IMG/VR virus record: IMGVR_UViG_3300020196_000034
Location: 1 to 62,650 of that record
Direction: 5' to 3' (one strand)
DNA length: 62,650 bases
DNA from: a virus
In this document: piece by piece, positions 1-62,650 of the stretch
Numbering within the stretch: position 1 is the first letter of the stretch
Layout: the number at the start of each line of letters is the position of its first letter
Made by a program: the position numbers and the translations under genes
The notes under the pieces: generated by a model
Told to the model about the DNA's origin: nothing
Databases searched by the model: none
The model's input: only the letters and a program-made list of their open reading frames with translations

Positions 1-414
1 GATAGACCGAACTTCATCATGTACAGTTATCGGTGAGCATCCGTGTAAATTTGTTAAATATAAATCAGTTATACATGTTGCAGAAGTATTTCCAGTAAAT
101 GTTCCACTTCCTCCCGTAATTTGAACTCCGTTAACAAATAAAGTTGTCGCAGACATAGTATTAGTAAAAAACGGACCCTGTACATCTAAACCATTTGTAA
201 AATTTGTTGCCCCCGATACTGTTCCTCCACTTAAAGGTAAATAATTACCTGTTACTGTTGCACCGCTAATAGAAGATAATAATACCCCAATAGTTGATGC
301 ATATGAAGAACCCGCAGGATTTTGTGAAGTATCACCTGTTTTCACTACATGAATAAGATCGTTTAATCCTACACTGTTAGTTATTATTCTATCGGTTAGT
401 CTTTGTTTTGCCAT
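1..414 (-). CDS. Tail fibre protein, N-terminal part (cut by window edge)
   Basis: The open frame starts at ATG 414 and runs off the left edge, giving 138 codons. It begins MAKQRLTDRIITNSVGLNDL and continues with short glycine-, serine- and threonine-rich stretches such as YLPLSGGTVSG and NGLDVQGPFF. These low-complexity beta-type repeats are typical of phage tail fibre and receptor-binding trimers. The first 40 residues, which would attach it to the baseplate, are better ordered. It follows the giant 2818-residue structural gene with a 42-base gap, as expected for fibre genes at the distal end of a baseplate operon. The missing C-terminus would carry the receptor-binding tip. The fibre assignment rests on composition and position; no enzymatic motif is seen. 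Confidence 0.7.
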   Translation of the reverse strand, partial: MAKQRLTDRIITNSVGLNDLIHVVKTGDTSQNPAGSSYASTIGVLLSSISGATVTGNYLPLSGGTVSGATNFTNGLDVQGPFFTNTMSATTLFVNGVQITGGSGTFTGNTSATCITDLYLTNLHGCSPITVHDEVRSI

Positions 415-428
415 TTTATTCTTTTATT

Positions 429-437
429 TATAAATAT
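429..437 (-). promoter_or_regulatory. ATATTTATA motif before the fibre gene
   Basis: Exact ATATTTATA in sense orientation, 14 bases before the ATG at 414, in the 42-base gap after the giant structural gene. Confidence 0.35.
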
Positions 438-456
438 TATCTTTACAACATTATTA

Positions 457-3400
457 CTAACAATTATGAATTAATTCTTGATTATAAAAAGGACCACCCT
501 CTTCCCAATCTGGATCACCCAAAATAGTAACATTTCCTTCATATTCATTACTATCATAAATCTGTGTAATAAAAACTGTATTATAATCACTAATTAATGT
601 ATTCGCTTTTCTAACACATTTATCATATTTATTCCTAAGTCCCGCAATAAAGTTTCTTTGTCTTTCATATGATGTAGTACCTGGCGTAAAATTAGAAAGA
701 TTATTTTGCGCCTGTATCAATGATTGTGTTATGCCACTACAACTCATAAAATTATTTAAATAATTATTTTGTTGTTCTATATATTCAGTCTCTAACTGAG
801 ATAGGTTATCTAATAACTCAGTTAATTGATTATTAAGTTGTGTTATTAAATTATTTTTTTCACTTATCTCTAAATTAATTTCTGAAATACTAACACTTAA
901 ATTAGGTGTATTAGTATCCTGTAAATTTAAAGAACATAATTTACTATTTAATAAATTTAATTGTTGGTTTGCAATCGCAATTTCAATCTCTTTATTACGT
1001 ATTTGATTTTTAATGTTATTTATCTCATCACTAGTCGGATATATTGGTTTTTGTTCTACTAAAGAATACAAAGTTTCTTCACCTATACTGAAATCAGTTT
1101 GGGCACTTAAAGGACAATCATTTTCAACATCAATAAAATTTAAACTATATTTTTTATATTTAAATTTATTTTGATCAAATATAGTATTCCTATAAATTTT
1201 ACCCGAATTATCACAACCTTCCCATATTGTAGTTGCAGGAACTACTTGCTCAATTAAATCTAACCAATAGTCACCAATTTTATCCATAAATTCAAACATC
1301 GTATCATATGTAAATTTACCCGATAAATCTTTACCACAATTACTAGCGTTTAAGTACAATTCGTAGAATAATCTAAGTAATGGGTAATCACTTATAGTTT
1401 GTCTACTTTTGACATCAATTAAATTACGTAAAACCATTTGATCAAATACATCCTTAACCATTATAGTAGTTGGGTCAGTATCAAAATAATCTAATGGGTT
1501 AATACAAACTGAATATGTATTATTAGTAGTAACACCTGAAACACATTCTTTCATTTTACCACAATACTCACAATCACCTTTACAATTTGCACACTCATCA
1601 ATATCCCTCCAATAACAAACTTCATTAAGTTCATCCCAACGATAATTTTTACCTAAACCTAATCCATCTACACCAGTATCATTTAATAATTTATTAATAG
1701 ATAAACAACATTCTTTTGTGATTTCACTACTTTGATTAAATGTTTGTGCGGTTATTCCTACCCCAATTTGTTGTTCAACACCACCAGTATAAAGTGGTGT
1801 ACCTGAATAAACATATATTTCAAATAAATTAATTGTCCCATCACTGTCCTCAACAATAAGACTAAATAAATTATCTAAATTTTTATTATTGTTTAGAACT
1901 AAAATATCACTATTACAACTATCTTTATCTATATAAAATTTAGAAAGTGTTTCACCTTTATCTAATAAATCGTAATAGTTGACATTAAGGGATTCAGAAT
2001 AATTACCTGTTAATGAATAATAATCATTTTTTAACTCTAATAATTGATTTTGTAAAACATCAGTAAATGTCTCACAACTAAATGGTATACTACTAGATGT
2101 GGATGCACCTAAATCAATAGTATAATTTGTGAGTGTATTATTAATATTTAATACACCATTAAAATTAATGTAGGTAGATATTTGATCTTGAAAAATGTAT
2201 TCTTCTGCCTGTTGGAATAACATATCTTCTCCCGATTGGAATATCTTATTATCTGTTTCACAATTTGTAGGGCAGTTATCACAATCTATTTTTTTCCAAA
2301 AATTAAATACGTCACACTCAATTGATTTTGCTGGATCAATACTAAATGTTGTATTTTTAACATTTAAAATTAAATCAGAATGGTATACATCATAATTAGT
2401 ATAACGATATTCTAATTCAGTCCATAATCTATCTTCTGGACTACTGAATTTAACAATCTCATAGTTATTTGTTGATGCAGTGTTACATTCACCATCAGGA
2501 TAAACAGTTTCTTTTTTAACACCACCTTCATAATACACCCAAGATTTTTTATTGTCAATAACACAACTCAATTGTGGTATCATACAATCATTTATGGATA
2601 ATATTCTATTAGTTTTACAATCAGAAACATTAACCATTATATTATCCACTAATAGACAAACATTACATTCATAGTTTTCTATTTCTATAGAGAAAAAGAA
2701 CTCTTTATTCGGATATAATCTCCTTAAATCATCACATACACATTCAGGAATAGTAAAATTAAATGTTTTCCAATCTGGTTCAAATAAATTACTGTTATAT
2801 ACTATATTTTGTGAAGATAATTGACTGAATATAGAGTCTTCTATTTGTGCCAATAATTGTTCGTCACCATCTATAATAATACCACTATAACCTTGTGTCG
2901 GATCAAACTCCCAAATAGGGTTCACCGATTGTGTGTATGGTAAATATGTTAAGTTTGTATCAACACTATTTTGAGTAGTTATATTATTATTATCAACAAA
3001 TAATTTAAAATTTATTTTTAAATCATCAATGTAATTTAAATAATTGTTATTATTTGTTTCCTCATATAACTCATAATTACTTAATAATGTATTATACCAA
3101 TTGTTATAACATTCCTCAACCTTTAATCCTATATTTAATAATATTTCATTTACTTCTTCTAGATATTTTTCTAATTCTATTAATATATTAGAATCACAAC
3201 ATATATTATTAATTGTAACTAAAATACATTGTTTTTGAGAGGAATCATAAATTGACTCAACACCAGTAACTTCTTTAGTACAACATTCTACAGAAATTGT
3301 TTCACCATTACTTAATATTACCCCATTTGGTGTAATAGCGATACTATTAAGTGGATATAAGGTATTACAATTTACCGCAAAATTATCTATTTCTTCTGGT

Positions 3401-6400
3401 TCAAGTGCAATAACTACACCTGTACCACCTACAGGCCCTACAGGACCTACAGGTCCTACAGGTCCTACAGGTCCTACAAGTCCTACAGGTCCTACAGGTC
3501 CTACAAGTCCTACAGGTCCTACAGGTCCTGCTGGGTTAGTAAGTATACCCGTACCACTCGTTCCGCCACCAGTAGTTATTAAACTCCTAATACCATAACA
3601 AGGTCCTTTTTTATATAATTGTGGATTTGTGCCAGGAATTAAAGTCCAATCTTCATTATAATAAGATGGATCCATAACTGCTCCCGCAGGAGTTGGTCCA
3701 CTAGCAGGGTTTATTAAATATTTATATCCATTACCATAATCATAAACATAACTACCTATAGTTAATGTACATCCGTAGACAATAGGTGTTCCACCACCAC
3801 CTTTACCCCCACCAGCTACTGTAATAGATTTATAAACATTTTGTTGTTGATTACTATTTTTTTCTATTACCTGTTGATTACTATTATTTTCTTTTAAAAG
3901 AGTTTCTATTTCAGATTTTTCATTAGTTAAAGTATTAATCTGATTTTGATTTTTAGTTAATTCAATATTTAGTCTAACTTTTTGTTTATCAGTAAGTGTT
4001 ATATAACCACTAGTATCCGTTATACTTTTTTCAGTTACACCTAAAATTTTGGCAGTTCTACTAATAGTGTTTTTTGTATCATTAGATAATAATGTAGATT
4101 TTCGCAATGATTCGTCATAACTTAAAAAACTATTAGCGTTTGTTGTTAATCTATTTATATTAGTTGTTAAATCTTGTATTTGTTTTTCTAATTCAATTAT
4201 TAAAACAGAATTATTATCAAATTTTGCCTTTACTAATTGTTCATTTAATTGATTTACATTTACACAATCACTAAACAATTGGGAATAAATGATTATTTGT
4301 TCTTCATTTTCTTTTGTTTTAGAGGAAACACAATTATTATATTCTTTATTTTTAGAACCATCATTTTTTTGATTACCATAAACAATTATGGTACAATAAC
4401 TAAAATAATCAAAACTTTTTAATTCTTTTATTTTGTTTTCATAAATACTACAATCCAAACTAGTATCTACATTAGTTAAAGCTTTTTGTAGAACTACAAT
4501 ATCACTTTCTTTTTTACTAATAATATTTGTAGTCTGAGCCAATTTATTTTTAAGTGCAGTTTCCTGAGAACTATACACTTGTATTTGTTCATCTTTTTGA
4601 GTATCTATAAAATTAGTTTCTTTATTTAATTCCACTAATAAAATAGGATCGACACCAATAGGCGTATTAGTAGAATTACCACCACTAACAGGAGAATTAA
4701 CACAATTTGTATTGTATAAATCAATAATTCTATCTATTTCAGATAGTAACTTTTGAAAATCAGAATTAACTTTACTCCATAAACCACACTCTAACGGTAA
4801 TTGTAATGAGCATATATTTTGTGTTGTTATATATTCACCATAATTGATTTCACATGCATCTACATTAAAATTAATATTGTAACAATTATCTAATAATAAA
4901 ATTAATTCATTTTTAATTTTAACATACGCCTTTATGTAAGATAAAAGTTCTGAATAATTAAAATTCAATGAATTTAAAAATTCATTCGAAGGATTATTTG
5001 ACAATGTATTATAGTTTTGTATGATAGTATTAACCCAAACTTGATTAGTGGATGCCCATTGATTTACTGAAACTACATTACCCCCAATTCCGATACAACA
5101 TTCATTATTTGGTTCTAAGACATTAGTATTTTGCCATATCACATATTCTTCTACAGGATCTAAACTATCATTAAAGTTAGTTTGTAAATTTTGAGATTCT
5201 TCATCACTATTAGTAAATGCAACAAAATTTAAACAATTTATATTTGTTTTAGTTGCATCATATATTATAGCTGGATGACAAGTTATTTGATCCGCACAAT
5301 CTATTAAATTTTGTGCCTCATATTTTAACATATAGTCAAATGAAAAATCAATAGTACAACTACAATCATCTAATTCAGGTAATTTAAAACCACTCCATTT
5401 TTCACTAGCAAATACAATTGATACGTTATTTATTGCATCGCACGATAATTTTGTAGGGTCAACCGCCGCAGTTATTATACTATTAGGATTTGTCGTATAA
5501 GGGTTATTCCCATTAAAAGGAATCAAAGTATTATTAGTATAATCAATAGTAAATTGACCAAACTGATATCCATAATATTCTGCAATGTTTTTATAAAGAT
5601 TACTTAACTCATCAGAACTATTCCAATCTAAAATAAAATTATTATCGTATATAATAGGCGTAAAACTTATTCTACCATACTCATCTATCGATTCTACTTC
5701 CCAATTTGATGGTGTCATAAGAGATGGATCTTGTAAAATAGAGTTAGGTAATGGTGCAATAGATATTGTTCCATTAGCCAAACCTTTAACTATTCTAGCC
5801 TCATTAAAACAATCCCAAAATATTTCAGTCGCATAGTAATTATAAACAGAACCTACTGGGTTTTGTAAATTATAATAACTATTATTAACTGAAAAATCTA
5901 TATAAGGTAAAGTATAATTACTACTTGATGTTGTTAATTCCGTAACAGTATTTTCATTTGTTTTTAAACAAACAATATAACTAGATACTTGATTATTTTG
6001 TAGAGATATCTTAGGTGTAGCAACATTTAAAGAAGTTGATGGTGTTGACTGATTTGACGAATTTTGAGTTACCACTTGATAATCAAAACCGTACCAAGCA
6101 CAACACTCTGGACTACTTACAATTGAAGTTTGATTACAACTTATTTCATTAAAATAATTACTACAATTAGATAATATAGGTACACCTATAAGACTATTAG
6201 TTAATAGACTAGGATTATTATTAGCAATACAATAGTTTGATATATAACTTTCTGGTGACCCATATTGTTGTTGGAATTCTGTCAATGATATCTGAGTATT
6301 TATGTATTGGTAACATTTACCATTGATTTGATATGTTCCTTCTTGTGGGGTAGTATTATTAGTCATAGTAAATACTACTATACCATTAGGTAAAAATGAA

Positions 6401-8913
6401 TTAGGTGTACCTATACAAGGTGCCAACTTAGAACAATATTCTGTCTGTCTACCATATTCATTTACATATGAAACATAATTACCCCCTAATGATACACAAC
6501 AAGAAGGGAATTCGTCAAATGATACTTTTAAACCATCGTCATTAGTATAATAATAAAAAGGACTACATTCTTCCAAATTTAAATTAGAACAACTATACTC
6601 AATTAAATCCTTTTCTGTTTTATTTAAACAAATTTGTAATGTTTTATTAATATCACAATTTTCTGTAGCGACTTCATTTAAACAATTTTTTAGCGATAAT
6701 TCATAGTTATTTTTTATAATTTGCCATTCAGGTGAATAAATCAAATAATTATCTTTTTTTATTAATTCTAAAAATGCATTATATTGAGTTTCTGCCTCAT
6801 CAAAAGATTGTTGTAAAGTAGTTTTACCATCGTTTTGTAGTGGGGTTTCAATTATACTATATTCAACATCTAAACATTCTTCAATTGGTTGGTAACCGTT
6901 AATTAATGAGTTAAACGTAATTTGTGTAGTATAAATATCAGAATTATCACTTATACCGTTAAAAATACCATAGTTATAGTTTAAAAAGTAATTTTGGACT
7001 AAGGTATTCGCGGTTATAGTTACTGTTGGCTCATTATCAAAATTAGGTATAAAACATCTACTAAAATATTGTAAATATTCGTTACCGCCATCATAAGGTC
7101 CAACATGAGGATTATTACCGTTCAAAACTGATACAACATTAGAACCGTAAGTTTCCCTATACCATCCTCCAGCTTTTTGAAAGTACATTTCAGTAAAATC
7201 ATTTTCTACTAAACCACCAGTTTCTGGATCAATAAAATTACTTATTACTATGTCACCATTAATAGGTGGTAATGGAAAACCATTTTCATCATACGGTATA
7301 TTATCTAAATTAACTTGTCCCGTATAAAGATATAAAAGTTTTTTAATTTCTTCTATATCTAAAGGTTTATCCACAATGACAATATATTCATTAAAATTAA
7401 CTAACGATTCTGGTGCCCCAATGAATCTAAATAAAAATTCTACTGCCTTTCTACTACCCTTACTTTTCCATAACCAAGCAATATTAAGAATTAATCTCCT
7501 ATAAAGTTCAATATCTATTTCAGCTTGTGTCATATTTACCGATGTCCCACTAAAAGTAGTAGAACCATTACTAGGTAAAAATAATTTACTAAATGAAGCA
7601 TCAGTGATAAAATTTATAGGTTCTAACCCTAACATAAAAGCCAAATCTTTTACTAAAGAATCTGGTACATTATTTCTTTTATCGTATGTTACTACATGTG
7701 CAAATTTTATCGCATTTATATATTTTTTTACATAATCAAATTCAACACCATATATTCTAAGTAATTTAGTAGCCTTTTCACCATTTATTACATAATCATT
7801 ACCATCTGCCTTAGGCAATGAATCAAAACTACTTATTGCTTCAGTAGTATATTTTCTAATTATAGTATCAGTTTTTGTCTCATCTAAACCTTCACCTAAT
7901 TTATTTAACGAATCTAAGTATGCAATATAAAAACTATCGAAAAAATTTAAATTGTATCCATCTTCTAATATTGGGAAGTTTAATATAGACTTAGATGTTA
8001 ATAATACACCATCATCAGTATAATTAGTACTTATTATTTCAGATTTATATTTTGGGTATATATTTCTATTTAAAATGTTTAATTGGAAGTCATTTAATCC
8101 ACTAAAGAATTTTTCTATTTCATCCTCATTTGGTTTTATAAAATAAGGTATCGATGCGTTTACATTGTTAAATAAGAAAGATAATTGGGGTATAAAGATA
8201 CCCGTTAATTCAGGAAATGGATTACCCTCAACAACTAATCCTAAAACAGAATTTGTTTTTTGAACTGACGGTGTTATATTTTTAATTTTCCTAACAATAC
8301 CATTATGCTCTACAACATAAGAACCATATTTTAATGTAAAATTTCTTAATGGATTGGATGTATCGTTATTACCAACGTATTGAGAATCCAATGTGTATTT
8401 AATATTGTAAGGGTTAACAAAGAAATTACTATTTACTGAAAAAGTAGATTCGTCCGCTTCAATATCATACACATAATCAGTAATATTGTATCCTGTTATA
8501 CTACCAACTTTATTATCAACATAAATAGCGGCAGGCCATTTTTCTTGAATTTCAATAAGGGATGCCCTAATTAATTCTTTAGCTGATCCATACCATATAT
8601 AACTTAATGGATTTGTTATATCTAAATTTAATTTAGTTCTAATATTTTTTTGAATGTCTAATTGAACTGTACCTTCATTTACAATATCATCTAATGTAAA
8701 AAATTTAGATCTAGCACCCTGTTTAAATAAAATATCTGGTTTAGGATCTAAATTTACGGATATTGAAAAATTACCGTTTGTGAATAACGTAGTACCTCCA
8801 TCACTAGTAAGTTGAAAACCTACTAAATCAGGACTAAAATCCCTATACTCAATGTTATCATTGAAAAATATTCTTTGAGCATATCCCGCTACTTTTATTC
8901 TTTTATTCACCAT
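457..8913 (-). CDS. Giant Cys-rich baseplate/tail structural protein with collagen-like segment
   Basis: This 2818-residue protein is the largest in the window and ends with TAG. Residues 1 to about 560 look globular. A segment near 470-500 ([20 protein letters not shown]) recalls tail protein I-type baseplate proteins. From about residue 750 on it is rich in Asn, Ser and Cys. A recurring CC module ([37 protein letters not shown]), each followed by Trp/Tyr and a later Cys, suggests repeated disulphide-linked domains. A collagen-like Gly-Pro-Val run lies at about 1795-1828. Coiled-coil-like stretches flank it (about 1480-1720) and recur near the C-terminus (about 2640-2740). It lies between baseplate genes and the fibre gene, so a role as a fibre-anchoring or host-contact baseplate protein is inferred. 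No enzyme motif was recognised. Confidence 0.7.
3431..3533 (-). repeat. 9-bp tandem repeats encoding a collagen-like segment
   Basis: About eleven tandem nonamers of the type GGACCTGTA (minus strand) encode Gly-Pro-Val or Gly-Leu-Val triplets. Gly-X-Y runs of this kind form trimeric collagen-like stalks in phage fibres, so this part of the giant protein is probably a trimeric rod. Such repeats expand and contract by slippage. Confidence 0.85.
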
Positions 8914-8921
8914 TTAGGTTT

Positions 8922-9824
8922 TTAAAAATTAGTTATGTCATCAAAATCTTTTGTTGGATCAATAGTAAACTTCTGTTCTCTAACTTCATACAATGGTTTA
9001 CCTGTAAATTGATCTTTAACTTCATATAAATTGTATTGTCTATAAATTTCATTACCGAAATTGTATATAGTATAAATACCATCTTCCAAAGATTTTGTTT
9101 GGTTGGAGAATAATGCATATGCTAAAGTTTCTTCATCAAACTCTACCATCTCTATTTCCAACATAACTGGATTAAAAAACGTATTTGTAATAATAACTTC
9201 TTGTTGTGGATTACCAATAAAAGGAGTCGCATTTGGTTTTATTGATGGTGCGGAAGCTGGAGTAACTGTACAAAAAACACTTGTTGAATTGTCGTTAAAT
9301 GTATAAGCTTGTGACGCATTTGAATTACCTTGATTTTGTGTAATGGGTAATGCCCTATTATTTGATGTGACTATCCTAAATAAATTTTGAATTTTGTCTT
9401 GTCCAGTACCAGTTTGTTCTTTAAGATATTCTATCCTATACCCAACTAAGTTACCATTCTCAAATCTATTTTGAAACTCTAATGGTATTTGATTTATATT
9501 AAAGACTATTCCCTTCACATCTTGATTATCAATAAGAACCGCACAATCTTGTATTATGGCTCTAATTTGTTTTGGTCGTATAATAATATTATAATAACCT
9601 TTTGCCCCAAAAACTGATGTAGGTAGTTTTAATGTGTATAATCCACCAAATATTTCACTTATATTACTAGGATTTGATGCGGGTATCAATACTTGTGCAG
9701 GGTCCAAAGGAAATAACTCTACCGATGTTATTGATTCTCTATTAGGTGTATAACTGTAAAAAATTTCTACATCTTCTACTGATACATCTGCTGGTCTTAT
9801 TGTTCCATAATTTCCTGTTGCCAT
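8922..9824 (-). CDS. Unknown baseplate-region structural protein (300 aa)
   Basis: Family not recognised. It starts MATGNYGTIRPADVSVEDVE and has a beta-rich, non-membrane composition with one repeated idea near the C-terminus (LYEVKDQFTGKPLYEVREQK). It sits 8 bases upstream of the giant structural gene and 10 bases after the 291-residue gene, in one tight run with the gp6- and gp25-like baseplate genes. It is therefore probably a baseplate or fibre-adaptor component. No signal peptide, coiled coil or catalytic motif is visible. Confidence 0.75.
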   Translation of the reverse strand: MATGNYGTIRPADVSVEDVEIFYSYTPNRESITSVELFPLDPAQVLIPASNPSNISEIFGGLYTLKLPTSVFGAKGYYNIIIRPKQIRAIIQDCAVLIDNQDVKGIVFNINQIPLEFQNRFENGNLVGYRIEYLKEQTGTGQDKIQNLFRIVTSNNRALPITQNQGNSNASQAYTFNDNSTSVFCTVTPASAPSIKPNATPFIGNPQQEVIITNTFFNPVMLEIEMVEFDEETLAYALFSNQTKSLEDGIYTIYNFGNEIYRQYNLYEVKDQFTGKPLYEVREQKFTIDPTKDFDDITNF

Positions 9825-9834
9825 AACTTTATTT

Positions 9835-10710
9835 TTATATTCTTATAAATCCACCTCTATTTGTGTCAATGTCATTAGTTGATTTGATTTCTGATAAAAT
9901 TGCGTGTCTTTCAAATATATCAGCAATACCTCTATTTATAAATACCACACTCTTAACTTCTGGTTTAAAAACTACACCTAAATATTCTTCTTTTTTTGTA
10001 TTTGCGTTAATAGATGTATTAAATTGATTCCATCCACCATTTGAAGCTATAAATTCTGTTTTATTATAACTTATTTCTTTACCGTATTCATCTATTGATT
10101 TTTGGTATTCATCTTTAAATGTTTTATAAAAAACACCTGTATTTTGTATATCATTTACCAATGAACCTATTTTATATGTAGTTTCTGTTAAACTATCATT
10201 TATAACCCCATTAAATATATTTTTAGGATCATCAGAAACATTTAAATTTGTGACATATATATCATTTCCGTTAATATCTTTTCTATAAGATTTAACCTGT
10301 TTAAGTAACCCATCATCAGTAGTGCCAGTTATAGTAGCAACAGGACTAAAATAAAAATTTAATGGTGCACCCGCCAATCTACCGTATTCAAAAGAATTAA
10401 AACCAACAGGTTTATTAATTAATGACGGATTTTTTGGTATAAATGATTCATCAGTAAATAACCCCATGTCATCAATATCTTGTTTTAGAAAAACATTTAT
10501 ATCGATAGTATTAGGTATTTTTTGTCCAAAAGAATCTAAAATAAAGTTACCTTCTTTATCTATTTTAAAATTAGGTATTTTACCATAATAATAATTAGGG
10601 TTTGTTTCATCTATTATAGTTTTACCTTCAGAATTTTTTATCAAAACACTTTTAGGTATACTTCTTATAGTATAATTTTCTAAATTTCTTTTTTTCCTTA
10701 TTATTTCCAT
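9835..10710 (-). CDS. Unknown baseplate-region structural protein (291 aa)
   Basis: Family not recognised. The N-terminus is basic (MEIIRKKRNLENYTIRSIPK) and is followed by Asn/Asp/Gly/Tyr-rich sequence with no membrane segment. The C-terminal 70 residues contain a more hydrophobic core (EYLGVVFKPEVKSVVFINRG). The gene is embedded in the baseplate run with gaps of 10 and 15 bases to its neighbours, so a structural role is inferred only from position. Its start lies 6 bases after an ATATTTATA motif, which would leave almost no leader if that motif is a promoter. Confidence 0.7.
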   Translation of the reverse strand: MEIIRKKRNLENYTIRSIPKSVLIKNSEGKTIIDETNPNYYYGKIPNFKIDKEGNFILDSFGQKIPNTIDINVFLKQDIDDMGLFTDESFIPKNPSLINKPVGFNSFEYGRLAGAPLNFYFSPVATITGTTDDGLLKQVKSYRKDINGNDIYVTNLNVSDDPKNIFNGVINDSLTETTYKIGSLVNDIQNTGVFYKTFKDEYQKSIDEYGKEISYNKTEFIASNGGWNQFNTSINANTKKEEYLGVVFKPEVKSVVFINRGIADIFERHAILSEIKSTNDIDTNRGGFIRI

Positions 10711-10716
10711 ATCATT

Positions 10717-10725
10717 TATAAATAT
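10717..10725 (-). promoter_or_regulatory. ATATTTATA motif before the 291-aa gene
   Basis: Exact ATATTTATA in sense orientation filling most of the 15-base gap, 6 bases before the ATG at 10710. Confidence 0.3.
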
Positions 10726-11616
10726 CTAAGGAGTGATTTGCCAAAATGTTAGTGTAGGAATTCCGCCGTTTGATGGGTTTAGATTAACACCTGGAGGTAA
10801 TTGTAATTGTTTAGCATTAGGTGAAAATTTGTATTTATATATTCCATTATCATTTTTAAGAATAATTTTTAAATAAAAAATACCATTTTCACCTTCTAAA
10901 CTAGTTATTGTTATATTATTTGGGTTAATGGTTTTAGATGCTGCCATATCATATGTTTTACCATTACCAGCATTGTTAAATTGCACTGCACCATAAATAA
11001 TATATTCTTGATTAGGTGCGGTATCAACTAAATCCTTAAACCAATATATTTGAAATCCTTCATTTATTTCTTCTGGTTGTGTTACAGGATCACCTAAAGT
11101 AAAAGTTATAGGACAATCATCTATGGGTAAGACAAACCCGAATGAATTTTCTTGTTCTTTACCTACCTGCACATAAACATCATAAAATGAAAGTAATTCA
11201 TTTTGTCCACTATAAGGTTTATCAAAAAGTGAAAATCTTATAAAACTATTTATAAATCTATTAGTTCTACAAAAAATATCATCAAATATAAAACCAATAT
11301 CTTTATATAAACCAGGTACCGCACCTGTTCCCCTATGTAGAGGTGCACCTAACGCAATACTTTCTGGTGTATAAAAATTTAAATTTATTTTAAACTTACT
11401 TATTAAATTCCAATTATTATCTGCGGGTTTAAAAATAACTTTTTTATAATCTATTATCGGATTTATAGAATTTTCTACTTCTTCATCTACAAATTTATCT
11501 TGTATTAGTTCTGCATTATCAACAGGAAAAAAATTTGTACCCAATGCGATATCAATAGTAGTTCCACTACCAATTTTATCAATCAATATTTTTCTTTTAT
11601 CAACAAACATCGTCAA
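10726..11616 (-). CDS. Unknown baseplate-region structural protein (296 aa)
   Basis: Family not recognised. It begins MTMFVDKRKILIDKIGSGTT, is beta-rich, and carries no membrane segment or catalytic motif. The start overlaps the end of the 671-residue gene by 17 bases, so the two are probably translationally coupled. The second Met (two codons on) is an equally possible start. Its position between the 671-residue protein and the other baseplate-region genes suggests a wedge or peripheral baseplate part. Confidence 0.75.
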   Translation of the reverse strand: MTMFVDKRKILIDKIGSGTTIDIALGTNFFPVDNAELIQDKFVDEEVENSINPIIDYKKVIFKPADNNWNLISKFKINLNFYTPESIALGAPLHRGTGAVPGLYKDIGFIFDDIFCRTNRFINSFIRFSLFDKPYSGQNELLSFYDVYVQVGKEQENSFGFVLPIDDCPITFTLGDPVTQPEEINEGFQIYWFKDLVDTAPNQEYIIYGAVQFNNAGNGKTYDMAASKTINPNNITITSLEGENGIFYLKIILKNDNGIYKYKFSPNAKQLQLPPGVNLNPSNGGIPTLTFWQITP

Positions 11617-13615
11617 TTTCTTTTTCTTTTAATACTGAGAAATCAATACACCCACCACCAATATCTCTTTTACCTAATTCATAGTCACCAATATAATCCC
11701 CTAAAGTCACCTCCAACTCAATAGGTATAAAACCATTATAATTAACTAAATTTAATAAACCATCTGATCCACCAGCATTAACAATATTAGATACTAATGT
11801 ACCAGAAGTAAAAGTATATCGTAAAAAAGTAGGATCTTCTATTAATTTTAAAAATTTATTTTGATTTACGTTATTTACATCAGATGCCCCTAATGTAAGA
11901 GTTTCCGATATCAATAGAAATTCACATGGCGGATCTTGCCTTTGGAAATAAAATCTTTTATCTAAATATAGGTAATGTGCCCCATCTTCAAATGGGTAAT
12001 CTACTCCATTACCAGTACTATCTATTTCACCTATTTCTAATAAATCTCTCCATTTAAACACGTTTGGAGAAATCTCTGTCGCATAATCAGGTATTCTAAA
12101 TGATTTTCTTAACTTAACTAAATCTGTTGGGTTAGTAATGTTATATTTATCAATAATAGATTGTAAATTAACTACTGGATTTATAAAATTCGCAAATTCT
12201 CTAATTTGTATTAAATTAAAAGGTGAATATATATAACCCTCTGTTTTATTTTCTTTTGTATTATCTATTTCATTTAATCTTTCTCTATAAACTGTATTAA
12301 TTCTATGGTATATTACTTCTAACCTTCTTTCCAATAATTCATTTTCATTATATTCTACAATATCACCATCAAAAATATCATCTGATTCATCTATATTTTC
12401 ATAATAGAATGAACCAACAAAATTAGTATCACCATATGATCTTACATTATAGTTTACATTTGTATCATTTTCTAATAGATAACCTGCGGAAATCTTAGTC
12501 CAAAATCTTGTATTAAATGGTGTCGGTAAATTTTGTTGTTTATATTGCCAATATTGTGTATTAATCGATGTTGGATCGTTATCGTTATCATTTTTTACAA
12601 TAGTCAAATATAATTCACTTAATGGTCTATTTAAATTATCTACTAATCCATTAACATCAACGTCTTTTTTAAAATTAAATGCCGCAACATCGTCATTAAA
12701 ATATGTAACCCCATATGCGGCAGGGTATATATCATAATCTTTATAATCAGAACTAGTTAAAGATTTAAATTGTCTAACATAATAAGATGATGGTTTATTT
12801 CTAACTACTCTTTTAACTGTACTAATACCAACAGTAAAACTTATATCCGATGGATTAACATCAATTACAAAAGTTCTAAGTTTATTATCATTAGTTTGGT
12901 TACCTAATTTAAAAACTTTAAAAGGTTTTACCCCTAAATTTAAAGTATTATTTAGTGTGTTATCAATAAAGTTTAATAAACTTATTCTATCACCATCTAT
13001 TAATCCGTGATTCATTGCAGTTCTAAAACCAGTATATTTTCTACCATTAAGTTTGATTGTAAACTGTTCTATAATTGGTATTCCGTCTTTTAATGAAATA
13101 TTTGCACCATTTTTAACTATAACTATATCTTTACTTTTAAACGGGTATGTTATTTTCAATAAAAAATTCTGAATACCATCACTATCCAAAAAATTTAATC
13201 TATCATAACCAGGATCAAATGGGAAGAATTCGCATAACGCACTTTTGTTATCATTAAATTGTAACGCATCTTCATCAGGTTCATCATTATAATAACCTAT
13301 CCAGCCATCTTTCTCAAATATTGCACTACTTAAAATTGGTTTACTTACAATATTTTGGTTTTGATTCCTATAAATTTTTATATTTTCATTAAAAATAGTG
13401 TTACTTATAACTGGTTTAACTACGCCATAAAATCTATATATACCACTTTCTCTTCTTTCCTTTTCGAATTGTTCAAACTGACTTACTGTTGTATCAACTT
13501 TATTAAGTGGTATAGGTTTATTAACATTTTCTAAACCAAATTGTATTTGTGTATCTACATTTACATTATTAGGTAATCTAACACTATTTAATAATATTTT
13601 ATTTGTATCTTCCAT
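11600..13615 (-). CDS. Unknown large baseplate-region structural protein (671 aa)
   Basis: Not assignable to a named family from the sequence. It is an acidic, Asn/Asp/Tyr-rich soluble protein without membrane segments. The only Cys residues are near residue 129, in the CEFLL stretch near 560, and in the C-terminal CIDF and DDVC. The stop of the 1388-residue gene lies 2 bases upstream, and the next gene overlaps its end by 17 bases. By order it occupies a place where T4 has wedge proteins after gp6 and gp7, so a gp8-like or connector role is possible. That is inference from gene order only. Confidence 0.75.
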   Translation of the reverse strand: MEDTNKILLNSVRLPNNVNVDTQIQFGLENVNKPIPLNKVDTTVSQFEQFEKERRESGIYRFYGVVKPVISNTIFNENIKIYRNQNQNIVSKPILSSAIFEKDGWIGYYNDEPDEDALQFNDNKSALCEFFPFDPGYDRLNFLDSDGIQNFLLKITYPFKSKDIVIVKNGANISLKDGIPIIEQFTIKLNGRKYTGFRTAMNHGLIDGDRISLLNFIDNTLNNTLNLGVKPFKVFKLGNQTNDNKLRTFVIDVNPSDISFTVGISTVKRVVRNKPSSYYVRQFKSLTSSDYKDYDIYPAAYGVTYFNDDVAAFNFKKDVDVNGLVDNLNRPLSELYLTIVKNDNDNDPTSINTQYWQYKQQNLPTPFNTRFWTKISAGYLLENDTNVNYNVRSYGDTNFVGSFYYENIDESDDIFDGDIVEYNENELLERRLEVIYHRINTVYRERLNEIDNTKENKTEGYIYSPFNLIQIREFANFINPVVNLQSIIDKYNITNPTDLVKLRKSFRIPDYATEISPNVFKWRDLLEIGEIDSTGNGVDYPFEDGAHYLYLDKRFYFQRQDPPCEFLLISETLTLGASDVNNVNQNKFLKLIEDPTFLRYTFTSGTLVSNIVNAGGSDGLLNLVNYNGFIPIELEVTLGDYIGDYELGKRDIGGGCIDFSVLKEKEIDDVC

Positions 13616-13617
13616 TT

Positions 13618-16600
13618 TTAATCAGTTTGAAAATTTCCACTAAAATTAGTATTTGTTAGTATTGGTGGTGAACCTACCTCAACTTGTTGTAATAAAGTTT
13701 CACCTAAACAAGTTTTATAAATAGTAAATGGATTTTGATTCTCATTCCCAACATTAGGAGAATTATTAATATTCTCATCAACAGTAGAATTAGATGGACC
13801 AATACCTTTAAGTGTTGTAGCATTTATTTTATCTGCAAAAAATAGTGAAACGGTTTTATGCAATGCAGTCTTTCCTGGTACTAAACCAAAATAAAGATAA
13901 TAAGGGGTTTGTGTTCTGTTAAATTTAATACCTTTAATTGTGTCTAAACCATTTAATCCATCATCAGTTTCATCAATACCACCATTTGCGGTTTGCCCAA
14001 AATTTAAAGAGCCACCATTAGGGTAATTTACATAAGATGAGGTTTGACCTGGCGCTAAACCATAAAAATAATCGACACTACCATTTGTTTTATAATAACC
14101 ACACGCATCACCTGTTATAAATGAATCACCATCATTATATTCTGATAAAATTATTTCACCATCTAAATTATAATAAAGTGGTGTACCATCTGTTAAAGTT
14201 AATGGTTGATATGTTTGGTAGTCATTATTAAATTCTATTGAACCGGGTCTCATATGATGAAATTTTAAGTTAGAAGCTTTATAACCATTAAATCTTCTAC
14301 AAAAATAATTTCTTACATCAGTATCATGATTGAAACGTAAAAAACAATTACCTATTTCTATACCAATATCATTTGCATCGATAATTTCAACACCAACTTG
14401 TGATTGATTTACTGTTGCCGCAATATTAGAACAAACTGTACTAAAACAACTAAATTCTACATATGCCCTTAAATTAAGTGATAAATCTTTTTTATCATCA
14501 AATTTTTTAATTTCTTTAATATTACCATTTAAGTATGGTGTGGCACTACCCAATTTAGTTTTAAATTCTTCATAACTAACATTGAATGTAGTTGTTGGGA
14601 TATCGTTTAAAATAAAAGGTATGTCATCTATATCGCAAAAAACACTACTACCTAATTCCATAATAGTGGTAGGTAACATTAAATTTGCTTTATATTCTGA
14701 TAAATTATATTTAACATCGTTACTAGGAATATATGGTGTATAATATATTTCATTATCCCACCAAGTTATTAAACCATGTTTTATTATTTTAATGTAATTA
14801 TTATATGAAGTTACATCATATACGCAAGGTGCAACACCATTAGAGCCACAATCTGGTTCACAAGTAGGTGTTGGGCATTCAGATTCTTCATTCGCATCTG
14901 AAGTTTCTCCTTCAGGTTGGGTTATATTCTCAAAGAAATTTTGATTATCAGGTAAAAATTCGACTGAGGGTAAACTAGTAGTATATAATGAACAATCATT
15001 AGATGTTTTGAAATATTCTTTTCTTTCCATCATTCTTGTATCGTCACAAATATTTCTATGGTGACCGTGACCACCTATGTTTTCCCAAGAAGTTGTACCG
15101 TCTCCGCCATCAGTTTCAACATACTCAGGTTTTCCGTGAACTCCAGGAACTTCTCTATCTTTTATTTCATATGGGATACCTTGAGCATTAAATGTATTTT
15201 GAAAGTCTGTAAAGGAATTAAATTTTATTGTACAACCATCAAATGATGGAGTGTTCCCTTTAAATTCTAACTCTTTTACTGCCAAATTTAAATTAGGTGT
15301 TTGTAAATCATTTTCTTCTGTACCATACCAATCAGTAACTCTTCTACCTTTTATCTTTGCATTACATCCATTAACACTTAATGTTGGATTAGAAAATAGT
15401 ATCGATGGTATTTTAATTCTCCATTGGGTAAATGAGGGATCTCCCTGAAAATTTTGACTGTTACCTCCCCCTCTACAATCAAAATCACAAAATTTATCTT
15501 TTTTAATTTGTCCAAATTTACGTTTAGATTTTTTTAATTTATATTTTCTTTTAATTAGTGGGAAATATAAAGTACCACCAACCCAATCATTATAAAAATC
15601 AAATTTCAACATTCTAAGAAAAACTGCTACAGGCTCCATTACACAAGAAACCCAATCTTTAATTCCTGCAGTTTGTAAACCACCACAATTCAAACATTTA
15701 AATGGTTCAACAAATGGTGAATTACAACCTTGTGAATTACCAAATGGACTCTTTATTAAAGTAACCCTTATATCCAAACCTTCATCTGCACATTTTAAAC
15801 CTATTAGAGGTATTTTAACACAACATTTACTACAACAAGGTGGACTAGAAGGGACACCTGCAGTGGCTAAAGCCTGTATAGTCGCATTATTACTAGGACA
15901 TCCATTATAAGGATATGATGGATTGGTTTGGGATGAGGGGCAACAACTATGGGTAGAAGAAGCAGGACATATTCCTTTACATTTATTACACAATAAAGGA
16001 CTAAAAATACATCTCCATTTTATATAAATTTTTAAAGTAAATACTGTACCACCCGAACTGGCACACTCATTCCCACAACCATTCGTACCATCACCGCAAT
16101 CACCACCGCAATATAAATCTTTATATGGTTGGTTACAAAATTCAAATCCAGCTGGTAAGTTAAAACAATAAACTAAATAAATTGTCAACCCAACAGGTAT
16201 TTTTATTGAGCATATTTGGGTTATAAGTCCATTAATGATGTTTAATATCCCATTAATGAATCCTACTATATGACCAAAAAAAGTTAATATAAGACATATT
16301 ATAGTATATAAAGGATTTAAATTAATATCAATTCTATTTGTTGGGAATTTATTAACACCTTCCGCATTTAATATATCTTTAATACCTATAAAACCTCTTG
16401 CCTCATCTCCATTCTTACCACCTAATTTTTGATACCTACTTATATATTGTTTTACAGTATAAACTTTTTTCCACCTAAAAGGATAAAATTCTTCTAAATA
16501 GTTATATTGGTTTCTTAAATCATTTGCATACGGTGTACCAGTAGTTATTGTAGATAACTGTTGGTTTATGGTAAAATCCTGACTATTCTTTAAATCTTCG

Positions 16601-17784
16601 GGACTATATTCACTAAAATTAAAATTATTATTTGTATTAGGGACTAAAAATTTCGCCCTTTGTCTTAATCTTTTATCATTAGAAGTGGCATCCATAGAAA
16701 TCCTAAATCTATAATCACCTTCAGTGGCAACACCTTTAATTCCATCAGGAGAAGGTACTAAATTACCAAACTCATCAGTTACCACTTTTCTTATGTTCAT
16801 AGGAACTAATAAAGACCAGTTACCATTATCGTCAATACCATTACCTTTAAAACTATATTTTTCTATTCTACCATCAACTGTTCTCCTTAATGCCTCTATA
16901 TTACCTGCACCAGTAATAACTTCATTCATTTTACCCATTTCTCTGGCTGGTTTACAATTCTTATTTAAAGAATCTTTTTCATCGTCAGAAAAAACACTAC
17001 CCATAAAAATGGCAGTGGGTACTAATTCTAAATTATCGATAGAGATATCATATCTATTTATACCTAACCCATTACCGACACTTAAACTATCACACCAATA
17101 AGGTTCAATTCTTACAGGTATATTTTCAGAAAAAATTTGTGGTAAACTATCTAAATTATTAGAAGATTTAAATTTAAATCTATCTTTAAATAAATCATCA
17201 CTATATCCTTGTTCTATTAATTCAAAAGGTCTCACAGATAAAAACCCTATATCACTTACATCCATATCATAATGTAAGAAATGATCACCTACTGGAACAC
17301 CAAATAAAATATAATCTCCCGCCTCATTTGTTGTAGTAGTATATTTATAATACTTCTCATAAATTTCTAAAGTAGTATTATTATCTAATATTTCTCTTTT
17401 TTTAGGAAATGTACCAACAGGTGTATGATCTAATGTTTGTTGATTTTTAGGTAATACATTATATCGTATACCATTTTTATTTTTTTGATCAGGAAATGGT
17501 TCTGTATAAGGATAGATTGATGATTTAACAGGATCTTGTAAATCATTATCATCTACAGGTACAAATATAGAAACTCTAACATTTGGTACACCAAATCCAT
17601 TATTGATTATAACCCTACCCGCAATTACTCCATATTCAGAACAAAAACTTTGGTAATCGTCTTTTTGTGATATTTTTAAACTTAATATTTCTAAATGATC
17701 ATAATTTTGACTAAGATCAACATTAACCTTTAAATACCCATTGTCATTACCTGGTGTTGTCCTAATTCTAAATGATTTAGACAT
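13618..17784 (-). CDS. Large baseplate protein with carboxypeptidase-regulatory-like fold and Cys-rich hydrophobic core
   Basis: The protein has 1388 residues. Residues about 48-200 match the pattern of a carboxypeptidase regulatory-like beta domain (GVIAGRVIINNGFGVPNVRV, then TTTTNEAGDYILFGVPVGDH). Residues about 485-550 hold two or three very hydrophobic stretches (TIICLILTFFGHIVGFINGI and IPVGLTIYLVYCFNLP). They run straight into a Cys-dense region to about 720 (GGDCGDGTNGCGNEC, CNKCKGIC, PPCCSKCC). Later parts are beta-like with more Cys pairs. By order it follows the gp6-like gene and the small membrane protein, where T4 has the large wedge protein gp7. A wedge role is inferred. The hydrophobic, disulphide-rich core is unusual for a soluble baseplate part and could contact membrane. 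Confidence 0.7.
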   Translation of the reverse strand: MSKSFRIRTTPGNDNGYLKVNVDLSQNYDHLEILSLKISQKDDYQSFCSEYGVIAGRVIINNGFGVPNVRVSIFVPVDDNDLQDPVKSSIYPYTEPFPDQKNKNGIRYNVLPKNQQTLDHTPVGTFPKKREILDNNTTLEIYEKYYKYTTTTNEAGDYILFGVPVGDHFLHYDMDVSDIGFLSVRPFELIEQGYSDDLFKDRFKFKSSNNLDSLPQIFSENIPVRIEPYWCDSLSVGNGLGINRYDISIDNLELVPTAIFMGSVFSDDEKDSLNKNCKPAREMGKMNEVITGAGNIEALRRTVDGRIEKYSFKGNGIDDNGNWSLLVPMNIRKVVTDEFGNLVPSPDGIKGVATEGDYRFRISMDATSNDKRLRQRAKFLVPNTNNNFNFSEYSPEDLKNSQDFTINQQLSTITTGTPYANDLRNQYNYLEEFYPFRWKKVYTVKQYISRYQKLGGKNGDEARGFIGIKDILNAEGVNKFPTNRIDINLNPLYTIICLILTFFGHIVGFINGILNIINGLITQICSIKIPVGLTIYLVYCFNLPAGFEFCNQPYKDLYCGGDCGDGTNGCGNECASSGGTVFTLKIYIKWRCIFSPLLCNKCKGICPASSTHSCCPSSQTNPSYPYNGCPSNNATIQALATAGVPSSPPCCSKCCVKIPLIGLKCADEGLDIRVTLIKSPFGNSQGCNSPFVEPFKCLNCGGLQTAGIKDWVSCVMEPVAVFLRMLKFDFYNDWVGGTLYFPLIKRKYKLKKSKRKFGQIKKDKFCDFDCRGGGNSQNFQGDPSFTQWRIKIPSILFSNPTLSVNGCNAKIKGRRVTDWYGTEENDLQTPNLNLAVKELEFKGNTPSFDGCTIKFNSFTDFQNTFNAQGIPYEIKDREVPGVHGKPEYVETDGGDGTTSWENIGGHGHHRNICDDTRMMERKEYFKTSNDCSLYTTSLPSVEFLPDNQNFFENITQPEGETSDANEESECPTPTCEPDCGSNGVAPCVYDVTSYNNYIKIIKHGLITWWDNEIYYTPYIPSNDVKYNLSEYKANLMLPTTIMELGSSVFCDIDDIPFILNDIPTTTFNVSYEEFKTKLGSATPYLNGNIKEIKKFDDKKDLSLNLRAYVEFSCFSTVCSNIAATVNQSQVGVEIIDANDIGIEIGNCFLRFNHDTDVRNYFCRRFNGYKASNLKFHHMRPGSIEFNNDYQTYQPLTLTDGTPLYYNLDGEIILSEYNDGDSFITGDACGYYKTNGSVDYFYGLAPGQTSSYVNYPNGGSLNFGQTANGGIDETDDGLNGLDTIKGIKFNRTQTPYYLYFGLVPGKTALHKTVSLFFADKINATTLKGIGPSNSTVDENINNSPNVGNENQNPFTIYKTCLGETLLQQVEVGSPPILTNTNFSGNFQTD

Positions 17785-17807
17785 ATTAATATCATTTTAT
17801 CCTTTTA

Positions 17808-18215
17808 TTATTTTTTATTTTCAAAAATTTCTATATCATCAAATTCTGTTTTAGTTTTATTTTCTTTTTTTTCTTTGTAAGAAACTGTATCTTTAAATTG
17901 TCTTTCACGTTTCTTAACTTCTCTGTTATGTTTAAATTTCGCATAAGAAGTTAAAATACCAATAAAAAAGTCTTTAAATTTTTTACTTACTTTAGGTAAA
18001 GACTTTGGTAAAAAGAATGTCATAAAAATTTGTCCAACTAAAACTAAAATAATTAGTGGTAATACAACCACTATCGATAAAAACGCAATGATTTTAAAAA
18101 AGAAATTACCATTATAATTCCCATTCTGAATTGATTCAGGAATTAAATTAATATCCATAGTTTGATTTTGTTTACCCCCTTTTTTACTTTTTTGATTACA
18201 TGTTTTACATTCCAT
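17808..18215 (-). CDS. Small single-pass membrane protein in the baseplate operon
   Basis: This 135-residue protein starts with a CxxC pair (C3, C6) in a short hydrophilic head. One strong hydrophobic helix at about 43-70 follows (IIAFLSIVVVLPLIILVLVG), then a very basic tail rich in Lys and Arg that ends acidic. There is no cleavable signal peptide. It sits between the gp6-like and the 1388-residue baseplate genes with small gaps. A membrane protein here could be a virion component delivered to the envelope, or could act on the host membrane late in infection. The family is not recognised. Confidence 0.7.
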   Translation of the reverse strand: MECKTCNQKSKKGGKQNQTMDINLIPESIQNGNYNGNFFFKIIAFLSIVVVLPLIILVLVGQIFMTFFLPKSLPKVSKKFKDFFIGILTSYAKFKHNREVKKRERQFKDTVSYKEKKENKTKTEFDDIEIFENKK

Positions 18216-18265
18216 AACTTTAATTTTTTTTATTAAAACTAATTATTTTTTTAAAAAAGTAATTA

Positions 18266-20095
18266 CTATGAGGTTGAAATTGTAACTTTAATATCTTTAT
18301 TTGGGTATTTAATCTCAAACATCGCATTAGGTGCACCGAATAAAGTATATCTACCTAATAAATCAATTTGTCTTGTAACATCATCAATATATGGTTGAGC
18401 TATCTCATTTAAAGAATATTTACCATTTTCGTTAACTTTATTATAAACTCTAAGATCGGTAACATTTAATACACCTGCCACATTGTTAATATTTTCAACT
18501 AATTGTGAAAGATAGATATTATCACCCATTTCCCATTTATTTATATCAAAATATTGTGTAATAGATGAAATAACCCCTGAAATAACTTCTCCTTTTGGTA
18601 CTGCCTTATCTGCAAAAATATCTACCTCAAAACCTAAATTTATTACCCTACCATTTTTAACCGTAACATAATCATTTATCATTCTAAAATCAGCCAAATA
18701 TTCGGCAATATTTTGTTTTAATGCTGAAGTGGCTTCAGTAGTTAATTTACTACTAGCGTCTAATGCTAATATATAAACATTTATTTTATTTCTTTCTTCC
18801 CACACACCTGTTCTAAAAGGAACTCCAAATTTACCAGGCATCAATGGTATTCTACTTTGATAATCTTTTATAGTTACACATCTATTTTGTGCCGAAAAAT
18901 TATATTTAACTAAATTTCTTATTTCTTCCACAGATGGTTCTTCTTTACCACCTAACGCAGGAATTGGGTTATTAACACTAATACTATTACTAATAATTCT
19001 ATTTATATTGGAATCGTCTCCATTAATAATTGTACTAACTGTACCCAAAGTAGTTATTGTGTTAGGACCAATATTAGAATCTTGTCCCCCACCTATTCTA
19101 TACCTTACATATAAAGTATTATTTGTTTGTGGTATCTCACCTAAAGAAAGGTTATTTACTACTCTACCTATTCTATCTATTTGTCCTCTACATCCTACAA
19201 AATCATTTAATTCAGAAATATCGGCATCACCTGCACCAAAAGTAATTTTACAAAATCCATTATCTGTAAATTCTTTTATGAACCTTTTAGGTGCATTTTT
19301 CCATTTTCCGACAACTACACCTTCTCTATCTGATACCGCATTTTCATCCTCAATATAAATTTCTGCCTGTGCCAATGCAGGTACCTCATACCAACTTAAA
19401 TCAAAATTAGAAAATTCATCTTCTGTTGGGTTATTTACAAAGTTAGTACCTTCTTTTATTATAATATTTTCAATAGATAAGACATTATCTTCTGGTAATA
19501 TTATTTCTAAAAATGGTCTATAATCTCCCCTACCTAATGTTTTTTTATAAATTTTAGTAAAACCATTTAACATTATTTCTCTTTTTGTAAGTGAGTAGTT
19601 TTGGATAATTCCATTACCGTCAATATTAGGTATTACTAATCTGTTAGGTATTCCTCCAGTAGTGAAAGGAGATGAAAAATCACAATCCTCAATAAGTTCA
19701 AATACTTTACCTGCACCTGTTGCCTGTGAACCTTTTAAAATTTTAGGTGCATAACTTATATCAAATGTATCACCATTTACAGGTATATTAGTCACAGTCC
19801 AATCTACAATAGTAATACTAGGTCTTTTACCTGGTATATTTAAACCAAATGTTCTAGCCAATTCTAATATAGAAGATCTTTCTTGTGCGTAACTAATTTG
19901 AGTTTCATTAAACATTCTATCAGTATGGAATGATAACATATCTCCAACCGCAGCGTTTAATTCTAATAACATCATACCAACAGAAGCATCATTAAAATCT
20001 GAAAAAATTTCTGGATAATATTTTTGAATGAATTCTATAAGTTGTAATCTTACGTCAGAAAAATTACGTGCATTATAATCAATTTTTTTTACCAT
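18266..20095 (-). CDS. Baseplate wedge protein, gp6/baseplate J-like
   Basis: This 609-residue protein begins with the typical gp6-like opening (VRLQLIEFIQKYYPEIFSDF, then SVGMMLLELNAAVGDMLSFH and SILELARTFG). The C-terminal half has the baseplate J-type pattern, with SVEEIRNLVKYNFSAQNRCV, a TIKDYQ motif and VSGVISSITQYFD. In T4, gp6 forms the inner ring of the baseplate wedge and links wedges to the hub; the same role is expected here. The length is close to T4 gp6. It lies 3 bases after the gp25-like gene, the usual gp25-gp6 neighbourhood of contractile phages. Confidence 0.88.
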   Translation of the reverse strand: MVKKIDYNARNFSDVRLQLIEFIQKYYPEIFSDFNDASVGMMLLELNAAVGDMLSFHTDRMFNETQISYAQERSSILELARTFGLNIPGKRPSITIVDWTVTNIPVNGDTFDISYAPKILKGSQATGAGKVFELIEDCDFSSPFTTGGIPNRLVIPNIDGNGIIQNYSLTKREIMLNGFTKIYKKTLGRGDYRPFLEIILPEDNVLSIENIIIKEGTNFVNNPTEDEFSNFDLSWYEVPALAQAEIYIEDENAVSDREGVVVGKWKNAPKRFIKEFTDNGFCKITFGAGDADISELNDFVGCRGQIDRIGRVVNNLSLGEIPQTNNTLYVRYRIGGGQDSNIGPNTITTLGTVSTIINGDDSNINRIISNSISVNNPIPALGGKEEPSVEEIRNLVKYNFSAQNRCVTIKDYQSRIPLMPGKFGVPFRTGVWEERNKINVYILALDASSKLTTEATSALKQNIAEYLADFRMINDYVTVKNGRVINLGFEVDIFADKAVPKGEVISGVISSITQYFDINKWEMGDNIYLSQLVENINNVAGVLNVTDLRVYNKVNENGKYSLNEIAQPYIDDVTRQIDLLGRYTLFGAPNAMFEIKYPNKDIKVTISTS

Positions 20096-20098
20096 ATC

Positions 20099-20482
20099 TT
20101 AGAATGTTAAGGTTACTGTATCTGTACTTGTGAAAGTTCCCTCTGTAACAGTATAAGTTAACTCCACAATTATTAATTCTTCTATGTCATTATTCCTAAA
20201 TGAAATATCATTTATAATTAAATTAGGTATATATAATTTAATTGTATCATTTAGATTATTCCTTATATCCGCATGTGTTATCTCATCATTTGGTTCGAAA
20301 ATGAATTTTTTTAAATCACTACCAAAATCAGGAAGATATAATCTTTCACCTTTATTCGTTAATAAAAGATGTAATAAATCTGCCCTAATCGCATCTTTAT
20401 CACTTTTATTCAATTTAAAATAAAAACCGTTTCCAGCATCTCTAAAAGGAAAATCAATATTTATATACCTAGTCTTTGCCAT
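20099..20482 (-). CDS. Baseplate wedge protein, gp25/GPW-like
   Basis: This 127-residue protein matches the GPW/gp25 family in length and pattern. It has an N-terminal DFPFRDAGNGF stretch, the signature NKGERLYLPDFGSDLKKFIF (about residues 43-62), and a C-terminal beta region ending VTLTF. The conserved E of the GER element, which gp25 uses to initiate sheath assembly in T4-like and R-type systems, is present. It acts in the inner baseplate as a sheath-like initiator. The gene is followed at once by the gp6-like gene. Confidence 0.9.
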   Translation of the reverse strand: MAKTRYINIDFPFRDAGNGFYFKLNKSDKDAIRADLLHLLLTNKGERLYLPDFGSDLKKFIFEPNDEITHADIRNNLNDTIKLYIPNLIINDISFRNNDIEELIIVELTYTVTEGTFTSTDTVTLTF

Positions 20483-20487
20483 ATGTA

Positions 20488-20496
20488 TATAAATAT
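20488..20496 (-). promoter_or_regulatory. ATATTTATA motif before the gp25-like gene
   Basis: Exact ATATTTATA in sense orientation in the 51-base gap, 5 bases before the ATG at 20482. If it is a promoter, transcripts for gp25 and the following baseplate genes would be nearly leaderless. Confidence 0.35.
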
Positions 20497-20533
20497 AATA
20501 CTATAAAATTTTTGAAAAGAAATAATAAAATAA

Positions 20534-22438
20534 TTATTCTTGACTACATTTAATTTGCATATTGAATATTGTTCTATCTAGTGGGGAAAATGCCAATACT
20601 ATTAATTCAAGATTTTCTGTTTCTTTATTAATTTTAAAAGAAGCACCTGATTTCATTATAGAACCATATCTACCTATGTTATCCGCAATACTTCCTGAAT
20701 TTATTATGTCATCGGTTATTTTTTCCGCTTCAGCATCACCATTTTTAAATATATCTTTTACGTTTAACTTACCACCCTCAGATTTAATCGCCGCATTAAT
20801 ACTTTCTAATAAACCATCTTCACGTTTATAGATTATTAATTCACCAACAAAATTTCTTACAATGTTTTCCATTTGACTATAATCGTTATCACCATCAGCT
20901 AAAGATTTTTTAATCTTTTCTTTTGTTGTTTTTGATTGTAACGGTAACATTTTTTTTCTTTCTGGAATACTTAGCGCAATTTGTCTATATTCTGTATTAT
21001 AAACATCCCCCATAAATCCACTAAAGAATTCTTGATCTCCATATCTAACATAAAATGCGTCAGGAACTACTAATGAATCAAATGCGATTGTTATAACATC
21101 ACCAGCACCAGCAGGAAAACTACTTTTAACTGTTGCCGCAACAAAATTATTTTGTTTTGTTCCTCTAGCACCTTCTTTTTTATACTCTTGATTACATTTT
21201 ATTGGGGGTTTAGGTGTAATACAATTACACGCATCCTCTGTTGGTTTTATTTTACCTTCTGGACAATCACATTTTTCAGTTTTTTCATTATATGTCATCC
21301 CATCAGGACATTTACATTCACCATTTTCATCACGTTTCATACATTTAGGGCAACCACACTCACAATTTTCATCAGGAGATTTCTTACCTGCCTTATCACA
21401 AAAACATTTACCGTCTACTTTATATAACCCTTTTTTACATTCACATTCTCCGTCCTCTTCTAACCTTTCCATACAATCAGGACAAGGTTCTTTTTCTTTG
21501 GTTTTACATAAACAACCTTCTTTAATTTGTTCAGGAGGACATTCACATTGTTTAGTTTCTTCGTTATATGTCATACCTTCAGGACATTTACAATTACCAG
21601 AATCATCTTTTTCCATACAAGGATCAGGACAAGGTTCTTTAAGAGTATAACACACATTTGCGGTTACCGCAACTATTTGTCCAGGATTAAGTTTTCCTGT
21701 AGCGATTAACGTCCTCCAATACTCATCAACATTATCTTTAGTATATAAACTACCCCCCTCAATATATTTAGGTTCGGTGGTTGGATCTAATTTTATACCA
21801 TAAGTTTTTCCATGTTTTTCTAAAGTTTCTTTAATTACGGCAAATAAATTCTCTGCCCTTTTTCTAGCCAATTTTTGATTGGTGGCTTGATCACCTTTAT
21901 ATTGGGATTTAGGTAATTTTTTACCACTAAAAGGTTTAAATTCAAATTGTGTACAAACACCACCATATTTCCTATCTGGAGGTATTTCCCATTTTTTACA
22001 ATAGTCATTATCAAATTGGGGTTCTACAGGTCCACCATAAAAATTACTAGCAAAACCTTGTAACGTAATATCTCTTATATACATTGTACCACTATCCAAT
22101 GCTTCTTGGTATTCAGGATTGGCACTAACAACTTTTCTAAGTTCTATTATAAAATTTTCTACTGCTTTTGATCCTGTAGGGACATCTACCACAAATCTTC
22201 CCGTAGCTTTCACAAAAAAACAATCATTTTTATCTGCAGTTTTTTGACCACCTTCTGATGATGATTTAGTATCTTGATTTTGTTCAGGTTTATCTGCTGC
22301 AGGTTTATCTGTTGCAGGTTTATCACTACTCTTATTTATATTGGGTTGTGATGAGGTACTCACTTCCATAATGTATGAACCCTTATCATACACCATCAAA
22401 TTTTTCATCCTTTGTAATTCCTCAAATAAATTCCTCAT
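20534..22438 (-). CDS. Putative packaged protein: targeting peptide, OmpA-like domain, EGF-like Cys repeats
   Basis: Residues 1-25 (MRNLFEELQRMKNLM, ending YIME) resemble the basic amphipathic N-terminal peptides found on other proteins here, with an I-x-E site at 23-25. A Lys/Pro/Asp linker with three near-repeats of DKPA follows. Residues about 85-265 fit an OmpA-like pattern: IRDITLQGFAS, then NQKLARKRAENLFAVIKETL. Residues about 270-410 are a chain of Cys modules in which CKCPEGMTYNEETKQCECP and CKCPDGMTYNEKTEKCDCP are near-copies, as in EGF-like or trypsin-inhibitor-like domains. The C-terminal 220 residues are unassigned. If packaged, it would be delivered to the envelope, where an OmpA-like domain could bind peptidoglycan. 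Packaging is inferred. Confidence 0.65.
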   Translation of the reverse strand: MRNLFEELQRMKNLMVYDKGSYIMEVSTSSQPNINKSSDKPATDKPAADKPEQNQDTKSSSEGGQKTADKNDCFFVKATGRFVVDVPTGSKAVENFIIELRKVVSANPEYQEALDSGTMYIRDITLQGFASNFYGGPVEPQFDNDYCKKWEIPPDRKYGGVCTQFEFKPFSGKKLPKSQYKGDQATNQKLARKRAENLFAVIKETLEKHGKTYGIKLDPTTEPKYIEGGSLYTKDNVDEYWRTLIATGKLNPGQIVAVTANVCYTLKEPCPDPCMEKDDSGNCKCPEGMTYNEETKQCECPPEQIKEGCLCKTKEKEPCPDCMERLEEDGECECKKGLYKVDGKCFCDKAGKKSPDENCECGCPKCMKRDENGECKCPDGMTYNEKTEKCDCPEGKIKPTEDACNCITPKPPIKCNQEYKKEGARGTKQNNFVAATVKSSFPAGAGDVITIAFDSLVVPDAFYVRYGDQEFFSGFMGDVYNTEYRQIALSIPERKKMLPLQSKTTKEKIKKSLADGDNDYSQMENIVRNFVGELIIYKREDGLLESINAAIKSEGGKLNVKDIFKNGDAEAEKITDDIINSGSIADNIGRYGSIMKSGASFKINKETENLELIVLAFSPLDRTIFNMQIKCSQE

Positions 22439-22457
22439 AAATTAATTATAATTTTTT

Positions 22458-22488
22458 TTGGCAGTTAAAAAAATAAATATTATATTTG
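22458..22488 (+). promoter_or_regulatory. Bacteroidota-type promoter of the metzincin gene
   Basis: TTG at 22458-22460, a 20-base spacer and TATATTTG at 22481-22488 match the TTG-N19/20-TAnnTTTG promoter of Bacteroidota. Transcription would start near 22495, after the upstream in-frame ATG at 22486, so the ATG at 22510 is the start. Confidence 0.7.
22472..22480 (-). promoter_or_regulatory. ATATTTATT motif, divergent to the metzincin promoter
   Basis: The ATATTTATT variant in sense orientation 33 bases before the ATG at 22438. It lies inside the spacer of the opposite-strand promoter, so both directions could not be initiated at once. Confidence 0.3.
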
Positions 22489-22509
22489 TTATATAAATAC
22501 TTAACAACT

Positions 22510-23067
22510 ATGAAAAAAATACTTTTATCACTATTAATTTTAAATAGTATCTCTTGTTTTTCTCAAGAAAATTTTACCAAAATTGAATTTGATAATGCCA
22601 CTCATTATGGTGAAAAATGGAATACAGACATAAAATTATTTCTTTACGGTAATTATACTCAAGAAAACTATGAAACTGTGGTAAGTACCGTAAAAGAATT
22701 TAATTCTCTTATGGAATCAATAAAAATAACAATTGTTGATGATATCAATAAATCTAACTCTGTAATATATTTTACTTCAGATGATGAATTCATAAAATTA
22801 TTTGATTGGAGTTCAAAAGATGTAAAAAATTCTACTGGAATAACATACATATATCACGCTGGTAAAAAAATAGTCAAATGTAGAACTCATATAGATATTA
22901 TAGAGTGTGGTAAACATAAATGTACTCCGATAACCATAAGACACGAAATGTTCCATATTTTAGGTTTTTGCCATCAAGAAAATGAGAAAAATACTATTTT
23001 AAAAAGTAAAAGCGTTGATATGACAGAAAGGGATAAAGAAATGATTTCCTTATTATATAAAAAATAA
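22510..23067 (+). CDS. Secreted metzincin-type zinc metalloprotease (own cassette)
   Basis: The protein has 185 residues from ATG 22510. Residues 1-19 (MKKILLSLLILNSISCFSQ) are a signal peptide with the FSQ-type end common in Bacteroidota. C16 might make it a lipoprotein, although the lipobox is poor. The zinc motif HExxHxxGxxH is complete: H145, E146, H149, G152 and H155 in HEMFHILGFCHQ. The ending MTERDKEMISLLY is like that of matrixins. Four other Cys could form disulphides outside the cytoplasm. It is one of the few plus-strand genes, with its own promoter and terminator between two minus-strand blocks, the layout of a moron gene. It probably cleaves a protein in the periplasm or outside the cell; the substrate is unknown. 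Host-derived origin is likely. Confidence 0.8.
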   Translation: MKKILLSLLILNSISCFSQENFTKIEFDNATHYGEKWNTDIKLFLYGNYTQENYETVVSTVKEFNSLMESIKITIVDDINKSNSVIYFTSDDEFIKLFDWSSKDVKNSTGITYIYHAGKKIVKCRTHIDIIECGKHKCTPITIRHEMFHILGFCHQENEKNTILKSKSVDMTERDKEMISLLYKK

Positions 23068-23089
23068 AAGTCGGAGAAATCCGACTTTT
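23066..23089. terminator. Bidirectional intrinsic terminator
   Basis: A perfect 10-bp stem AAAAGTCGGA / TCCGACTTTT with a GAAA loop has T-rich sequence on both sides. It overlaps the metzincin stop codon (23065-23067) and lies 2 bases beyond the stop of the convergent DUF5522 gene, so it serves both. Confidence 0.9.
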
Positions 23090-23091
23090 AT

Positions 23092-23304
23092 TTACTTTAT
23101 AAAAGTATTACCTTTTAAATGTTTAGGTTCGTAAGGACAATGTTTACAACCACTACCACAACAACTACCTCTTCTTTTATGATACTCTTCAGTCATCACT
23201 ATCCTACCTTGATTATCATAATAAAATTCATTTGGTTGTAGTTTAGGTTCAAATTCTCTTACATATAGTTGTTGGATCCAATCTTTTGACGCACCTACAT
23301 TCAT
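23092..23304 (-). CDS. DUF5522-like small Cys-rich protein
   Basis: This 70-residue protein has the DUF5522 pattern: FYYDNQGRIVMTEEYHKRRG followed by CCGSGCKHCPY (C48, C49, C53, C56). In cellular genomes this family is found mainly in Bacteroidota; the four Cys probably bind a metal or an iron-sulphur cluster. Its function is not known. It lies 86 bases downstream of the class II ribonucleotide reductase gene on the same strand, with a stem-loop between them, and ends at a bidirectional terminator. It was probably taken from a host and may be co-expressed with the reductase. Confidence 0.8.
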   Translation of the reverse strand: MNVGASKDWIQQLYVREFEPKLQPNEFYYDNQGRIVMTEEYHKRRGSCCGSGCKHCPYEPKHLKGNTFIK

Positions 23305-23331
23305 TATTAATTGTTTTTTCTTTGATTATAG

Positions 23332-23361
23332 AACGCTAACAATACTTGATATGTTAACGTT
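23332..23361 (-). other. Stem-loop between nrdJ and the DUF5522 gene
   Basis: A 10-bp stem with one G-U pair on the minus-strand RNA (AACGTTAACA / TGTTAGCGTT) and a 10-base loop. No U-run follows, so it is more likely an RNA-stability or translational element than a terminator. Confidence 0.5.
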
Positions 23362-23390
23362 ACATCATTACCCCATTTAACATCCATAAC

Positions 23391-25250
23391 TTAAACAATT
23401 TCACAAGCTCCTCCTGCACAAGCAACCTCACCAGAAAGATTAGTATTATCTTGTAATTCAATTACCTTAGATAAATCTACAGATGATAAAGATTTCATCA
23501 TATTTTCATAAGTTTCTTTATCACAATCTTCAAAAGGTGCTTGTTGGTAAGTTCCTCCGTTATACGGTAAAACAGATAAACCATTATAGAATTTTCTATT
23601 AGTCCACATCCATTCACCAGCCAATTCCCAATCTTCTTCTTTTAAAGAAATTGTTGCAGATACATTATGAGTATTTTGCCCACCTCTATGTCCTGGCTTA
23701 ATCCATTCTTGTGAAACTTTTTTAACTCTTTCTAATAAATCAAAAGGAGATTCATACCTCAAAATAGATCCCTCTGGTGATTTTTGCGGTATCGATATAA
23801 CTGCAGTATCATGAGGTCTAAAAATTTCGTCTTCTATCAATTCAGGATGATTAATAGAAAGGTATGTGTAAATAGCTTCATTTTTACCCACTCTTATTCT
23901 TCTAACATAATAATCATTATGCCAAGCATGTATACCTGATGAAGTACCCAAAACTAATGATGATGTCCCTGATGGTTTAACTGTAGTAGTTCTAGCTGCA
24001 GAATTAATCCCTATTAATTTTGCAACTCTTTCGTTTTCTTCTTTAACCGCTTCAGACGCAGCTTTCATATCATAACCTAAAACTACACCAGATCCAATAC
24101 CTGTCATACCTACACCAATAAGTGCATCCTTTTCAGTAGTTCTTTTCCATACATCTCTTAAATAATGGAAATCAGTATAACCAGCCTGTAATGTTCCAAT
24201 AAACGCCGCCCCTTTAACTCTTTTTTCAAAATCTTCTTGTGATTCAATACCTGAAGCGTTTACCTCACATAAATTACAGAACTGATATGGTCTTAAACCT
24301 ATCTCACAACAAGGATTAGTTCCCCAATCTTTATCATTTGAAAAATAAATTCCTGGTTCACCTGCCCCACTTAATTCAATTCTTTTCCATAGATCCAAAA
24401 AGAATTCTTTTGTAACTTTATGTCTTAATAAAACTGCCGAATTATTTGCTCTACCTCTTTGTGGATTCAATTCCCACCAATTTCCAGACTTACAAGAAAT
24501 CATTTCATTATCATCCGCTGAGAATAAACTAATTAATGCAGCTCTACGGATACCCCCTGCCAATACTGCGTCCGCAATATGACATATAATATCGTGAGTT
24601 TCAATAGGTGTTAATTTTTCACCATCATTTTTAGAATCTAATACTTTTTTAATATTATGTATACAATCTTTTAAAGGTTGAGGTCCAGGTGCCTTACCAC
24701 CTGAAGTAACTAATAACGCCCCTTTTTGTCTAATATCAGAATAGTCAAATATAGGTGTAGATGATTTTACACCAAAATAAGATTCAACTAATAATTTAAT
24801 TGCATCTGCCCAACCTTCAATCGAATCACTAATAAGGTATCTTCTTTTTCTATCAGGATTAGGTTTTCTAATCTCAGGTAATTTTTCTACGTGATGTTTT
24901 TGAACTGAATACCCTACACCAGTACCACCTAACAATAAAAACATTGTTTCAGAAAATGCGTCAACGTGATCAATAGGTAAATATGCGCAATTATATACCC
25001 TATTAGGTGATATCTCTATTGGTTTACCTCCAAATTGTAAACTTCTCATTGATGGTAATATTTTTTTATCATACACTAATTTATATACCTCTTCAATTTC
25101 ATCTTTAATATTAGGGTATTTTTTTTGATGCATTTCTTTGTTTCTAGTGACTAATTCTTCCCAACTCTCCCTTCTGTTTTTTTCTGGTAAGAATTTTGCA
25201 TATTTCATATAAACTGTAATGTCAGACAAAATTCTGTTTGATAATTCCAT
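23391..25250 (-). CDS. nrdJ: Adenosylcobalamin-dependent (class II) ribonucleotide reductase
   Basis: This 619-residue protein reduces ribonucleotides to deoxyribonucleotides for phage DNA synthesis. Residues of the monomeric class II enzyme are visible. C88 in NRVYNCAY would be the first redox Cys. C314 and E316 in TNPCCEIGL are the thiyl-radical Cys and catalytic Glu. C325 in QFCNLCEVN would be the redox partner. The C-terminal swinging pair C611/C616 is in ACAGGACEIV. It is shorter than the Lactobacillus enzyme (about 740 residues). A second Cys (C315) replaces the usual Gly after the radical Cys. It needs no separate beta subunit but depends on host cobalamin. It stands after the helicase in the replication block, upstream of DUF5522. 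Confidence 0.9.
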   Translation of the reverse strand: MELSNRILSDITVYMKYAKFLPEKNRRESWEELVTRNKEMHQKKYPNIKDEIEEVYKLVYDKKILPSMRSLQFGGKPIEISPNRVYNCAYLPIDHVDAFSETMFLLLGGTGVGYSVQKHHVEKLPEIRKPNPDRKRRYLISDSIEGWADAIKLLVESYFGVKSSTPIFDYSDIRQKGALLVTSGGKAPGPQPLKDCIHNIKKVLDSKNDGEKLTPIETHDIICHIADAVLAGGIRRAALISLFSADDNEMISCKSGNWWELNPQRGRANNSAVLLRHKVTKEFFLDLWKRIELSGAGEPGIYFSNDKDWGTNPCCEIGLRPYQFCNLCEVNASGIESQEDFEKRVKGAAFIGTLQAGYTDFHYLRDVWKRTTEKDALIGVGMTGIGSGVVLGYDMKAASEAVKEENERVAKLIGINSAARTTTVKPSGTSSLVLGTSSGIHAWHNDYYVRRIRVGKNEAIYTYLSINHPELIEDEIFRPHDTAVISIPQKSPEGSILRYESPFDLLERVKKVSQEWIKPGHRGGQNTHNVSATISLKEEDWELAGEWMWTNRKFYNGLSVLPYNGGTYQQAPFEDCDKETYENMMKSLSSVDLSKVIELQDNTNLSGEVACAGGACEIV

Positions 25251-25264
25251 TTTTTAATAGTTTT

Positions 25265-25330
25265 TTAATTTTTTTTATTATTAATTTTTGGTGTGTAAAT
25301 TCCTATATGACTTAATTTGTAACTCATCAT
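25265..25330 (-). CDS. Possible 21-residue ORF between helicase and nrdJ
   Basis: A very short frame (MMSYKLSHIGIYTPKINNKK and one more residue) fills most of the 98-base gap between the helicase and nrdJ genes. Start and stop are well formed and the A-rich leader resembles that of real genes here, but the length gives no statistical support. It could be a leader peptide or chance. Confidence 0.2.
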   Translation of the reverse strand: MMSYKLSHIGIYTPKINNKKN

Positions 25331-25348
25331 TTTTTTATTTTTTTTACT

Positions 25349-26731
25349 TTAATTAAGTGATTCTCTTTTTTTGTTTAAAGTTTCTTGTATAAAATTAGAA
25401 TCTTTTTTCTTAGACAATTTATCATGTTCTAATAACGTTATATCTCTACTATCACTAGTATCAATAACTAATGTACCATTATCAAATAAAATGTCTTCAA
25501 ATACAACACCGTCTTTACCAAATCTAGATTTAAGTATAGCTAAAGTAGCTCTTCCTTGTTCTTTTTGATCCAATGTTTTAGCTGCCGATAAAATAAAATG
25601 CCCAATCTGTCCTTTTTTAATAGAACCACCCATCATATTTGCCTCTACTAATTCCGCACCAATAGCACTTCTGTTACCTTGTACTGCAGTCCATCCTGCC
25701 ACCCCTAATTCAGATACCATAGTTTCAAATTGTCTCATTACATTACCTTCACCACTAAATTCATCTTTAAATTGTTTATTTGGCTGAACACAGTCAATGT
25801 AATCTAAGAAAATAACATCAGGTTTAATACCATTAGAAATTAATTTTTTAAGATATTGTCTAATATGTGGTATTGTTGTCCCATCACTAGGCATTCTTTT
25901 TAAAATTAAATTTCCAGGTAATTCTTGAAAATTAGATAACTTTTGTTCTACTTCATCACTTCTGTCTTCTAATTCACTCAAAGGTACTTCAGTAAAACAT
26001 GTGTAATGTTTTCTTTGAATAACTTCTGTAGTATCCTCAAAGAATATTTGTACAACATTTTTACCCATCTTAAATGCAGTATTTGCCATTCTAGTCATCA
26101 ATGTAGTTTTACCTACACCAAACGCCGCCAAAATAACTCCTATCTCACCTTTTGATAAACCTCCACCCATTAAATTATCTATACCAATTAATCCTGTTGG
26201 GATAGGGTTTCTAAAATCCGCAGATAAAACGTTTTTAATTCCGTGAAAAACATCCACACCATTGTCTTTTTCTGTACCCACAGTTATAGCTTGTTTAACT
26301 ATTTCTTCACACTCATCATATCTATCAAAATCTCCAGTATCTAAAATTTTCTGAATTTTTAAAGTAGCCTTCTTAAGCTCTTGTTGTTTGCAAAACTTAA
26401 TGGCAACGTCTTGTGTGTGTAAACAATCCTTATTATCTGAATCTTTAACTTCTTTAATTAACTCATTTGCTGACTCTCTGGTAATTTCTCTTCTTACTTC
26501 TGTTTTAACAAGGTTAAAGATGGTATCATAAGACGGTATGGTTTCATATTTTTCATAGTAGTTTTTAACACTAGCAACAACTAATCTCATATATTCATTA
26601 TCAAAATAATTTGGGTCAATTATTGAAATAATACTTTCTGAAAATTTTTGATCCTCTATTAATTGTTTTACTAGTTTTATTTGGAAACTATATCCTAAAT
26701 AACCTAAATTAGAACTTTCATTTTTCGCCAT
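25349..26731 (-). CDS. Replicative DNA helicase, DnaB/T4 gp41-like
   Basis: This 460-residue protein unwinds DNA at the phage fork. Residues 1 to about 150 are helical and fit the N-terminal collar domain of DnaB-type helicases. The RecA-like motor has a Walker A GVGKTT at 205-210 (AAFGVGKTTLMTRM) and a Walker B ending at D310 (PDVIFLDYID). The sensor segment WTAVQGNRSA and arginine-bearing LAILKSRFGKDG follow, as in gp41/DnaB. It sits directly downstream of a small unknown gene and the 5'-3' exonuclease, and upstream of nrdJ. No primase domain is fused and no primase gene is seen in the window. Confidence 0.88.
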   Translation of the reverse strand: MAKNESSNLGYLGYSFQIKLVKQLIEDQKFSESIISIIDPNYFDNEYMRLVVASVKNYYEKYETIPSYDTIFNLVKTEVRREITRESANELIKEVKDSDNKDCLHTQDVAIKFCKQQELKKATLKIQKILDTGDFDRYDECEEIVKQAITVGTEKDNGVDVFHGIKNVLSADFRNPIPTGLIGIDNLMGGGLSKGEIGVILAAFGVGKTTLMTRMANTAFKMGKNVVQIFFEDTTEVIQRKHYTCFTEVPLSELEDRSDEVEQKLSNFQELPGNLILKRMPSDGTTIPHIRQYLKKLISNGIKPDVIFLDYIDCVQPNKQFKDEFSGEGNVMRQFETMVSELGVAGWTAVQGNRSAIGAELVEANMMGGSIKKGQIGHFILSAAKTLDQKEQGRATLAILKSRFGKDGVVFEDILFDNGTLVIDTSDSRDITLLEHDKLSKKKDSNFIQETLNKKRESLN

Positions 26732-26738
26732 AACGTTT

Positions 26739-27236
26739 TTAGATTTGGTTATTAATAAATATCTTAGTTAAGTCATAATCACCATAATTTTTTGTATAAT
26801 TTTTTTGACTTAATCCTATTTGTATGATTTCAATGATTTTAGGTATAATTTTTCTTATATCTACATCATATCTTACTTTTGGTGGAAAATCATTTCCTGT
26901 GAAAATCTTTTTAATTATTACTCTATTATTGATTTTTATTTGGAAAGTAAAAAAATCTTCATTTTCGTAAATGTCTCTCACTCCATATTCTTCATTGTTA
27001 TTATTTTCTGCAAAATAACTATAATATTTATACAAATACTCATAAGTATTGTTTTTAAAATGTAATTTAATTACATTTACTACATCATCTATTACATCTT
27101 TTAAATCTAAAGAACTTAAACTTTCTCTATTAAAATTTTTTATTGGGAAATTCCTTCCAACAATAGGATTACCGTTAATCATAAATAAGAATTCATATGG
27201 GTAACTTTGATAACTATTTTTCATATTTGTATTCAT
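26739..27236 (-). CDS. Unknown protein in the replication block (165 aa)
   Basis: Family not recognised. It is a small soluble protein rich in Asn, Tyr, Ile and Lys, without membrane segments or Cys. The ATG overlaps the TGA of the exonuclease gene (ATGA), so the two are translationally coupled, and it ends 7 bases before the helicase. A Met at residue 5 is an alternative start. Coupling between an exonuclease and a helicase suggests a replication accessory role, for example a loader, but no sequence motif supports that. Confidence 0.75.
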   Translation of the reverse strand: MNTNMKNSYQSYPYEFLFMINGNPIVGRNFPIKNFNRESLSSLDLKDVIDDVVNVIKLHFKNNTYEYLYKYYSYFAENNNNEEYGVRDIYENEDFFTFQIKINNRVIIKKIFTGNDFPPKVRYDVDIRKIIPKIIEIIQIGLSQKNYTKNYGDYDLTKIFINNQI

Positions 27237-28276
27237 TTTAAACTGTTATAATATTTTTTTTCTTTTTTTATTAATGAAAGAAATGGTTGTAGAAAATTTA
27301 AATACCCATCTTGTCCTCCAGGTATTGCCATCATTAAACCATCTTCCATCATCATTTTAATTACATTTTTAATTTCTCTACCTTCAGGATCAATTGTTGT
27401 TGACATTAAATAATCTAAATCTGATTTTGTGTTTTCTGTTATGATAGGGTTACTTAAATCAATTATCTTTTGATTTATTTCAAATATATTTTCTTTTTGT
27501 TTACCCTTAGTCACTTTATTTATGATATTATCTAACGATTTTAAATTACTTTTTCTATCTTTTTGTATATCTTTAATTTTACTAAAAATATATTCCAATG
27601 TCAAAGTTTTTTCTTTAATTTCGGGAAAAAATTTCAATAAAGTTTTTTCACTTACACCTGTGATACCTTTTATATTATCACTAACATCACCAGATATGAT
27701 TTTAATTAGTTTTAAATTAGTATAGTGATGATTAAAATGTTCTAAATAATTATCTTTAGTAACTATCCTTTTTAAATTAATTACGTAAATACCAACTCTT
27801 TCTCCAATTAGTTGACACATATCTCTATCATTAGTCATTATAACAACTTTTTCATCATCTGAAATGTTTTTTATATAATAACCGATTAAATCATCTGCCT
27901 CAACAATATCATCACTATATTGTCTAATAAACAATTCCTCACAGTAAAATTTAACTCTTTCTTTTTGTAGGTATAATTCTATTTCTGATGGTGGTTGATC
28001 ATTATAAAAATCTTTATCTCTATTTGATTTATAATCTTCATAAATGTCATACCTTAACCTACCGCTAAATTGTCCATCCCAAAACACATATACTTTATCA
28101 AACTTATATTCATTTATAAGTTTTCTAATCATAGTAAGGAATTGAAAAATACCGCCTATGTGAGTATCTTTATAATAAAGATCTTTTGCTCCATGATAGG
28201 CGGTTTTTATTAACGAATCTCCGTCTACAATAAGTGTTTTTTGAAATGTTTTTGTTTTTCTATTTGGGATTTTCAC
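27233..28276 (-). CDS. 5'-3' exonuclease / RNase H of the T4 Rnh-FEN family
   Basis: This 347-residue protein should remove RNA primers and flaps during lagging-strand synthesis. The acidic metal-binding residues of the family are all visible: D18 in LIVDGDS, D67 in VFWDG, E126, D128 and D129 in VEADDLIGYY, D150 and D152 in MTNDRDMCQLIG, and D197 and D200 in ISGDVSDNI. The last leads into the helix-hairpin-helix GITGVSEKT. The C-terminal 120 residues are less clear. It is encoded 25 bases after the UvsX-like gene and ends with TGA overlapping the next start. Confidence 0.88.
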   Translation of the reverse strand: MKIPNRKTKTFQKTLIVDGDSLIKTAYHGAKDLYYKDTHIGGIFQFLTMIRKLINEYKFDKVYVFWDGQFSGRLRYDIYEDYKSNRDKDFYNDQPPSEIELYLQKERVKFYCEELFIRQYSDDIVEADDLIGYYIKNISDDEKVVIMTNDRDMCQLIGERVGIYVINLKRIVTKDNYLEHFNHHYTNLKLIKIISGDVSDNIKGITGVSEKTLLKFFPEIKEKTLTLEYIFSKIKDIQKDRKSNLKSLDNIINKVTKGKQKENIFEINQKIIDLSNPIITENTKSDLDYLMSTTIDPEGREIKNVIKMMMEDGLMMAIPGGQDGYLNFLQPFLSLIKKEKKYYNSLK

Positions 28277-28301
28277 AAACCATCATTTAATGGTTAAACA
28301 G

Positions 28302-29351
28302 TCAATCATCAGAATAATCAACAGGAGATTCTATAAAGTTCTCCTCAACAACATCAAATGAATCCTCATCACCAACAGTATCAAACACTTCTGCCCAATA
28401 ATCTTTGTTTTCTGATTTGTAATCATCAATTGATTTTTTATCATCCTCTATAAATCCGTGTGTAGTTGCTAATATTTTATTATCGGCATAACCTAAACCA
28501 TTCATATGATTTTTATGGATACCTACTTTTGTTCTAATCGCAAAATTAACTTTTCTACCTTTATTAGTGGCAGAAAGTTTAGAAACTCCAGAACTTTTTT
28601 GGTTGCCAAATAAGAATACTAATGCACAAGAAAGATAAATAGAATTACCTCCTTTTGGTTGAATAGTAGGTTGTCCGAATGGATTATCAGGTAATGCCAC
28701 CCAAGGCTGATTTACAAAAATCATAGTATTAGTATAAGGAAAACTTTCTTTTCTCGAAGAAGTAATTCTTTGAGCTAAACCCATACCCCATTTTTCTGAA
28801 ATAACTCTTGCAGTATGTTGATTACCTCCTTTACCTTCAAAACTCATTTGACAAGGGATTGTACCTATTGAGTCCCATAAAAATACTATATCATAAGGAA
28901 TTTCTCCACTTTTTTGGGCATCCAATACTTCAGTTACATAATGAAAAGCTTGTTCAATATAATCAAACCCTAACTTATATAAAAGAAAACCGTCCCAATA
29001 TGCACTAACTTCTCCAGTTTTTTCATCTACCTCTTCAATATATTCAGCATCTAAACCCATTTGTTTAGCATGTTCAAAACTAAATTTTTGTTCAGTAATT
29101 ATAAAAACAGGTAAAACATTTTTTTTCTGCGCATCTACCGCAGTTTTAATAAGTGCAGTTGTTTTACCAGTGTCCGAATGACCTAAAAGCATGTTTATCT
29201 GACCCATAGCAGGACCTGGTAATCCTGTAGACTTTTGGAAAGCTTCCCCTAGATCAAAGTATTTTTGTTCTTTATATTTATCACTAGAGGAAAACTTTTT
29301 TCTAATAGATGAAAAATCAGAAGCTTTTTTCTTTAATGGTGTTTTAGACAT
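28302..29351 (-). CDS. uvsX: RecA-like recombinase, T4 UvsX-like
   Basis: This 349-residue protein should form filaments on single-stranded DNA and drive strand exchange for recombination-dependent replication and repair. The Walker A is GHSDTGKT (57-64), and the catalytic Glu is in ITEQKFSFEHA. The Walker B is DIVFLWDSIGTI, and the DNA-binding loops fall around NQPWVALPDN and KGGNSIYLS. The C-terminus is acidic, as in UvsX. It lies 9 bases after the gp32-like gene, the natural partner protein on ssDNA. No UvsY-like mediator was recognised nearby. Confidence 0.9.
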   Translation of the reverse strand: MSKTPLKKKASDFSSIRKKFSSSDKYKEQKYFDLGEAFQKSTGLPGPAMGQINMLLGHSDTGKTTALIKTAVDAQKKNVLPVFIITEQKFSFEHAKQMGLDAEYIEEVDEKTGEVSAYWDGFLLYKLGFDYIEQAFHYVTEVLDAQKSGEIPYDIVFLWDSIGTIPCQMSFEGKGGNQHTARVISEKWGMGLAQRITSSRKESFPYTNTMIFVNQPWVALPDNPFGQPTIQPKGGNSIYLSCALVFLFGNQKSSGVSKLSATNKGRKVNFAIRTKVGIHKNHMNGLGYADNKILATTHGFIEDDKKSIDDYKSENKDYWAEVFDTVGDEDSFDVVEENFIESPVDYSDD

Positions 29352-29360
29352 GTTTTATTA

Positions 29361-30272
29361 TTAAAACGGTAATTCATCATCGTCATCTTCTAAACTAGTA
29401 GAATAAAAATCGTCATCTTCATCTTCGTCATCTGAATCATCAGTATATTTTAAATCTTTTGTTTTAAAAGTTTCTGATTTCATCATATTGATTTCTTCAG
29501 TTAAAGACGCAGTTTCTTTTTCTTCTTTGTCTTCTTCAGCTACAAATTTCTTTTGTTCAGAATCCCAAATTGGGGTTTTATTTGTGGCAACAATATCTAG
29601 ATACTCTTGTGGTTTTTTAGAATAAACATCTCTATGTGTTTCTTCATTATTAAACCAATCATTTGCCTTTTCTTTGTCTTTTGTAAGAATAGATGTATCA
29701 TCTGCCATAATAGAGTTAACTACACTATAACCTTTGTCGTTTTTACCTGTAGTTATGATAATATCTCTACCTTCTCTAGGGTCACTGATATCACCTTTTA
29801 ATTTAAATAAAGGAATGATTTTATCCATAATACCGTCACCAGTATATTTATGTTTAAATCTCCAAAATTTAACACCATCTTCTTCATTGTCTCTGTCAAT
29901 ACCTTTAACAACGTAGAATTTTCTAGCAATAAATTCTTTTGCTAATTTTTTAGCCCTTTCAGAACCATCCTCATAAAGAGCGTCTTTTGCCTCACATAAT
30001 GGGCAATGTTCACCATCGTTTAAATGGTTACAGTAAATTTTTTCCCATTTACCGTTAACTTGTTTTTCGTGATAATATACCTCAGTGAATGGACTACTTC
30101 CATCTTTGTTAGGTAAAATCCTAAACCTTTTAGTTTGGGATTTTACTCCTTTGGGTAATTTTTCACTAAAATACTTTTTAAGTCTGTCTTCATTAGACAA
30201 CTTAGTAGTAGTTTTTTTATCTTCAGTATTTTTTTCATACTGTGATAAAATTGCATCTAAAGTTTTACTCAT
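29361..30272 (-). CDS. Single-stranded DNA-binding protein, T4 gp32-like
   Basis: This 303-residue protein coats ssDNA. The zinc site of gp32 is present with nearly the T4 spacing: H68 (YYHEK), C81, C90 and C93 (CNHLNDGEHCPLC). The N-terminal basic segment suits cooperative binding. The C-terminal 35 residues are strongly acidic (DDSDDEDEDDDF, ending DDDDELPF), as in the protein-recruiting tail of gp32. It is first in a run with uvsX and the exonuclease, has its own Bacteroidota-type promoter, and is shielded upstream by a terminator, which fits a need for large amounts. Confidence 0.92.
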   Translation of the reverse strand: MSKTLDAILSQYEKNTEDKKTTTKLSNEDRLKKYFSEKLPKGVKSQTKRFRILPNKDGSSPFTEVYYHEKQVNGKWEKIYCNHLNDGEHCPLCEAKDALYEDGSERAKKLAKEFIARKFYVVKGIDRDNEEDGVKFWRFKHKYTGDGIMDKIIPLFKLKGDISDPREGRDIIITTGKNDKGYSVVNSIMADDTSILTKDKEKANDWFNNEETHRDVYSKKPQEYLDIVATNKTPIWDSEQKKFVAEEDKEEKETASLTEEINMMKSETFKTKDLKYTDDSDDEDEDDDFYSTSLEDDDDELPF

Positions 30273-30299
30273 TTTTTATTTTTTAAAATTAATAATATA

Positions 30300-30330
30300 C
30301 AATGATACTAACAAAATATTAAAAAGTCAA
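30300..30330 (-). promoter_or_regulatory. Promoter of the gp32-uvsX run
   Basis: On the minus strand, TTGACT (30330-30325) is followed after 17 bases by TATCATTG (30307-30300), that is TTG-N20-TAnn-T-like. It differs from TAnnTTTG at one position and also reads as a -35/-10 pair. A leader of about 20 bases to the ATG at 30272 results. Confidence 0.6.
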
Positions 30331-30346
30331 TATGTATATAACAAAA

Positions 30347-30369
30347 AACCCCACTTTGTTAGTGAGGTT
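30347..30369 (-). terminator. Intrinsic terminator upstream of gp32
   Basis: On the minus strand, the stem AACCTCACT / AGTGGGGTT (one U-G pair) with loop AACAA is followed by a T-run. The plus-strand version has a C-A mismatch, so it is built for minus-strand transcripts. It ends the unit containing 30390-32329. Confidence 0.85.
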
Positions 30370-30389
30370 CTTTTTTTATATCATTTGTT

Positions 30390-31106
30390 TTAATCTTTTT
30401 TTTCTGAATAATTAAACGATGCCTTTATTTGATTCCTATCAAAATTATCGACATCACTTTGTCTTAAAACATATTCATTTTCTTCTTCACCTTCTACATC
30501 GTAACCATCTTTATCTTTCCAAAAATCAGTTAATTTTACACTATATGGAAAAGAGTCCATAGATCTAAGTTCTAATCTTTCAACAGGTGTAGGATTTCTC
30601 TTTTCTATTTCCTTTTCTAACGAATCTATCTTATCAATAACTTTATCCATACCACTAACTTGTTGTTCTAACTCTGATAATTTGGCAAGTAAATCCTCCA
30701 TTTTATTACTTACATTATCTACAGATTTTTTTGTTTCTTCAGTATTATCTACAATATCTGTTACATCAACTTCAATAGTATCATCACCTTCATCCGCAAA
30801 TTCATCTTCTATTTCAACTTCCTCAGCACCTGTTGTAGTTTCAGTGTCACCAGTAGTTGGTGCTTGTCCACCTTCGTCATCTGTAGTAGTTTCAGTGTCA
30901 CCAGTAGTTGGTGCTTGTCCGCCTTCGTCATCTGCGACATCCATAAAAGGATCGTCACCTGCAGGATCTTGTTCAGTTAAAAAAGAATCATCTAATAATA
31001 AATCTCCATTTAAATCTTTTTCTTTTTCTTCTGGCACATAAAAAGTATATTCTAAAAGTTGTTTATACCTTTTTAAATCTTCAGAAATAAGTCTATTTTT
31101 ATTCAT
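30390..31106 (-). CDS. Acidic coiled-coil protein with an N-terminal targeting-like peptide
   Basis: This 238-residue protein starts MNKNRLISEDLKRYKQLLEY, similar to the N-termini of the suspected packaged proteins, with L-x-E sites at 17-19 and 43-45. Residues 59-92 are two exact copies of a 17-residue acidic unit (DDEGGQAPTTGDTETTT). Residues about 125-170 form a coiled coil (SNKMEDLLAKLSELEQQVSG). The composition is very acidic, like T4 prohead core proteins. It may be a prohead core or internal protein, although it sits beside replication genes. No known family was recognised. Confidence 0.65.
   Translation of the reverse strand: MNKNRLISEDLKRYKQLLEYTFYVPEEKEKDLNGDLLLDDSFLTEQDPAGDDPFMDVADDEGGQAPTTGDTETTTDDEGGQAPTTGDTETTTGAEEVEIEDEFADEGDDTIEVDVTDIVDNTEETKKSVDNVSNKMEDLLAKLSELEQQVSGMDKVIDKIDSLEKEIEKRNPTPVERLELRSMDSFPYSVKLTDFWKDKDGYDVEGEEENEYVLRQSDVDNFDRNQIKASFNYSEKKD
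30831..30932 (-). repeat. 51-bp tandem duplication, two copies
   Basis: Two adjacent 51-base units, nearly identical in DNA, encode identical 17-residue acidic segments at residues 59-75 and 76-92. The small number of differences suggests a recent slippage duplication. Confidence 0.9.
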
Positions 31107-31111
31107 ATTTT

Positions 31112-31300
31112 TTATATTAAAAGTTGTCTACCATCGTTTGTTTTGTAAACTTTATTTACTCTCTCAACAATTTCTTTTCCATCATTTATCAAACATTCAT
31201 CTCCAACACACTCTTCAGTTTGGTTTGGTTTGTTAGATAAAAAATTATCTAATTTAGATTCTAAATTTTCGCTATTTTTTTTATTTTTATTATCTTCCAT
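31112..31300 (-). CDS. Small unknown acidic protein (62 aa)
   Basis: Family not recognised. It is hydrophilic, with one Cys pair in TEECVGDECL. It lies 5 bases before the acidic coiled-coil gene, on the same strand and presumably in the same transcript. The C-terminal half (IVERVNKVYKTNDGRQLLI) may form a small beta hairpin. The tight spacing, intact frame and ATATTTATT motif upstream support it as a gene. Confidence 0.65.
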   Translation of the reverse strand: MEDNKNKKNSENLESKLDNFLSNKPNQTEECVGDECLINDGKEIVERVNKVYKTNDGRQLLI

Positions 31301-31316
31301 AAATTTGTTTTTTATT

Positions 31317-31325
31317 AATAAATAT
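31317..31325 (-). promoter_or_regulatory. ATATTTATT motif before the 62-aa gene
   Basis: The ATATTTATT variant in sense orientation in the 32-base gap, 16 bases before the ATG at 31300. Confidence 0.3.
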
Positions 31326-31332
31326 CTACTAT

Positions 31333-31743
31333 TTAAGAAAAATCTCTAACTATATCTATTATTTTTAACTCTTCATTTTTAATGATTATAATTTTATTCT
31401 GGTATTCATCCCAATTTATTTTATAATCTAAATGATTAATGTTACCGTTTTCTAAGTAATTAATTTTTTCAATTAATTTATTTAAGGCATTAATAGTATA
31501 AAAACATTCACCTTTTTTATGGACAATTACAGTTGGTGGGATTATTGATGTGATATCCACTCTACCTTCATTTTGTAATATAACTCTATATGTTATAAGT
31601 TTTTTATTTTTTTCTTCATAAGAATAAATAAAAACATTTTCTTCGTTTATTTTAAATCTTTTTTTTAAATATTTTTTAAAAGAATCTATTTTATCTGTAT
31701 AAATAAAAGATGCTAACGTAATAATTTTATTAGTAGTTTCCAT
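31333..31743 (-). CDS. Unknown protein (136 aa)
   Basis: Family not recognised. A small alpha/beta protein with FYTINALNKLIEKINYLENG followed by INWDEYQNKIIIIKNEELKI. It overlaps the 199-residue gene by 14 bases, so the two are probably coupled. It is placed at the head of the unit leading to the acidic coiled-coil gene. No membrane segment, signal peptide or catalytic motif is present. Confidence 0.72.
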   Translation of the reverse strand: METTNKIITLASFIYTDKIDSFKKYLKKRFKINEENVFIYSYEEKNKKLITYRVILQNEGRVDITSIIPPTVIVHKKGECFYTINALNKLIEKINYLENGNINHLDYKINWDEYQNKIIIIKNEELKIIDIVRDFS

Positions 31744-32329
31744 TTTTAATAATATAAGGGATTAATCTATTTTTATTTTTTATTTTATAAATAAAATCCC
31801 CATAATTATTAAATATCTCAGAATCTATCAAAACATTATTTTTTAAATTTTTTATTTTTTTAATAACTTTTTCCTTCTTATTTTCAAAATAACTAATAAC
31901 ATTTAAATCTATCCCAAATATTATATTATCCCCATAAACATAAACCATATTATTATCTGAAATGTATATATATGGATTAACTAGTGAAAATATTTTTTTA
32001 ATTATTTTTTTATTTATCGATTTTTTACCATAAAGTAAATCTAAATATACATATGGTATGTTATTACCAAAAGTATTGTAACAAAATTCTTTGAAACCCT
32101 CTAAATCTACTTCAAAATCAACTTTCCTTTCCTTTGGTGAAAATGTCCAAAAAGTTTTTATATTTATTGTTTTATGAAGAATAGAAACTTTATTTTCATA
32201 AATTTTTTTTGTTAATTCCCAACCAATTATTATTGTAGGTAAATCATTGTCAATGATTTCATCTGAGTTAAACTTTTTAAATCCGTCTATACGAATTTCT
32301 GAATCTGATATTATATTTCCAAAATACAT
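31730..32329 (-). CDS. Unknown protein (199 aa)
   Basis: Family not recognised. The N-terminal half (LPTIIIGWELTKKIYENKVS, then IKTFWTFSPKERKVDFEVDL) looks like a folded alpha/beta domain; the C-terminal half is Lys/Ile/Asn-rich. It begins the unit 32329-30390. A TATATTTG element ends only 4 bases before the ATG, so the transcript may be leaderless. Confidence 0.72.
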   Translation of the reverse strand: MYFGNIISDSEIRIDGFKKFNSDEIIDNDLPTIIIGWELTKKIYENKVSILHKTINIKTFWTFSPKERKVDFEVDLEGFKEFCYNTFGNNIPYVYLDLLYGKKSINKKIIKKIFSLVNPYIYISDNNMVYVYGDNIIFGIDLNVISYFENKKEKVIKKIKNLKNNVLIDSEIFNNYGDFIYKIKNKNRLIPYIIKNGNY

Positions 32330-32333
32330 ATTG

Positions 32334-32341
32334 CAAATATA
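32334..32341 (-). promoter_or_regulatory. TATATTTG -7 element before the 199-aa gene
   Basis: Exact TAnnTTTG on the minus strand, 4 bases before the ATG at 32329. The nearest upstream TTG is about 26 bases away, longer than the usual 19-20, so the -33 part is weak. Confidence 0.4.
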
Positions 32342-32366
32342 ATAATTTTTTTTTAAAATGTTAAGG

Positions 32367-35300
32367 TCAAGGATTAAAATAATTAATTAATGGGTTACCA
32401 TTCTTATCTGTAAATATTGTTAACACTTTTTCAAAAGTAGAAAAGACTACCTCAATACCTTTACCATTATATTGGTGTGTAATGTCTATACATTTTTTAT
32501 AAATAGTGGCAGAACCACTATTTAATGATGAATAATCGTAAGCACTTTTAGAATTTTCTTTTAGATATTTCCATATTTTTAAAGAAGTAAAAAACGCCTG
32601 TTCAGGTGTTTTAGAAAATTGTTTTGGGTCTATTTGTCCTAAATCTGAATAGATATCTGTGTATTGTTTTCTACCTACCATATAAAGGTATCCTCTAGGT
32701 CTAAATCTATAAGCATCACCCTCAAAAATATTATAATATTTAGTAGTAGCACTTAAATTAGCCTCTTGATCATTTAATTTTTTTAATTCTTTTTCTAATT
32801 TTTCTTTTTCGGTTTTTTCAGTTGCATTATTAACATCTAAATTAGGTAATTTATCATTTATTTCTTTTTTTCTGTTTTCAATCCGATCATTTATTAAAAA
32901 TTCCTTCAAATCGTCATTACCTGGTAATAAATAAGAAATGTCATCTATAGTACCCGCAGTGAATATTGGTTGCACTTTTAAATATTTTTCATTAGATGTT
33001 GTAATGCCATAGTATTTAATTTTACCATTATTTATATCATTTTCAGGAAATCTTCTTATATAAGTTTCTTTATTTTCCGCATCCCATTTCATTTCAGTGC
33101 TTAATAAATTTTCGGAATTAGAAAAAATTGCTGATAATGCCATAGTCACTTGAGAATTTGTTACTATTTTTTCTGACTCTAAATTAATTCTGAAATAATC
33201 TATTAAGTTCCTTAAATTTTCATCAGTAAAACTTGTCACACCAATATTTTTAAATTTATCAATACCTGATTGACCATTAAAATTAATGTCGAAATCAAAT
33301 TTATCGTTAGGGTTTAAAACACCAATACTAAATAATTCATTTTTATTATTTAAATTGGTAAACTCTATTTTTGGTGTTTCACTACTTTCATTTAAATCAA
33401 TATCTAAATCCGCAGTTATTTCTTTTGTTGGGGAAGTTTTAAATCTGGATTGTCTAACACCATCAAAGCTAGTTGACATTTCATTTGGAGAAATGCTATG
33501 TGACACACTTGTTATTAAATACGCACCATTAAAAAATGGTACATTTTGTAAGTCAAAATACATTAAAGGTTGTATATTCATACAACCCATAGCATCAACC
33601 TTACAAGTATAAGATCTAGCTTTAAATAATCTTAATAAATCTGTACCCACATATGTTTTTTGAGTACCCCCTCTCTTATCAATAATATCAGATAATGCTG
33701 AAAAATATTCGCCAGTTTCTCTATGTTCTTGCTGACTCAAAGATAAATTTTTAAATACTGTTTGATTCTGGGCACCAAAAGATACTCTAAATGCCACTAA
33801 TGATGTCTCATCTATACCAATGTTACCATTATTATCAATAAGGGCTTTATTGGTATCGGTTAAATCTGCTGGTATTTCACCAGTAGTTAAACTAAAACCA
33901 TCGTCTTTAAAATAATAATTACTTCTTTCTCCTATATCTAATCTTTCTGATGCACCACCAATATATATACAACAGAATATTGGTCCTGTAGATTCATTAT
34001 TTTGTAACACTGTTTGTGGTTGAAATATCTTACCTACCTCTTCTGCATTTTTGAAATTTATGTATGTAGGTAAAATTTGAAATAAAAAATTACTATCTCT
34101 TAATAATTTAGATATGAAAAAATAAACACTGGTGTTTAAATTACTACCCAAAGTAAGAAAACTTTTTAAATTAAAGGTGGCTTCATCACCAATAAATCTC
34201 CAACCTCTATCTATAAATTTAAAATAATCAAATAAATTTTTATTATTAGGATCACCACAAATATTAAATGATTTTTCTTCACTACCAACCCATTTATTAT
34301 TTATATTTTTAAAATAGTTATATAACTGTAACTTAATAGGTGTAAGATTTTTTTTATCATTTTTAAATTCATTAGTCCCTTCTTCACCATTTTTATTGTC
34401 TTTACCAACTTCATTAAATTTTTGTTTAAAATTAGTTATATAACTCAATAAAGAATTTTTATCTACCACTAAACCTTTGTAATTTGTTTTATTAAACTGA
34501 ATTTTAACTTTATCAAATATATCTGGATTCAAAAGAATTAAATCAGTTGTCTCTTTTATTTTAGAATGGACGTATGATTTTGCTAAATCTTTATCTTGTT
34601 TAGTTAATGTCGATTGAGTAATTAAATCGGGTACATATTTTTTTATATTTTTTTCAAAAGTACCCGTTAATGATGAATTAAAGTTTTCTGAATCTACCCA
34701 ATTTTTAAATGTATTTATTAACTTATTTTTTACTGATTTTGGTAAATATAATAATTCATCTTCTAAATATTCAGACGCTATTTTATCTATTTTATTTGTT
34801 GATGATGCCGCCCTATATCCAATTCTATTTAAATAACAATTTGGTGGGGTAATAAATAATGAATAATCTTTATTATTTAAATTTGTTTTTTTAATTGGAT
34901 CAGAAGTCACTAAAGATTCTTCATACCGCCATAGAAGTGCCCCAATATAATAAACATATAATTTTGGGAGGTTAATTATTCTAGCGCCATTAAAAACTAA
35001 ATTATCAAAAACTGAATTTAAAAATCCTTCTTTAAAATTTCTAAATGGAAATGTTGATAATAATAATAGTGCCCTAGAATAATTAGAAGTTTGTCCTTCA
35101 TATAAATCATTATCAGTCATTATATCACCATAATCTGTTTTTCCTGTATATGTTTTATTAAAATAAGTTGAGTTTATATAAAGACTATCATTAGTTGAAC
35201 CAGTAGGATTTACATCCTCTAACCTACATTTAGATAAATCACCTAAAATTAAATTATTACTATTTTTTAAAATTCTATTCCCTACTTCTTTATACCAAAT

Positions 35301-38045
35301 ATTATATGAATTATACGTGGTTAAATTATTTGCACCTGAGTAGAAGTTTTTATAGAATAACTCTGGACCTTTTACTTCTTTATTAATAATGTTACCAGCA
35401 TTAGGATCGGTTAATTTTCTATAAATTTCATCATCTTTAATTTCTTGAAATAATTTTTTATTATTATTAACAATACCTTTTTCATCAAATAAAATATATT
35501 CTATATCATCAGAAAAAATTCCACTAATTTTAAAATCCCCTATCTTTTGATACCCATTTACCTCACTTATTTCATACCCTATATTATTTTCAATAATAAA
35601 ATCATTATAAAATTTACATTTTTTTATATTAAAAGATTCTGCTGCAACAACAGGTGTATTAGGATTATTTAATTGATTTTCAATTTCTATTAATAAATTA
35701 GAAATTATTTTTCTAGCTTTTTCTGAAAATATTGTTTTATTTGCAGAAATGGATTCTAACCTAGCGTATTCATCTATATTTCTTAATCCTGTCGATGGAG
35801 AGAACTTTGTGTAATTATTTAATAATGATACTCTAGTAAAAAACTTTTCTAATAATTCATTACCTATACTTTGTACATCATTCAGTGAATTTAATTTTAT
35901 CCAAGGATTTACTTTATAATCTATTGGATTAATAGGAAACCAATTATCTGTATCTAAACCATTTTTTAAAACACTAGCTTTTGTGACATCTTCTAAAGTT
36001 TTTGTTTTACCAACAATATTTTCAAAAACTCTCTCAACAAAATCCAATTCAGGAAAATCTGAAGTATTAATACCCAAAACATCTCCCATATAAATTTCTT
36101 CTAAATCACCTTTATCTCCTTTTTGATATATTGAAGGCCAAGCAACACCGTCTATACCTGTTGGGACATCTGTTTCATATGTTTTTAAAATGGACTTTCT
36201 ATTTTCGGCTTTAGTTTTATCTTCTGCCGCAACACTTATATCATATATTGTTTCTACCATTGCCTGAGTATTATTCGCAATAATCTCAAAACATTTACCA
36301 ATGGTAGGATTAAAATTAAATTCTTTTCTAAAATTTTCTAATAATTTTTCGTTAATTTCTTCCTGTACAATTTCTTTTTGTATTTTCACTATTTCTTCCA
36401 AATCAATTATACTATCTTCTAATAACGCTCTTTGTTTCCTAAAATCTGCAACTAAAACATTTGATGTAGGTAACAAATTAGTTTTTGGTGAATAATAAAT
36501 TTTATCTGAAATATTTTTTTTTAATCTATCTGTATTTAAATTATTATTTATGTCAGGGCCTTTATCATAATTTTTAAGTAAATTAATTTCTGAACCAGTT
36601 GTATAAAAACTTTCTAAAATAAAATCTAATCTTTTTGGATCTGGTTTTAAATTAACTCCTTTAGTTGGTGATACTATATAGTTCTCCCAATTTTCTTCAT
36701 TAGTTATATCAAAAAATGAATCAATTAAATCCCTATCTTTAGTAGATTCAACTGTCTCATTTGTTTTGATTTTTTGTGTTTTTAAAATATCTTTTAATTT
36801 TGCACTTTCTAAGGTGTTGTTAGGTTGATATTTTATTCTTTGATCAGATTTTAAATATTCTTTATATTTTAAAATAATAGAATTTAAAGTAGAAATATAA
36901 GATTTAAAAGATGCCCTATTTATAGAATTAAAAACAACATAATCCCTTATAGATAAATAATTTTTATTTTTTATTAATTCATCGTCTTTTATTGGTGATG
37001 TATCAATAATATCAATTCTATTTTCTAATTCTAAATAAGATTTAGATTGTACTGTTTTTTCATCACTACCATTAGAATCACTTTTAGGTTCTTTTTGAAT
37101 TGCATTACCTATAAAAGATTTAAGTGTTTTTAAAAGACTTAATTTACCATTTAAATCTTTTAGGAATTGAAAACTGTTTATTTCAGTTTTAATTATTTCT
37201 GATTGTACTTGTAACTTACTAATTTGTGTAAAAAAATCATCTATTTTTCTTATATTTAATTCACCACTATTTCTTAAATCTTCTAAAGTTTTTCCACCTA
37301 AATCAGAACTACCTATTTCAGATTTACTTTCATCAAATATACGATTTAAATTATTATAACCTTCAGTAGTATTAATTGTACCTATAATATTCCCTAAAAC
37401 CATATCATTTAAAAAAGCCTGCTGAAAACCTAAGAAGTTGGCGGTAATGTCAAAATTACCTGTACTCCCATCAAAATTAGATGTCCAATTAATCATATGT
37501 AAACAAAAATCTACTTTTTGTCCAAAATAACCTTTTACCGATAAATTAAATACAGGGTAAGGCATTTTAAAAAATATACTATATGGTGATAATCTGTCTT
37601 CATCTTTAATTACGTCAAATAATGCACCACCCCTCACATCTGTAAATGTGATATCCACAGTAGGTACTAAACTAGAATTGTATTTAATATCTATAGATTT
37701 TATACCAAAACCTTCTAACACACCAGCACTTTTAGTGTCTGAAGCATTAAAACCACCTATGTTAGTCCAATCTGTAGTTGCATATGTTTTTTGTAAAGGA
37801 GGATCAAGCTTACCTGTTTTATAATCATATTTTATTTTAGTTGAGATGAAGTGTACCTCATCCTCAATACCATTATTAAAATTAATGGCATTACCTTCCA
37901 ATGTTTGTCCACCATACGTAACTCTACTTCTAGGATAGGCAGAAAATTTAACATAAATGAATAAATCTTCTGGTGGAACTATCTCCATACCTGGCGGGTT
38001 TGGATCTACAATAAACGCTTTTCCAACTTTTTCAACTTTAGCCAT
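32367..38045 (-). CDS. Giant baseplate hub-like protein with C-terminal GH19-like lysozyme segment
   Basis: The protein has 1892 residues. The N-terminal 220 residues are beta-rich (FIYVKFSAYPRSRVTYGG, FFKMPYPVFNLSVKGYFGQK). A long helical, Lys/Asn-rich middle follows. Around 1490-1535, DLQNVPFFNGAYLITSVSHS leading to MSTSFDGVR has the shape of the hub domain of gpD/gp27-type proteins. The last 280 residues look like a GH19 muramidase/chitinase: MALSAIFSNSENLLSTEMKW near 1640 fits the catalytic-Glu helix, and FRPRGYLYMVGRKQYTDIYS from about 1781 fits the GRGYIQLTGRxNY motif. A coiled coil separates these two parts. T4 gp5 is also a hub with lysozyme, so a peptidoglycan-cutting hub is inferred; divergence in the motif leaves activity uncertain. 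Confidence 0.62.
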   Translation of the reverse strand: MAKVEKVGKAFIVDPNPPGMEIVPPEDLFIYVKFSAYPRSRVTYGGQTLEGNAINFNNGIEDEVHFISTKIKYDYKTGKLDPPLQKTYATTDWTNIGGFNASDTKSAGVLEGFGIKSIDIKYNSSLVPTVDITFTDVRGGALFDVIKDEDRLSPYSIFFKMPYPVFNLSVKGYFGQKVDFCLHMINWTSNFDGSTGNFDITANFLGFQQAFLNDMVLGNIIGTINTTEGYNNLNRIFDESKSEIGSSDLGGKTLEDLRNSGELNIRKIDDFFTQISKLQVQSEIIKTEINSFQFLKDLNGKLSLLKTLKSFIGNAIQKEPKSDSNGSDEKTVQSKSYLELENRIDIIDTSPIKDDELIKNKNYLSIRDYVVFNSINRASFKSYISTLNSIILKYKEYLKSDQRIKYQPNNTLESAKLKDILKTQKIKTNETVESTKDRDLIDSFFDITNEENWENYIVSPTKGVNLKPDPKRLDFILESFYTTGSEINLLKNYDKGPDINNNLNTDRLKKNISDKIYYSPKTNLLPTSNVLVADFRKQRALLEDSIIDLEEIVKIQKEIVQEEINEKLLENFRKEFNFNPTIGKCFEIIANNTQAMVETIYDISVAAEDKTKAENRKSILKTYETDVPTGIDGVAWPSIYQKGDKGDLEEIYMGDVLGINTSDFPELDFVERVFENIVGKTKTLEDVTKASVLKNGLDTDNWFPINPIDYKVNPWIKLNSLNDVQSIGNELLEKFFTRVSLLNNYTKFSPSTGLRNIDEYARLESISANKTIFSEKARKIISNLLIEIENQLNNPNTPVVAAESFNIKKCKFYNDFIIENNIGYEISEVNGYQKIGDFKISGIFSDDIEYILFDEKGIVNNNKKLFQEIKDDEIYRKLTDPNAGNIINKEVKGPELFYKNFYSGANNLTTYNSYNIWYKEVGNRILKNSNNLILGDLSKCRLEDVNPTGSTNDSLYINSTYFNKTYTGKTDYGDIMTDNDLYEGQTSNYSRALLLLSTFPFRNFKEGFLNSVFDNLVFNGARIINLPKLYVYYIGALLWRYEESLVTSDPIKKTNLNNKDYSLFITPPNCYLNRIGYRAASSTNKIDKIASEYLEDELLYLPKSVKNKLINTFKNWVDSENFNSSLTGTFEKNIKKYVPDLITQSTLTKQDKDLAKSYVHSKIKETTDLILLNPDIFDKVKIQFNKTNYKGLVVDKNSLLSYITNFKQKFNEVGKDNKNGEEGTNEFKNDKKNLTPIKLQLYNYFKNINNKWVGSEEKSFNICGDPNNKNLFDYFKFIDRGWRFIGDEATFNLKSFLTLGSNLNTSVYFFISKLLRDSNFLFQILPTYINFKNAEEVGKIFQPQTVLQNNESTGPIFCCIYIGGASERLDIGERSNYYFKDDGFSLTTGEIPADLTDTNKALIDNNGNIGIDETSLVAFRVSFGAQNQTVFKNLSLSQQEHRETGEYFSALSDIIDKRGGTQKTYVGTDLLRLFKARSYTCKVDAMGCMNIQPLMYFDLQNVPFFNGAYLITSVSHSISPNEMSTSFDGVRQSRFKTSPTKEITADLDIDLNESSETPKIEFTNLNNKNELFSIGVLNPNDKFDFDINFNGQSGIDKFKNIGVTSFTDENLRNLIDYFRINLESEKIVTNSQVTMALSAIFSNSENLLSTEMKWDAENKETYIRRFPENDINNGKIKYYGITTSNEKYLKVQPIFTAGTIDDISYLLPGNDDLKEFLINDRIENRKKEINDKLPNLDVNNATEKTEKEKLEKELKKLNDQEANLSATTKYYNIFEGDAYRFRPRGYLYMVGRKQYTDIYSDLGQIDPKQFSKTPEQAFFTSLKIWKYLKENSKSAYDYSSLNSGSATIYKKCIDITHQYNGKGIEVVFSTFEKVLTIFTDKNGNPLINYFNP

Positions 38046-38051
38046 TAAATT

Positions 38052-38378
38052 TTACTTTTTGATATAATAATTAATATATTTTTGAGTTTCATCTATATAC
38101 TGTTGTATACTGTCTCTAAATGGAAAAGGTATTCTTATAATTTCACCATCAGGTATATTTTCTTCCACACCACCGTATTGTGGATTTGCCAACATTATTA
38201 ACCATCCATGATAAGGATTATTGTAATATTTTTGACTTAATTTATCTAATCTAGAAAATTGTGATTCATAAACCACACTTTTATCAGATCCTTTAGGTGG
38301 AATACCTATATAAGGTAAAGGTAAATATTTACCATCAAATTTAAAACTCTGATATCTATCAAAATATTCTTTTCCCAT
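38052..38378 (-). CDS. LysM-like baseplate protein, gp53/tail protein X-like
   Basis: This 108-residue protein has a central LysM-like stretch (SRLDKLSQKYYNNPYHGWLI, then MLANPQY) and ends its domain with IPDGEIIRIPFP, the pattern shared by T4 gp53 and tail protein X. In T4, gp53 binds the wedge and helps join wedges around the hub. The gene lies 6 bases before the giant hub-like gene and 5 bases after the 1202-residue tail gene, a fitting neighbourhood. Confidence 0.75.
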   Translation of the reverse strand: MGKEYFDRYQSFKFDGKYLPLPYIGIPPKGSDKSVVYESQFSRLDKLSQKYYNNPYHGWLIMLANPQYGGVEENIPDGEIIRIPFPFRDSIQQYIDETQKYINYYIKK

Positions 38379-38383
38379 TTTTA

Positions 38384-41300
38384 TTAATTTAACCCATCTT
38401 TAGTGATAGTAAATGATTTATTTGTTGTTGTTGTTTTTTTATTTTTAGATAAGTAAGCAGTTACAGTAACTTTATCCGAAACACTTGATTTATATTTTTC
38501 TAAATCTTTCTCTTTTTGTTTTAAATCATTTTCTGCTTTTCTAATTTCTGAATTAGATACCGATGAAGGATATAATTGTTTTTCAGCTATTAAAGTATCT
38601 AAAAAATTCTTAGAGTCCGTAACCGCAGTTTCTAAGTCTTCTAATGTTTTAAAATCCATTATTTTACCTTCGAATTTAGGGAATATTGCGACATCAAAAA
38701 CATCTGTTTCGATAAAAGATTCTGAATTATCTCCAGTTATTTCTTCTTTAGAATTTCCTACTTCTACAATTAATACTATTTTATTATTTTCTTCTGTTTT
38801 TCCATCTATTTCTTGTTCCGCCGCAGGTTTACCATTTTTTGTTTTAACAATAATAGATTGACCATCTTTTTTAGAAATTTCTAAAACTCCAGTATTTTCA
38901 GTATTTTTTTCACTGTTTTCATTTTTTTCGTTTTCTTTTTCTTGATCAATAATACCTTCTTTCTTTAAACTATTTATATACTTATTTAAATTTTCTTCCC
39001 CTACTAATTTTTTTTTAAATTCACCTAATTTTATACCGTCTACAACTTTTCCTGTTGAATCGTCTATACTGTCTGATCTAACATCATACATTTCAGTATT
39101 TGCATAATAATTAAATGAAACTGCGTTTTGTAACCTATTAAGTGGACCAACTAATGAATGACCACCAATATAATCGATAGATAAAGATACTGTTGCAATC
39201 ATTGGTTGAACCCCTATACCTTCGGGATTAATATCCCATTGAGGCCCGTCATAAGTTATTGATAAACTATTAATGGCAATTTTTGTATGAAAAAAATCTC
39301 CTATACGTAATATACAAATAGGTGGTCTACCAAAAGATAGATTTTGTGGTTGAACCCCAACTTCTGTACCGTCCTTCAAAGTTTTTTTGTCATATATACT
39401 AGGACCCTGCCTCATACATTGATTTAAGAATGTTAATCTACTATTAAAACCTTCTGGTGTAATACTATGGAATCCTGGATGAAAATATTTTATTTTTTGT
39501 GAAATATATCTAAAATAATTAGGATAATTTTCATCTATAAAATCAAAATATACATTTTCATCTATAATCAAATTATCGATTAATCTTATATCTTCAGGAT
39601 TAAAAGAACTTTCACCATCTTTCTCTTCTTCCTTAACCCCCAAATCTTTAGAGTTTTCTGTATCATTTTCCATAACAACCGCAACTCTATAATCATTTTC
39701 AGTGTCATTAGATGTTGCGATATTTCCTTTTACTTCCCAACTAATATTTAAAATTAATTTTGGATCTATTCCAGAAGATTGTAACTTACTTTCAATTTCA
39801 GATTTGACTTTATCTGCAAAACTTTTACTTAAATCTTTTCCATCTGTAATTGTTTCACCTAACAAGTTTTCAGTTGATCCATTACCGACCCAACCATTCA
39901 ATGTTATTTTTACTTTTGGGTTTGTATTATTACTTTGTTTTTCTAAAAAAGTTTTAATCTGACTTACTATTGTATTTATATCAGGTTCAGATGGAGTTCG
40001 TTTAGCTTTACAATTTTCAGTCGCATCATTACATTCAACATCCTGTATTAATTTAACATCACCTTTATCAGTATCTTTTTCAACATCTACTCTTTTTTGA
40101 GGTTCTTTTTCTTTTATTTTCTTTTTAATTTCTTCTAAATCAGATTGAGGTACTGCACATTCTAACGCCCTTAAAAATTCTTCAGGTGTGGCACACCCAG
40201 CAAAAAATCTTTCAGTAAGATTTGTAGAATTTCCTCTATAACAATTAATAACTCTAGGATGATCCACAATTATTTTAAAACCTAATGAACCTGACCTACT
40301 AGAATTATTATAAGTAAATACAGGTTCACTTCTACCTATAAATTCATTTTTAGTCCAATTTGCAGAAGTACTATCATCAAAAGTTAACTCATATGGTGGA
40401 AACCACATTATTCTACCTTTTGTACCACTTAAAATATCTCCAGGACCAATTTCACTTAAAGGTAAATCTGCCAAATTATCTGCCCAAGCTAAATTTTCGA
40501 TAGATAACATAAACTTTTTACGTGTTGTTGAAGAATCTAATATTGTGGGATGATACTTGGGAATACCATTTTCCATTAAAACGCTTTGAGATGCCCTATC
40601 TTTACTTACAGAAAAACCTTGTAAATCTACACTTGGTGAACTAAATAAACCAGTATTTCTTATTGCGTTTGCATAACTATATCTATCATTAACAGTCCAA
40701 ACTCTACAAAAATTACCATTACCATCTATATCTATTAAATCTATAGTTTTAATTGCGTTACCCCTACTTATAATTCTACCTTGTTGTTTATCTTTAAAAT
40801 ATTTTTTAGTTTGATTAATAAAAACATCGTTCTGATTATTATTAACTAATTGTTGTGTTTTATATAAAAGTGTTTTTTCGTTAAAATTTTGTTCACCACC
40901 AGTTGCCCAAAAGAATTTATTTGGTTCACCTGATGGTTCACCTATACCTTCTATAGTAGTTCTTTTTGCGTTTCCAGATGTATCAGTTAATCCATTAAAA
41001 TCTTCACTTTTGAAAGTTTGAGTTATTAGTTTCCCCCTATTAGTATTTTTTTCTGTACCAATATAATATCTTGCATTTAATCCCGCATCTGACGTACCAT
41101 CCAATCTTCTATCTTCATACAATGGTCGATAATCATTTCTATTCATTAAATTAAATGCGAATGATACTTGTGTAACACTAGTTCTACTTAATAATGTATT
41201 CATTCTTATTTCAGTAGACATAGTTGGTTCAACACCTTCTTTTAAATCTAAATCTGATTTTAATAATTCATCACCTGATTTAACACTACTATTATATTCA

Positions 41301-41992
41301 TTCCACCCAATTGCATTATTAGGTAATGTATTGAAGAATTGATCATTACCCCTTAATCTATTAACATAGTTATCTACTATATTACCAACTGGTTCTGTAA
41401 TGTATCCTGTTTTTTTATTAGAATTACCTGTTTCTTCTGAAACTTGTGCAATTTTATCTATTATAGTTTTTTCTAATTGTTGACCACCTAACAATCCTAA
41501 TGAACTTTCTCTTTGAAAATTCAAAGATTTATATGTATCAATAACATTAAATGGAAACTTTACTCCTTTTTGATCACCTTTGTTTACTAAAAAAAATTGT
41601 TCTTGATTATACGATGAAGGATAATCATCTCTTACCTTTTCACCAAAACCTTCAGGTAGTGGATAACCTAAATTAGGTGGAATAGTTAATTCATAAACTT
41701 CATATTGTTCATCTTGTGGAATAAATCTGTTTAGATTAACATTTTGTGTTGTTCTATAAAATGTACCTAAAGGAAATAGTTTTTCATTTTCATTATAATG
41801 AACTGGTATATTCTCATTTGCAGTACCATTTACAGGTACATTAATAACTTTACCAATATCATTTAAAAATGAAGTTAATCCTGCCTGAGTTAAAGTTTGA
41901 TTTACAGGTGGTGGTAAATTTCTACTTAATAAACTATTCCTAAATTCTTGTGTAGAAAAAATACCTTTATTGTAATCTAATATTCCTGCCAT
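38384..41992 (-). CDS. Large tail/baseplate structural protein with an OmpA-like insert
   Basis: The protein has 1202 residues. Conserved-looking structural segments appear at about 510-590 (IMWFPPYELTFDDSTSANWT, then SGSLGFKIIVDHPRVI) and about 880-960 (GRPPICILRIGDFFHTKIAI, then LSIDYIGGHSLVG), a pattern typical of baseplate and tube-cap proteins. Between them, residues about 674-777 fit an OmpA-like fold (KVKITLNGWVGNGSTENLLG, then KSFADKVKSEIESKLQSSGI and YRVAVVM). The C-terminal 200 residues are charged with a coiled coil and a small beta end. An OmpA-like insert could touch peptidoglycan during injection. It is the first gene after the tape measure, behind its own promoter. Confidence 0.65.
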   Translation of the reverse strand: MAGILDYNKGIFSTQEFRNSLLSRNLPPPVNQTLTQAGLTSFLNDIGKVINVPVNGTANENIPVHYNENEKLFPLGTFYRTTQNVNLNRFIPQDEQYEVYELTIPPNLGYPLPEGFGEKVRDDYPSSYNQEQFFLVNKGDQKGVKFPFNVIDTYKSLNFQRESSLGLLGGQQLEKTIIDKIAQVSEETGNSNKKTGYITEPVGNIVDNYVNRLRGNDQFFNTLPNNAIGWNEYNSSVKSGDELLKSDLDLKEGVEPTMSTEIRMNTLLSRTSVTQVSFAFNLMNRNDYRPLYEDRRLDGTSDAGLNARYYIGTEKNTNRGKLITQTFKSEDFNGLTDTSGNAKRTTIEGIGEPSGEPNKFFWATGGEQNFNEKTLLYKTQQLVNNNQNDVFINQTKKYFKDKQQGRIISRGNAIKTIDLIDIDGNGNFCRVWTVNDRYSYANAIRNTGLFSSPSVDLQGFSVSKDRASQSVLMENGIPKYHPTILDSSTTRKKFMLSIENLAWADNLADLPLSEIGPGDILSGTKGRIMWFPPYELTFDDSTSANWTKNEFIGRSEPVFTYNNSSRSGSLGFKIIVDHPRVINCYRGNSTNLTERFFAGCATPEEFLRALECAVPQSDLEEIKKKIKEKEPQKRVDVEKDTDKGDVKLIQDVECNDATENCKAKRTPSEPDINTIVSQIKTFLEKQSNNTNPKVKITLNGWVGNGSTENLLGETITDGKDLSKSFADKVKSEIESKLQSSGIDPKLILNISWEVKGNIATSNDTENDYRVAVVMENDTENSKDLGVKEEEKDGESSFNPEDIRLIDNLIIDENVYFDFIDENYPNYFRYISQKIKYFHPGFHSITPEGFNSRLTFLNQCMRQGPSIYDKKTLKDGTEVGVQPQNLSFGRPPICILRIGDFFHTKIAINSLSITYDGPQWDINPEGIGVQPMIATVSLSIDYIGGHSLVGPLNRLQNAVSFNYYANTEMYDVRSDSIDDSTGKVVDGIKLGEFKKKLVGEENLNKYINSLKKEGIIDQEKENEKNENSEKNTENTGVLEISKKDGQSIIVKTKNGKPAAEQEIDGKTEENNKIVLIVEVGNSKEEITGDNSESFIETDVFDVAIFPKFEGKIMDFKTLEDLETAVTDSKNFLDTLIAEKQLYPSSVSNSEIRKAENDLKQKEKDLEKYKSSVSDKVTVTAYLSKNKKTTTTNKSFTITKDGLN

Positions 41993-42011
41993 ATATAATA
42001 TTTTCTTATTA

Positions 42012-42020
42012 TATAAATAT
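42012..42020 (-). promoter_or_regulatory. ATATTTATA motif before the 1202-aa tail gene
   Basis: Exact ATATTTATA in sense orientation, 19 bases before the ATG at 41992, in the 195-base non-coding gap. The same context, AATATTTATATAA, recurs before the tail tube gene. Confidence 0.4.
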
Positions 42021-42121
42021 TAGATCAATAAAATTCTGGATAATTAAATAATATTATTTATATTTGTTCTTGTTTTAATATAAAATATATATTATTATTT
42101 ACTTGTATTTGCAGGTTCTTG

Positions 42122-42152
42122 TAATAATAGGAAATTTATTTTGTAAAGTCAA
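42122..42152 (-). promoter_or_regulatory. Promoter in the gap after the tape measure
   Basis: On the minus strand, TTGACT (42152-42147), 17 bases, then TATTAT (42129-42124). This is a canonical -35/-10 pair and also a TTG-N20-TA layout like the gp32 promoter, though TAnnTTTG is matched poorly. It lies about 130 bases before the ATG at 41992. The 195-base gap holds no ORF. Confidence 0.5.
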
Positions 42153-42167
42153 TAGTAAATTAAAAAA

Positions 42168-42189
42168 AAAATAAAAAATTTTTTATTTT
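42168..42189 (-). terminator. AT-only palindrome at the end of the tape measure gene
   Basis: The perfect 22-base palindrome AAAATAAAAAA / TTTTTTATTTT overlaps the tape measure stop and is followed on the minus strand by a long T-run. It may be a weak terminator that lowers read-through; an all-AT stem is thermally weak. Confidence 0.35.
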
Positions 42190-44260
42190 ATCCCATATAA
42201 TCAGTTGTTTCTTTACTTGAAGGTACTCCGCCATTCCTAAATGTACCATTTAAATGTGAAATTATAGTTTTTACTATTTGTGGTTTTATAGATTCCATAT
42301 CGATATTTTTAGAAGACCCATCTGGTGAAGTTATTTCTATTTTTCCTGATATATCTATTTTACCAAATTCTATTTTTGAAGTCATTGAAGTGGTTTCGGG
42401 TATTGTTAAACTTTTATCCATTAATTTATCTAAAGGTCCACCTTTTTTTGCACCAATAATATCATCTTCGTTAGAAAAACTTGTAATTTCTCCTGAAGAT
42501 CTTAACATAAAATCCCCATGATATGGATCCGCACCACCAGTATTTCCTTTTCCTGAACCACCACCTATTGCATGAAAAGTCTCTTCAAGTTTCTTACTAC
42601 TAATTACTAAATCACCAAAAGTTGTTATAACTTTATCTTTAATTTGATTTTTTAAATTATCCATTTCAGTCATAGCATCATCTATAACACTTTTTTCATC
42701 TCCAGAATTTTTAAACATATCATCGATGAAAGATTTACTATTATCTATAAAAGTATCTGATAACTTACCAACCCCATCTTTCATGTTTTGTAAAACAGGT
42801 GCAATTTCATCTGCAGTTAATTCATATATATTTGTTAAACCAGCGACTTTATACTTCCCACCCTCTCTCATATTATCAACTTGATCAGACATTTTTTTAG
42901 TATGTGTTGCAATATCTCTAAGACTTTCTTCAGATGTTTGTTGTTCTTTCATAATAGTTTCTGCCATATCATCAGTAATTTGATCTAAACCCAAATCACC
43001 AAATTCTTCAGTTTCTATAACAAATTTACCATCTTTAAATTTAGCTATTGAAGCCAAACTCTCTTTCATTTCATCATCACCTACCGATGTAAATTTCATT
43101 TTTATGTCCCCAATCTTAGCTGCTTGTCTGGACATTTCAATCATATTATCCACCCCTAAATTCAATTGTTGATCTAATGCCTGAAATTGCATTCTAGCTT
43201 CTGCTGGTAATTCATATTCACCAGTTTCTTCATTAAATTGAAGCATATTTTCAGTCATTTTAGAAATTCTTTTTGCCAATTCTTCGGGTTTGTTTCTAGC
43301 CTCATACATTAAAGTAAACGGATCACCAAAAGCTTCTGCAATATCACCACCTAAAAGTTGTAATTGAGCTGCAGTCTCTATAGCAGCATCTGGTTGATAT
43401 AATTTATCTGCTAGTTGTAGCATACCTGCCATATCCATTCTCATTTTAACTGCCTGTTTTGCCATTTCAGTCATTCCTTTGACACCATTTTTAAAAGAAA
43501 ATGTTGACATTGTTTTCATATTACTTTGTAATTCTTTTATTACTTTAGTAGCATTTAAACCCATAGATTGTGCAGATTTATAAGTTTCTAAAACATTTTT
43601 TTCCATTTGTTCAGTAGACAAACCCATTAACGAAAAACTATCCGCCATTTGAGCAGCTTCATTAGATTGCATATCCATAGCTTCGGTTAAAGAAGCAATT
43701 CTAATAGCGTCTTCACTAGTTAAATTACTCATTCTACCTGTGGCTTCACTTATTTCTGTGAATATTGTAGATAATGAAGATGCTTCCATACCCATTTCTG
43801 CAATTGCTGGCATAGCACCTTTAAAACTATTTTCCATGAATTTAGCACCTTTTCCAGTCATACCTATATCCACACCAATTTTTTTGTATACTTCAGCCAT
43901 TTTTTCGGCATATTCATATTGTTTTTTTGAATTGGTTAAAAACTCTCTAAAATCATTACCAGCGGCAGCGATTTGGTTATACATATAACCAGTTGCGGTA
44001 TTTATATTTTTAAGATTCCCTAAAAGTTCTTTTGATTGTTTTACTAATTTAGCAGTAACTTTTTCTTCCTCCTTAATAATTTCTCCTTTTTCAATGAGTA
44101 GTTCTCTTGTCTTCTCAAGTTTTTTTATTTCTTCTTCGTATTTTTTTATTTCTTCTCTATCTGCTTCTGAAGAAATATCTGAATCTTTAGCGAACACTTT
44201 TAATTGATCAACTAATTTTTCTAATTGTTGTTGTAAATCTTTACCCTTATCTCCTCCCAT
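42188..44260 (-). CDS. Tail tape measure-like protein
   Basis: This 690-residue protein is almost wholly helical. An N-terminal coiled coil comes first (EKLVDQLKVFAKD, EEIKKYEEEIKKLEKTRELL). A Met/Ala-rich helical middle follows (MEASSLSTIFTEISEATGRM, MAKQAVKMRMDMAGMLQLAD), then a Gly/Ser-rich C-terminal section ending GGVPSSKETTDYMG. Length, composition and position beside the T4_baseplate-type assembly protein suit a tape measure. T4 gp29 has 590 residues, so a tail slightly longer than that of T4 is expected. No peptidase or lysozyme motif is seen in it. Confidence 0.7.
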   Translation of the reverse strand: MGGDKGKDLQQQLEKLVDQLKVFAKDSDISSEADREEIKKYEEEIKKLEKTRELLIEKGEIIKEEEKVTAKLVKQSKELLGNLKNINTATGYMYNQIAAAGNDFREFLTNSKKQYEYAEKMAEVYKKIGVDIGMTGKGAKFMENSFKGAMPAIAEMGMEASSLSTIFTEISEATGRMSNLTSEDAIRIASLTEAMDMQSNEAAQMADSFSLMGLSTEQMEKNVLETYKSAQSMGLNATKVIKELQSNMKTMSTFSFKNGVKGMTEMAKQAVKMRMDMAGMLQLADKLYQPDAAIETAAQLQLLGGDIAEAFGDPFTLMYEARNKPEELAKRISKMTENMLQFNEETGEYELPAEARMQFQALDQQLNLGVDNMIEMSRQAAKIGDIKMKFTSVGDDEMKESLASIAKFKDGKFVIETEEFGDLGLDQITDDMAETIMKEQQTSEESLRDIATHTKKMSDQVDNMREGGKYKVAGLTNIYELTADEIAPVLQNMKDGVGKLSDTFIDNSKSFIDDMFKNSGDEKSVIDDAMTEMDNLKNQIKDKVITTFGDLVISSKKLEETFHAIGGGSGKGNTGGADPYHGDFMLRSSGEITSFSNEDDIIGAKKGGPLDKLMDKSLTIPETTSMTSKIEFGKIDISGKIEITSPDGSSKNIDMESIKPQIVKTIISHLNGTFRNGGVPSSKETTDYMG

Positions 44261-44261
44261 T

Positions 44262-45413
44262 TTAATTATCTATATATTCTAATATTTTACCACTCCAAAC
44301 AGTTTTAATATTACTAATAGAACCGTCAGCGTTAACAACCCAAAAAGCGTTGTTTCCTTGTGCTTTTTTTACCTTTTCAGTGTCAAACCCCATAATATAT
44401 CTATTAGTTGTACCTTCTTTTTGTACTAAAACTGTATCACCTCTTTCTCCATAAGTTTTTAATATTTCAAATTTTACAACCTGATCATCATTATATAATG
44501 TTGTAGTAGATCCACCACCACCAGGACTATATGTTACATCACCATTAAACTTAATTAACATGTAATCGTGAAGAACTATTTTTTCACCAACAGATTTATT
44601 ACTTGAATAATCTTTATACTTTTCGGTTTCTTTATTATAACCTTTTATTTTATAAAATTGTTGTAAATCACTAATCATATCATCTATTAAACTTTCTGCA
44701 TCCTCATACCAATCTTCTAATTGTGAACAAGATAAAGAGGTTTTATCCCTATCATCTTTCTCAATTATATATTTACCATATTTATTTTCACAATAATCCC
44801 AAGTAGATAATAAATCTTCTTGAATTTGTTCTGGTTGATCAGCAATTGAGGCTTTATATACATTTATATCCGCTTTACCACTATCCTCTTCTACATTATC
44901 ATCAAATATTGTTAAACAATAACATCTACTATGTTCTACTTTTTTTCCATATCTTTCGGCATATTTTTTCATTTGTAATGCCGCACTAGCAACTTTTTTA
45001 ATTCTACTTATTTGTCTAGGACCATATTTTAATACTTTCCCAGCAACTCTTATAGTTGTCCCCCTAGCTAATACAATTTTTTCTAAATCTTCTGCACTTA
45101 TTTCATCACTAGATAAAAAATCTAAAAGTCCATCATCAGTCATAGATTCCATATCAACCACCTCTATTTCTATTTCATCACCTACTTTTACGTCACTTTT
45201 ATATTCTTTAGCATCTTTTAATTCAATATAAAATTCAGTATCAGTGTTAGGAGGTAATTGATCATCTTCAACTACCGTAAACTTTTGTTTTTTTGTTTTG
45301 ACTTCTCCATTAGAATCTGGTGTAACAATTATACCTTCACCTAAAAGATTATCAATAGACTCAGACATTAAATATAGTATGTCTAAAATTTTTCCGTTTT
45401 TTTTATATAACAT
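44262..45413 (-). CDS. Unknown protein upstream of the tape measure (383 aa)
   Basis: Family not recognised. An N-terminal acidic part with a small beta domain (DVKVGDEIEIEVVDMESMTD) is followed by a helical Cys-containing middle (EHSRCYCLTIF, WDYCENKYGKY, SLSCSQLEDWYEDAESLIDD). The C-terminus is a beta part with a Gly-rich turn (YSPGGGGSTT). It lies between the frameshifted assembly protein and the tape measure with only 1 base to the latter. A start at Met16 (45368) is also possible. A hub or tape-measure-associated role is inferred from position. Confidence 0.7.
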   Translation of the reverse strand: MLYKKNGKILDILYLMSESIDNLLGEGIIVTPDSNGEVKTKKQKFTVVEDDQLPPNTDTEFYIELKDAKEYKSDVKVGDEIEIEVVDMESMTDDGLLDFLSSDEISAEDLEKIVLARGTTIRVAGKVLKYGPRQISRIKKVASAALQMKKYAERYGKKVEHSRCYCLTIFDDNVEEDSGKADINVYKASIADQPEQIQEDLLSTWDYCENKYGKYIIEKDDRDKTSLSCSQLEDWYEDAESLIDDMISDLQQFYKIKGYNKETEKYKDYSSNKSVGEKIVLHDYMLIKFNGDVTYSPGGGGSTTTLYNDDQVVKFEILKTYGERGDTVLVQKEGTTNRYIMGFDTEKVKKAQGNNAFWVVNADGSISNIKTVWSGKILEYIDN

Positions 45414-45429
45414 GATTTTTCATTTATAA

Positions 45430-45438
45430 TATAAATAT
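45430..45438 (-). promoter_or_regulatory. ATATTTATA motif before the 383-aa gene
   Basis: Exact ATATTTATA in sense orientation, 16 bases before the ATG at 45413 and just after the end of the proposed frameshift extension. Confidence 0.35.
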
Positions 45439-45456
45439 TATAAAAACTATAAAATT

Positions 45457-45609
45457 TTATTTTTCTTTGTTTGAAATATTTTGTTTAATCATTATTTTTC
45501 TAGAAAAAGTGGGCATAATCATAATATCTGAATATGTATAACCACCAACTCTAACTAAAAAATTGATTTCTTTATGAAGATAAAGAAGATATTCAGAGTT
45601 CAGGCCAGA
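45457..45609 (-). CDS. Frameshift extension of the T4_baseplate-type assembly protein
   Basis: This is a 50-codon frame with no suitable start. It is open from the T-run at 45614-45609 to a TAA at 45459-45457 and reads SGLNSEYLLYLHKEINFLVR, then VGGYTYSDIMIMPTFSRKIM. It is in +1 (equivalently -2) phase to the upstream 257-residue gene. The helix followed by GGYTYSDIMIMP and a basic end looks like the C-terminal domain of phage tail hub or assembly proteins. It fills an otherwise odd 179-base gap. A ribosomal frameshift would give a product of about 302 residues, comparable to gpG-GT of lambda-like phages. A real mutation or an assembly error in the T6 run is the alternative. Confidence 0.7.
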   Translation of the reverse strand, partial: SGLNSEYLLYLHKEINFLVRVGGYTYSDIMIMPTFSRKIMIKQNISNKEK

Positions 45610-46366
45610 AAAAAGTCGTGTTGAATCTAAGAAAGGTATCTACGGACTCTCCCCCCTGAGTCCTAGCGGTAGTTTTAAAATCTAATCCAGGATTTACCTC
45701 TTCAATGTATTTCCTTAATGATCTAGAATCAATAATAGGGATTTTTTTTAATATATTAGAAATTTTTATTTTATCCCTTTCACCATCAATAGATTTAATT
45801 TGTTGTTCTAAAGTAAAAATTAATTTATTTGATACCCCATCAGGATTTCTTTTTAAATCTTCTTTTTCTCTAATGTCTATTATTTCTTCATCTTTACCTG
45901 TTAAAAGAGAAAAAGTAACTTTTTTATTTGATTTAGGTAATAAAAATTCAAACTCACCATTTTCATCTGGTCTTATAGTTAATTTTTTTTGTTGTAGTGA
46001 CGATAAATTAATTACCCCTTCCTCAAACTCACCAGATTTCGAATTAAATACCAATTGAGTGTATTCTTCACCAAATGCAGTTACTCTTAAAAAAATCATT
46101 AAAGCGGTTCTATCTCCAATAAGTAAATCCGATGAATCAAAACCTAAATCCTTTACTTTTCTTTTAATTAAAATATCTATTATTTTACCACCATTAGAAA
46201 TGTTAGGTGATGTTAGAATAGTCTCATCCATCGCAGTCAAATATTCAACCTTAACAGATTTCTTATTATTCTTATATAAAATTCCTTGTGAAGGTAATTC
46301 TATAATATCATAAGGTGTCCTATATTCTTCAGGAATAAAATCAGGACTTAATTCATTTTCTATCAT
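45593..46366 (-). CDS. T4_baseplate-family assembly protein (gp26/gp51-like)
   Basis: This 257-residue protein carries the T4_baseplate family opening: PYDIIELPSQGILYKNNKKS followed by VEYLTAMDETILTSPNISNG and ALMIFLRVTAFGEEY. In T4 this family includes hub assembly proteins that act before the tape measure and hub are complete. The zero frame ends FNTTFFWPEL with TGA, right after a T6C run. Shifting frame there adds 50 residues. The gene is two positions upstream of the tape measure, where long-tailed phages place their tail assembly chaperones with programmed frameshifts. Confidence 0.75.
   Translation of the reverse strand: MIENELSPDFIPEEYRTPYDIIELPSQGILYKNNKKSVKVEYLTAMDETILTSPNISNGGKIIDILIKRKVKDLGFDSSDLLIGDRTALMIFLRVTAFGEEYTQLVFNSKSGEFEEGVINLSSLQQKKLTIRPDENGEFEFLLPKSNKKVTFSLLTGKDEEIIDIREKEDLKRNPDGVSNKLIFTLEQQIKSIDGERDKIKISNILKKIPIIDSRSLRKYIEEVNPGLDFKTTARTQGGESVDTFLRFNTTFFWPEL
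45608..45616 (-). other. Candidate frameshift slippery site (T6C)
   Basis: The minus-strand sequence ACT TTT TTC TGG carries six T then C, in frame T-TTT-TTC. A -1 slip meets TGA within three codons, so it is not productive. A +1 slip at TTT, or a -2 slip at TTC back to TTT, enters the 50-codon extension. Confidence 0.55.
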
Positions 46367-46421
46367 AATATATAATATAAAAAACTTTTATTTATTGTAA
46401 ATACTAAAAAATAAAAAAAAA

Positions 46422-48749
46422 TTAATATCCACAATAACTTTTTTGTTTATCGTACCAATAATTAAAGGCATCGTCCCAATCCGCATCTAATCTATCTATT
46501 GAAGGGAAAATAGGTTCAAAGTGATCATCAAAAATAGAGAATAATTGTAGACTCCTATTAGCCTTATTTCTAGGGTCAGGACTAAACCATTCTTCTGTAA
46601 CATCAACATTACATTCTAATTTAGCAACACCCTCAACCCATAAGTATTCCATTAAATTTTTTGATTTTGATGAATCTTTTCTATTTTCATCACACCATAC
46701 CTCAAAATCATTAACTATGTTAACGTCAATCTCTTCTGTTTCTTCTGCACCTGTATTACATTTTGCCTCTACAACTACCATATCAATCCAATTTCTAAGA
46801 ATTATAAAAAATTCATCTAAATTAGTAACTTTACCAAAAATATCTTGTCGTTTCATTATATCAATATATACCTTTGGATTTTTAGTATTGGTTTTATCTG
46901 AAACATTAACTGTAATATATCCCGCATCACCATAAGATTTTAATTCATCTACTCTCTTATAGGCTTCATTCTTTATCGATTCACAATCTTTTGTCGCAAC
47001 AATATCTAATATTTCTTGATATATTTTTTGTACACGTTTCTCAACACAAGGTAAAGCTTGTTGGTTACATTTCATTCTAAGAATTTCTTGAAATGTCATA
47101 GGTTTACCTTCTTCTGTTAAATATCCTGCAACTGTTTTATCAGTTTTTGCCTTTTCTAAAATATCAATAACCAGTGATTCAGTATTTTCTATACCACTTC
47201 TATTGGCAATTTCTTTTAATTTTTCAGGACTCAACTTTTTAACAACTCCTTCATATATTTTCATAAATTTAGGATCTGCAATAATTGTTTTTAATTTTTC
47301 GTCATTATTACATTCCATACAACATTTTTCATTCCCACTTGTATCGGGAGGACATATTTTTTCTATTTGTGTTATTATATAACCGTCAAATTCCTGAAAA
47401 GGTCCTAAAATTTCACTTCTCCATATATCTTCTAAATCTACTACACTAGAAGCAAATGTCAATATCCCCCAACCACATTCCGCAAATCTTTTTATATAAC
47501 TAGTATCTGTTACCGCTTCTCCACCACTACTTTTTTTCCTAAGATATATTGACTCAGGATCTAAATCTGCCGCTGAAATTAAACAATAAGTAGTGGCTAA
47601 AAGTAAAGTCGCCCCAACAGTTATATAAGTACCTATCATTATCTTATTTCTTAATAACTGAAACCTAGCCAATTTTTCAACCGCGCTTAAACCTTCATCT
47701 TTATTACCTGGTGCAGTAAAATCTAATCCTCTATCTTGTAAATATTTTTTATAGGAGTTAAATTGATTTTTAGATTTAAATTCTAAAATATATGTTTTAC
47801 CATTACTTTTATTATGGTAAATAATAACATTCTCCCAATTTAAATCTTTAGTAGATAATTTTTCTAATTTTACCCTAATTTTTTTGTCCCCCCAAAACTT
47901 CAATTTATTTATAAAACTACTTTCCATTATTTTAAATTTAGGGTCATTAGAAAAATTATCTTTCAAAAGGGTTCTAAAATCCTTTCCGTCCCATTCACTC
48001 ATCCCTATTTGTTCTTTAATCCTTCTCCAAATATCATAAAGTTCTTGTTCCTTTGGTGTACTACCATTTTTTAAATCATCTAATCTTTTAAAATTATTTT
48101 CTAATTCATCAATAGATTTAATACCATCATCACTTACAAAACCTAATATTACGTTTCTAAAATCATCAGGTTTATTTAATTTATTCCACATTTCATTTAT
48201 TTTATTTAATTTATCTAAATGAAAATCTGTAATAACTAATTGGTTCATTAAGTAATTTAATTTAGTTAATTCATCTATCTGTGAAGGAGTTAAATTCCTC
48301 AAAACATCTGCAGGCATTTCCATAGTATTACCCATTATATAATTTTTTAAATTAACTCTATTTACTGAAATATTTTGTTCATCAAAATATTTTAAAAAAG
48401 TAGTGGTTAAATTTTCTGCAAAATTATCCATTGTTATTCTTAGACTTTTTGCATTTAATAAATTTTTAAGGTTTTCAAATGAACCACCTGATCTTATATT
48501 CCTTATCGCAGTATCATAATTATCGATTGCATCACCCATTCTTTCAGCACTATTCTCTAAATTTTTTAGAGACGGAGTGTTAAAATTAATGGATCTTCCT
48601 ATATTTCTTGTCGATTTAATTAATTCATCACCAATACCCTCAACTATTAATTTTTTTAAACTTGTACTAACTTCATTGAACGTTTTAAAACCATTCATTC
48701 TCTCCATAAGAAGTTTTATATTATTTATATTCGACTCAAAATTTTTCAT
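46422..48749 (-). CDS. Large putative packaged protein with a membrane segment (775 aa)
   Basis: Residues 1-26 (MKNFESNINNIKLLMERMNG, then FKTFNE) resemble the targeting peptides of neighbouring genes and end in F-x-E; the following VSTSL recurs as VSTS at the same place in the 634-residue Cys-rich protein. The rest of the N-terminal half is helical. About residue 365-390 is a strong hydrophobic helix (IMIGTYITVGATLLLATTYC), followed by a Cys-bearing part (CCMECNNDEK) and an acidic C-terminus. No enzyme motif was found. The start overlaps the end of the 1164-residue gene. Delivery from the head into or across a membrane is a hypothesis. Confidence 0.65.
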   Translation of the reverse strand: MKNFESNINNIKLLMERMNGFKTFNEVSTSLKKLIVEGIGDELIKSTRNIGRSINFNTPSLKNLENSAERMGDAIDNYDTAIRNIRSGGSFENLKNLLNAKSLRITMDNFAENLTTTFLKYFDEQNISVNRVNLKNYIMGNTMEMPADVLRNLTPSQIDELTKLNYLMNQLVITDFHLDKLNKINEMWNKLNKPDDFRNVILGFVSDDGIKSIDELENNFKRLDDLKNGSTPKEQELYDIWRRIKEQIGMSEWDGKDFRTLLKDNFSNDPKFKIMESSFINKLKFWGDKKIRVKLEKLSTKDLNWENVIIYHNKSNGKTYILEFKSKNQFNSYKKYLQDRGLDFTAPGNKDEGLSAVEKLARFQLLRNKIMIGTYITVGATLLLATTYCLISAADLDPESIYLRKKSSGGEAVTDTSYIKRFAECGWGILTFASSVVDLEDIWRSEILGPFQEFDGYIITQIEKICPPDTSGNEKCCMECNNDEKLKTIIADPKFMKIYEGVVKKLSPEKLKEIANRSGIENTESLVIDILEKAKTDKTVAGYLTEEGKPMTFQEILRMKCNQQALPCVEKRVQKIYQEILDIVATKDCESIKNEAYKRVDELKSYGDAGYITVNVSDKTNTKNPKVYIDIMKRQDIFGKVTNLDEFFIILRNWIDMVVVEAKCNTGAEETEEIDVNIVNDFEVWCDENRKDSSKSKNLMEYLWVEGVAKLECNVDVTEEWFSPDPRNKANRSLQLFSIFDDHFEPIFPSIDRLDADWDDAFNYWYDKQKSYCGY

Positions 48750-48751
48750 AA

Positions 48752-51700
48752 CTATAACGTAATTTTATTTTTTATTAAATCATCTAAATTTATTGGTCCA
48801 TTTAAAGATGAACCTAATTTCTCTTCAACAAATTCTAATATTGTTGTACATTCATTTGAGGAATCTTTTAATGATTCAGCTGTCCCACCATTTTCACTAT
48901 TTAAACCTAATAAAGAAGAAAGATCTGCGTCTATTACCCCTAATTTTAAATTAGTTTTAATCGCCTTTTTATCTTTATCCATAAGTCTAACTATTAAACC
49001 ACTAGTTAAATTTATTACACCTGAAGACTCATTCCAAAAACCTTCTATTTTTATTAACCTTAACCCCATACCAAACTCTTTTGTTGCACTATCATAACCG
49101 TCTTTAGTTATTATCATTTTAAAATTAGAAGAACCTATCGTAATATCTTTTTCACATGCATCATTATCATTTAACATATAATACATATTAAATCTATTAT
49201 TTTCATTTAAACCTTGTTCAAAAAGATTCACTAAAAAAAAGTGATTTTCTCTACTAGTTTTATCTTTTCTATATATACCTAAATAACAACCGTCAGGTGA
49301 TGTTCCAGATTGAAATGATAATTGTGTATTTGATCTGTATTTGTTGTAAATCTTACCTATTTGAGTATTTGGACCCAAACATAAATCTCCTTCATTACTT
49401 TGTCTAACAATATAACCTTTATCCTTTAAAAAATTAATTGCTTCAGATTCATTATCACATACTTCGTTAACTAAATTTCCATATAATCTTTCGTCTGAAA
49501 ATAATGATTTCATTCTTTTTATTTCTTCATTTAATTTTTTCATACCCTCATCTATTTTTTTTGGAACTTGATTTCCTTCACCTGTCATTAACATATTTTG
49601 AAATTCGTCTATTTGTTCATCCGTCAATTCAGTATCCCCTGTAACTAATACCGCAGTTTTAACTATTGGTTTAATATTAGGTTTTGTCATAGTTTTTAAA
49701 ACAACTATTTTATCATTAATTAAATTAATACCTTCCTGTTCTGTATAAGTTTTATTTAATATACCTTCTAAAATTGGATTAACTAAATCTATTACCTCTT
49801 TTATATCTTTATGTTTATATCTTTTACCATTTATCTGAAAAGCCACTTCTTTATTTAGTAATAAAGCTGCCGCTTCTAAAGATTTGTTAGGTAATTTTAT
49901 AATTTGTTGGATATTAAGATAAAAATTTACTAATAAATCAGTTTCTTCTTTAAAATTTTTCTTATCTATAAACCCACTCTTAGATAACTGAGAAAATAAA
50001 CTATCTATTTTTTCTTCATTAGAAATGATATTAGTAAAATCTGGACTAAGTTTAGAGTTATCTATCTCACCGTTAGAAGTAAAAACGCCTAATGGATCAA
50101 AACCAGTTTTATCATAAAGAGCTTTTAACGCTTTACCTAATTCTTCACTATAAACATACATACCAGCAAATAAAGATCCTTGTATAATAACTTGTTTAAT
50201 ACCTTTATTGTAAGCATTAACCATTTTACTTAAATTTTTATTTGACTTAGTATATAATTTTTCTAAATTAGCGGGTGTTTCTTTCTTTAACATTTCTGCA
50301 AAAACACCTTTTTGCATTTTATCTAATTTATTATATTCATTTGTAAATTCACCACCTTTACCAAATTTATTAATTATTTCATCACTATTAGCAACCTTAC
50401 CAAAATTCTTAAATTGTTTAGCTTCATCAGGAGATAAAGTTCTTGCAAAATCTCTTAAAATTTGTCTACTTTTAATTGGGTCACCATCTACCATTTTTAA
50501 AGCTTTGGTTAATTCTTCTAATCTACCTGTAAATTTAGAACCATATTTTAATAATTTCCCTGCTTCTGCTAAACCACCAAATGCACCTAACATAGTTAAT
50601 CCTGCATTTAATTTCCATCCTTCTTTACCCTCTATCACATAACCAGCCGCACTTATTGCATCAATTATACCACTAATTAAAATACCATAAGGACCAATTG
50701 CCAAAACTACGATAGAGGCAATGTCTGCAATACAATGCCAATCTTCAGCACAATCTTGTGTCCATTGATCAAATCTATCCCACCCACTTAGAACGTTACC
50801 AGTACTTTTACCACACCATTCTTCTATATTAATAGTAGCTTGATAATTTCCTTCCGCACCTTTTACCGTTACATTAGCATTCCCTTTTGGGTTAACACAA
50901 CAACAAATAGCCCTACCACCAATAAATCCTTTTCTTTTTACACCACCTTCCACTTCTTCAGATTGTGATGGGTACATAAATATCCCACCATTTTTAGAAC
51001 ACGCTTGTTTCCAAGTAAAAGTTTCATTAATTTTAGCACCTCCGCCACCTGATCCTGGTGCCGATACAGGTACAGAATATGTTTTCACATAATAAACTGG
51101 ATCTGAACATGCATTATTTAATTTTTCGGGAGTATTATTTCTAATAATAATATTATGTAACTCAATTTGATCTAACACTATCTTATATGTGTTATAATCT
51201 TCTAAGTATTCTTTGAATTTAGGACCAGCTTTTTGTAATATTTCTTTTTCTACTGAAGGGACATCTTTTTGGAAAGAATTTAACAGTTTCGCCATTTCTG
51301 GATTTTCTTTTTCCATTTTAGATAAAATGTTAAATTCTTTTTCTTTTTTATTATTTGTTTTCGGATAGATATTTTGCATTTCAGTATCAAATCCTAATCT
51401 ACCCATAATTGCTTGAGGATCAATTTGTGTATTATATTCACGTATTGATTGATACATCTTAACCTCTAATTCTTCCATCGATCTCAATATATAAGATGGG
51501 TTAATACATGTTGATGATGATACCTTACCTTCTAATATTTGTTGTATTTTATCAGAATTGACAGTTTTAGGGTTAGTCCACCCAAATGTTTTATTTGAAG
51601 AATCCCAAGATTTTAATGTTTCTAAATAATCTTTATATATACGACTTTGGTTTACGTATTCTGTACCATACTCATTATATCCCTTTTTTTTCTTTTGTTC

Positions 51701-52246
51701 CATCCCAATGACATCCAAAACATAAAATCTACCTAATTTATTAAAGGCAACTTTCATATATTTGTTATCATATGGTGCGTTACTAGTTTTATCTAATGTA
51801 CCAGGTAAACCATTACTTTTTAATGCTTTATTTACATCTTTAATTCTTTGAGGAAAATCAGGATCATTAACCCATAATCTAAATGCGTCAGAATCTTTTT
51901 TACTTTTTATATTTTGTTTAAAAAATTTTTCATTTTCCGCATCAATCCTTTTTTTTGCAATATCTTTATCTTCTACACTGGCAGTAGTTTTCTTACCTTG
52001 ACTAGCTAATAATGCAATTTGTACATCACTATACACATAACTCCATGTACCGTCAGAATTTTTTTTCCAGCACAAACCTTTAGGAACATCTAAATAGTCA
52101 TAATAAGCTGGATGTGTATATAATAATAAATGCTTATTCCACACAGGAGTATATCCTATTTGTTTGACAGTATACTTTGGTGGATCACTTTCATTTAAAA
52201 AAATCCTTTTATACTGATTTTCAGTTATAAAAATTTTTTTTTTCAT
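48752..52246 (-). CDS. Large putative packaged protein with a second, internal targeting peptide (1164 aa)
   Basis: Residues 1-19 (MKKKIFITENQYKRIFLNE) form a targeting-like peptide ending L-N-E. About 492-575 is a Gly/Ala-rich hydrophobic stretch (IASIVVLAIGPYGILISGII, then MLGAFGGLAEAGKLLKYGSK) like the pre-toxin (PT-TG) segments of polymorphic toxins or a membrane-inserting helical hairpin. At residue 902 a Met begins MKKLNEEIKRMKSLFSDERL followed by YGNLVNE, nearly the N-terminus of the next gene upstream (52250-53353). The last 263 residues thus look like a separate gene fused on. A GAGG lies 4 bases before that internal ATG, so internal initiation is also possible. The catalytic role, if any, is unknown. 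Confidence 0.65.
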   Translation of the reverse strand: MKKKIFITENQYKRIFLNESDPPKYTVKQIGYTPVWNKHLLLYTHPAYYDYLDVPKGLCWKKNSDGTWSYVYSDVQIALLASQGKKTTASVEDKDIAKKRIDAENEKFFKQNIKSKKDSDAFRLWVNDPDFPQRIKDVNKALKSNGLPGTLDKTSNAPYDNKYMKVAFNKLGRFYVLDVIGMEQKKKKGYNEYGTEYVNQSRIYKDYLETLKSWDSSNKTFGWTNPKTVNSDKIQQILEGKVSSSTCINPSYILRSMEELEVKMYQSIREYNTQIDPQAIMGRLGFDTEMQNIYPKTNNKKEKEFNILSKMEKENPEMAKLLNSFQKDVPSVEKEILQKAGPKFKEYLEDYNTYKIVLDQIELHNIIIRNNTPEKLNNACSDPVYYVKTYSVPVSAPGSGGGGAKINETFTWKQACSKNGGIFMYPSQSEEVEGGVKRKGFIGGRAICCCVNPKGNANVTVKGAEGNYQATINIEEWCGKSTGNVLSGWDRFDQWTQDCAEDWHCIADIASIVVLAIGPYGILISGIIDAISAAGYVIEGKEGWKLNAGLTMLGAFGGLAEAGKLLKYGSKFTGRLEELTKALKMVDGDPIKSRQILRDFARTLSPDEAKQFKNFGKVANSDEIINKFGKGGEFTNEYNKLDKMQKGVFAEMLKKETPANLEKLYTKSNKNLSKMVNAYNKGIKQVIIQGSLFAGMYVYSEELGKALKALYDKTGFDPLGVFTSNGEIDNSKLSPDFTNIISNEEKIDSLFSQLSKSGFIDKKNFKEETDLLVNFYLNIQQIIKLPNKSLEAAALLLNKEVAFQINGKRYKHKDIKEVIDLVNPILEGILNKTYTEQEGINLINDKIVVLKTMTKPNIKPIVKTAVLVTGDTELTDEQIDEFQNMLMTGEGNQVPKKIDEGMKKLNEEIKRMKSLFSDERLYGNLVNEVCDNESEAINFLKDKGYIVRQSNEGDLCLGPNTQIGKIYNKYRSNTQLSFQSGTSPDGCYLGIYRKDKTSRENHFFLVNLFEQGLNENNRFNMYYMLNDNDACEKDITIGSSNFKMIITKDGYDSATKEFGMGLRLIKIEGFWNESSGVINLTSGLIVRLMDKDKKAIKTNLKLGVIDADLSSLLGLNSENGGTAESLKDSSNECTTILEFVEEKLGSSLNGPINLDDLIKNKITL

Positions 52247-52249
52247 TAT

Positions 52250-53353
52250 TTATTGAACTCTAAATATGGGGTTATTTTCATCACCTTTCATAATAGAAAT
52301 TTTATTTTTATCGACATCTAAATTAAGAGTTTTAAATATTTGTGTTAAAATATTATTTCTAAATATAAGTCTATCACCTTTTTTCTGTATGAATGTCATA
52401 CCTCTTACCCCATTAAATTTATATTGATTTCCAGTTATTTTTTTAATTACCCCTAATTTAGTACCCCTATCATTTTTAACTATATATTTCTCCCCCTCAA
52501 CTCCTTTAGATACTTTACCTTCACCTGTTTTATAATCACCTATTAAAGGATTACCTTCATCATCATTTGTATCTTGTAATTCTCTAACCATTCTTAGAAT
52601 ATCTTCATTCTTCTCAAATCGATTATAAAAATTAGCCATACATCTTTCTACTGATTTATAAGCGTCAGTCTCAAATCCATATTCTTCTAAATCACCAGGA
52701 CCAGCACCTTTTAACCATGCTTTATACATTGCTTTAAGATGTTCTTTACAACTATCTATATTATCATCTATTACGTCTTTATCATTTTTAACATCTTGTT
52801 TAATATCTTTTCTTATACCCTTCCCTTCTTTTTTAGATAAAAAGTTCAATTCTGCATCTTTACTTATAAAAATTTCAACAGGTACACCTTTATCATCTTT
52901 GATAAATCTTTTTACATAGTCTAAATCTCTACCTGGTTTAGGTTTATCAACATAACCAACTTTCATTTTGATTTTTTCAAAAGACATTCGTTTAATATAT
53001 TTTTTTCCGTTTATATCCTTAGTTTCATAAAAATCTAATGAGTCTGCCTCATCACCCTCTATCTCTTTTTTCTTATCATCTGTTAATTCTACAAAACCTT
53101 TAGGTATCATAGTGGTTTTATCATCTTTTTTATCTGTCGTACCACCATCACCCTCTTCATCTTTATCAGATTCACATAATTTTGGGTCACATTGATTAGT
53201 TTGTGGATCATATTTACCATATTTTTCTTTGGTTTCATCATCACATTGACAACCAGGATCATCTTCATTAAGATTTCCATACATTCTTTCTTCAGTAAAT
53301 AAAGATTTAATTCTTCTTATTTCTTCATTTAAATTTAAAATTCTATTTCTCAT
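52250..53353 (-). CDS. Putative packaged protein with targeting peptide (367 aa)
   Basis: The N-terminus MRNRILNLNEEIRRIKSLFT, with YGNLNE ending at residue 30, is the clearest copy of one class of targeting peptide here and matches the internal one in the 1164-residue gene. A short Cys-rich acidic linker follows (CQCDDETKEKYGKYDPQTNQ, C..C..C), then a Lys/Asp-rich domain without membrane segments. The C-terminus (TGNQYKFNGVRGMTFIQKKG) is beta-like. It lies 3 bases upstream of the 1164-residue gene and first in a unit that begins after the tail tube terminator. The family is not recognised. Confidence 0.68.
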   Translation of the reverse strand: MRNRILNLNEEIRRIKSLFTEERMYGNLNEDDPGCQCDDETKEKYGKYDPQTNQCDPKLCESDKDEEGDGGTTDKKDDKTTMIPKGFVELTDDKKKEIEGDEADSLDFYETKDINGKKYIKRMSFEKIKMKVGYVDKPKPGRDLDYVKRFIKDDKGVPVEIFISKDAELNFLSKKEGKGIRKDIKQDVKNDKDVIDDNIDSCKEHLKAMYKAWLKGAGPGDLEEYGFETDAYKSVERCMANFYNRFEKNEDILRMVRELQDTNDDEGNPLIGDYKTGEGKVSKGVEGEKYIVKNDRGTKLGVIKKITGNQYKFNGVRGMTFIQKKGDRLIFRNNILTQIFKTLNLDVDKNKISIMKGDENNPIFRVQ

Positions 53354-53384
53354 ATTTTTTTTATTATATACAATTATTCTAATA

Positions 53385-53393
53385 AATAAATAT
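53385..53393 (-). promoter_or_regulatory. ATATTTATT motif before the 367-aa gene
   Basis: The ATATTTATT variant in sense orientation, 31 bases before the ATG at 53353 and just beyond the tail tube terminator, placed to restart transcription. Confidence 0.4.
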
Positions 53394-53408
53394 TAGATAA
53401 AAATAAAA

Positions 53409-53430
53409 AATCCCACCTAATGATGGGATT
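53409..53430 (-). terminator. Intrinsic terminator after the tail tube gene
   Basis: On the minus strand, the stem AATCCCATC / GGTGGGATT (one U-G pair) with loop ATTA is followed by TTTTTTATTT. The other strand has a C-A mismatch, so it works for tube transcripts and isolates the tube gene from the 367-residue gene. Confidence 0.88.
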
Positions 53431-53454
53431 AATTATAATTCTTTTTAAAATATT

Positions 53455-53943
53455 TTAGAATACGTTAATCGCTCTATCAAAACGAAGCGTTGCCGTAATA
53501 TCTGCCAAATCAGAAGAAGAGTAATCTAATGAACCAAAGTCCACATCATTTAACTGAGTACTTTGTAATATCCATTTTTGAACTACTACACCTGTTGGGT
53601 CCAACATTTCCAATTCTACATCTTTTTTGTAACCTGCAGCATAACCTTGTCTACCTGTTACTGATTCAGAGTGTAAACGAATCCATTCCATTAACGCTTG
53701 TGTAGCGGAAGGTCCGATTGGATCTCTAAATGTCACAGAGATTGATTCCCAGTTAAATCTACCTATTACATATGTAGAAGTATTTAAAAAAGGTATCTCC
53801 ACCTCTGAACTCGTATATTTTGGTCGGCTAGTTGTAGATACCCACCATTCTTGAATCCCCAATTCATCTGGAAATCTCAAAATAAACCTATTCTTTCTTA
53901 GTGGTTCGTAAGGAACAGGCATTCTCATTAATAAATCAGCCAT
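53455..53943 (-). CDS. Tail tube protein, T4 gp19-like
   Basis: This 162-residue protein matches the gp19 tail tube family in length and pattern: PYEPLRKNRFILRFPDELGI at the start, SVTFRDPIGPSATQALMEWI in the middle with the YAAGYKKDVELEMLDPTGV loop, and a C-terminal SDLADITATLRFDRA. It stacks in hexameric rings inside the sheath. It is followed by a strong terminator and preceded by a 70-base leader, consistent with separate high-level expression. Confidence 0.92.
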   Translation of the reverse strand: MADLLMRMPVPYEPLRKNRFILRFPDELGIQEWWVSTTSRPKYTSSEVEIPFLNTSTYVIGRFNWESISVTFRDPIGPSATQALMEWIRLHSESVTGRQGYAAGYKKDVELEMLDPTGVVVQKWILQSTQLNDVDFGSLDYSSSDLADITATLRFDRAINVF

Positions 53944-53987
53944 CTTAATTTTTTTTTAATTTTTTTTATTAGTTGTATTATTTATTA

Positions 53988-53996
53988 TATAAATAT
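53988..53996 (-). promoter_or_regulatory. ATATTTATA motif before the tail tube gene
   Basis: Exact ATATTTATA in sense orientation, 44 bases before the ATG at 53943. Its context AATATTTATATAA is the same as before the 1202-residue tail gene. Confidence 0.4.
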
Positions 53997-54013
53997 TGTA
54001 TTTTTAAAAAAAT

Positions 54014-57000
54014 TTATTTTTTAATAATAATTCTTTTCTTTTTAGGGTTATTTGGGTCAGAGGTATCAAATATATTAAATTGTATATTTGGGTATTTTAT
54101 AATTAATTTTTCTCTAATTAAATTCTCAATTATTTCTAAATTACTTAAATCATCATCACTATAACCAACACTAATACCCTCAAAATTAGGATTATCTATT
54201 ATACCGTCTATTTGTTTTACTACCCTATCAACAAAGTTTTCGAACGCAACCTCTTTTCCTTTTTCAGGTTTACTTTCAGTAGTATCTAAATTAAAATTAT
54301 CTAAAAATTCTTTTGATGAAACTGGATGATAATCTTGTAAACTAAGATATTCTTCTATAGATATACCTTTAAGATTTTTTTCCATTTGTTTTTTATTGCC
54401 ATATGAAAAATTTTTATCTATAATTATTTTAATACCATCTATTAAAGATTTAGGTGAATTCGATCTGGCAGTTATAATAGAAAAATCTTCACCATTAATT
54501 AACGCTTCTTTAAAATCATTAAAACTAGGTGCATAATCTCTTCTATCTAATGCGTAATTAACGTCTTTAATAAAAGAATCATAATTTCTAAAATCTTTAA
54601 ATGCATCATTTATATTATCATTTTTATATCTAAATTCCGAACCTAATTTATGTCTAATAGATCTAAATTGTTCCGTTGATACTGAAACTGGTACCCAATA
54701 TATCCCACCTACCTTGTAATCTAAATGAATTCTTGTTGGCATTTTTAATATATTATCATCCCAATCAAAAGAATAAGTTTTTTTCAATGACTCTGTTAAA
54801 TAACTTTTTTTATAGATAATTGATTCGTTTTTAGTTTCTTCTGTTTCATCATCTGATAAACCACTAGCAATAAATGGTAACAATGCAGGAAATCCACTAG
54901 AAATTAAATTATATGCCTGTCTATATAAACCCTTTTCCATTTTTTTTGCTTGTTCTGGATATATTTTTTTCCATTTTCTTTCTAATTTACCCAGTACTTC
55001 AAAAAAATCTTTAGGTATATTATTAACCCAACTATCTACACTCGATATTTCTTTTTCTAATTTTACCTCATCAGTAATATTTTTATTTAAAAATTTATCT
55101 ATGTATTTTTTAAAAAATTCTTTTATTTTTTCTAAATTATTTAAATCTCTAGGTTTAGGTTCTTCTATATTTATAGAATTTTTGATTCTTTGTAGATCAA
55201 TGTCCACTAATTTTTGTGATTTATCTGTACCCCTTAAATAGTCTACTAAAAATGTGGCAAATCCTTTATTTTTTTCTAATGTACCTAATTCTAATATATT
55301 TTTAATACTGGCAGTAAATTCAGCCTCAATTTCCTGAACATGAGACCAATAACTTAATTCTTTAGATGCGTCCATAACAATTCTTTCTATCTCTCTAATG
55401 TTTAAGTTATTCTCAATAAACTTTAAAAATTTAGCATCATCTAAATTATCAGTTTTTTGTTTTATTTTTTTATATTCATCGTTAAAATTTGACCAGTCAT
55501 CTAAAGAAAGTTTTATAGCTTTAACTTTAACATCATCACCAAATAAATTTGTATTAAATTTAGATGTAACAACTTTTTTGGTAACTTTTTTAATATATTT
55601 TTCAGGAACAATTTTATTATCTTTTGCCCATGTTTTAAAATCTTCTATCCATGTATAGTCTTTACTGGTATCTATATTTTTTTCCGCACCAAATTTTCTA
55701 ACTTCAGATTCCAAATTGTTTATATCGTCTCTTTGCCACACCCAAAAATCAAAATCATCAATTTCTATTTCTTTAGTCGGTGACATTTCTCTTTTACCAG
55801 TTAAATAACCCCAAGCTTCATTACCATCTTTAAAATAACCCGATTTATATGTGTAATTACCATGTATACTAGTTTGATTATTTTGTAAAACATGAGTTAA
55901 TTCATGATAAATTACATGAAATATACTATTTTTTAAATCTTCTAAATTTTTTGGTTTCCTATAATCAGCAATTGCGGTTGGGTTAACTATAACCCATTGC
56001 CCAAAATTACCATTTATATCATTTACATACATTTTTACACCAAATGGAACATCATATCTTTTTAAATATTTACTTCTTAAATTTGGATCTTTTAATATTT
56101 TTTGATTTTTAATCCAATCCATTATAGATGGTATTTGATACCATTCCATGTTTTCAAAAGTCTTATCGAATTCAGATCTGTATAAATCTTCTAATTTATC
56201 ATCTCTTATTTTTATAAAATCTAGCTCTTCTGGTCCTTGTTTGTTTAAAGAAAATTTTACATTTTGTCCATTTATTTGTAATGTCACATAAATTGGTTCT
56301 CCTGTATCTGGATCAAACCCCCAATCTTTATCAAAACCATATTTTTTAAAAGAAGCGTCTATAATGTCATATTCATCTTTTGGGATATCTGATAATTTAA
56401 GTCCCACAATTTGTTGAGGATCATTTTTAGGGATTTCACTTTTAGGTAAATCCTTTTCTTTTTTTGTTGGGTTTTTCAAAATCTGCCAAACTTCTTCCGA
56501 AGTTTTTTTACCTGATCCTAAATCACTTTTTAATTGTTTAAAACCTTCTTCACCATTAATTCTAATATATTCATTTAATTTTTCTGCGAATAATTTGTTA
56601 AAATTACTTTCGATATCATCTATTTTAGTAATCATTTGCCTATTTAATACTTGTAAACTAACAAGATATTCTAAATCATCAGTGTTTATTTTTTTTAAAT
56701 TTTCACCAGATAATTCTTTTCCTTTCACAAAATTAATTAAATCGGTTCCAGAAATATCTTTTGTCTTTATATTTTTTAAAGTTAAATCTTTAATAGTATC
56801 ATCCCAGTTTTTCCTAAATGTAGTAAATTCTGATTTAGTTATTAGTGATTCTATTTCTAATTTTTTAAAAATTAAATTTCCTAAGTCTATAAAATCATTA
56901 AAACTTTTACCAGCACCTTTTAAATTAATTTTTATATCAGGTATATTCTTAAAAATATTTTTACTAGTATCTAAATTTTTGGCAGAATCAATAACATCAT

Positions 57001-57085
57001 CCAACCATCGCTGTTCATTTAAAGGTTTTTTATAAATAAATTCTTTAATTTTTTTAATTTCTTTTTCTGAAAATAATCTATTCAT
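54014..57085 (-). CDS. Putative packaged enzyme: targeting peptide, HExxH metalloprotease-like and HAD-like domains
   Basis: The protein has 1023 residues. Residues 1-24 (MNRLFSEKEIKKIKEFIYKK, then PLNE) form a targeting-like peptide ending L-N-E. H394-E395-L-T-H398 in IYHELTHVLQNN is a zinc-binding HExxH in a beta-helix context (GQWVIVNP upstream), typical of metalloproteases. From about 770, KTYSFDWDDNILKMPT carries the D-x-D nucleophile motif of HAD hydrolases, with FSIITARSN as motif II and GYSDDDLSN as the acidic motif; this resembles the Swiss Army Knife type HAD proteins of phages. A hydrophobic stretch near 755 precedes it. The fusion suggests an enzyme carried in the virion. Substrates are unknown. 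Confidence 0.72.
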   Translation of the reverse strand: MNRLFSEKEIKKIKEFIYKKPLNEQRWLDDVIDSAKNLDTSKNIFKNIPDIKINLKGAGKSFNDFIDLGNLIFKKLEIESLITKSEFTTFRKNWDDTIKDLTLKNIKTKDISGTDLINFVKGKELSGENLKKINTDDLEYLVSLQVLNRQMITKIDDIESNFNKLFAEKLNEYIRINGEEGFKQLKSDLGSGKKTSEEVWQILKNPTKKEKDLPKSEIPKNDPQQIVGLKLSDIPKDEYDIIDASFKKYGFDKDWGFDPDTGEPIYVTLQINGQNVKFSLNKQGPEELDFIKIRDDKLEDLYRSEFDKTFENMEWYQIPSIMDWIKNQKILKDPNLRSKYLKRYDVPFGVKMYVNDINGNFGQWVIVNPTAIADYRKPKNLEDLKNSIFHVIYHELTHVLQNNQTSIHGNYTYKSGYFKDGNEAWGYLTGKREMSPTKEIEIDDFDFWVWQRDDINNLESEVRKFGAEKNIDTSKDYTWIEDFKTWAKDNKIVPEKYIKKVTKKVVTSKFNTNLFGDDVKVKAIKLSLDDWSNFNDEYKKIKQKTDNLDDAKFLKFIENNLNIREIERIVMDASKELSYWSHVQEIEAEFTASIKNILELGTLEKNKGFATFLVDYLRGTDKSQKLVDIDLQRIKNSINIEEPKPRDLNNLEKIKEFFKKYIDKFLNKNITDEVKLEKEISSVDSWVNNIPKDFFEVLGKLERKWKKIYPEQAKKMEKGLYRQAYNLISSGFPALLPFIASGLSDDETEETKNESIIYKKSYLTESLKKTYSFDWDDNILKMPTRIHLDYKVGGIYWVPVSVSTEQFRSIRHKLGSEFRYKNDNINDAFKDFRNYDSFIKDVNYALDRRDYAPSFNDFKEALINGEDFSIITARSNSPKSLIDGIKIIIDKNFSYGNKKQMEKNLKGISIEEYLSLQDYHPVSSKEFLDNFNLDTTESKPEKGKEVAFENFVDRVVKQIDGIIDNPNFEGISVGYSDDDLSNLEIIENLIREKLIIKYPNIQFNIFDTSDPNNPKKKRIIIKK

Positions 57086-57088
57086 ATT

Positions 57089-57097
57089 TATAAATAT
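57089..57097 (-). promoter_or_regulatory. ATATTTATA motif before the HExxH/HAD gene
   Basis: Exact ATATTTATA in sense orientation only 3 bases before the ATG at 57085. The position is too close for a normal leader. Confidence 0.3.
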
Positions 57098-57110
57098 TTA
57101 AATAAAATAA

Positions 57111-57135
57111 AAAACCCAACTTTAAATTGGGTTTT
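57111..57135. terminator. Intrinsic terminator upstream of the plus-strand membrane gene
   Basis: The 9-bp stem AAAACCCAA / TTGGGTTTT with a 7-base loop has a T-rich run on the minus side and a shorter one on the plus side. It separates the plus-strand cassette from the HExxH/HAD gene. Confidence 0.75.
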
Positions 57136-57163
57136 AAAAAATTTAAAATTTTTGTTAAAAATT

Positions 57164-57193
57164 TTGTTTATTAAAAATATAATTATATATTTG
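57164..57193 (+). promoter_or_regulatory. Bacteroidota-type promoter of the plus-strand membrane gene
   Basis: TTG at 57164-57166, a 19-base spacer and TATATTTG at 57186-57193 match TTG-N19/20-TAnnTTTG. The start of transcription near 57200 rules out the earlier in-frame ATG at 57152 and points to the ATG at 57209. Confidence 0.7.
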
Positions 57194-57208
57194 TATAACA
57201 TAAATCTT

Positions 57209-57547
57209 ATGACTAAAATACAAAAAGAGGCAGAACTTTATAAAAATGTTTCTGATTCCAAACTTAGAAGAGTAATTTTAAATTATAAATTTTTGTCTTT
57301 ATCTAATTCAAAAAATTTTAATTTTATTATAACATTATTATTTTTATTGATACCTTATTTTATAATATGTAAAATAAATTTATTTACTTTATCTTTAATA
57401 ATATTGTCACATTTTTTTATTTTTTGGAAATACCTTTATGAGAAAAAAAACTGGAAAATGGTAAGTGACAAAGATAAAGTTGAGGTAGATGAAATAATTA
57501 AAATATTAGAATCATACAAAGAACAAAGAAAAACCCCTAAAAAATAG
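57209..57547 (+). CDS. Small two-helix membrane protein in its own cassette
   Basis: This 112-residue protein starts at ATG 57209 (MTKIQKEAELYKNVSDSKLR). Two hydrophobic helices lie at about 37-55 (NFIITLLFLLIPYFIICKI) and 57-73 (LFTLSLIILSHFFIFWK). A Lys/Glu-rich cytoplasmic-type tail follows, and there is no cleavable signal peptide. The family is not recognised. It has its own host-like promoter and terminators on both sides and runs against the surrounding genes. This is a moron-like cassette that could be expressed independently of the late genes. Superinfection exclusion or a lysis function would fit such a protein, but nothing in the sequence decides. Confidence 0.7.
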   Translation: MTKIQKEAELYKNVSDSKLRRVILNYKFLSLSNSKNFNFIITLLFLLIPYFIICKINLFTLSLIILSHFFIFWKYLYEKKNWKMVSDKDKVEVDEIIKILESYKEQRKTPKK

Positions 57548-57554
57548 GGGTTTT
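57530..57554. terminator. Bidirectional terminator between convergent genes
   Basis: The perfect 10-bp stem AAAACCCCTA / TAGGGGTTTT with loop AAAAA has T-runs on both strands. It contains the TAG stop of the plus-strand gene and ends 3 bases before the stop of the minus-strand gene. Confidence 0.9.
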
Positions 57555-57557
57555 TTA

Positions 57558-58151
57558 TTATATTCCTGTTCTTCTGTATTTCATGTTTCTTCCACCTAAC
57601 ACTAAAGCTAAACCTGCAGCAACCATTGCAACTGATATTGGACCAGCATAGTTACCTAGACCTAACGAATCTACATACTGATGAATTTTTTGAGTTAACA
57701 AAAATTCTGACCAACCCATAAAAGAACCTAAAGCGGATACTGCACCTGTTAAAGCTAAACCTGCTCCTCCACCCATCATTGCCTTTTCCATATATTCTGC
57801 GTTCCTACCACCCATATTTCTAGGTAAATCTTCATTTTCTCTAAGATATCTTTCCGCTAAATTACTAGCATTAGAAGAATCTACTTTAGATTGTAAAATA
57901 CTTACTTCAGTAGGATCTAATTCAGGTAAAACATTTTGTTCTAAAAAGTCAGCAATTAGCTCAATTACTTCACCTCTACTTAATTCCCCTTCGTCATTCA
58001 TACCCATTAATTCATCTCGACTATAATCAGATAAATTTAAATTTCCAAATCTTGGGTGTACATCATCCATGCCACCCATATCTTCTTTAATTACTCTTTT
58101 AACTATTCTTCTTAAATCAGATTCAGTTAATCTAACTACTCTTCTTTTCAT
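57558..58151 (-). CDS. Putative packaged membrane protein with targeting peptide (197 aa)
   Basis: Residues 1-23 (MKRRVVRLTESDLRRIVKRV, then IKE) are a strongly basic amphipathic peptide ending I-K-E, almost identical to that of the next gene upstream. An acidic helical region follows to about 120. Then come two Gly/Ala-rich hydrophobic helices at about 126-147 (MMGGGAGLALTGAVSALGSF) and 165-187 (LGNYAGPISVAMVAAGLALV), resembling a holin- or pore-like hairpin. It lies in a group of three such genes after the tail sheath. A role in membrane insertion during DNA entry is inferred. Confidence 0.7.
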   Translation of the reverse strand: MKRRVVRLTESDLRRIVKRVIKEDMGGMDDVHPRFGNLNLSDYSRDELMGMNDEGELSRGEVIELIADFLEQNVLPELDPTEVSILQSKVDSSNASNLAERYLRENEDLPRNMGGRNAEYMEKAMMGGGAGLALTGAVSALGSFMGWSEFLLTQKIHQYVDSLGLGNYAGPISVAMVAAGLALVLGGRNMKYRRTGI

Positions 58152-58178
58152 CTTTATAATTTATTTTAATTTTTTTTA
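58123..58178 (-). repeat. Duplicated leader plus targeting-peptide block, copy 1
   Basis: This 56-base block spans the 5' leader and first codons of the 197-residue gene. It matches 58658-58713 at 55 of 56 positions; the only difference is at 58139 (C) against 58674 (A). Confidence 0.9.
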
Positions 58179-58203
58179 GTAAATTATTCATAATTATTGT
58201 TTT

Positions 58204-58686
58204 TTATAAATCATTCCACCAACCTGGACCACCACAACCGTATTTTTTTCCACTTGATTTTTTAACAATTAAAAATATTATAATTATCAATAAAATCGCT
58301 GCGATTGCAATTAATACACTTGCAGAAATAGAAACACCTGCAATAATTATAGGGGCCAAATTTTCATTTATTGCTCCTGCAGATTCTGCTTTTTGTTTTT
58401 GTTGTTTAATTTCTCTTCTAAGATTAATTAATTCTTTAACACTTTTACCACTAACTGCATTTCCAAAATTTTTGATAAACTCTATCGCCTCTTCTTTTTT
58501 GTCGGCAGGTAAAGCGTTTAATGTTTTTGTAACCCAACCTGGTACTCCTTTAGCTGAACAGTATTGTGCAACATCAACATCTTTCACCACTTCATCAGCT
58601 TGAGCGGTTTCGTCTTCTTCTTTGATAACTCTTCGAACTATTCGAGTCAAATCTGACTCAGTTAATCTAACTAATCTTCTTTTCAT
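58204..58686 (-). CDS. Putative packaged membrane protein with targeting peptide (160 aa)
   Basis: Residues 1-23 (MKRRLVRLTESDLTRIVRRV, then IKE) are the same targeting-like peptide as in the 197-residue protein, ending I-K-E. A helical domain follows (WVTKTLNALPADKKEEAIEF) with a coiled coil near 90. One very strong membrane helix lies at about 115-142 (IAIAAILLIIIIFLIV and flanks). It ends with a Gly/Trp-rich tail (YGCGGPGWWNDL). The body after the peptide has no recognisable family. Its sequence differs from the 197-residue protein beyond the shared 5' end. Confidence 0.7.
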   Translation of the reverse strand: MKRRLVRLTESDLTRIVRRVIKEEDETAQADEVVKDVDVAQYCSAKGVPGWVTKTLNALPADKKEEAIEFIKNFGNAVSGKSVKELINLRREIKQQKQKAESAGAINENLAPIIIAGVSISASVLIAIAAILLIIIIFLIVKKSSGKKYGCGGPGWWNDL

Positions 58687-58713
58687 CTTTATAATTTATT
58701 TTAATTTTTTTTA
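58658..58713 (-). repeat. Duplicated leader plus targeting-peptide block, copy 2
   Basis: This is the second copy of the 56-base block, covering the leader and first codons of the 160-residue gene. The identity falls off quickly further into the coding region at the DNA level, while the peptide stays alike to residue 23. Confidence 0.9.
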
Positions 58714-58714
58714 T

Positions 58715-59062
58715 TTAATATGAACCTCCAGTAGTTCCAGGTACTTTAACTCTATCTCCATCTGAACCGCCCATTTTACCAGCAACACATCTAGAAATAG
58801 GTTCTATTTTACTAAGAATTATTTTTGCCGTTTTTGGATTCATACTCGTTCCACATTCTAATGCTTTAGTAACATCTTTATCAACAATCATTGTTACACA
58901 CGCTTCAGGTATTTCAGTCAAATCTGTTAAAGTTGTATTTTCTTTAATACAATCAAGAACCGCAGTTTCTGGGTCAACACTTTCTCTTAAAAGTTTTTTT
59001 ACAATTCTTCTCATATCTGATTCAGATAAAGTAATCGTTTTTCCGTTTTTTCTAATTTTCAT
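58715..59062 (-). CDS. Small putative packaged protein with targeting peptide (115 aa)
   Basis: The N-terminus MKIRKNGKTITLSESDMRRI with VKKLLRE (ending at 27) is a longer variant of the same peptide, sharing the SESD/TESD-x-RRIVK core. The remaining 88 residues are a small helical domain with four Cys (C33, C49, C65, C78 approximately) and a Gly-rich C-terminus (GTTGGSY). There are no membrane segments. It lies 66 bases after the tail sheath stop, behind a G/C-rich stem-loop. The family is not recognised. Confidence 0.7.
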   Translation of the reverse strand: MKIRKNGKTITLSESDMRRIVKKLLRESVDPETAVLDCIKENTTLTDLTEIPEACVTMIVDKDVTKALECGTSMNPKTAKIILSKIEPISRCVAGKMGGSDGDRVKVPGTTGGSY

Positions 59063-59084
59063 CTCTTTTTATTTTAATTTATTT

Positions 59085-59108
59085 ATTGGGGGATTTACCC
59101 CCCCCAAT
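59085..59108 (-). other. G/C-rich stem-loop between the tail sheath and the small packaged genes
   Basis: The stem ATTGGGGG / CCCCCAAT (8 bp) with an 8-base loop stands out in this AT-rich DNA. No T-run follows on the minus strand, so it is more likely an attenuator or RNA-end-protecting hairpin that lets sheath mRNA outlast downstream mRNA. Confidence 0.6.
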
Positions 59109-59128
59109 TTATTGTTATTATTTATTAA

Positions 59129-61978
59129 TTAAATATCATCAAAACTTGCTCCTGTGTTAGTAATATTAAATTCTATCGAAATATATTCTAAAGATCTTGT
59201 TGGTTTAATAAATATTCTACCATTTAATTCATTTCTATCTATTGATTCTGGAGTATCATCTAATGTTACTCTAAAGTCAGTTAAACCTCTTTCTTTTCTA
59301 ATATTATCTAATATTGGGTTAACTAAACTTAGGAATTGATTTCTTACTACATCGTCATTTTGTTCAAATAGTAGTCTGATAGAAACTGCCGATATAAGTT
59401 TTCTAGCCTGTAGTAACAATCTTCTAACATTAATTCTATTAAGAGCACTTTCTCTAACTTGTAATGTTTTGTTACCAAATATAACTACACCTACATCTGA
59501 GAATGTTGCCATAGGATTAATTCTTCCTTCATAAAGATCATCTCTATCATCTAATTTAAGTTTAACTCTAGCTTTAATTGCCGTAGTTGTACCTCTATTT
59601 AAACCTGCCGCTGCGAACCAAGGGAATGCTACGTTATCAGTTAATGCGATGTTTCTTACAACTTCTACTGTTGGTGGTAACCATACGTATCTATTGTTTT
59701 CTGTGTCATTCATTTGTAACCAAGGCCAATATGTGGCAGAATAGTTAGAATCGATTCCAGAATCCTCAATGATATCGACTGCTTCACCTGGAGTTAATGC
59801 TACACCATCTACGTCAACATCAGGTGTTGTAATAATATAAAGTGAATCTGCTCTATCAGTTTCAACCATATCAACCGCATTTTCAATCAAACTGATATTG
59901 TCTCTTAAATCTATACCTGGTGTAGCAAATACATTTATATTTACCGCTTCAGGATTATTATAAGTATAAATACCATTTAAATATGCGTAATAGTCAGAAG
60001 TAATTCCATCATCACCTTCAGAGGTGATAAATGTATTAAATATCCCTTTAGTTAAACCTAATGAACCTTTAGTCCCATTCTTAGTATAAGAATCTCCGTT
60101 AGTTCTTTTAGTTCTATACTCATCCCAACCATCCCATCCACCAAAAGGTGCAAAAGTGAATTTTCTTGCTGCCACTTTTTCATAAGGACCACCGATTAAA
60201 GATGCGTCAGTTGTAAAAGCTGAAATACCTACCTGTAATGTTGGGATATAACTTTGATCACCTAAATCTATTAAAGAGTTAGTAGCATTAACATCTAAAT
60301 GGAAACCATCTGTTTTTCCAGTATAAACACCATCATTAACTGCATTTAAACCTTTATAATCAAAGAAGTCTTGATCTACCCCAATATCACTATTTAAACC
60401 TAAATATGTTTTTCTTAATTTAGATGTATTGAAATCAGAATATTTAGTTTTATATTCGATTTTTGGTGGTAAAGCAGTTCTATTAGAACCAATATAAGTT
60501 CTATTTAAAACACCCTCAAAACCTGCTGGAAAATGGTTAGCCAAATCTGGATCATTTCCATCCCACAATTCTACCATTATATATTTACTTCTTAATGGAA
60601 ATTCACCATCTGTTGTACCAATTTTTCTAGCAATAAATCCAATAGAAGCACTATCCATAGAAAGTGAAGAGAATTTCTCGACAACACTAGGATTAGCATC
60701 TGTATCATTAAATTTTCTAACAATTAAATCAAAAGTTTTGTTATCTGGTTGAATATTTAAAATTGAAAATTTAACGTCTTGATTCGCCGTATTACCATCA
60801 GATATTGTTACTAATCTAAATAATCTTTGTAATGTAGAACCTACACCAACACCTTTTACTTCTGAAAGAACCCAAGGTGATGCAGCAGTTTTCCAACTTT
60901 CTAAATAATTATTTAAGTTATTTGTGATTGTATAATCGATGTTAACGAATGATACATCCAAACCTCTTACTTTGTTAGCACTAATTAAATCTTCTAAAAC
61001 ATTATTATAAATCTCCTCAACCCATAATTCAGTCTCTTTATCTTGTGTAGATTGCCCAAATACTCTAGGTAAGAAATTCTTTTTAGTTTTGTCCATAGAA
61101 ACCTCATAATTGAAGTTATCTCCATTGTATGTAACACCAGATATATTAAATGAAGCCAATGCATTTGATGGTAAATTGGAAGTATTTGTCATTAATGTAT
61201 CAGTTACTCCCGTTACATAATATGTTAAATTTTCTAATCCATCGTAGAATCCTCTAGATCTTAAAGTAGCGATAACACTACCATCTATATCTGTATAACA
61301 ACTAGCCGTATAACTAACAACTGTACCACTTGTAGTACCTGTTACAAATCCTGCTGATGCATTACCTTCTGAAATAACTTCTAAATCAAATGTTGCCCCA
61401 CTAAAATTACATCCTGTTTTTACATAATAAGGTGTAGTTACATTTATTGTATCACCTGTATTTAATAACCCTATATTCGAAAAGAATCCATTAATTTGGT
61501 TATCATTATATAAAGCAGTTAAATTAGGGTCATTAAAAGTAATAGTTACTGGTAATCCCGCAGTAGTTGCAGAATATGTCATTAAAACACCATACGATGT
61601 AGTATTTGTAATACCTGTAGTAGAAGGATCTGCAGAAGAATCTAATGTGATTGACCATGCATTTCCTGCCTTATATCCCGATAAACCTAAAATTCTACTA
61701 ACGTATAATTGATTAGTTTGTGTTAGGAATGATTTTGCAATGTAATTTAATTCATATTTATTGAACCCACTAGCTTTGAATTTTTCGGGATTTAACCCAC
61801 CAAAATAACTAATGAATTCATCGTAATTAGATATGAAAACTGGTTCAAACGCTGGACCTTTAGGTGTTTCACCTAATAATCCTAACGTAGTAACCCCAAC
61901 CTGTCTAGTTACAAATGTTAAGTCTTTTTCTGAAGTAAAAACTCCAGGACTCACAAAAATTCTGTCTGTTGATGCCAT
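59129..61978 (-). CDS. Tail sheath protein, T4 gp18-like
   Basis: This 949-residue protein has the typical N-terminal start of sheath proteins (FVSPGVFTSEKDLTFVTRQV, then VTTLGLLGETPKGPAF). The conserved C-terminal domain also fits (FSDVGVVIFGNKTLQVRESA, then NVRRLLLQARKLISAVSIRL and FLSLVNPILDNIRKERGLTD), the part that interlocks sheath subunits. T4 gp18 has 659 residues, so this protein carries about 290 extra residues in the middle (roughly 120-330), probably extra surface domains. It forms the contractile outer tail and binds the gp25-like initiator on the baseplate. Confidence 0.93.
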   Translation of the reverse strand: MASTDRIFVSPGVFTSEKDLTFVTRQVGVTTLGLLGETPKGPAFEPVFISNYDEFISYFGGLNPEKFKASGFNKYELNYIAKSFLTQTNQLYVSRILGLSGYKAGNAWSITLDSSADPSTTGITNTTSYGVLMTYSATTAGLPVTITFNDPNLTALYNDNQINGFFSNIGLLNTGDTINVTTPYYVKTGCNFSGATFDLEVISEGNASAGFVTGTTSGTVVSYTASCYTDIDGSVIATLRSRGFYDGLENLTYYVTGVTDTLMTNTSNLPSNALASFNISGVTYNGDNFNYEVSMDKTKKNFLPRVFGQSTQDKETELWVEEIYNNVLEDLISANKVRGLDVSFVNIDYTITNNLNNYLESWKTAASPWVLSEVKGVGVGSTLQRLFRLVTISDGNTANQDVKFSILNIQPDNKTFDLIVRKFNDTDANPSVVEKFSSLSMDSASIGFIARKIGTTDGEFPLRSKYIMVELWDGNDPDLANHFPAGFEGVLNRTYIGSNRTALPPKIEYKTKYSDFNTSKLRKTYLGLNSDIGVDQDFFDYKGLNAVNDGVYTGKTDGFHLDVNATNSLIDLGDQSYIPTLQVGISAFTTDASLIGGPYEKVAARKFTFAPFGGWDGWDEYRTKRTNGDSYTKNGTKGSLGLTKGIFNTFITSEGDDGITSDYYAYLNGIYTYNNPEAVNINVFATPGIDLRDNISLIENAVDMVETDRADSLYIITTPDVDVDGVALTPGEAVDIIEDSGIDSNYSATYWPWLQMNDTENNRYVWLPPTVEVVRNIALTDNVAFPWFAAAGLNRGTTTAIKARVKLKLDDRDDLYEGRINPMATFSDVGVVIFGNKTLQVRESALNRINVRRLLLQARKLISAVSIRLLFEQNDDVVRNQFLSLVNPILDNIRKERGLTDFRVTLDDTPESIDRNELNGRIFIKPTRSLEYISIEFNITNTGASFDDI

Positions 61979-62024
61979 TTAATTTAATTTATTTTTTATC
62001 TTATTATTTATTAATTTCTTTAAA

Positions 62025-62033
62025 TATAAATAT
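62025..62033 (-). promoter_or_regulatory. ATATTTATA motif before the tail sheath gene
   Basis: Exact ATATTTATA in sense orientation, 46 bases before the ATG at 61978, in the 149-base gap that otherwise shows only AT-rich sequence. Confidence 0.4.
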
Positions 62034-62096
62034 ATTGATTTTTTAGAAAAAATATTTTTTGTGTTGTATAACACAAATTTAGTATGATTTTTATAT

Positions 62097-62123
62097 TACT
62101 TTTGTCATACTTACATATTTATA
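62097..62123 (+). promoter_or_regulatory. Promoter elements before the small RHH-like gene
   Basis: TACTTTTG at 62097-62104 matches TAnnTTTG, although no good -33 TTG is seen. An exact ATATTTATA at 62115-62123 follows and ends 4 bases before the ATG at 62128. Confidence 0.4.
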
Positions 62124-62127
62124 TGGT

Positions 62128-62277
62128 ATGAAAAGAGATAAGAATTTAAAAATTACCCCTATGACTCATAAAATTTTAAAAGATTATTGTGAACAAAATG
62201 GTTTAAAGATGTTTTCTTTTGTAGAAAAATTAATAAAAGAAAAATGTCTCAAACCTAAAGATATATACGGTGAATAA
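62128..62277 (+). CDS. Small ribbon-helix-helix-like protein (49 aa)
   Basis: This short plus-strand gene reads MKRDKNLKITPMTHKILKDY, then CEQNGLKMFSFVEKLIKEKC. A short strand (NLKITP) followed by two helices around the turn EQNGLKMF is the ribbon-helix-helix pattern of small phage DNA-binding regulators (Arc/MetJ type). The RHH dimer would bind DNA through the N-terminal strand. It is the first plus-strand gene right of the sheath operon and could regulate its own promoter or the divergent sheath transcript. The assignment rests on pattern alone. Confidence 0.55.
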   Translation: MKRDKNLKITPMTHKILKDYCEQNGLKMFSFVEKLIKEKCLKPKDIYGE

Positions 62278-62467
62278 TAAAATTATAGTATTTTTAGTTA
62301 TCGTCCCTAAAACTTTTGGTTCTAATTGATACATTCCTGATATTAAACCAATATCAGTTATATTTATGGATGATATGTATGAAAACCCGTATGTTAGAGA
62401 AAATGGTTGGGATCCTGAAAGTTGTACCAATTTTAACCAATTAGAATCATTAATGAAAAATGATTAG
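62270..62467 (+). pseudogene. Small ORF pair split by an in-frame TGA
   Basis: From GTG 62270, overlapping the end of the RHH-like gene, the frame reads NNKIIVFLVIVPKTFGSN, then TGA at 62327-62329, then YIPDIKPISVIFMDDMYENP and on to a TAG at 62465-62467. The two halves join in one frame without a shift, as in a gene broken by a nonsense change. The part from ATG 62366 (MDDMYENPYVRENGWDPESC, 33 residues in all) could also be a separate small gene. TGA is a normal stop elsewhere here, so recoding is not indicated. Confidence 0.35.
62337..62357. other. 8-bp hairpin in the split small ORF
   Basis: The perfect inverted repeat CTGATATT / AATATCAG has a 5-base loop. There is no T-run, so it is not a terminator; an operator or chance are both possible. 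Confidence 0.35.
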
Positions 62468-62520
62468 TAATACAATTATAATTTATATAACCCCTCTACC
62501 ACATTTTTTTCGGATTGTTT

Positions 62521-62529
62521 ATATTTATA
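62521..62529 (+). promoter_or_regulatory. ATATTTATA motif before the right-edge gene
   Basis: Exact ATATTTATA in sense orientation, 15 bases before the ATG at 62545, on the plus strand. Confidence 0.35.
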
Positions 62530-62544
62530 ATTAAACAAAATACT

Positions 62545-62650
62545 ATGAGAACAATTAATGAATATAAGAAAAGATTTTATCAATTAATTGAGTCAACGAT
62601 CGGTGATGTAAAACCATTAATCGTGGAACAATCAACAGGTGATACATTTT
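62545..62650 (+). CDS. N-terminus of a putative packaged protein (cut by window edge)
   Basis: The 35 visible codons read MRTINEYKKRFYQLIESTIG, then DVKPLIVEQSTGDTF. The basic amphipathic start and the I-V-E (residue 28) or L-I-E (residue 16) site place it with the targeting-peptide proteins of the minus strand, here on the plus strand. An A-rich leader precedes it. The rest of the protein lies outside the window, so its function cannot be told. Confidence 0.6.
   Translation, partial: MRTINEYKKRFYQLIESTIGDVKPLIVEQSTGDTF

Follow-up and report, generated by a model that had tools for sequence, protein, structure and literature searches.

Our data indicate that a 62,650-nt stretch of viral DNA (IMG/VR record IMGVR_UViG_3300020196_000034, positions 1 to 62,650; hereafter, the window) encodes proteins whose N-terminal tags are very likely T4-type capsid-targeting sequences (CTSs), multiplied and disseminated as a DNA cassette. 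That the tagged proteins are packaged and trimmed is inferred from sequence alone, and their injection is proposed only by analogy with T4. The phages carrying the tags are large, uncultured, T4-like bacterial viruses, in which the same kind of label is found on many unrelated proteins. We recognised no description of such tags in this phage group in the open-access literature searched (preprints were not covered), nor did that search return virion data for the group.

The first-pass annotation had claimed ten proteins beginning with a basic amphipathic helix and an [LIF]-x-E site, and all ten tagged N-termini were confirmed in the sequence (Table 1). Nine of the proteins are complete; the tenth, starting at 62545(+), runs off the record end, which only 35 codons precede. 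The window tags are 19–45 residues long, basic and helical, and after two site corrections all nine complete ones end in [LI]-x-E. The accompanying claim that the sequence beyond the tag is unrelated from protein to protein also held, the best of all pairs of mature parts among the nine complete proteins giving an E-value of 0.40 (blastp).

Both corrections rest on relatives found with the mature part alone as the query. For the protein starting at 48749, the listed FNE26 failed, as its column holds FNQ or FDQ in two of four distinct relatives and FNE or LYE in the other two; it was replaced by IVE37/GIGD (the slash marks the cut), where all four relatives carry [LI]-x-E (IITE, ILTE, IITE and LLE). 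For the protein starting at 31106, LTE45 and LLE19 had been left as alternatives, and LTE45 is preferred on the basis of relatives ([LI]-x-E in 4/4 distinct sequences, as LTE, ITE, LYE and LKE, compared with 3/4 for LLE19).

Table 1. Tags and associated features in window coordinates. Cut positions are predictions; sites of the first-pass annotation, originally given without order, are matched here to protein starts.
Feature	Coordinates	Strand	Site first listed	Remarks
Tag of 20534-22438 protein (634 aa)	22364..22438	(-)	IME25	Predicted cut after E25, SYIME/VSTS; the only distinct relative found, G002 161747, keeps INE/VSTSS
Predicted mature cargo of the same protein, Cys-rich, without family match	20534..22363	(-)		Pfam/PHROG and PDB sequence searches empty
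Tag of 30390-31106 protein	30972..31106	(-)	LTE45 or LLE19	Predicted cut after E45, SFLTE/QDPA; Q follows the site in 4/4 distinct relatives
Tag of 46422-48749 protein	48639..48749	(-)	FNE26	Predicted cut after E37, KLIVE/GIGD; FNE26 kept in only 2/4 relatives
Tag of 48752-52246 protein (1164 aa)	52190..52246	(-)	LNE19	Predicted cut after E19, IFLNE/SDPP
Internal second tag of 48752-52246 protein, residues 902-928 (MKKLNEEIKRMKSLFSDERLYGNLVNE)	49463..49543	(-)		Fusion site of a separately encoded tag protein
Tag of 52250-53353 protein	53264..53353	(-)	LNE30	Predicted cut after E30, GNLNE/DDPG
Tag of 54014-57085 protein	57014..57085	(-)	LNE24	Predicted cut after E24, KPLNE/QRWL
Codon of internal predicted P1 Glu765, SYLTE/SLKKTYSFDWDD	54791..54793	(-)		Between HExxH part and HAD-like domain of 54014-57085 protein
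Tag of 57558-58151 protein	58083..58151	(-)	IKE23	Predicted cut after E23, RVIKE/DMGG
Tag of 58204-58686 protein	58618..58686	(-)	IKE23	Predicted cut after E23, RVIKE/EDET
Tag of 58715-59062 protein	58982..59062	(-)	LRE27	Predicted cut after E27, KLLRE/SVDP; LNE or LKE there in relatives
Tag-like start, gene truncated by record end	62545..62628	(+)	IVE28	Possible cut after E28, LIVE/QSTG

The tags persist when relatives are sought with the mature part only, and in the family of the 48752-52246 protein the tag is kept whereas all similarity is lost past the Glu. Two relatives (L029 10057 and L065 11924) were called without a tag, and the 58204-58686 protein has no relative found besides an identical protein in L001. 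A PSSM built only from nine window tag cores (threshold score ≥12; expectation from interior segments and shuffles) matched 20 of 304 N-termini in G002, a relative of the window phage with a 90% identical sheath, against 0.5 expected from interior segments and 0.4–0.6 from shuffles. The model also recurred in G026 (8/309, 0.5 expected), G022 (6/304, 0.0–0.4 expected), G019 (4/425, 0.7 expected) and G042 (3/415, 0.9 expected). The control phages crAss001 and phi14:2 gave 1/97 and 0/107; T4 remained at background (1/242), its CTS resembling the window tags by eye only, and the isolate immuto was not above background (1/210), its tags being another flavour.

A regex search showed weak enrichment in two of five large genomes (8/415 against 5.2 in G042 and 7/425 against 2.0 in G019, relative to interiors), and single matches arise by chance, e.g., at G002 82558 and 239783. 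Since its classes were written after inspection of the G002 N-termini, it is an independent test only in the previously unread genomes G022, G026 and G042; G019 had been searched beforehand, though not read through. The Glu site itself is enriched: [LIVMF]-x-E lies within 8 residues of the core in 96 of 112 non-redundant N-terminal cores, against 39.5 on shuffling (59/64 against 20.7 for the ITESQLKR flavour), and chance cores in protein interiors have a site within 12 residues in 5 of 28 cases. For the NEEIxRIKSLF flavour, where the 8-residue test counts an inner FTE not taken as the cut, a site falls in residues 9–24 after the core in 40/48 sequences, against 18.8 on shuffling.

When non-homologous proteins within each genome were compared at their N-termini without a motif model (samples of ≤150 proteins), the similar pairs numbered 63 N-terminal versus 9 interior in G002, 24 versus 7 in immuto and 25 versus 12 in G019. 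The corresponding values were 7 versus 5 in crAss001, 2 versus 7 in phi14:2, and 4 versus 7 in T4, with IPII/IPIII ranking first. Several tag flavours exist (ITESQLKRIIxE, NEEIxRIKSLF..LVNE and MNLQESIRRILREE), and among the 30 window proteins scanned none of the nine PHROGs-named tail or DNA-metabolism proteins carries a tag. A tblastn search of isolates with a tag peptide gave no match. In immuto, tag-like starts with predicted cuts occur around the head genes, for example at 111675 (MKKQILSEQFRRMQKLAGIITE/SQ), 113188 (MKKSQLRQIIKE/AL), 118632 (MENFDLKKFLVENKLTTNSKILKE/NS) and 125241 (MENNFDIHKWQAKFLKE/ST), and its capsid protein is predicted to be cut after QIVSE; the bearing sections of a virion paper (PMC7077304) do not mention immuto.

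The first-pass annotation had proposed looking for a gp21-like protease, for the same cut site in the major capsid protein and for the N-terminal model in related phages. The third is described above, and the other two were also found. Among 16 relatives examined, an S77 protease (PF03420) and a gp23-type capsid protein lie close together in three (G002, G007 and G010), being adjacent in G002. S77 gave no match in the 62.65 kb of the window record, so for the window phage the protease is inferred from close relatives. The T4 head families gp23 (PF07068) and gp20 (PF07230) also match in relatives. Of the capsid proteins, 25 have an N-terminus (20 distinct sequences, counting T4's). In 24 of them, [LIV]-x-E/[AS] occupies the column of T4 gp23 Glu65, the exception being RM378 with LME/T, one column off; apart from T4's, these cut sites are inferred rather than measured. 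Unlike the A or S (T in RM378) of the capsid proteins, the residue after the predicted cut in the ITESQLKR flavour is mostly Q (30/62), followed by D, S and E.

A T4-type portal was found in 3 of 12 records searched, all three of which also carry the protease. S77 was detected in 19/32 records >50 kb bearing the ITESQLKR-type tag and in 11/23 records with the MNLQE tag; for tag records of 10–50 kb, the difference from controls (2/24 versus 0/26) is too weak to use. In G003, S77 was not found, and a capsid-protein fragment lies at the record end. This patchy presence is likely due to fragmentation, which is not proven.

The tag is a genetic module: because DNA identity ends at the tag, our data show that tag-coding 5′ DNA has been duplicated from one gene onto another and attached to new cargo. 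Between the neighbouring genes starting at 58151 and 58686, DNA similarity extends from −30 to codon 23, where the cut is predicted, and stops there (28/30 identical positions at −30..−1 and 58/69 in codons 1–23, versus 17/69 in codons 24–46 and 10/30 at −60..−31). Genes of 16 cargo clusters in related jumbo phages start with one and the same 35-nt tag. The MNLQE tag DNA is conserved beyond the protein level, with 27 identical 39-mers among 42 copies, although searching with the exact sequence inflates this number; one copy, in L336, stops after 12 codons. In the G026 flavour, the DNA varies (six genes, mean identity 0.64) yet the peptide is kept, and of 72 IMG/VR pattern matches 70 lie in frame, with spacing unchanged in 59. 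In G026, the tag genes are arranged as an array. Upstream of tag genes, a putative late-promoter motif is overrepresented in G026 and G022, and not in G002 or the window.

Two tag proteins have turned into internal domains of fusions, with the Glu site retained at the junction. The internal tag occurs in 9 of 13 long homologues of the 48752-52246 protein, window included (7 distinct sequences), and the equivalent region is a stand-alone tagged gene in L045, L052, L071 and L073. At the HAD-like domain junction, Glu is present in all 44 rows reaching the site (35 stand-alone, 9 fused), and Glu765 of the 54014-57085 protein is invariant across the 14 sequences of alignment A1 (position 764 in A1 numbering, whose reference omitted the first residue).

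For most tag proteins, no Pfam or PHROG family was found in our scans. The label “Cys-rich OmpA-like”, given earlier to the 20534-22438 protein, was not confirmed. The 54014-57085 protein contains an HExxH region and a C-terminal HAD-like domain, and the 57558-58151 and 58204-58686 proteins contain membrane-like segments, all named by eye; tagged cargo in G002 includes Peptidase_M23 and PG_binding_1 domains. Some tag proteins are acidic and of low complexity, such as the 30390-31106 protein, which weakly matches a scaffold PHROG (E 0.044), every Pfam match being below cut-offs. PDB sequence searches with A1 and with the 48752 and 20534 proteins gave no matches, and AlphaFold2 produced no usable model of the 54014-57085 protein (14 sequences, mean pLDDT 57.7).

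In T4, the CTSs of IPI, IPII, IPIII and Alt are processed by gp21 (S77) after L/I-x-E, and among T-even internal proteins the mature part differs while the targeting sequence is kept (PMC9026906, PMC3012670). The tags described here are likewise short, inferred N-terminal propeptides on different proteins, with an L/I-x-E site and, in relatives of the window phage, an S77 prohead protease. They differ in length (19–45 residues versus 10–19 in T4; PMC9026906), in coming in several flavours on roughly 20–35 proteins in the richest genomes, and in sometimes lying inside fusions and being copied as DNA between genes. The head proteins of phiKZ and SPN3US share with our group a large head cargo and a protease (gp175 or gp245) related to T4 gp21 that cuts after Glu; SPN3US has nine known protease substrates, with 6/8 N-terminal propeptides 111–254 residues long (PMC10052503, PMC9026906). 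In contrast, the tags here are short and common to unrelated proteins, and phiKZ-type head genes are not indicated, the T4 families gp23, gp20 and S77 matching in relatives. Freshwater Bacteroidetes bS21 jumbo phages, in which protease, portal, capsid protein and terminase lie nearby (PMC9723584), resemble G018, G019, G036, G037 and G046, where a bS21-like gene (phmmer E 4e-7 to 0.003) is opposite in strand to the head genes; in that study, bS21 packaging was raised as a hypothesis, while N-terminal tags go unmentioned in the bearing sections.

In the proposed mechanism, the basic amphipathic helix would recruit proteins with nothing else in common into the prohead's scaffold core, where the gp21-type S77 protease of the phage would cut after the Glu of [LI]-x-E, the same kind of site as on the gp23-type capsid protein, as inferred from the conserved sites. 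Judging from T4 only, the trimmed cargo may remain alongside the DNA in the head and is probably ejected into the host. The 5′ tag-coding DNA is copied from gene to gene and linked to new cargo, as shown by the DNA identity that stops at the tag. The capsid-targeting interpretation of the first-pass annotation is thus supported, loading and trimming being well-supported inferences; its injection claim rests on the T4 precedent alone. Counting against the capsid-targeting reading are the different residues after the cut in capsid proteins and tags, the weak enrichment in G042 and G019, the background-level score of immuto, the missing S77 match in the window and in many tag-bearing records, the uneven enrichment of the late-promoter motif, the two relatives without a tag and the lack of virion data.

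A possible alternative is that the tagged proteins help to assemble the prohead as part of its scaffold or core and are then, like T4 gp22, gp67 and gp68, degraded and cleared, few or none reaching the host. T4 core proteins are likewise gp21 substrates (PMC9026906), and the acidic low-complexity tag proteins, with the weak scaffold match, fit this view; the enzyme-like cargos (M23 and PG_binding_1, the HExxH and HAD-like regions), the diversity of mature parts and the G026 array argue against it. It is unlikely that the helix directs proteins elsewhere, for example to the tail, a membrane or a partner in the host, with the Glu motif merely incidental. The membrane-like segments favour such a destination, and the PG-binding and M23 domains are also compatible with a tail or lysis role, but Glu is the invariant point at fusion junctions, follows the core more often than expected and corresponds to the site in the capsid protein. 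Still less plausible is that the conserved 5′ segment serves expression, as a promoter or start region together with the first codons, and that its peptide has no targeting role: the MNLQE DNA conservation and the L336 copy that stops after 12 codons speak for it, but we reject it, as the peptide is kept despite DNA variation in G026, pattern matches are in frame and internal fusion tags lie far from a start codon. Finally, chance, through low-GC proteins often beginning with Lys-rich helices and containing L-x-E, is all but excluded for the family as a whole by interior, shuffled, permuted-pattern and phage controls, although isolated regex matches do occur and single members may still be chance matches.

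The preferred reading thus remains that of multiplied T4-type capsid-targeting sequences. A bolder version, which we consider slightly more likely to be wrong than right, is that the tag is a portable cassette of ~39–70 nt ending at the protease site, and would provide a seam for recombination or gene conversion. Nearly any ORF could thereby become virion cargo, and the jumbo phages of this group would use the cassette to transport, and swap, a large arsenal of injected effectors. The capsid-targeting reading is directly testable in Flavobacterium phage immuto 2-6A, a distant relative that is in culture and has a tag flavour of its own. If this reading is right, dozens of unknown genes per genome would at once gain a predicted location, the virion head, and a mature N-terminus, and what is known from a few proteins of T4 would extend to some 20–35 proteins per genome. 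It would also hint at how cargo is exchanged and provide natural loading tags besides those of T4, and in uncultured phages candidate host-takeover proteins could be listed from a simple signature at the N-terminus.

A recurrent N-terminal module with a conserved Glu motif is present in the window and its relatives, and relatives also carry a prohead protease gene. The ten tag-like N-termini claimed by the first-pass annotation (short basic amphipathic helices ending at a predicted cut after the Glu of [LIF]-x-E) were all present in the sequence as described. Two of the proposed cut sites changed when they were placed with relatives found through the mature part alone. In the 48749 protein, the predicted cut was moved from FNE26 to IVE37, whose position is [LI]-x-E in 4/4 relatives vs 2/4 for FNE26; in the 31106 protein, for which LTE45 or LLE19 had been offered, LTE45 is preferred (4/4 relatives vs 3/4). 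With these two sites moved, [LI]-x-E ends all nine complete window tags. The sequence after the tags had been called unrelated from protein to protein, and this held for the nine mature parts (blastp, best pair E 0.40). The nine proteins sum to 4,673 residues, or 14.0 kb of the window; one further start, possibly a tag, was left out of this count.

Coordinates of features in the window and in related IMG/VR records (a slash marks the predicted cut)
Record	Feature	Position	Strand	Remark
Window	48749 protein	46422-48749		
Window	31106 protein	30390-31106		
Window	48752 protein	48752-52246		complete second tag at residues 902-928
Window	neighbouring tag genes	57558-58151; 58204-58686		
Window	possible further tag	44262-45413	-	starts MLYKKNGKILDILYLMSE/SIDN; gene at equivalent place in G007 starts ..NLIVE/QSVS
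Window	small conserved protein	62128-62277	+	counterparts at G002 201069 and 203348, G007 28428
G002	tagged Peptidase_M23	111654		
G002	tagged PG_binding_1	3469; 4413		
G002	tagged HExxH protein	36828		named by eye
G002	visible false matches	82558; 239783		regular expressions
G002	gene block	230-242 kb		resembles glycosyltransferase and sugar-metabolism genes, judged by eye
G026	seven MNLQE genes	83.9-88.1 kb		
L029; L065	relatives called without tag	10057; 11924		

The 62,650 bases of the window encode T4-like tail and DNA genes (sheath, baseplate wedge subunits, tail tube, ribonucleotide reductase, DnaB-like helicase, exonuclease and UvsX-like recombinase). No close isolate was found among 2,576 phage records matching the tail sheath, with identity below 60% in each and 80% coverage in one place in none. 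IMG/VR held 319 related stretches, of which the best 80 were retained; related records include G001 (125.7 kb, sheath 100% identical) and G002 (253.9 kb, 90%). Sheath frames of 971-1221 residues in eight records (G106, G109, G111, G112, G114, G115, G034 and G039) align with the window sheath over two blocks, possibly reflecting inserted segments. The small conserved protein of the window (roughly MKRDKNLKITPxTHKLLKxYCExNGLKMFxFVEKLIKEKC) has counterparts repeatedly near the sheath gene, on the opposite strand.

The first-pass annotation had suggested searching for a gp21-like protease and for the same cut motif in the major capsid protein. The protease family (S77, PF03420) had no match anywhere in the window record and was found in three of 16 relatives, G002, G007 and G010; the T4-type capsid protein gp23 (PF07068) matched the same three, as well as a terminal fragment in G003. 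The capsid motif held, by aligned sequence. T4 gp23 is cleaved after Glu65; gp21 cleaves gp23, under the rule L/I-x-E (PMC9026906). In an alignment of 26 capsid proteins, the N-terminus was present in 25 (20 of them distinct there), and [LIV]-x-E with A or S as the next residue occupied the column of T4 Glu65 (SFLTE/A) in 24/25, T4 included. The variants were ALLNE/S, SLLNE/S, ALLSE/S, ALLTE/A, HLINE/S, YLINE/A, YMLNE/S, QLISE/A, QIVSE/A and QLLKE/A; the RM378 protein has LME/T one column away. The tags end in a motif matching the capsid-protein site. Within eight residues after the core, [LIVMF]-x-E occurred in 96/112 non-redundant N-terminal cores vs 39.5 in shuffled segments (by flavour, 59/64 vs 20.7 and 37/48 vs 18.6), and chance cores in protein interiors had a site within 12 residues in 5/28. 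The residue after Glu differs, being mostly Q in the ITESQLKR flavour (30/62) and A or S in capsid proteins.

The N-terminal model scan of related phages, also suggested at first pass, was run with a model built from the nine window cores only (score ≥12, proteins ≥60 aa) and gave matches above expectation in large relatives. It matched 20/304 proteins in G002 (0.5 expected from interior segments, 0.4-0.6 from shuffled N-termini), six of these 20 being relatives of window tag proteins by mature part, and 8/309 in G026 (0.5 expected), 6/304 in G022 (0.0-0.4), 4/425 in G019 (0.7) and 3/415 in G042 (0.9). T4 gave 1/242, the cultured Flavobacterium phage immuto 1/210, and the control phages crAss001 and phi14:2 1/97 and 0/107. 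Three looser regular expressions, written after inspecting G002 N-termini, matched 37/304 in G002 (1.3-1.4 expected; two visibly false), 23/304 in G022 (1.5), 34/309 in G026 (2.1), 8/415 in G042 (5.2) and 7/425 in G019 (2.0). Three large genomes therefore carry a high tag load, and in two others it is close to background. A motif-free test compared the first 35 residues of all pairs of non-homologous proteins per genome, in samples of at most 150 proteins. Pairs scoring ≥36 numbered 63 N-terminal vs 9 interior in G002, 24 vs 7 in immuto, 25 vs 12 in G019, 7 vs 5 in crAss001, 2 vs 7 in phi14:2 and 4 vs 7 in T4, where the top pair was IPII and IPIII, a known capsid-targeting pair; a few pairs are tail-fibre-like relatives missed by blastp, not tags.

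At the DNA level, the pattern M-K-(2 to 8 residues)-T-E-[SN]-Q-[LF]-K-[KR] matched 70 IMG/VR stretches vs 3 for a permuted peptide. Matches were in frame in 70/72, with a three-codon gap in 59; a shorter permuted control was in frame in 7/30. The identical pattern matched 41 stretches in a cellular genome collection of 257 billion bases, 21 in frame and four with the three-codon gap. Only these four were inspected: three have frames that stop after 12 codons, and the remaining one is phage record G023. The tag is likely a feature of phages.

S77 accompanied the ITESQLKR-type tag in 19/32 records above 50 kb (6/6 above 200 kb) and was present in 11/23 records from MNLQE scans (4/6 above 200 kb). 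Nine of the 25 tag records without S77, including G106 and G109, were taken for closer search. None was matched by the G002 protease or by gp23 (a search without positive control, though the family matched relatives otherwise), and none by the T4 portal, for which the positive controls G019, G111 and G112 all matched; the window sheath matched in 7/9, the match in G017 being limited to an end fragment of 23 residues. These nine probably lack a head module because they are incomplete. In G030, G035 and G048 (loci L249-L252), S77 matches twice within an open frame of 632 residues (profile 43-109 and 39-190), which makes the protease tandem or interrupted, and G095 has two separate, widely spaced matches.

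Sharing of the tag at the DNA level stops at the tag. Between the neighbouring genes 57558-58151 and 58204-58686, 28/30 bases agree directly upstream and 58/69 in codons 1-23, vs 17/69 in codons 24-46 and 10/30 at -60 to -31, so their similarity stops at the predicted cut. Seven G026 genes begin MNLQE[SN]I[RK][RK][IV]L; mean identity is 0.89 over the initial 42 bases and 0.29-0.41 in the flanks. The exact 35-base start ATGAACCTACAAGAATCCATAAGAAGAATATTAAG was counted 34 times across 25 IMG/VR stretches. Its 30 distinct occurrences include 27 with proteins >45 residues; blastp, which may miss remote relatives, sorts these into 16 cargo clusters, and flank identity is 0.31-0.36. One copy stops after 12 codons. 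It is likely that the tag was recently copied as DNA onto unrelated genes.

Relatives of the 48752 protein, found by mature part, retain the tag with wholly changed sequence directly after Glu (IFLNE/SDPPKYTV, VFLTE/QDPPKKKG, LFLNE/QYDKPKG); the 57558 family and the HAD-like proteins are examples of families that also keep the post-Glu sequence. The inner FTE of the NEEIxRIKSLFTEERLYGNLVNE flavour varies (FTN, FTD, FSD), and the later [LI]-x-E is usually retained, with a site 9-24 residues past the core in 40/48 vs 18.8 shuffled.

The site is also retained in fusions. The HAD-like protein is a separate gene in most relatives examined, with a start resembling MNIKITESQYKILKE/TKKKVYSFDWDDN. The window and its close relatives carry it fused to the C-terminal side of an HExxH protein (junction SYLTE/SLKKTYSFDWDDN), and a second fusion, in loci L075 and L076, reads GLLTE/FKKRAYSFDWDDN. 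Of 46 aligned rows, 44 reach the junction and all 44 have Glu there (35 stand-alone, nine fused), preceded two residues earlier by Leu in 43 and Met in one; this Glu is likewise invariant in a 14-sequence alignment. The internal second tag of the 48752 protein recurs in 9/13 long homologues (seven distinct sequences), and in two of the four without it (L071, L073) a tagged gene of its own encodes the second protein. A protease site retained exactly at a domain junction would be difficult to account for without cleavage there, which is itself inferred.

Tagged proteins include the HExxH/HAD-like fusion of the window and the Peptidase_M23, PG_binding_1 and HExxH proteins of G002; most of those scanned had no family match. 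TATTTAT lies within 40 bases before many gene starts in the window, G002, G022 and G026 (~4-5x shuffled expectation) and is likely a promoter of this phage group. As a putative late promoter its support for tag genes is mixed: it precedes 19/34 regex-positive genes vs 61/275 others in G026 (Fisher p 9e-5) and 11/23 vs 61/281 in G022 (p 0.009), without enrichment in G002 (9/37 vs 52/267, p 0.5) or the window (1/7 vs 8/32). In five records (G018, G019, G036, G037 and G046), a bS21-like gene lies on the strand opposite to that of the head genes, as in the published layout of freshwater Bacteroidetes jumbo phages (PMC9723584), and part of the group therefore probably infects Bacteroidota; the occurrence of G023 in a Prochlorococcus single-cell assembly leaves the question open. 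G023 (IMGVR_UViG_2716884754_000003) is contig QCKH01000009.1 of that genome, with 108/108 60-mers of 6.5 kb in common.

The tags very likely represent a member of the T4 capsid-targeting system, with virion processing, its defining function, being inferred. Tagged proteins would enter the prohead core, the tags would be cleaved and the trimmed proteins would be present in virions; ejection of the cargo into the host is suggested by analogy with T4 alone. Relative to the T4 system, the window group differs in its scale, tag variety, fusions and cassette-like spread, and these features appear to be new within the searches made.
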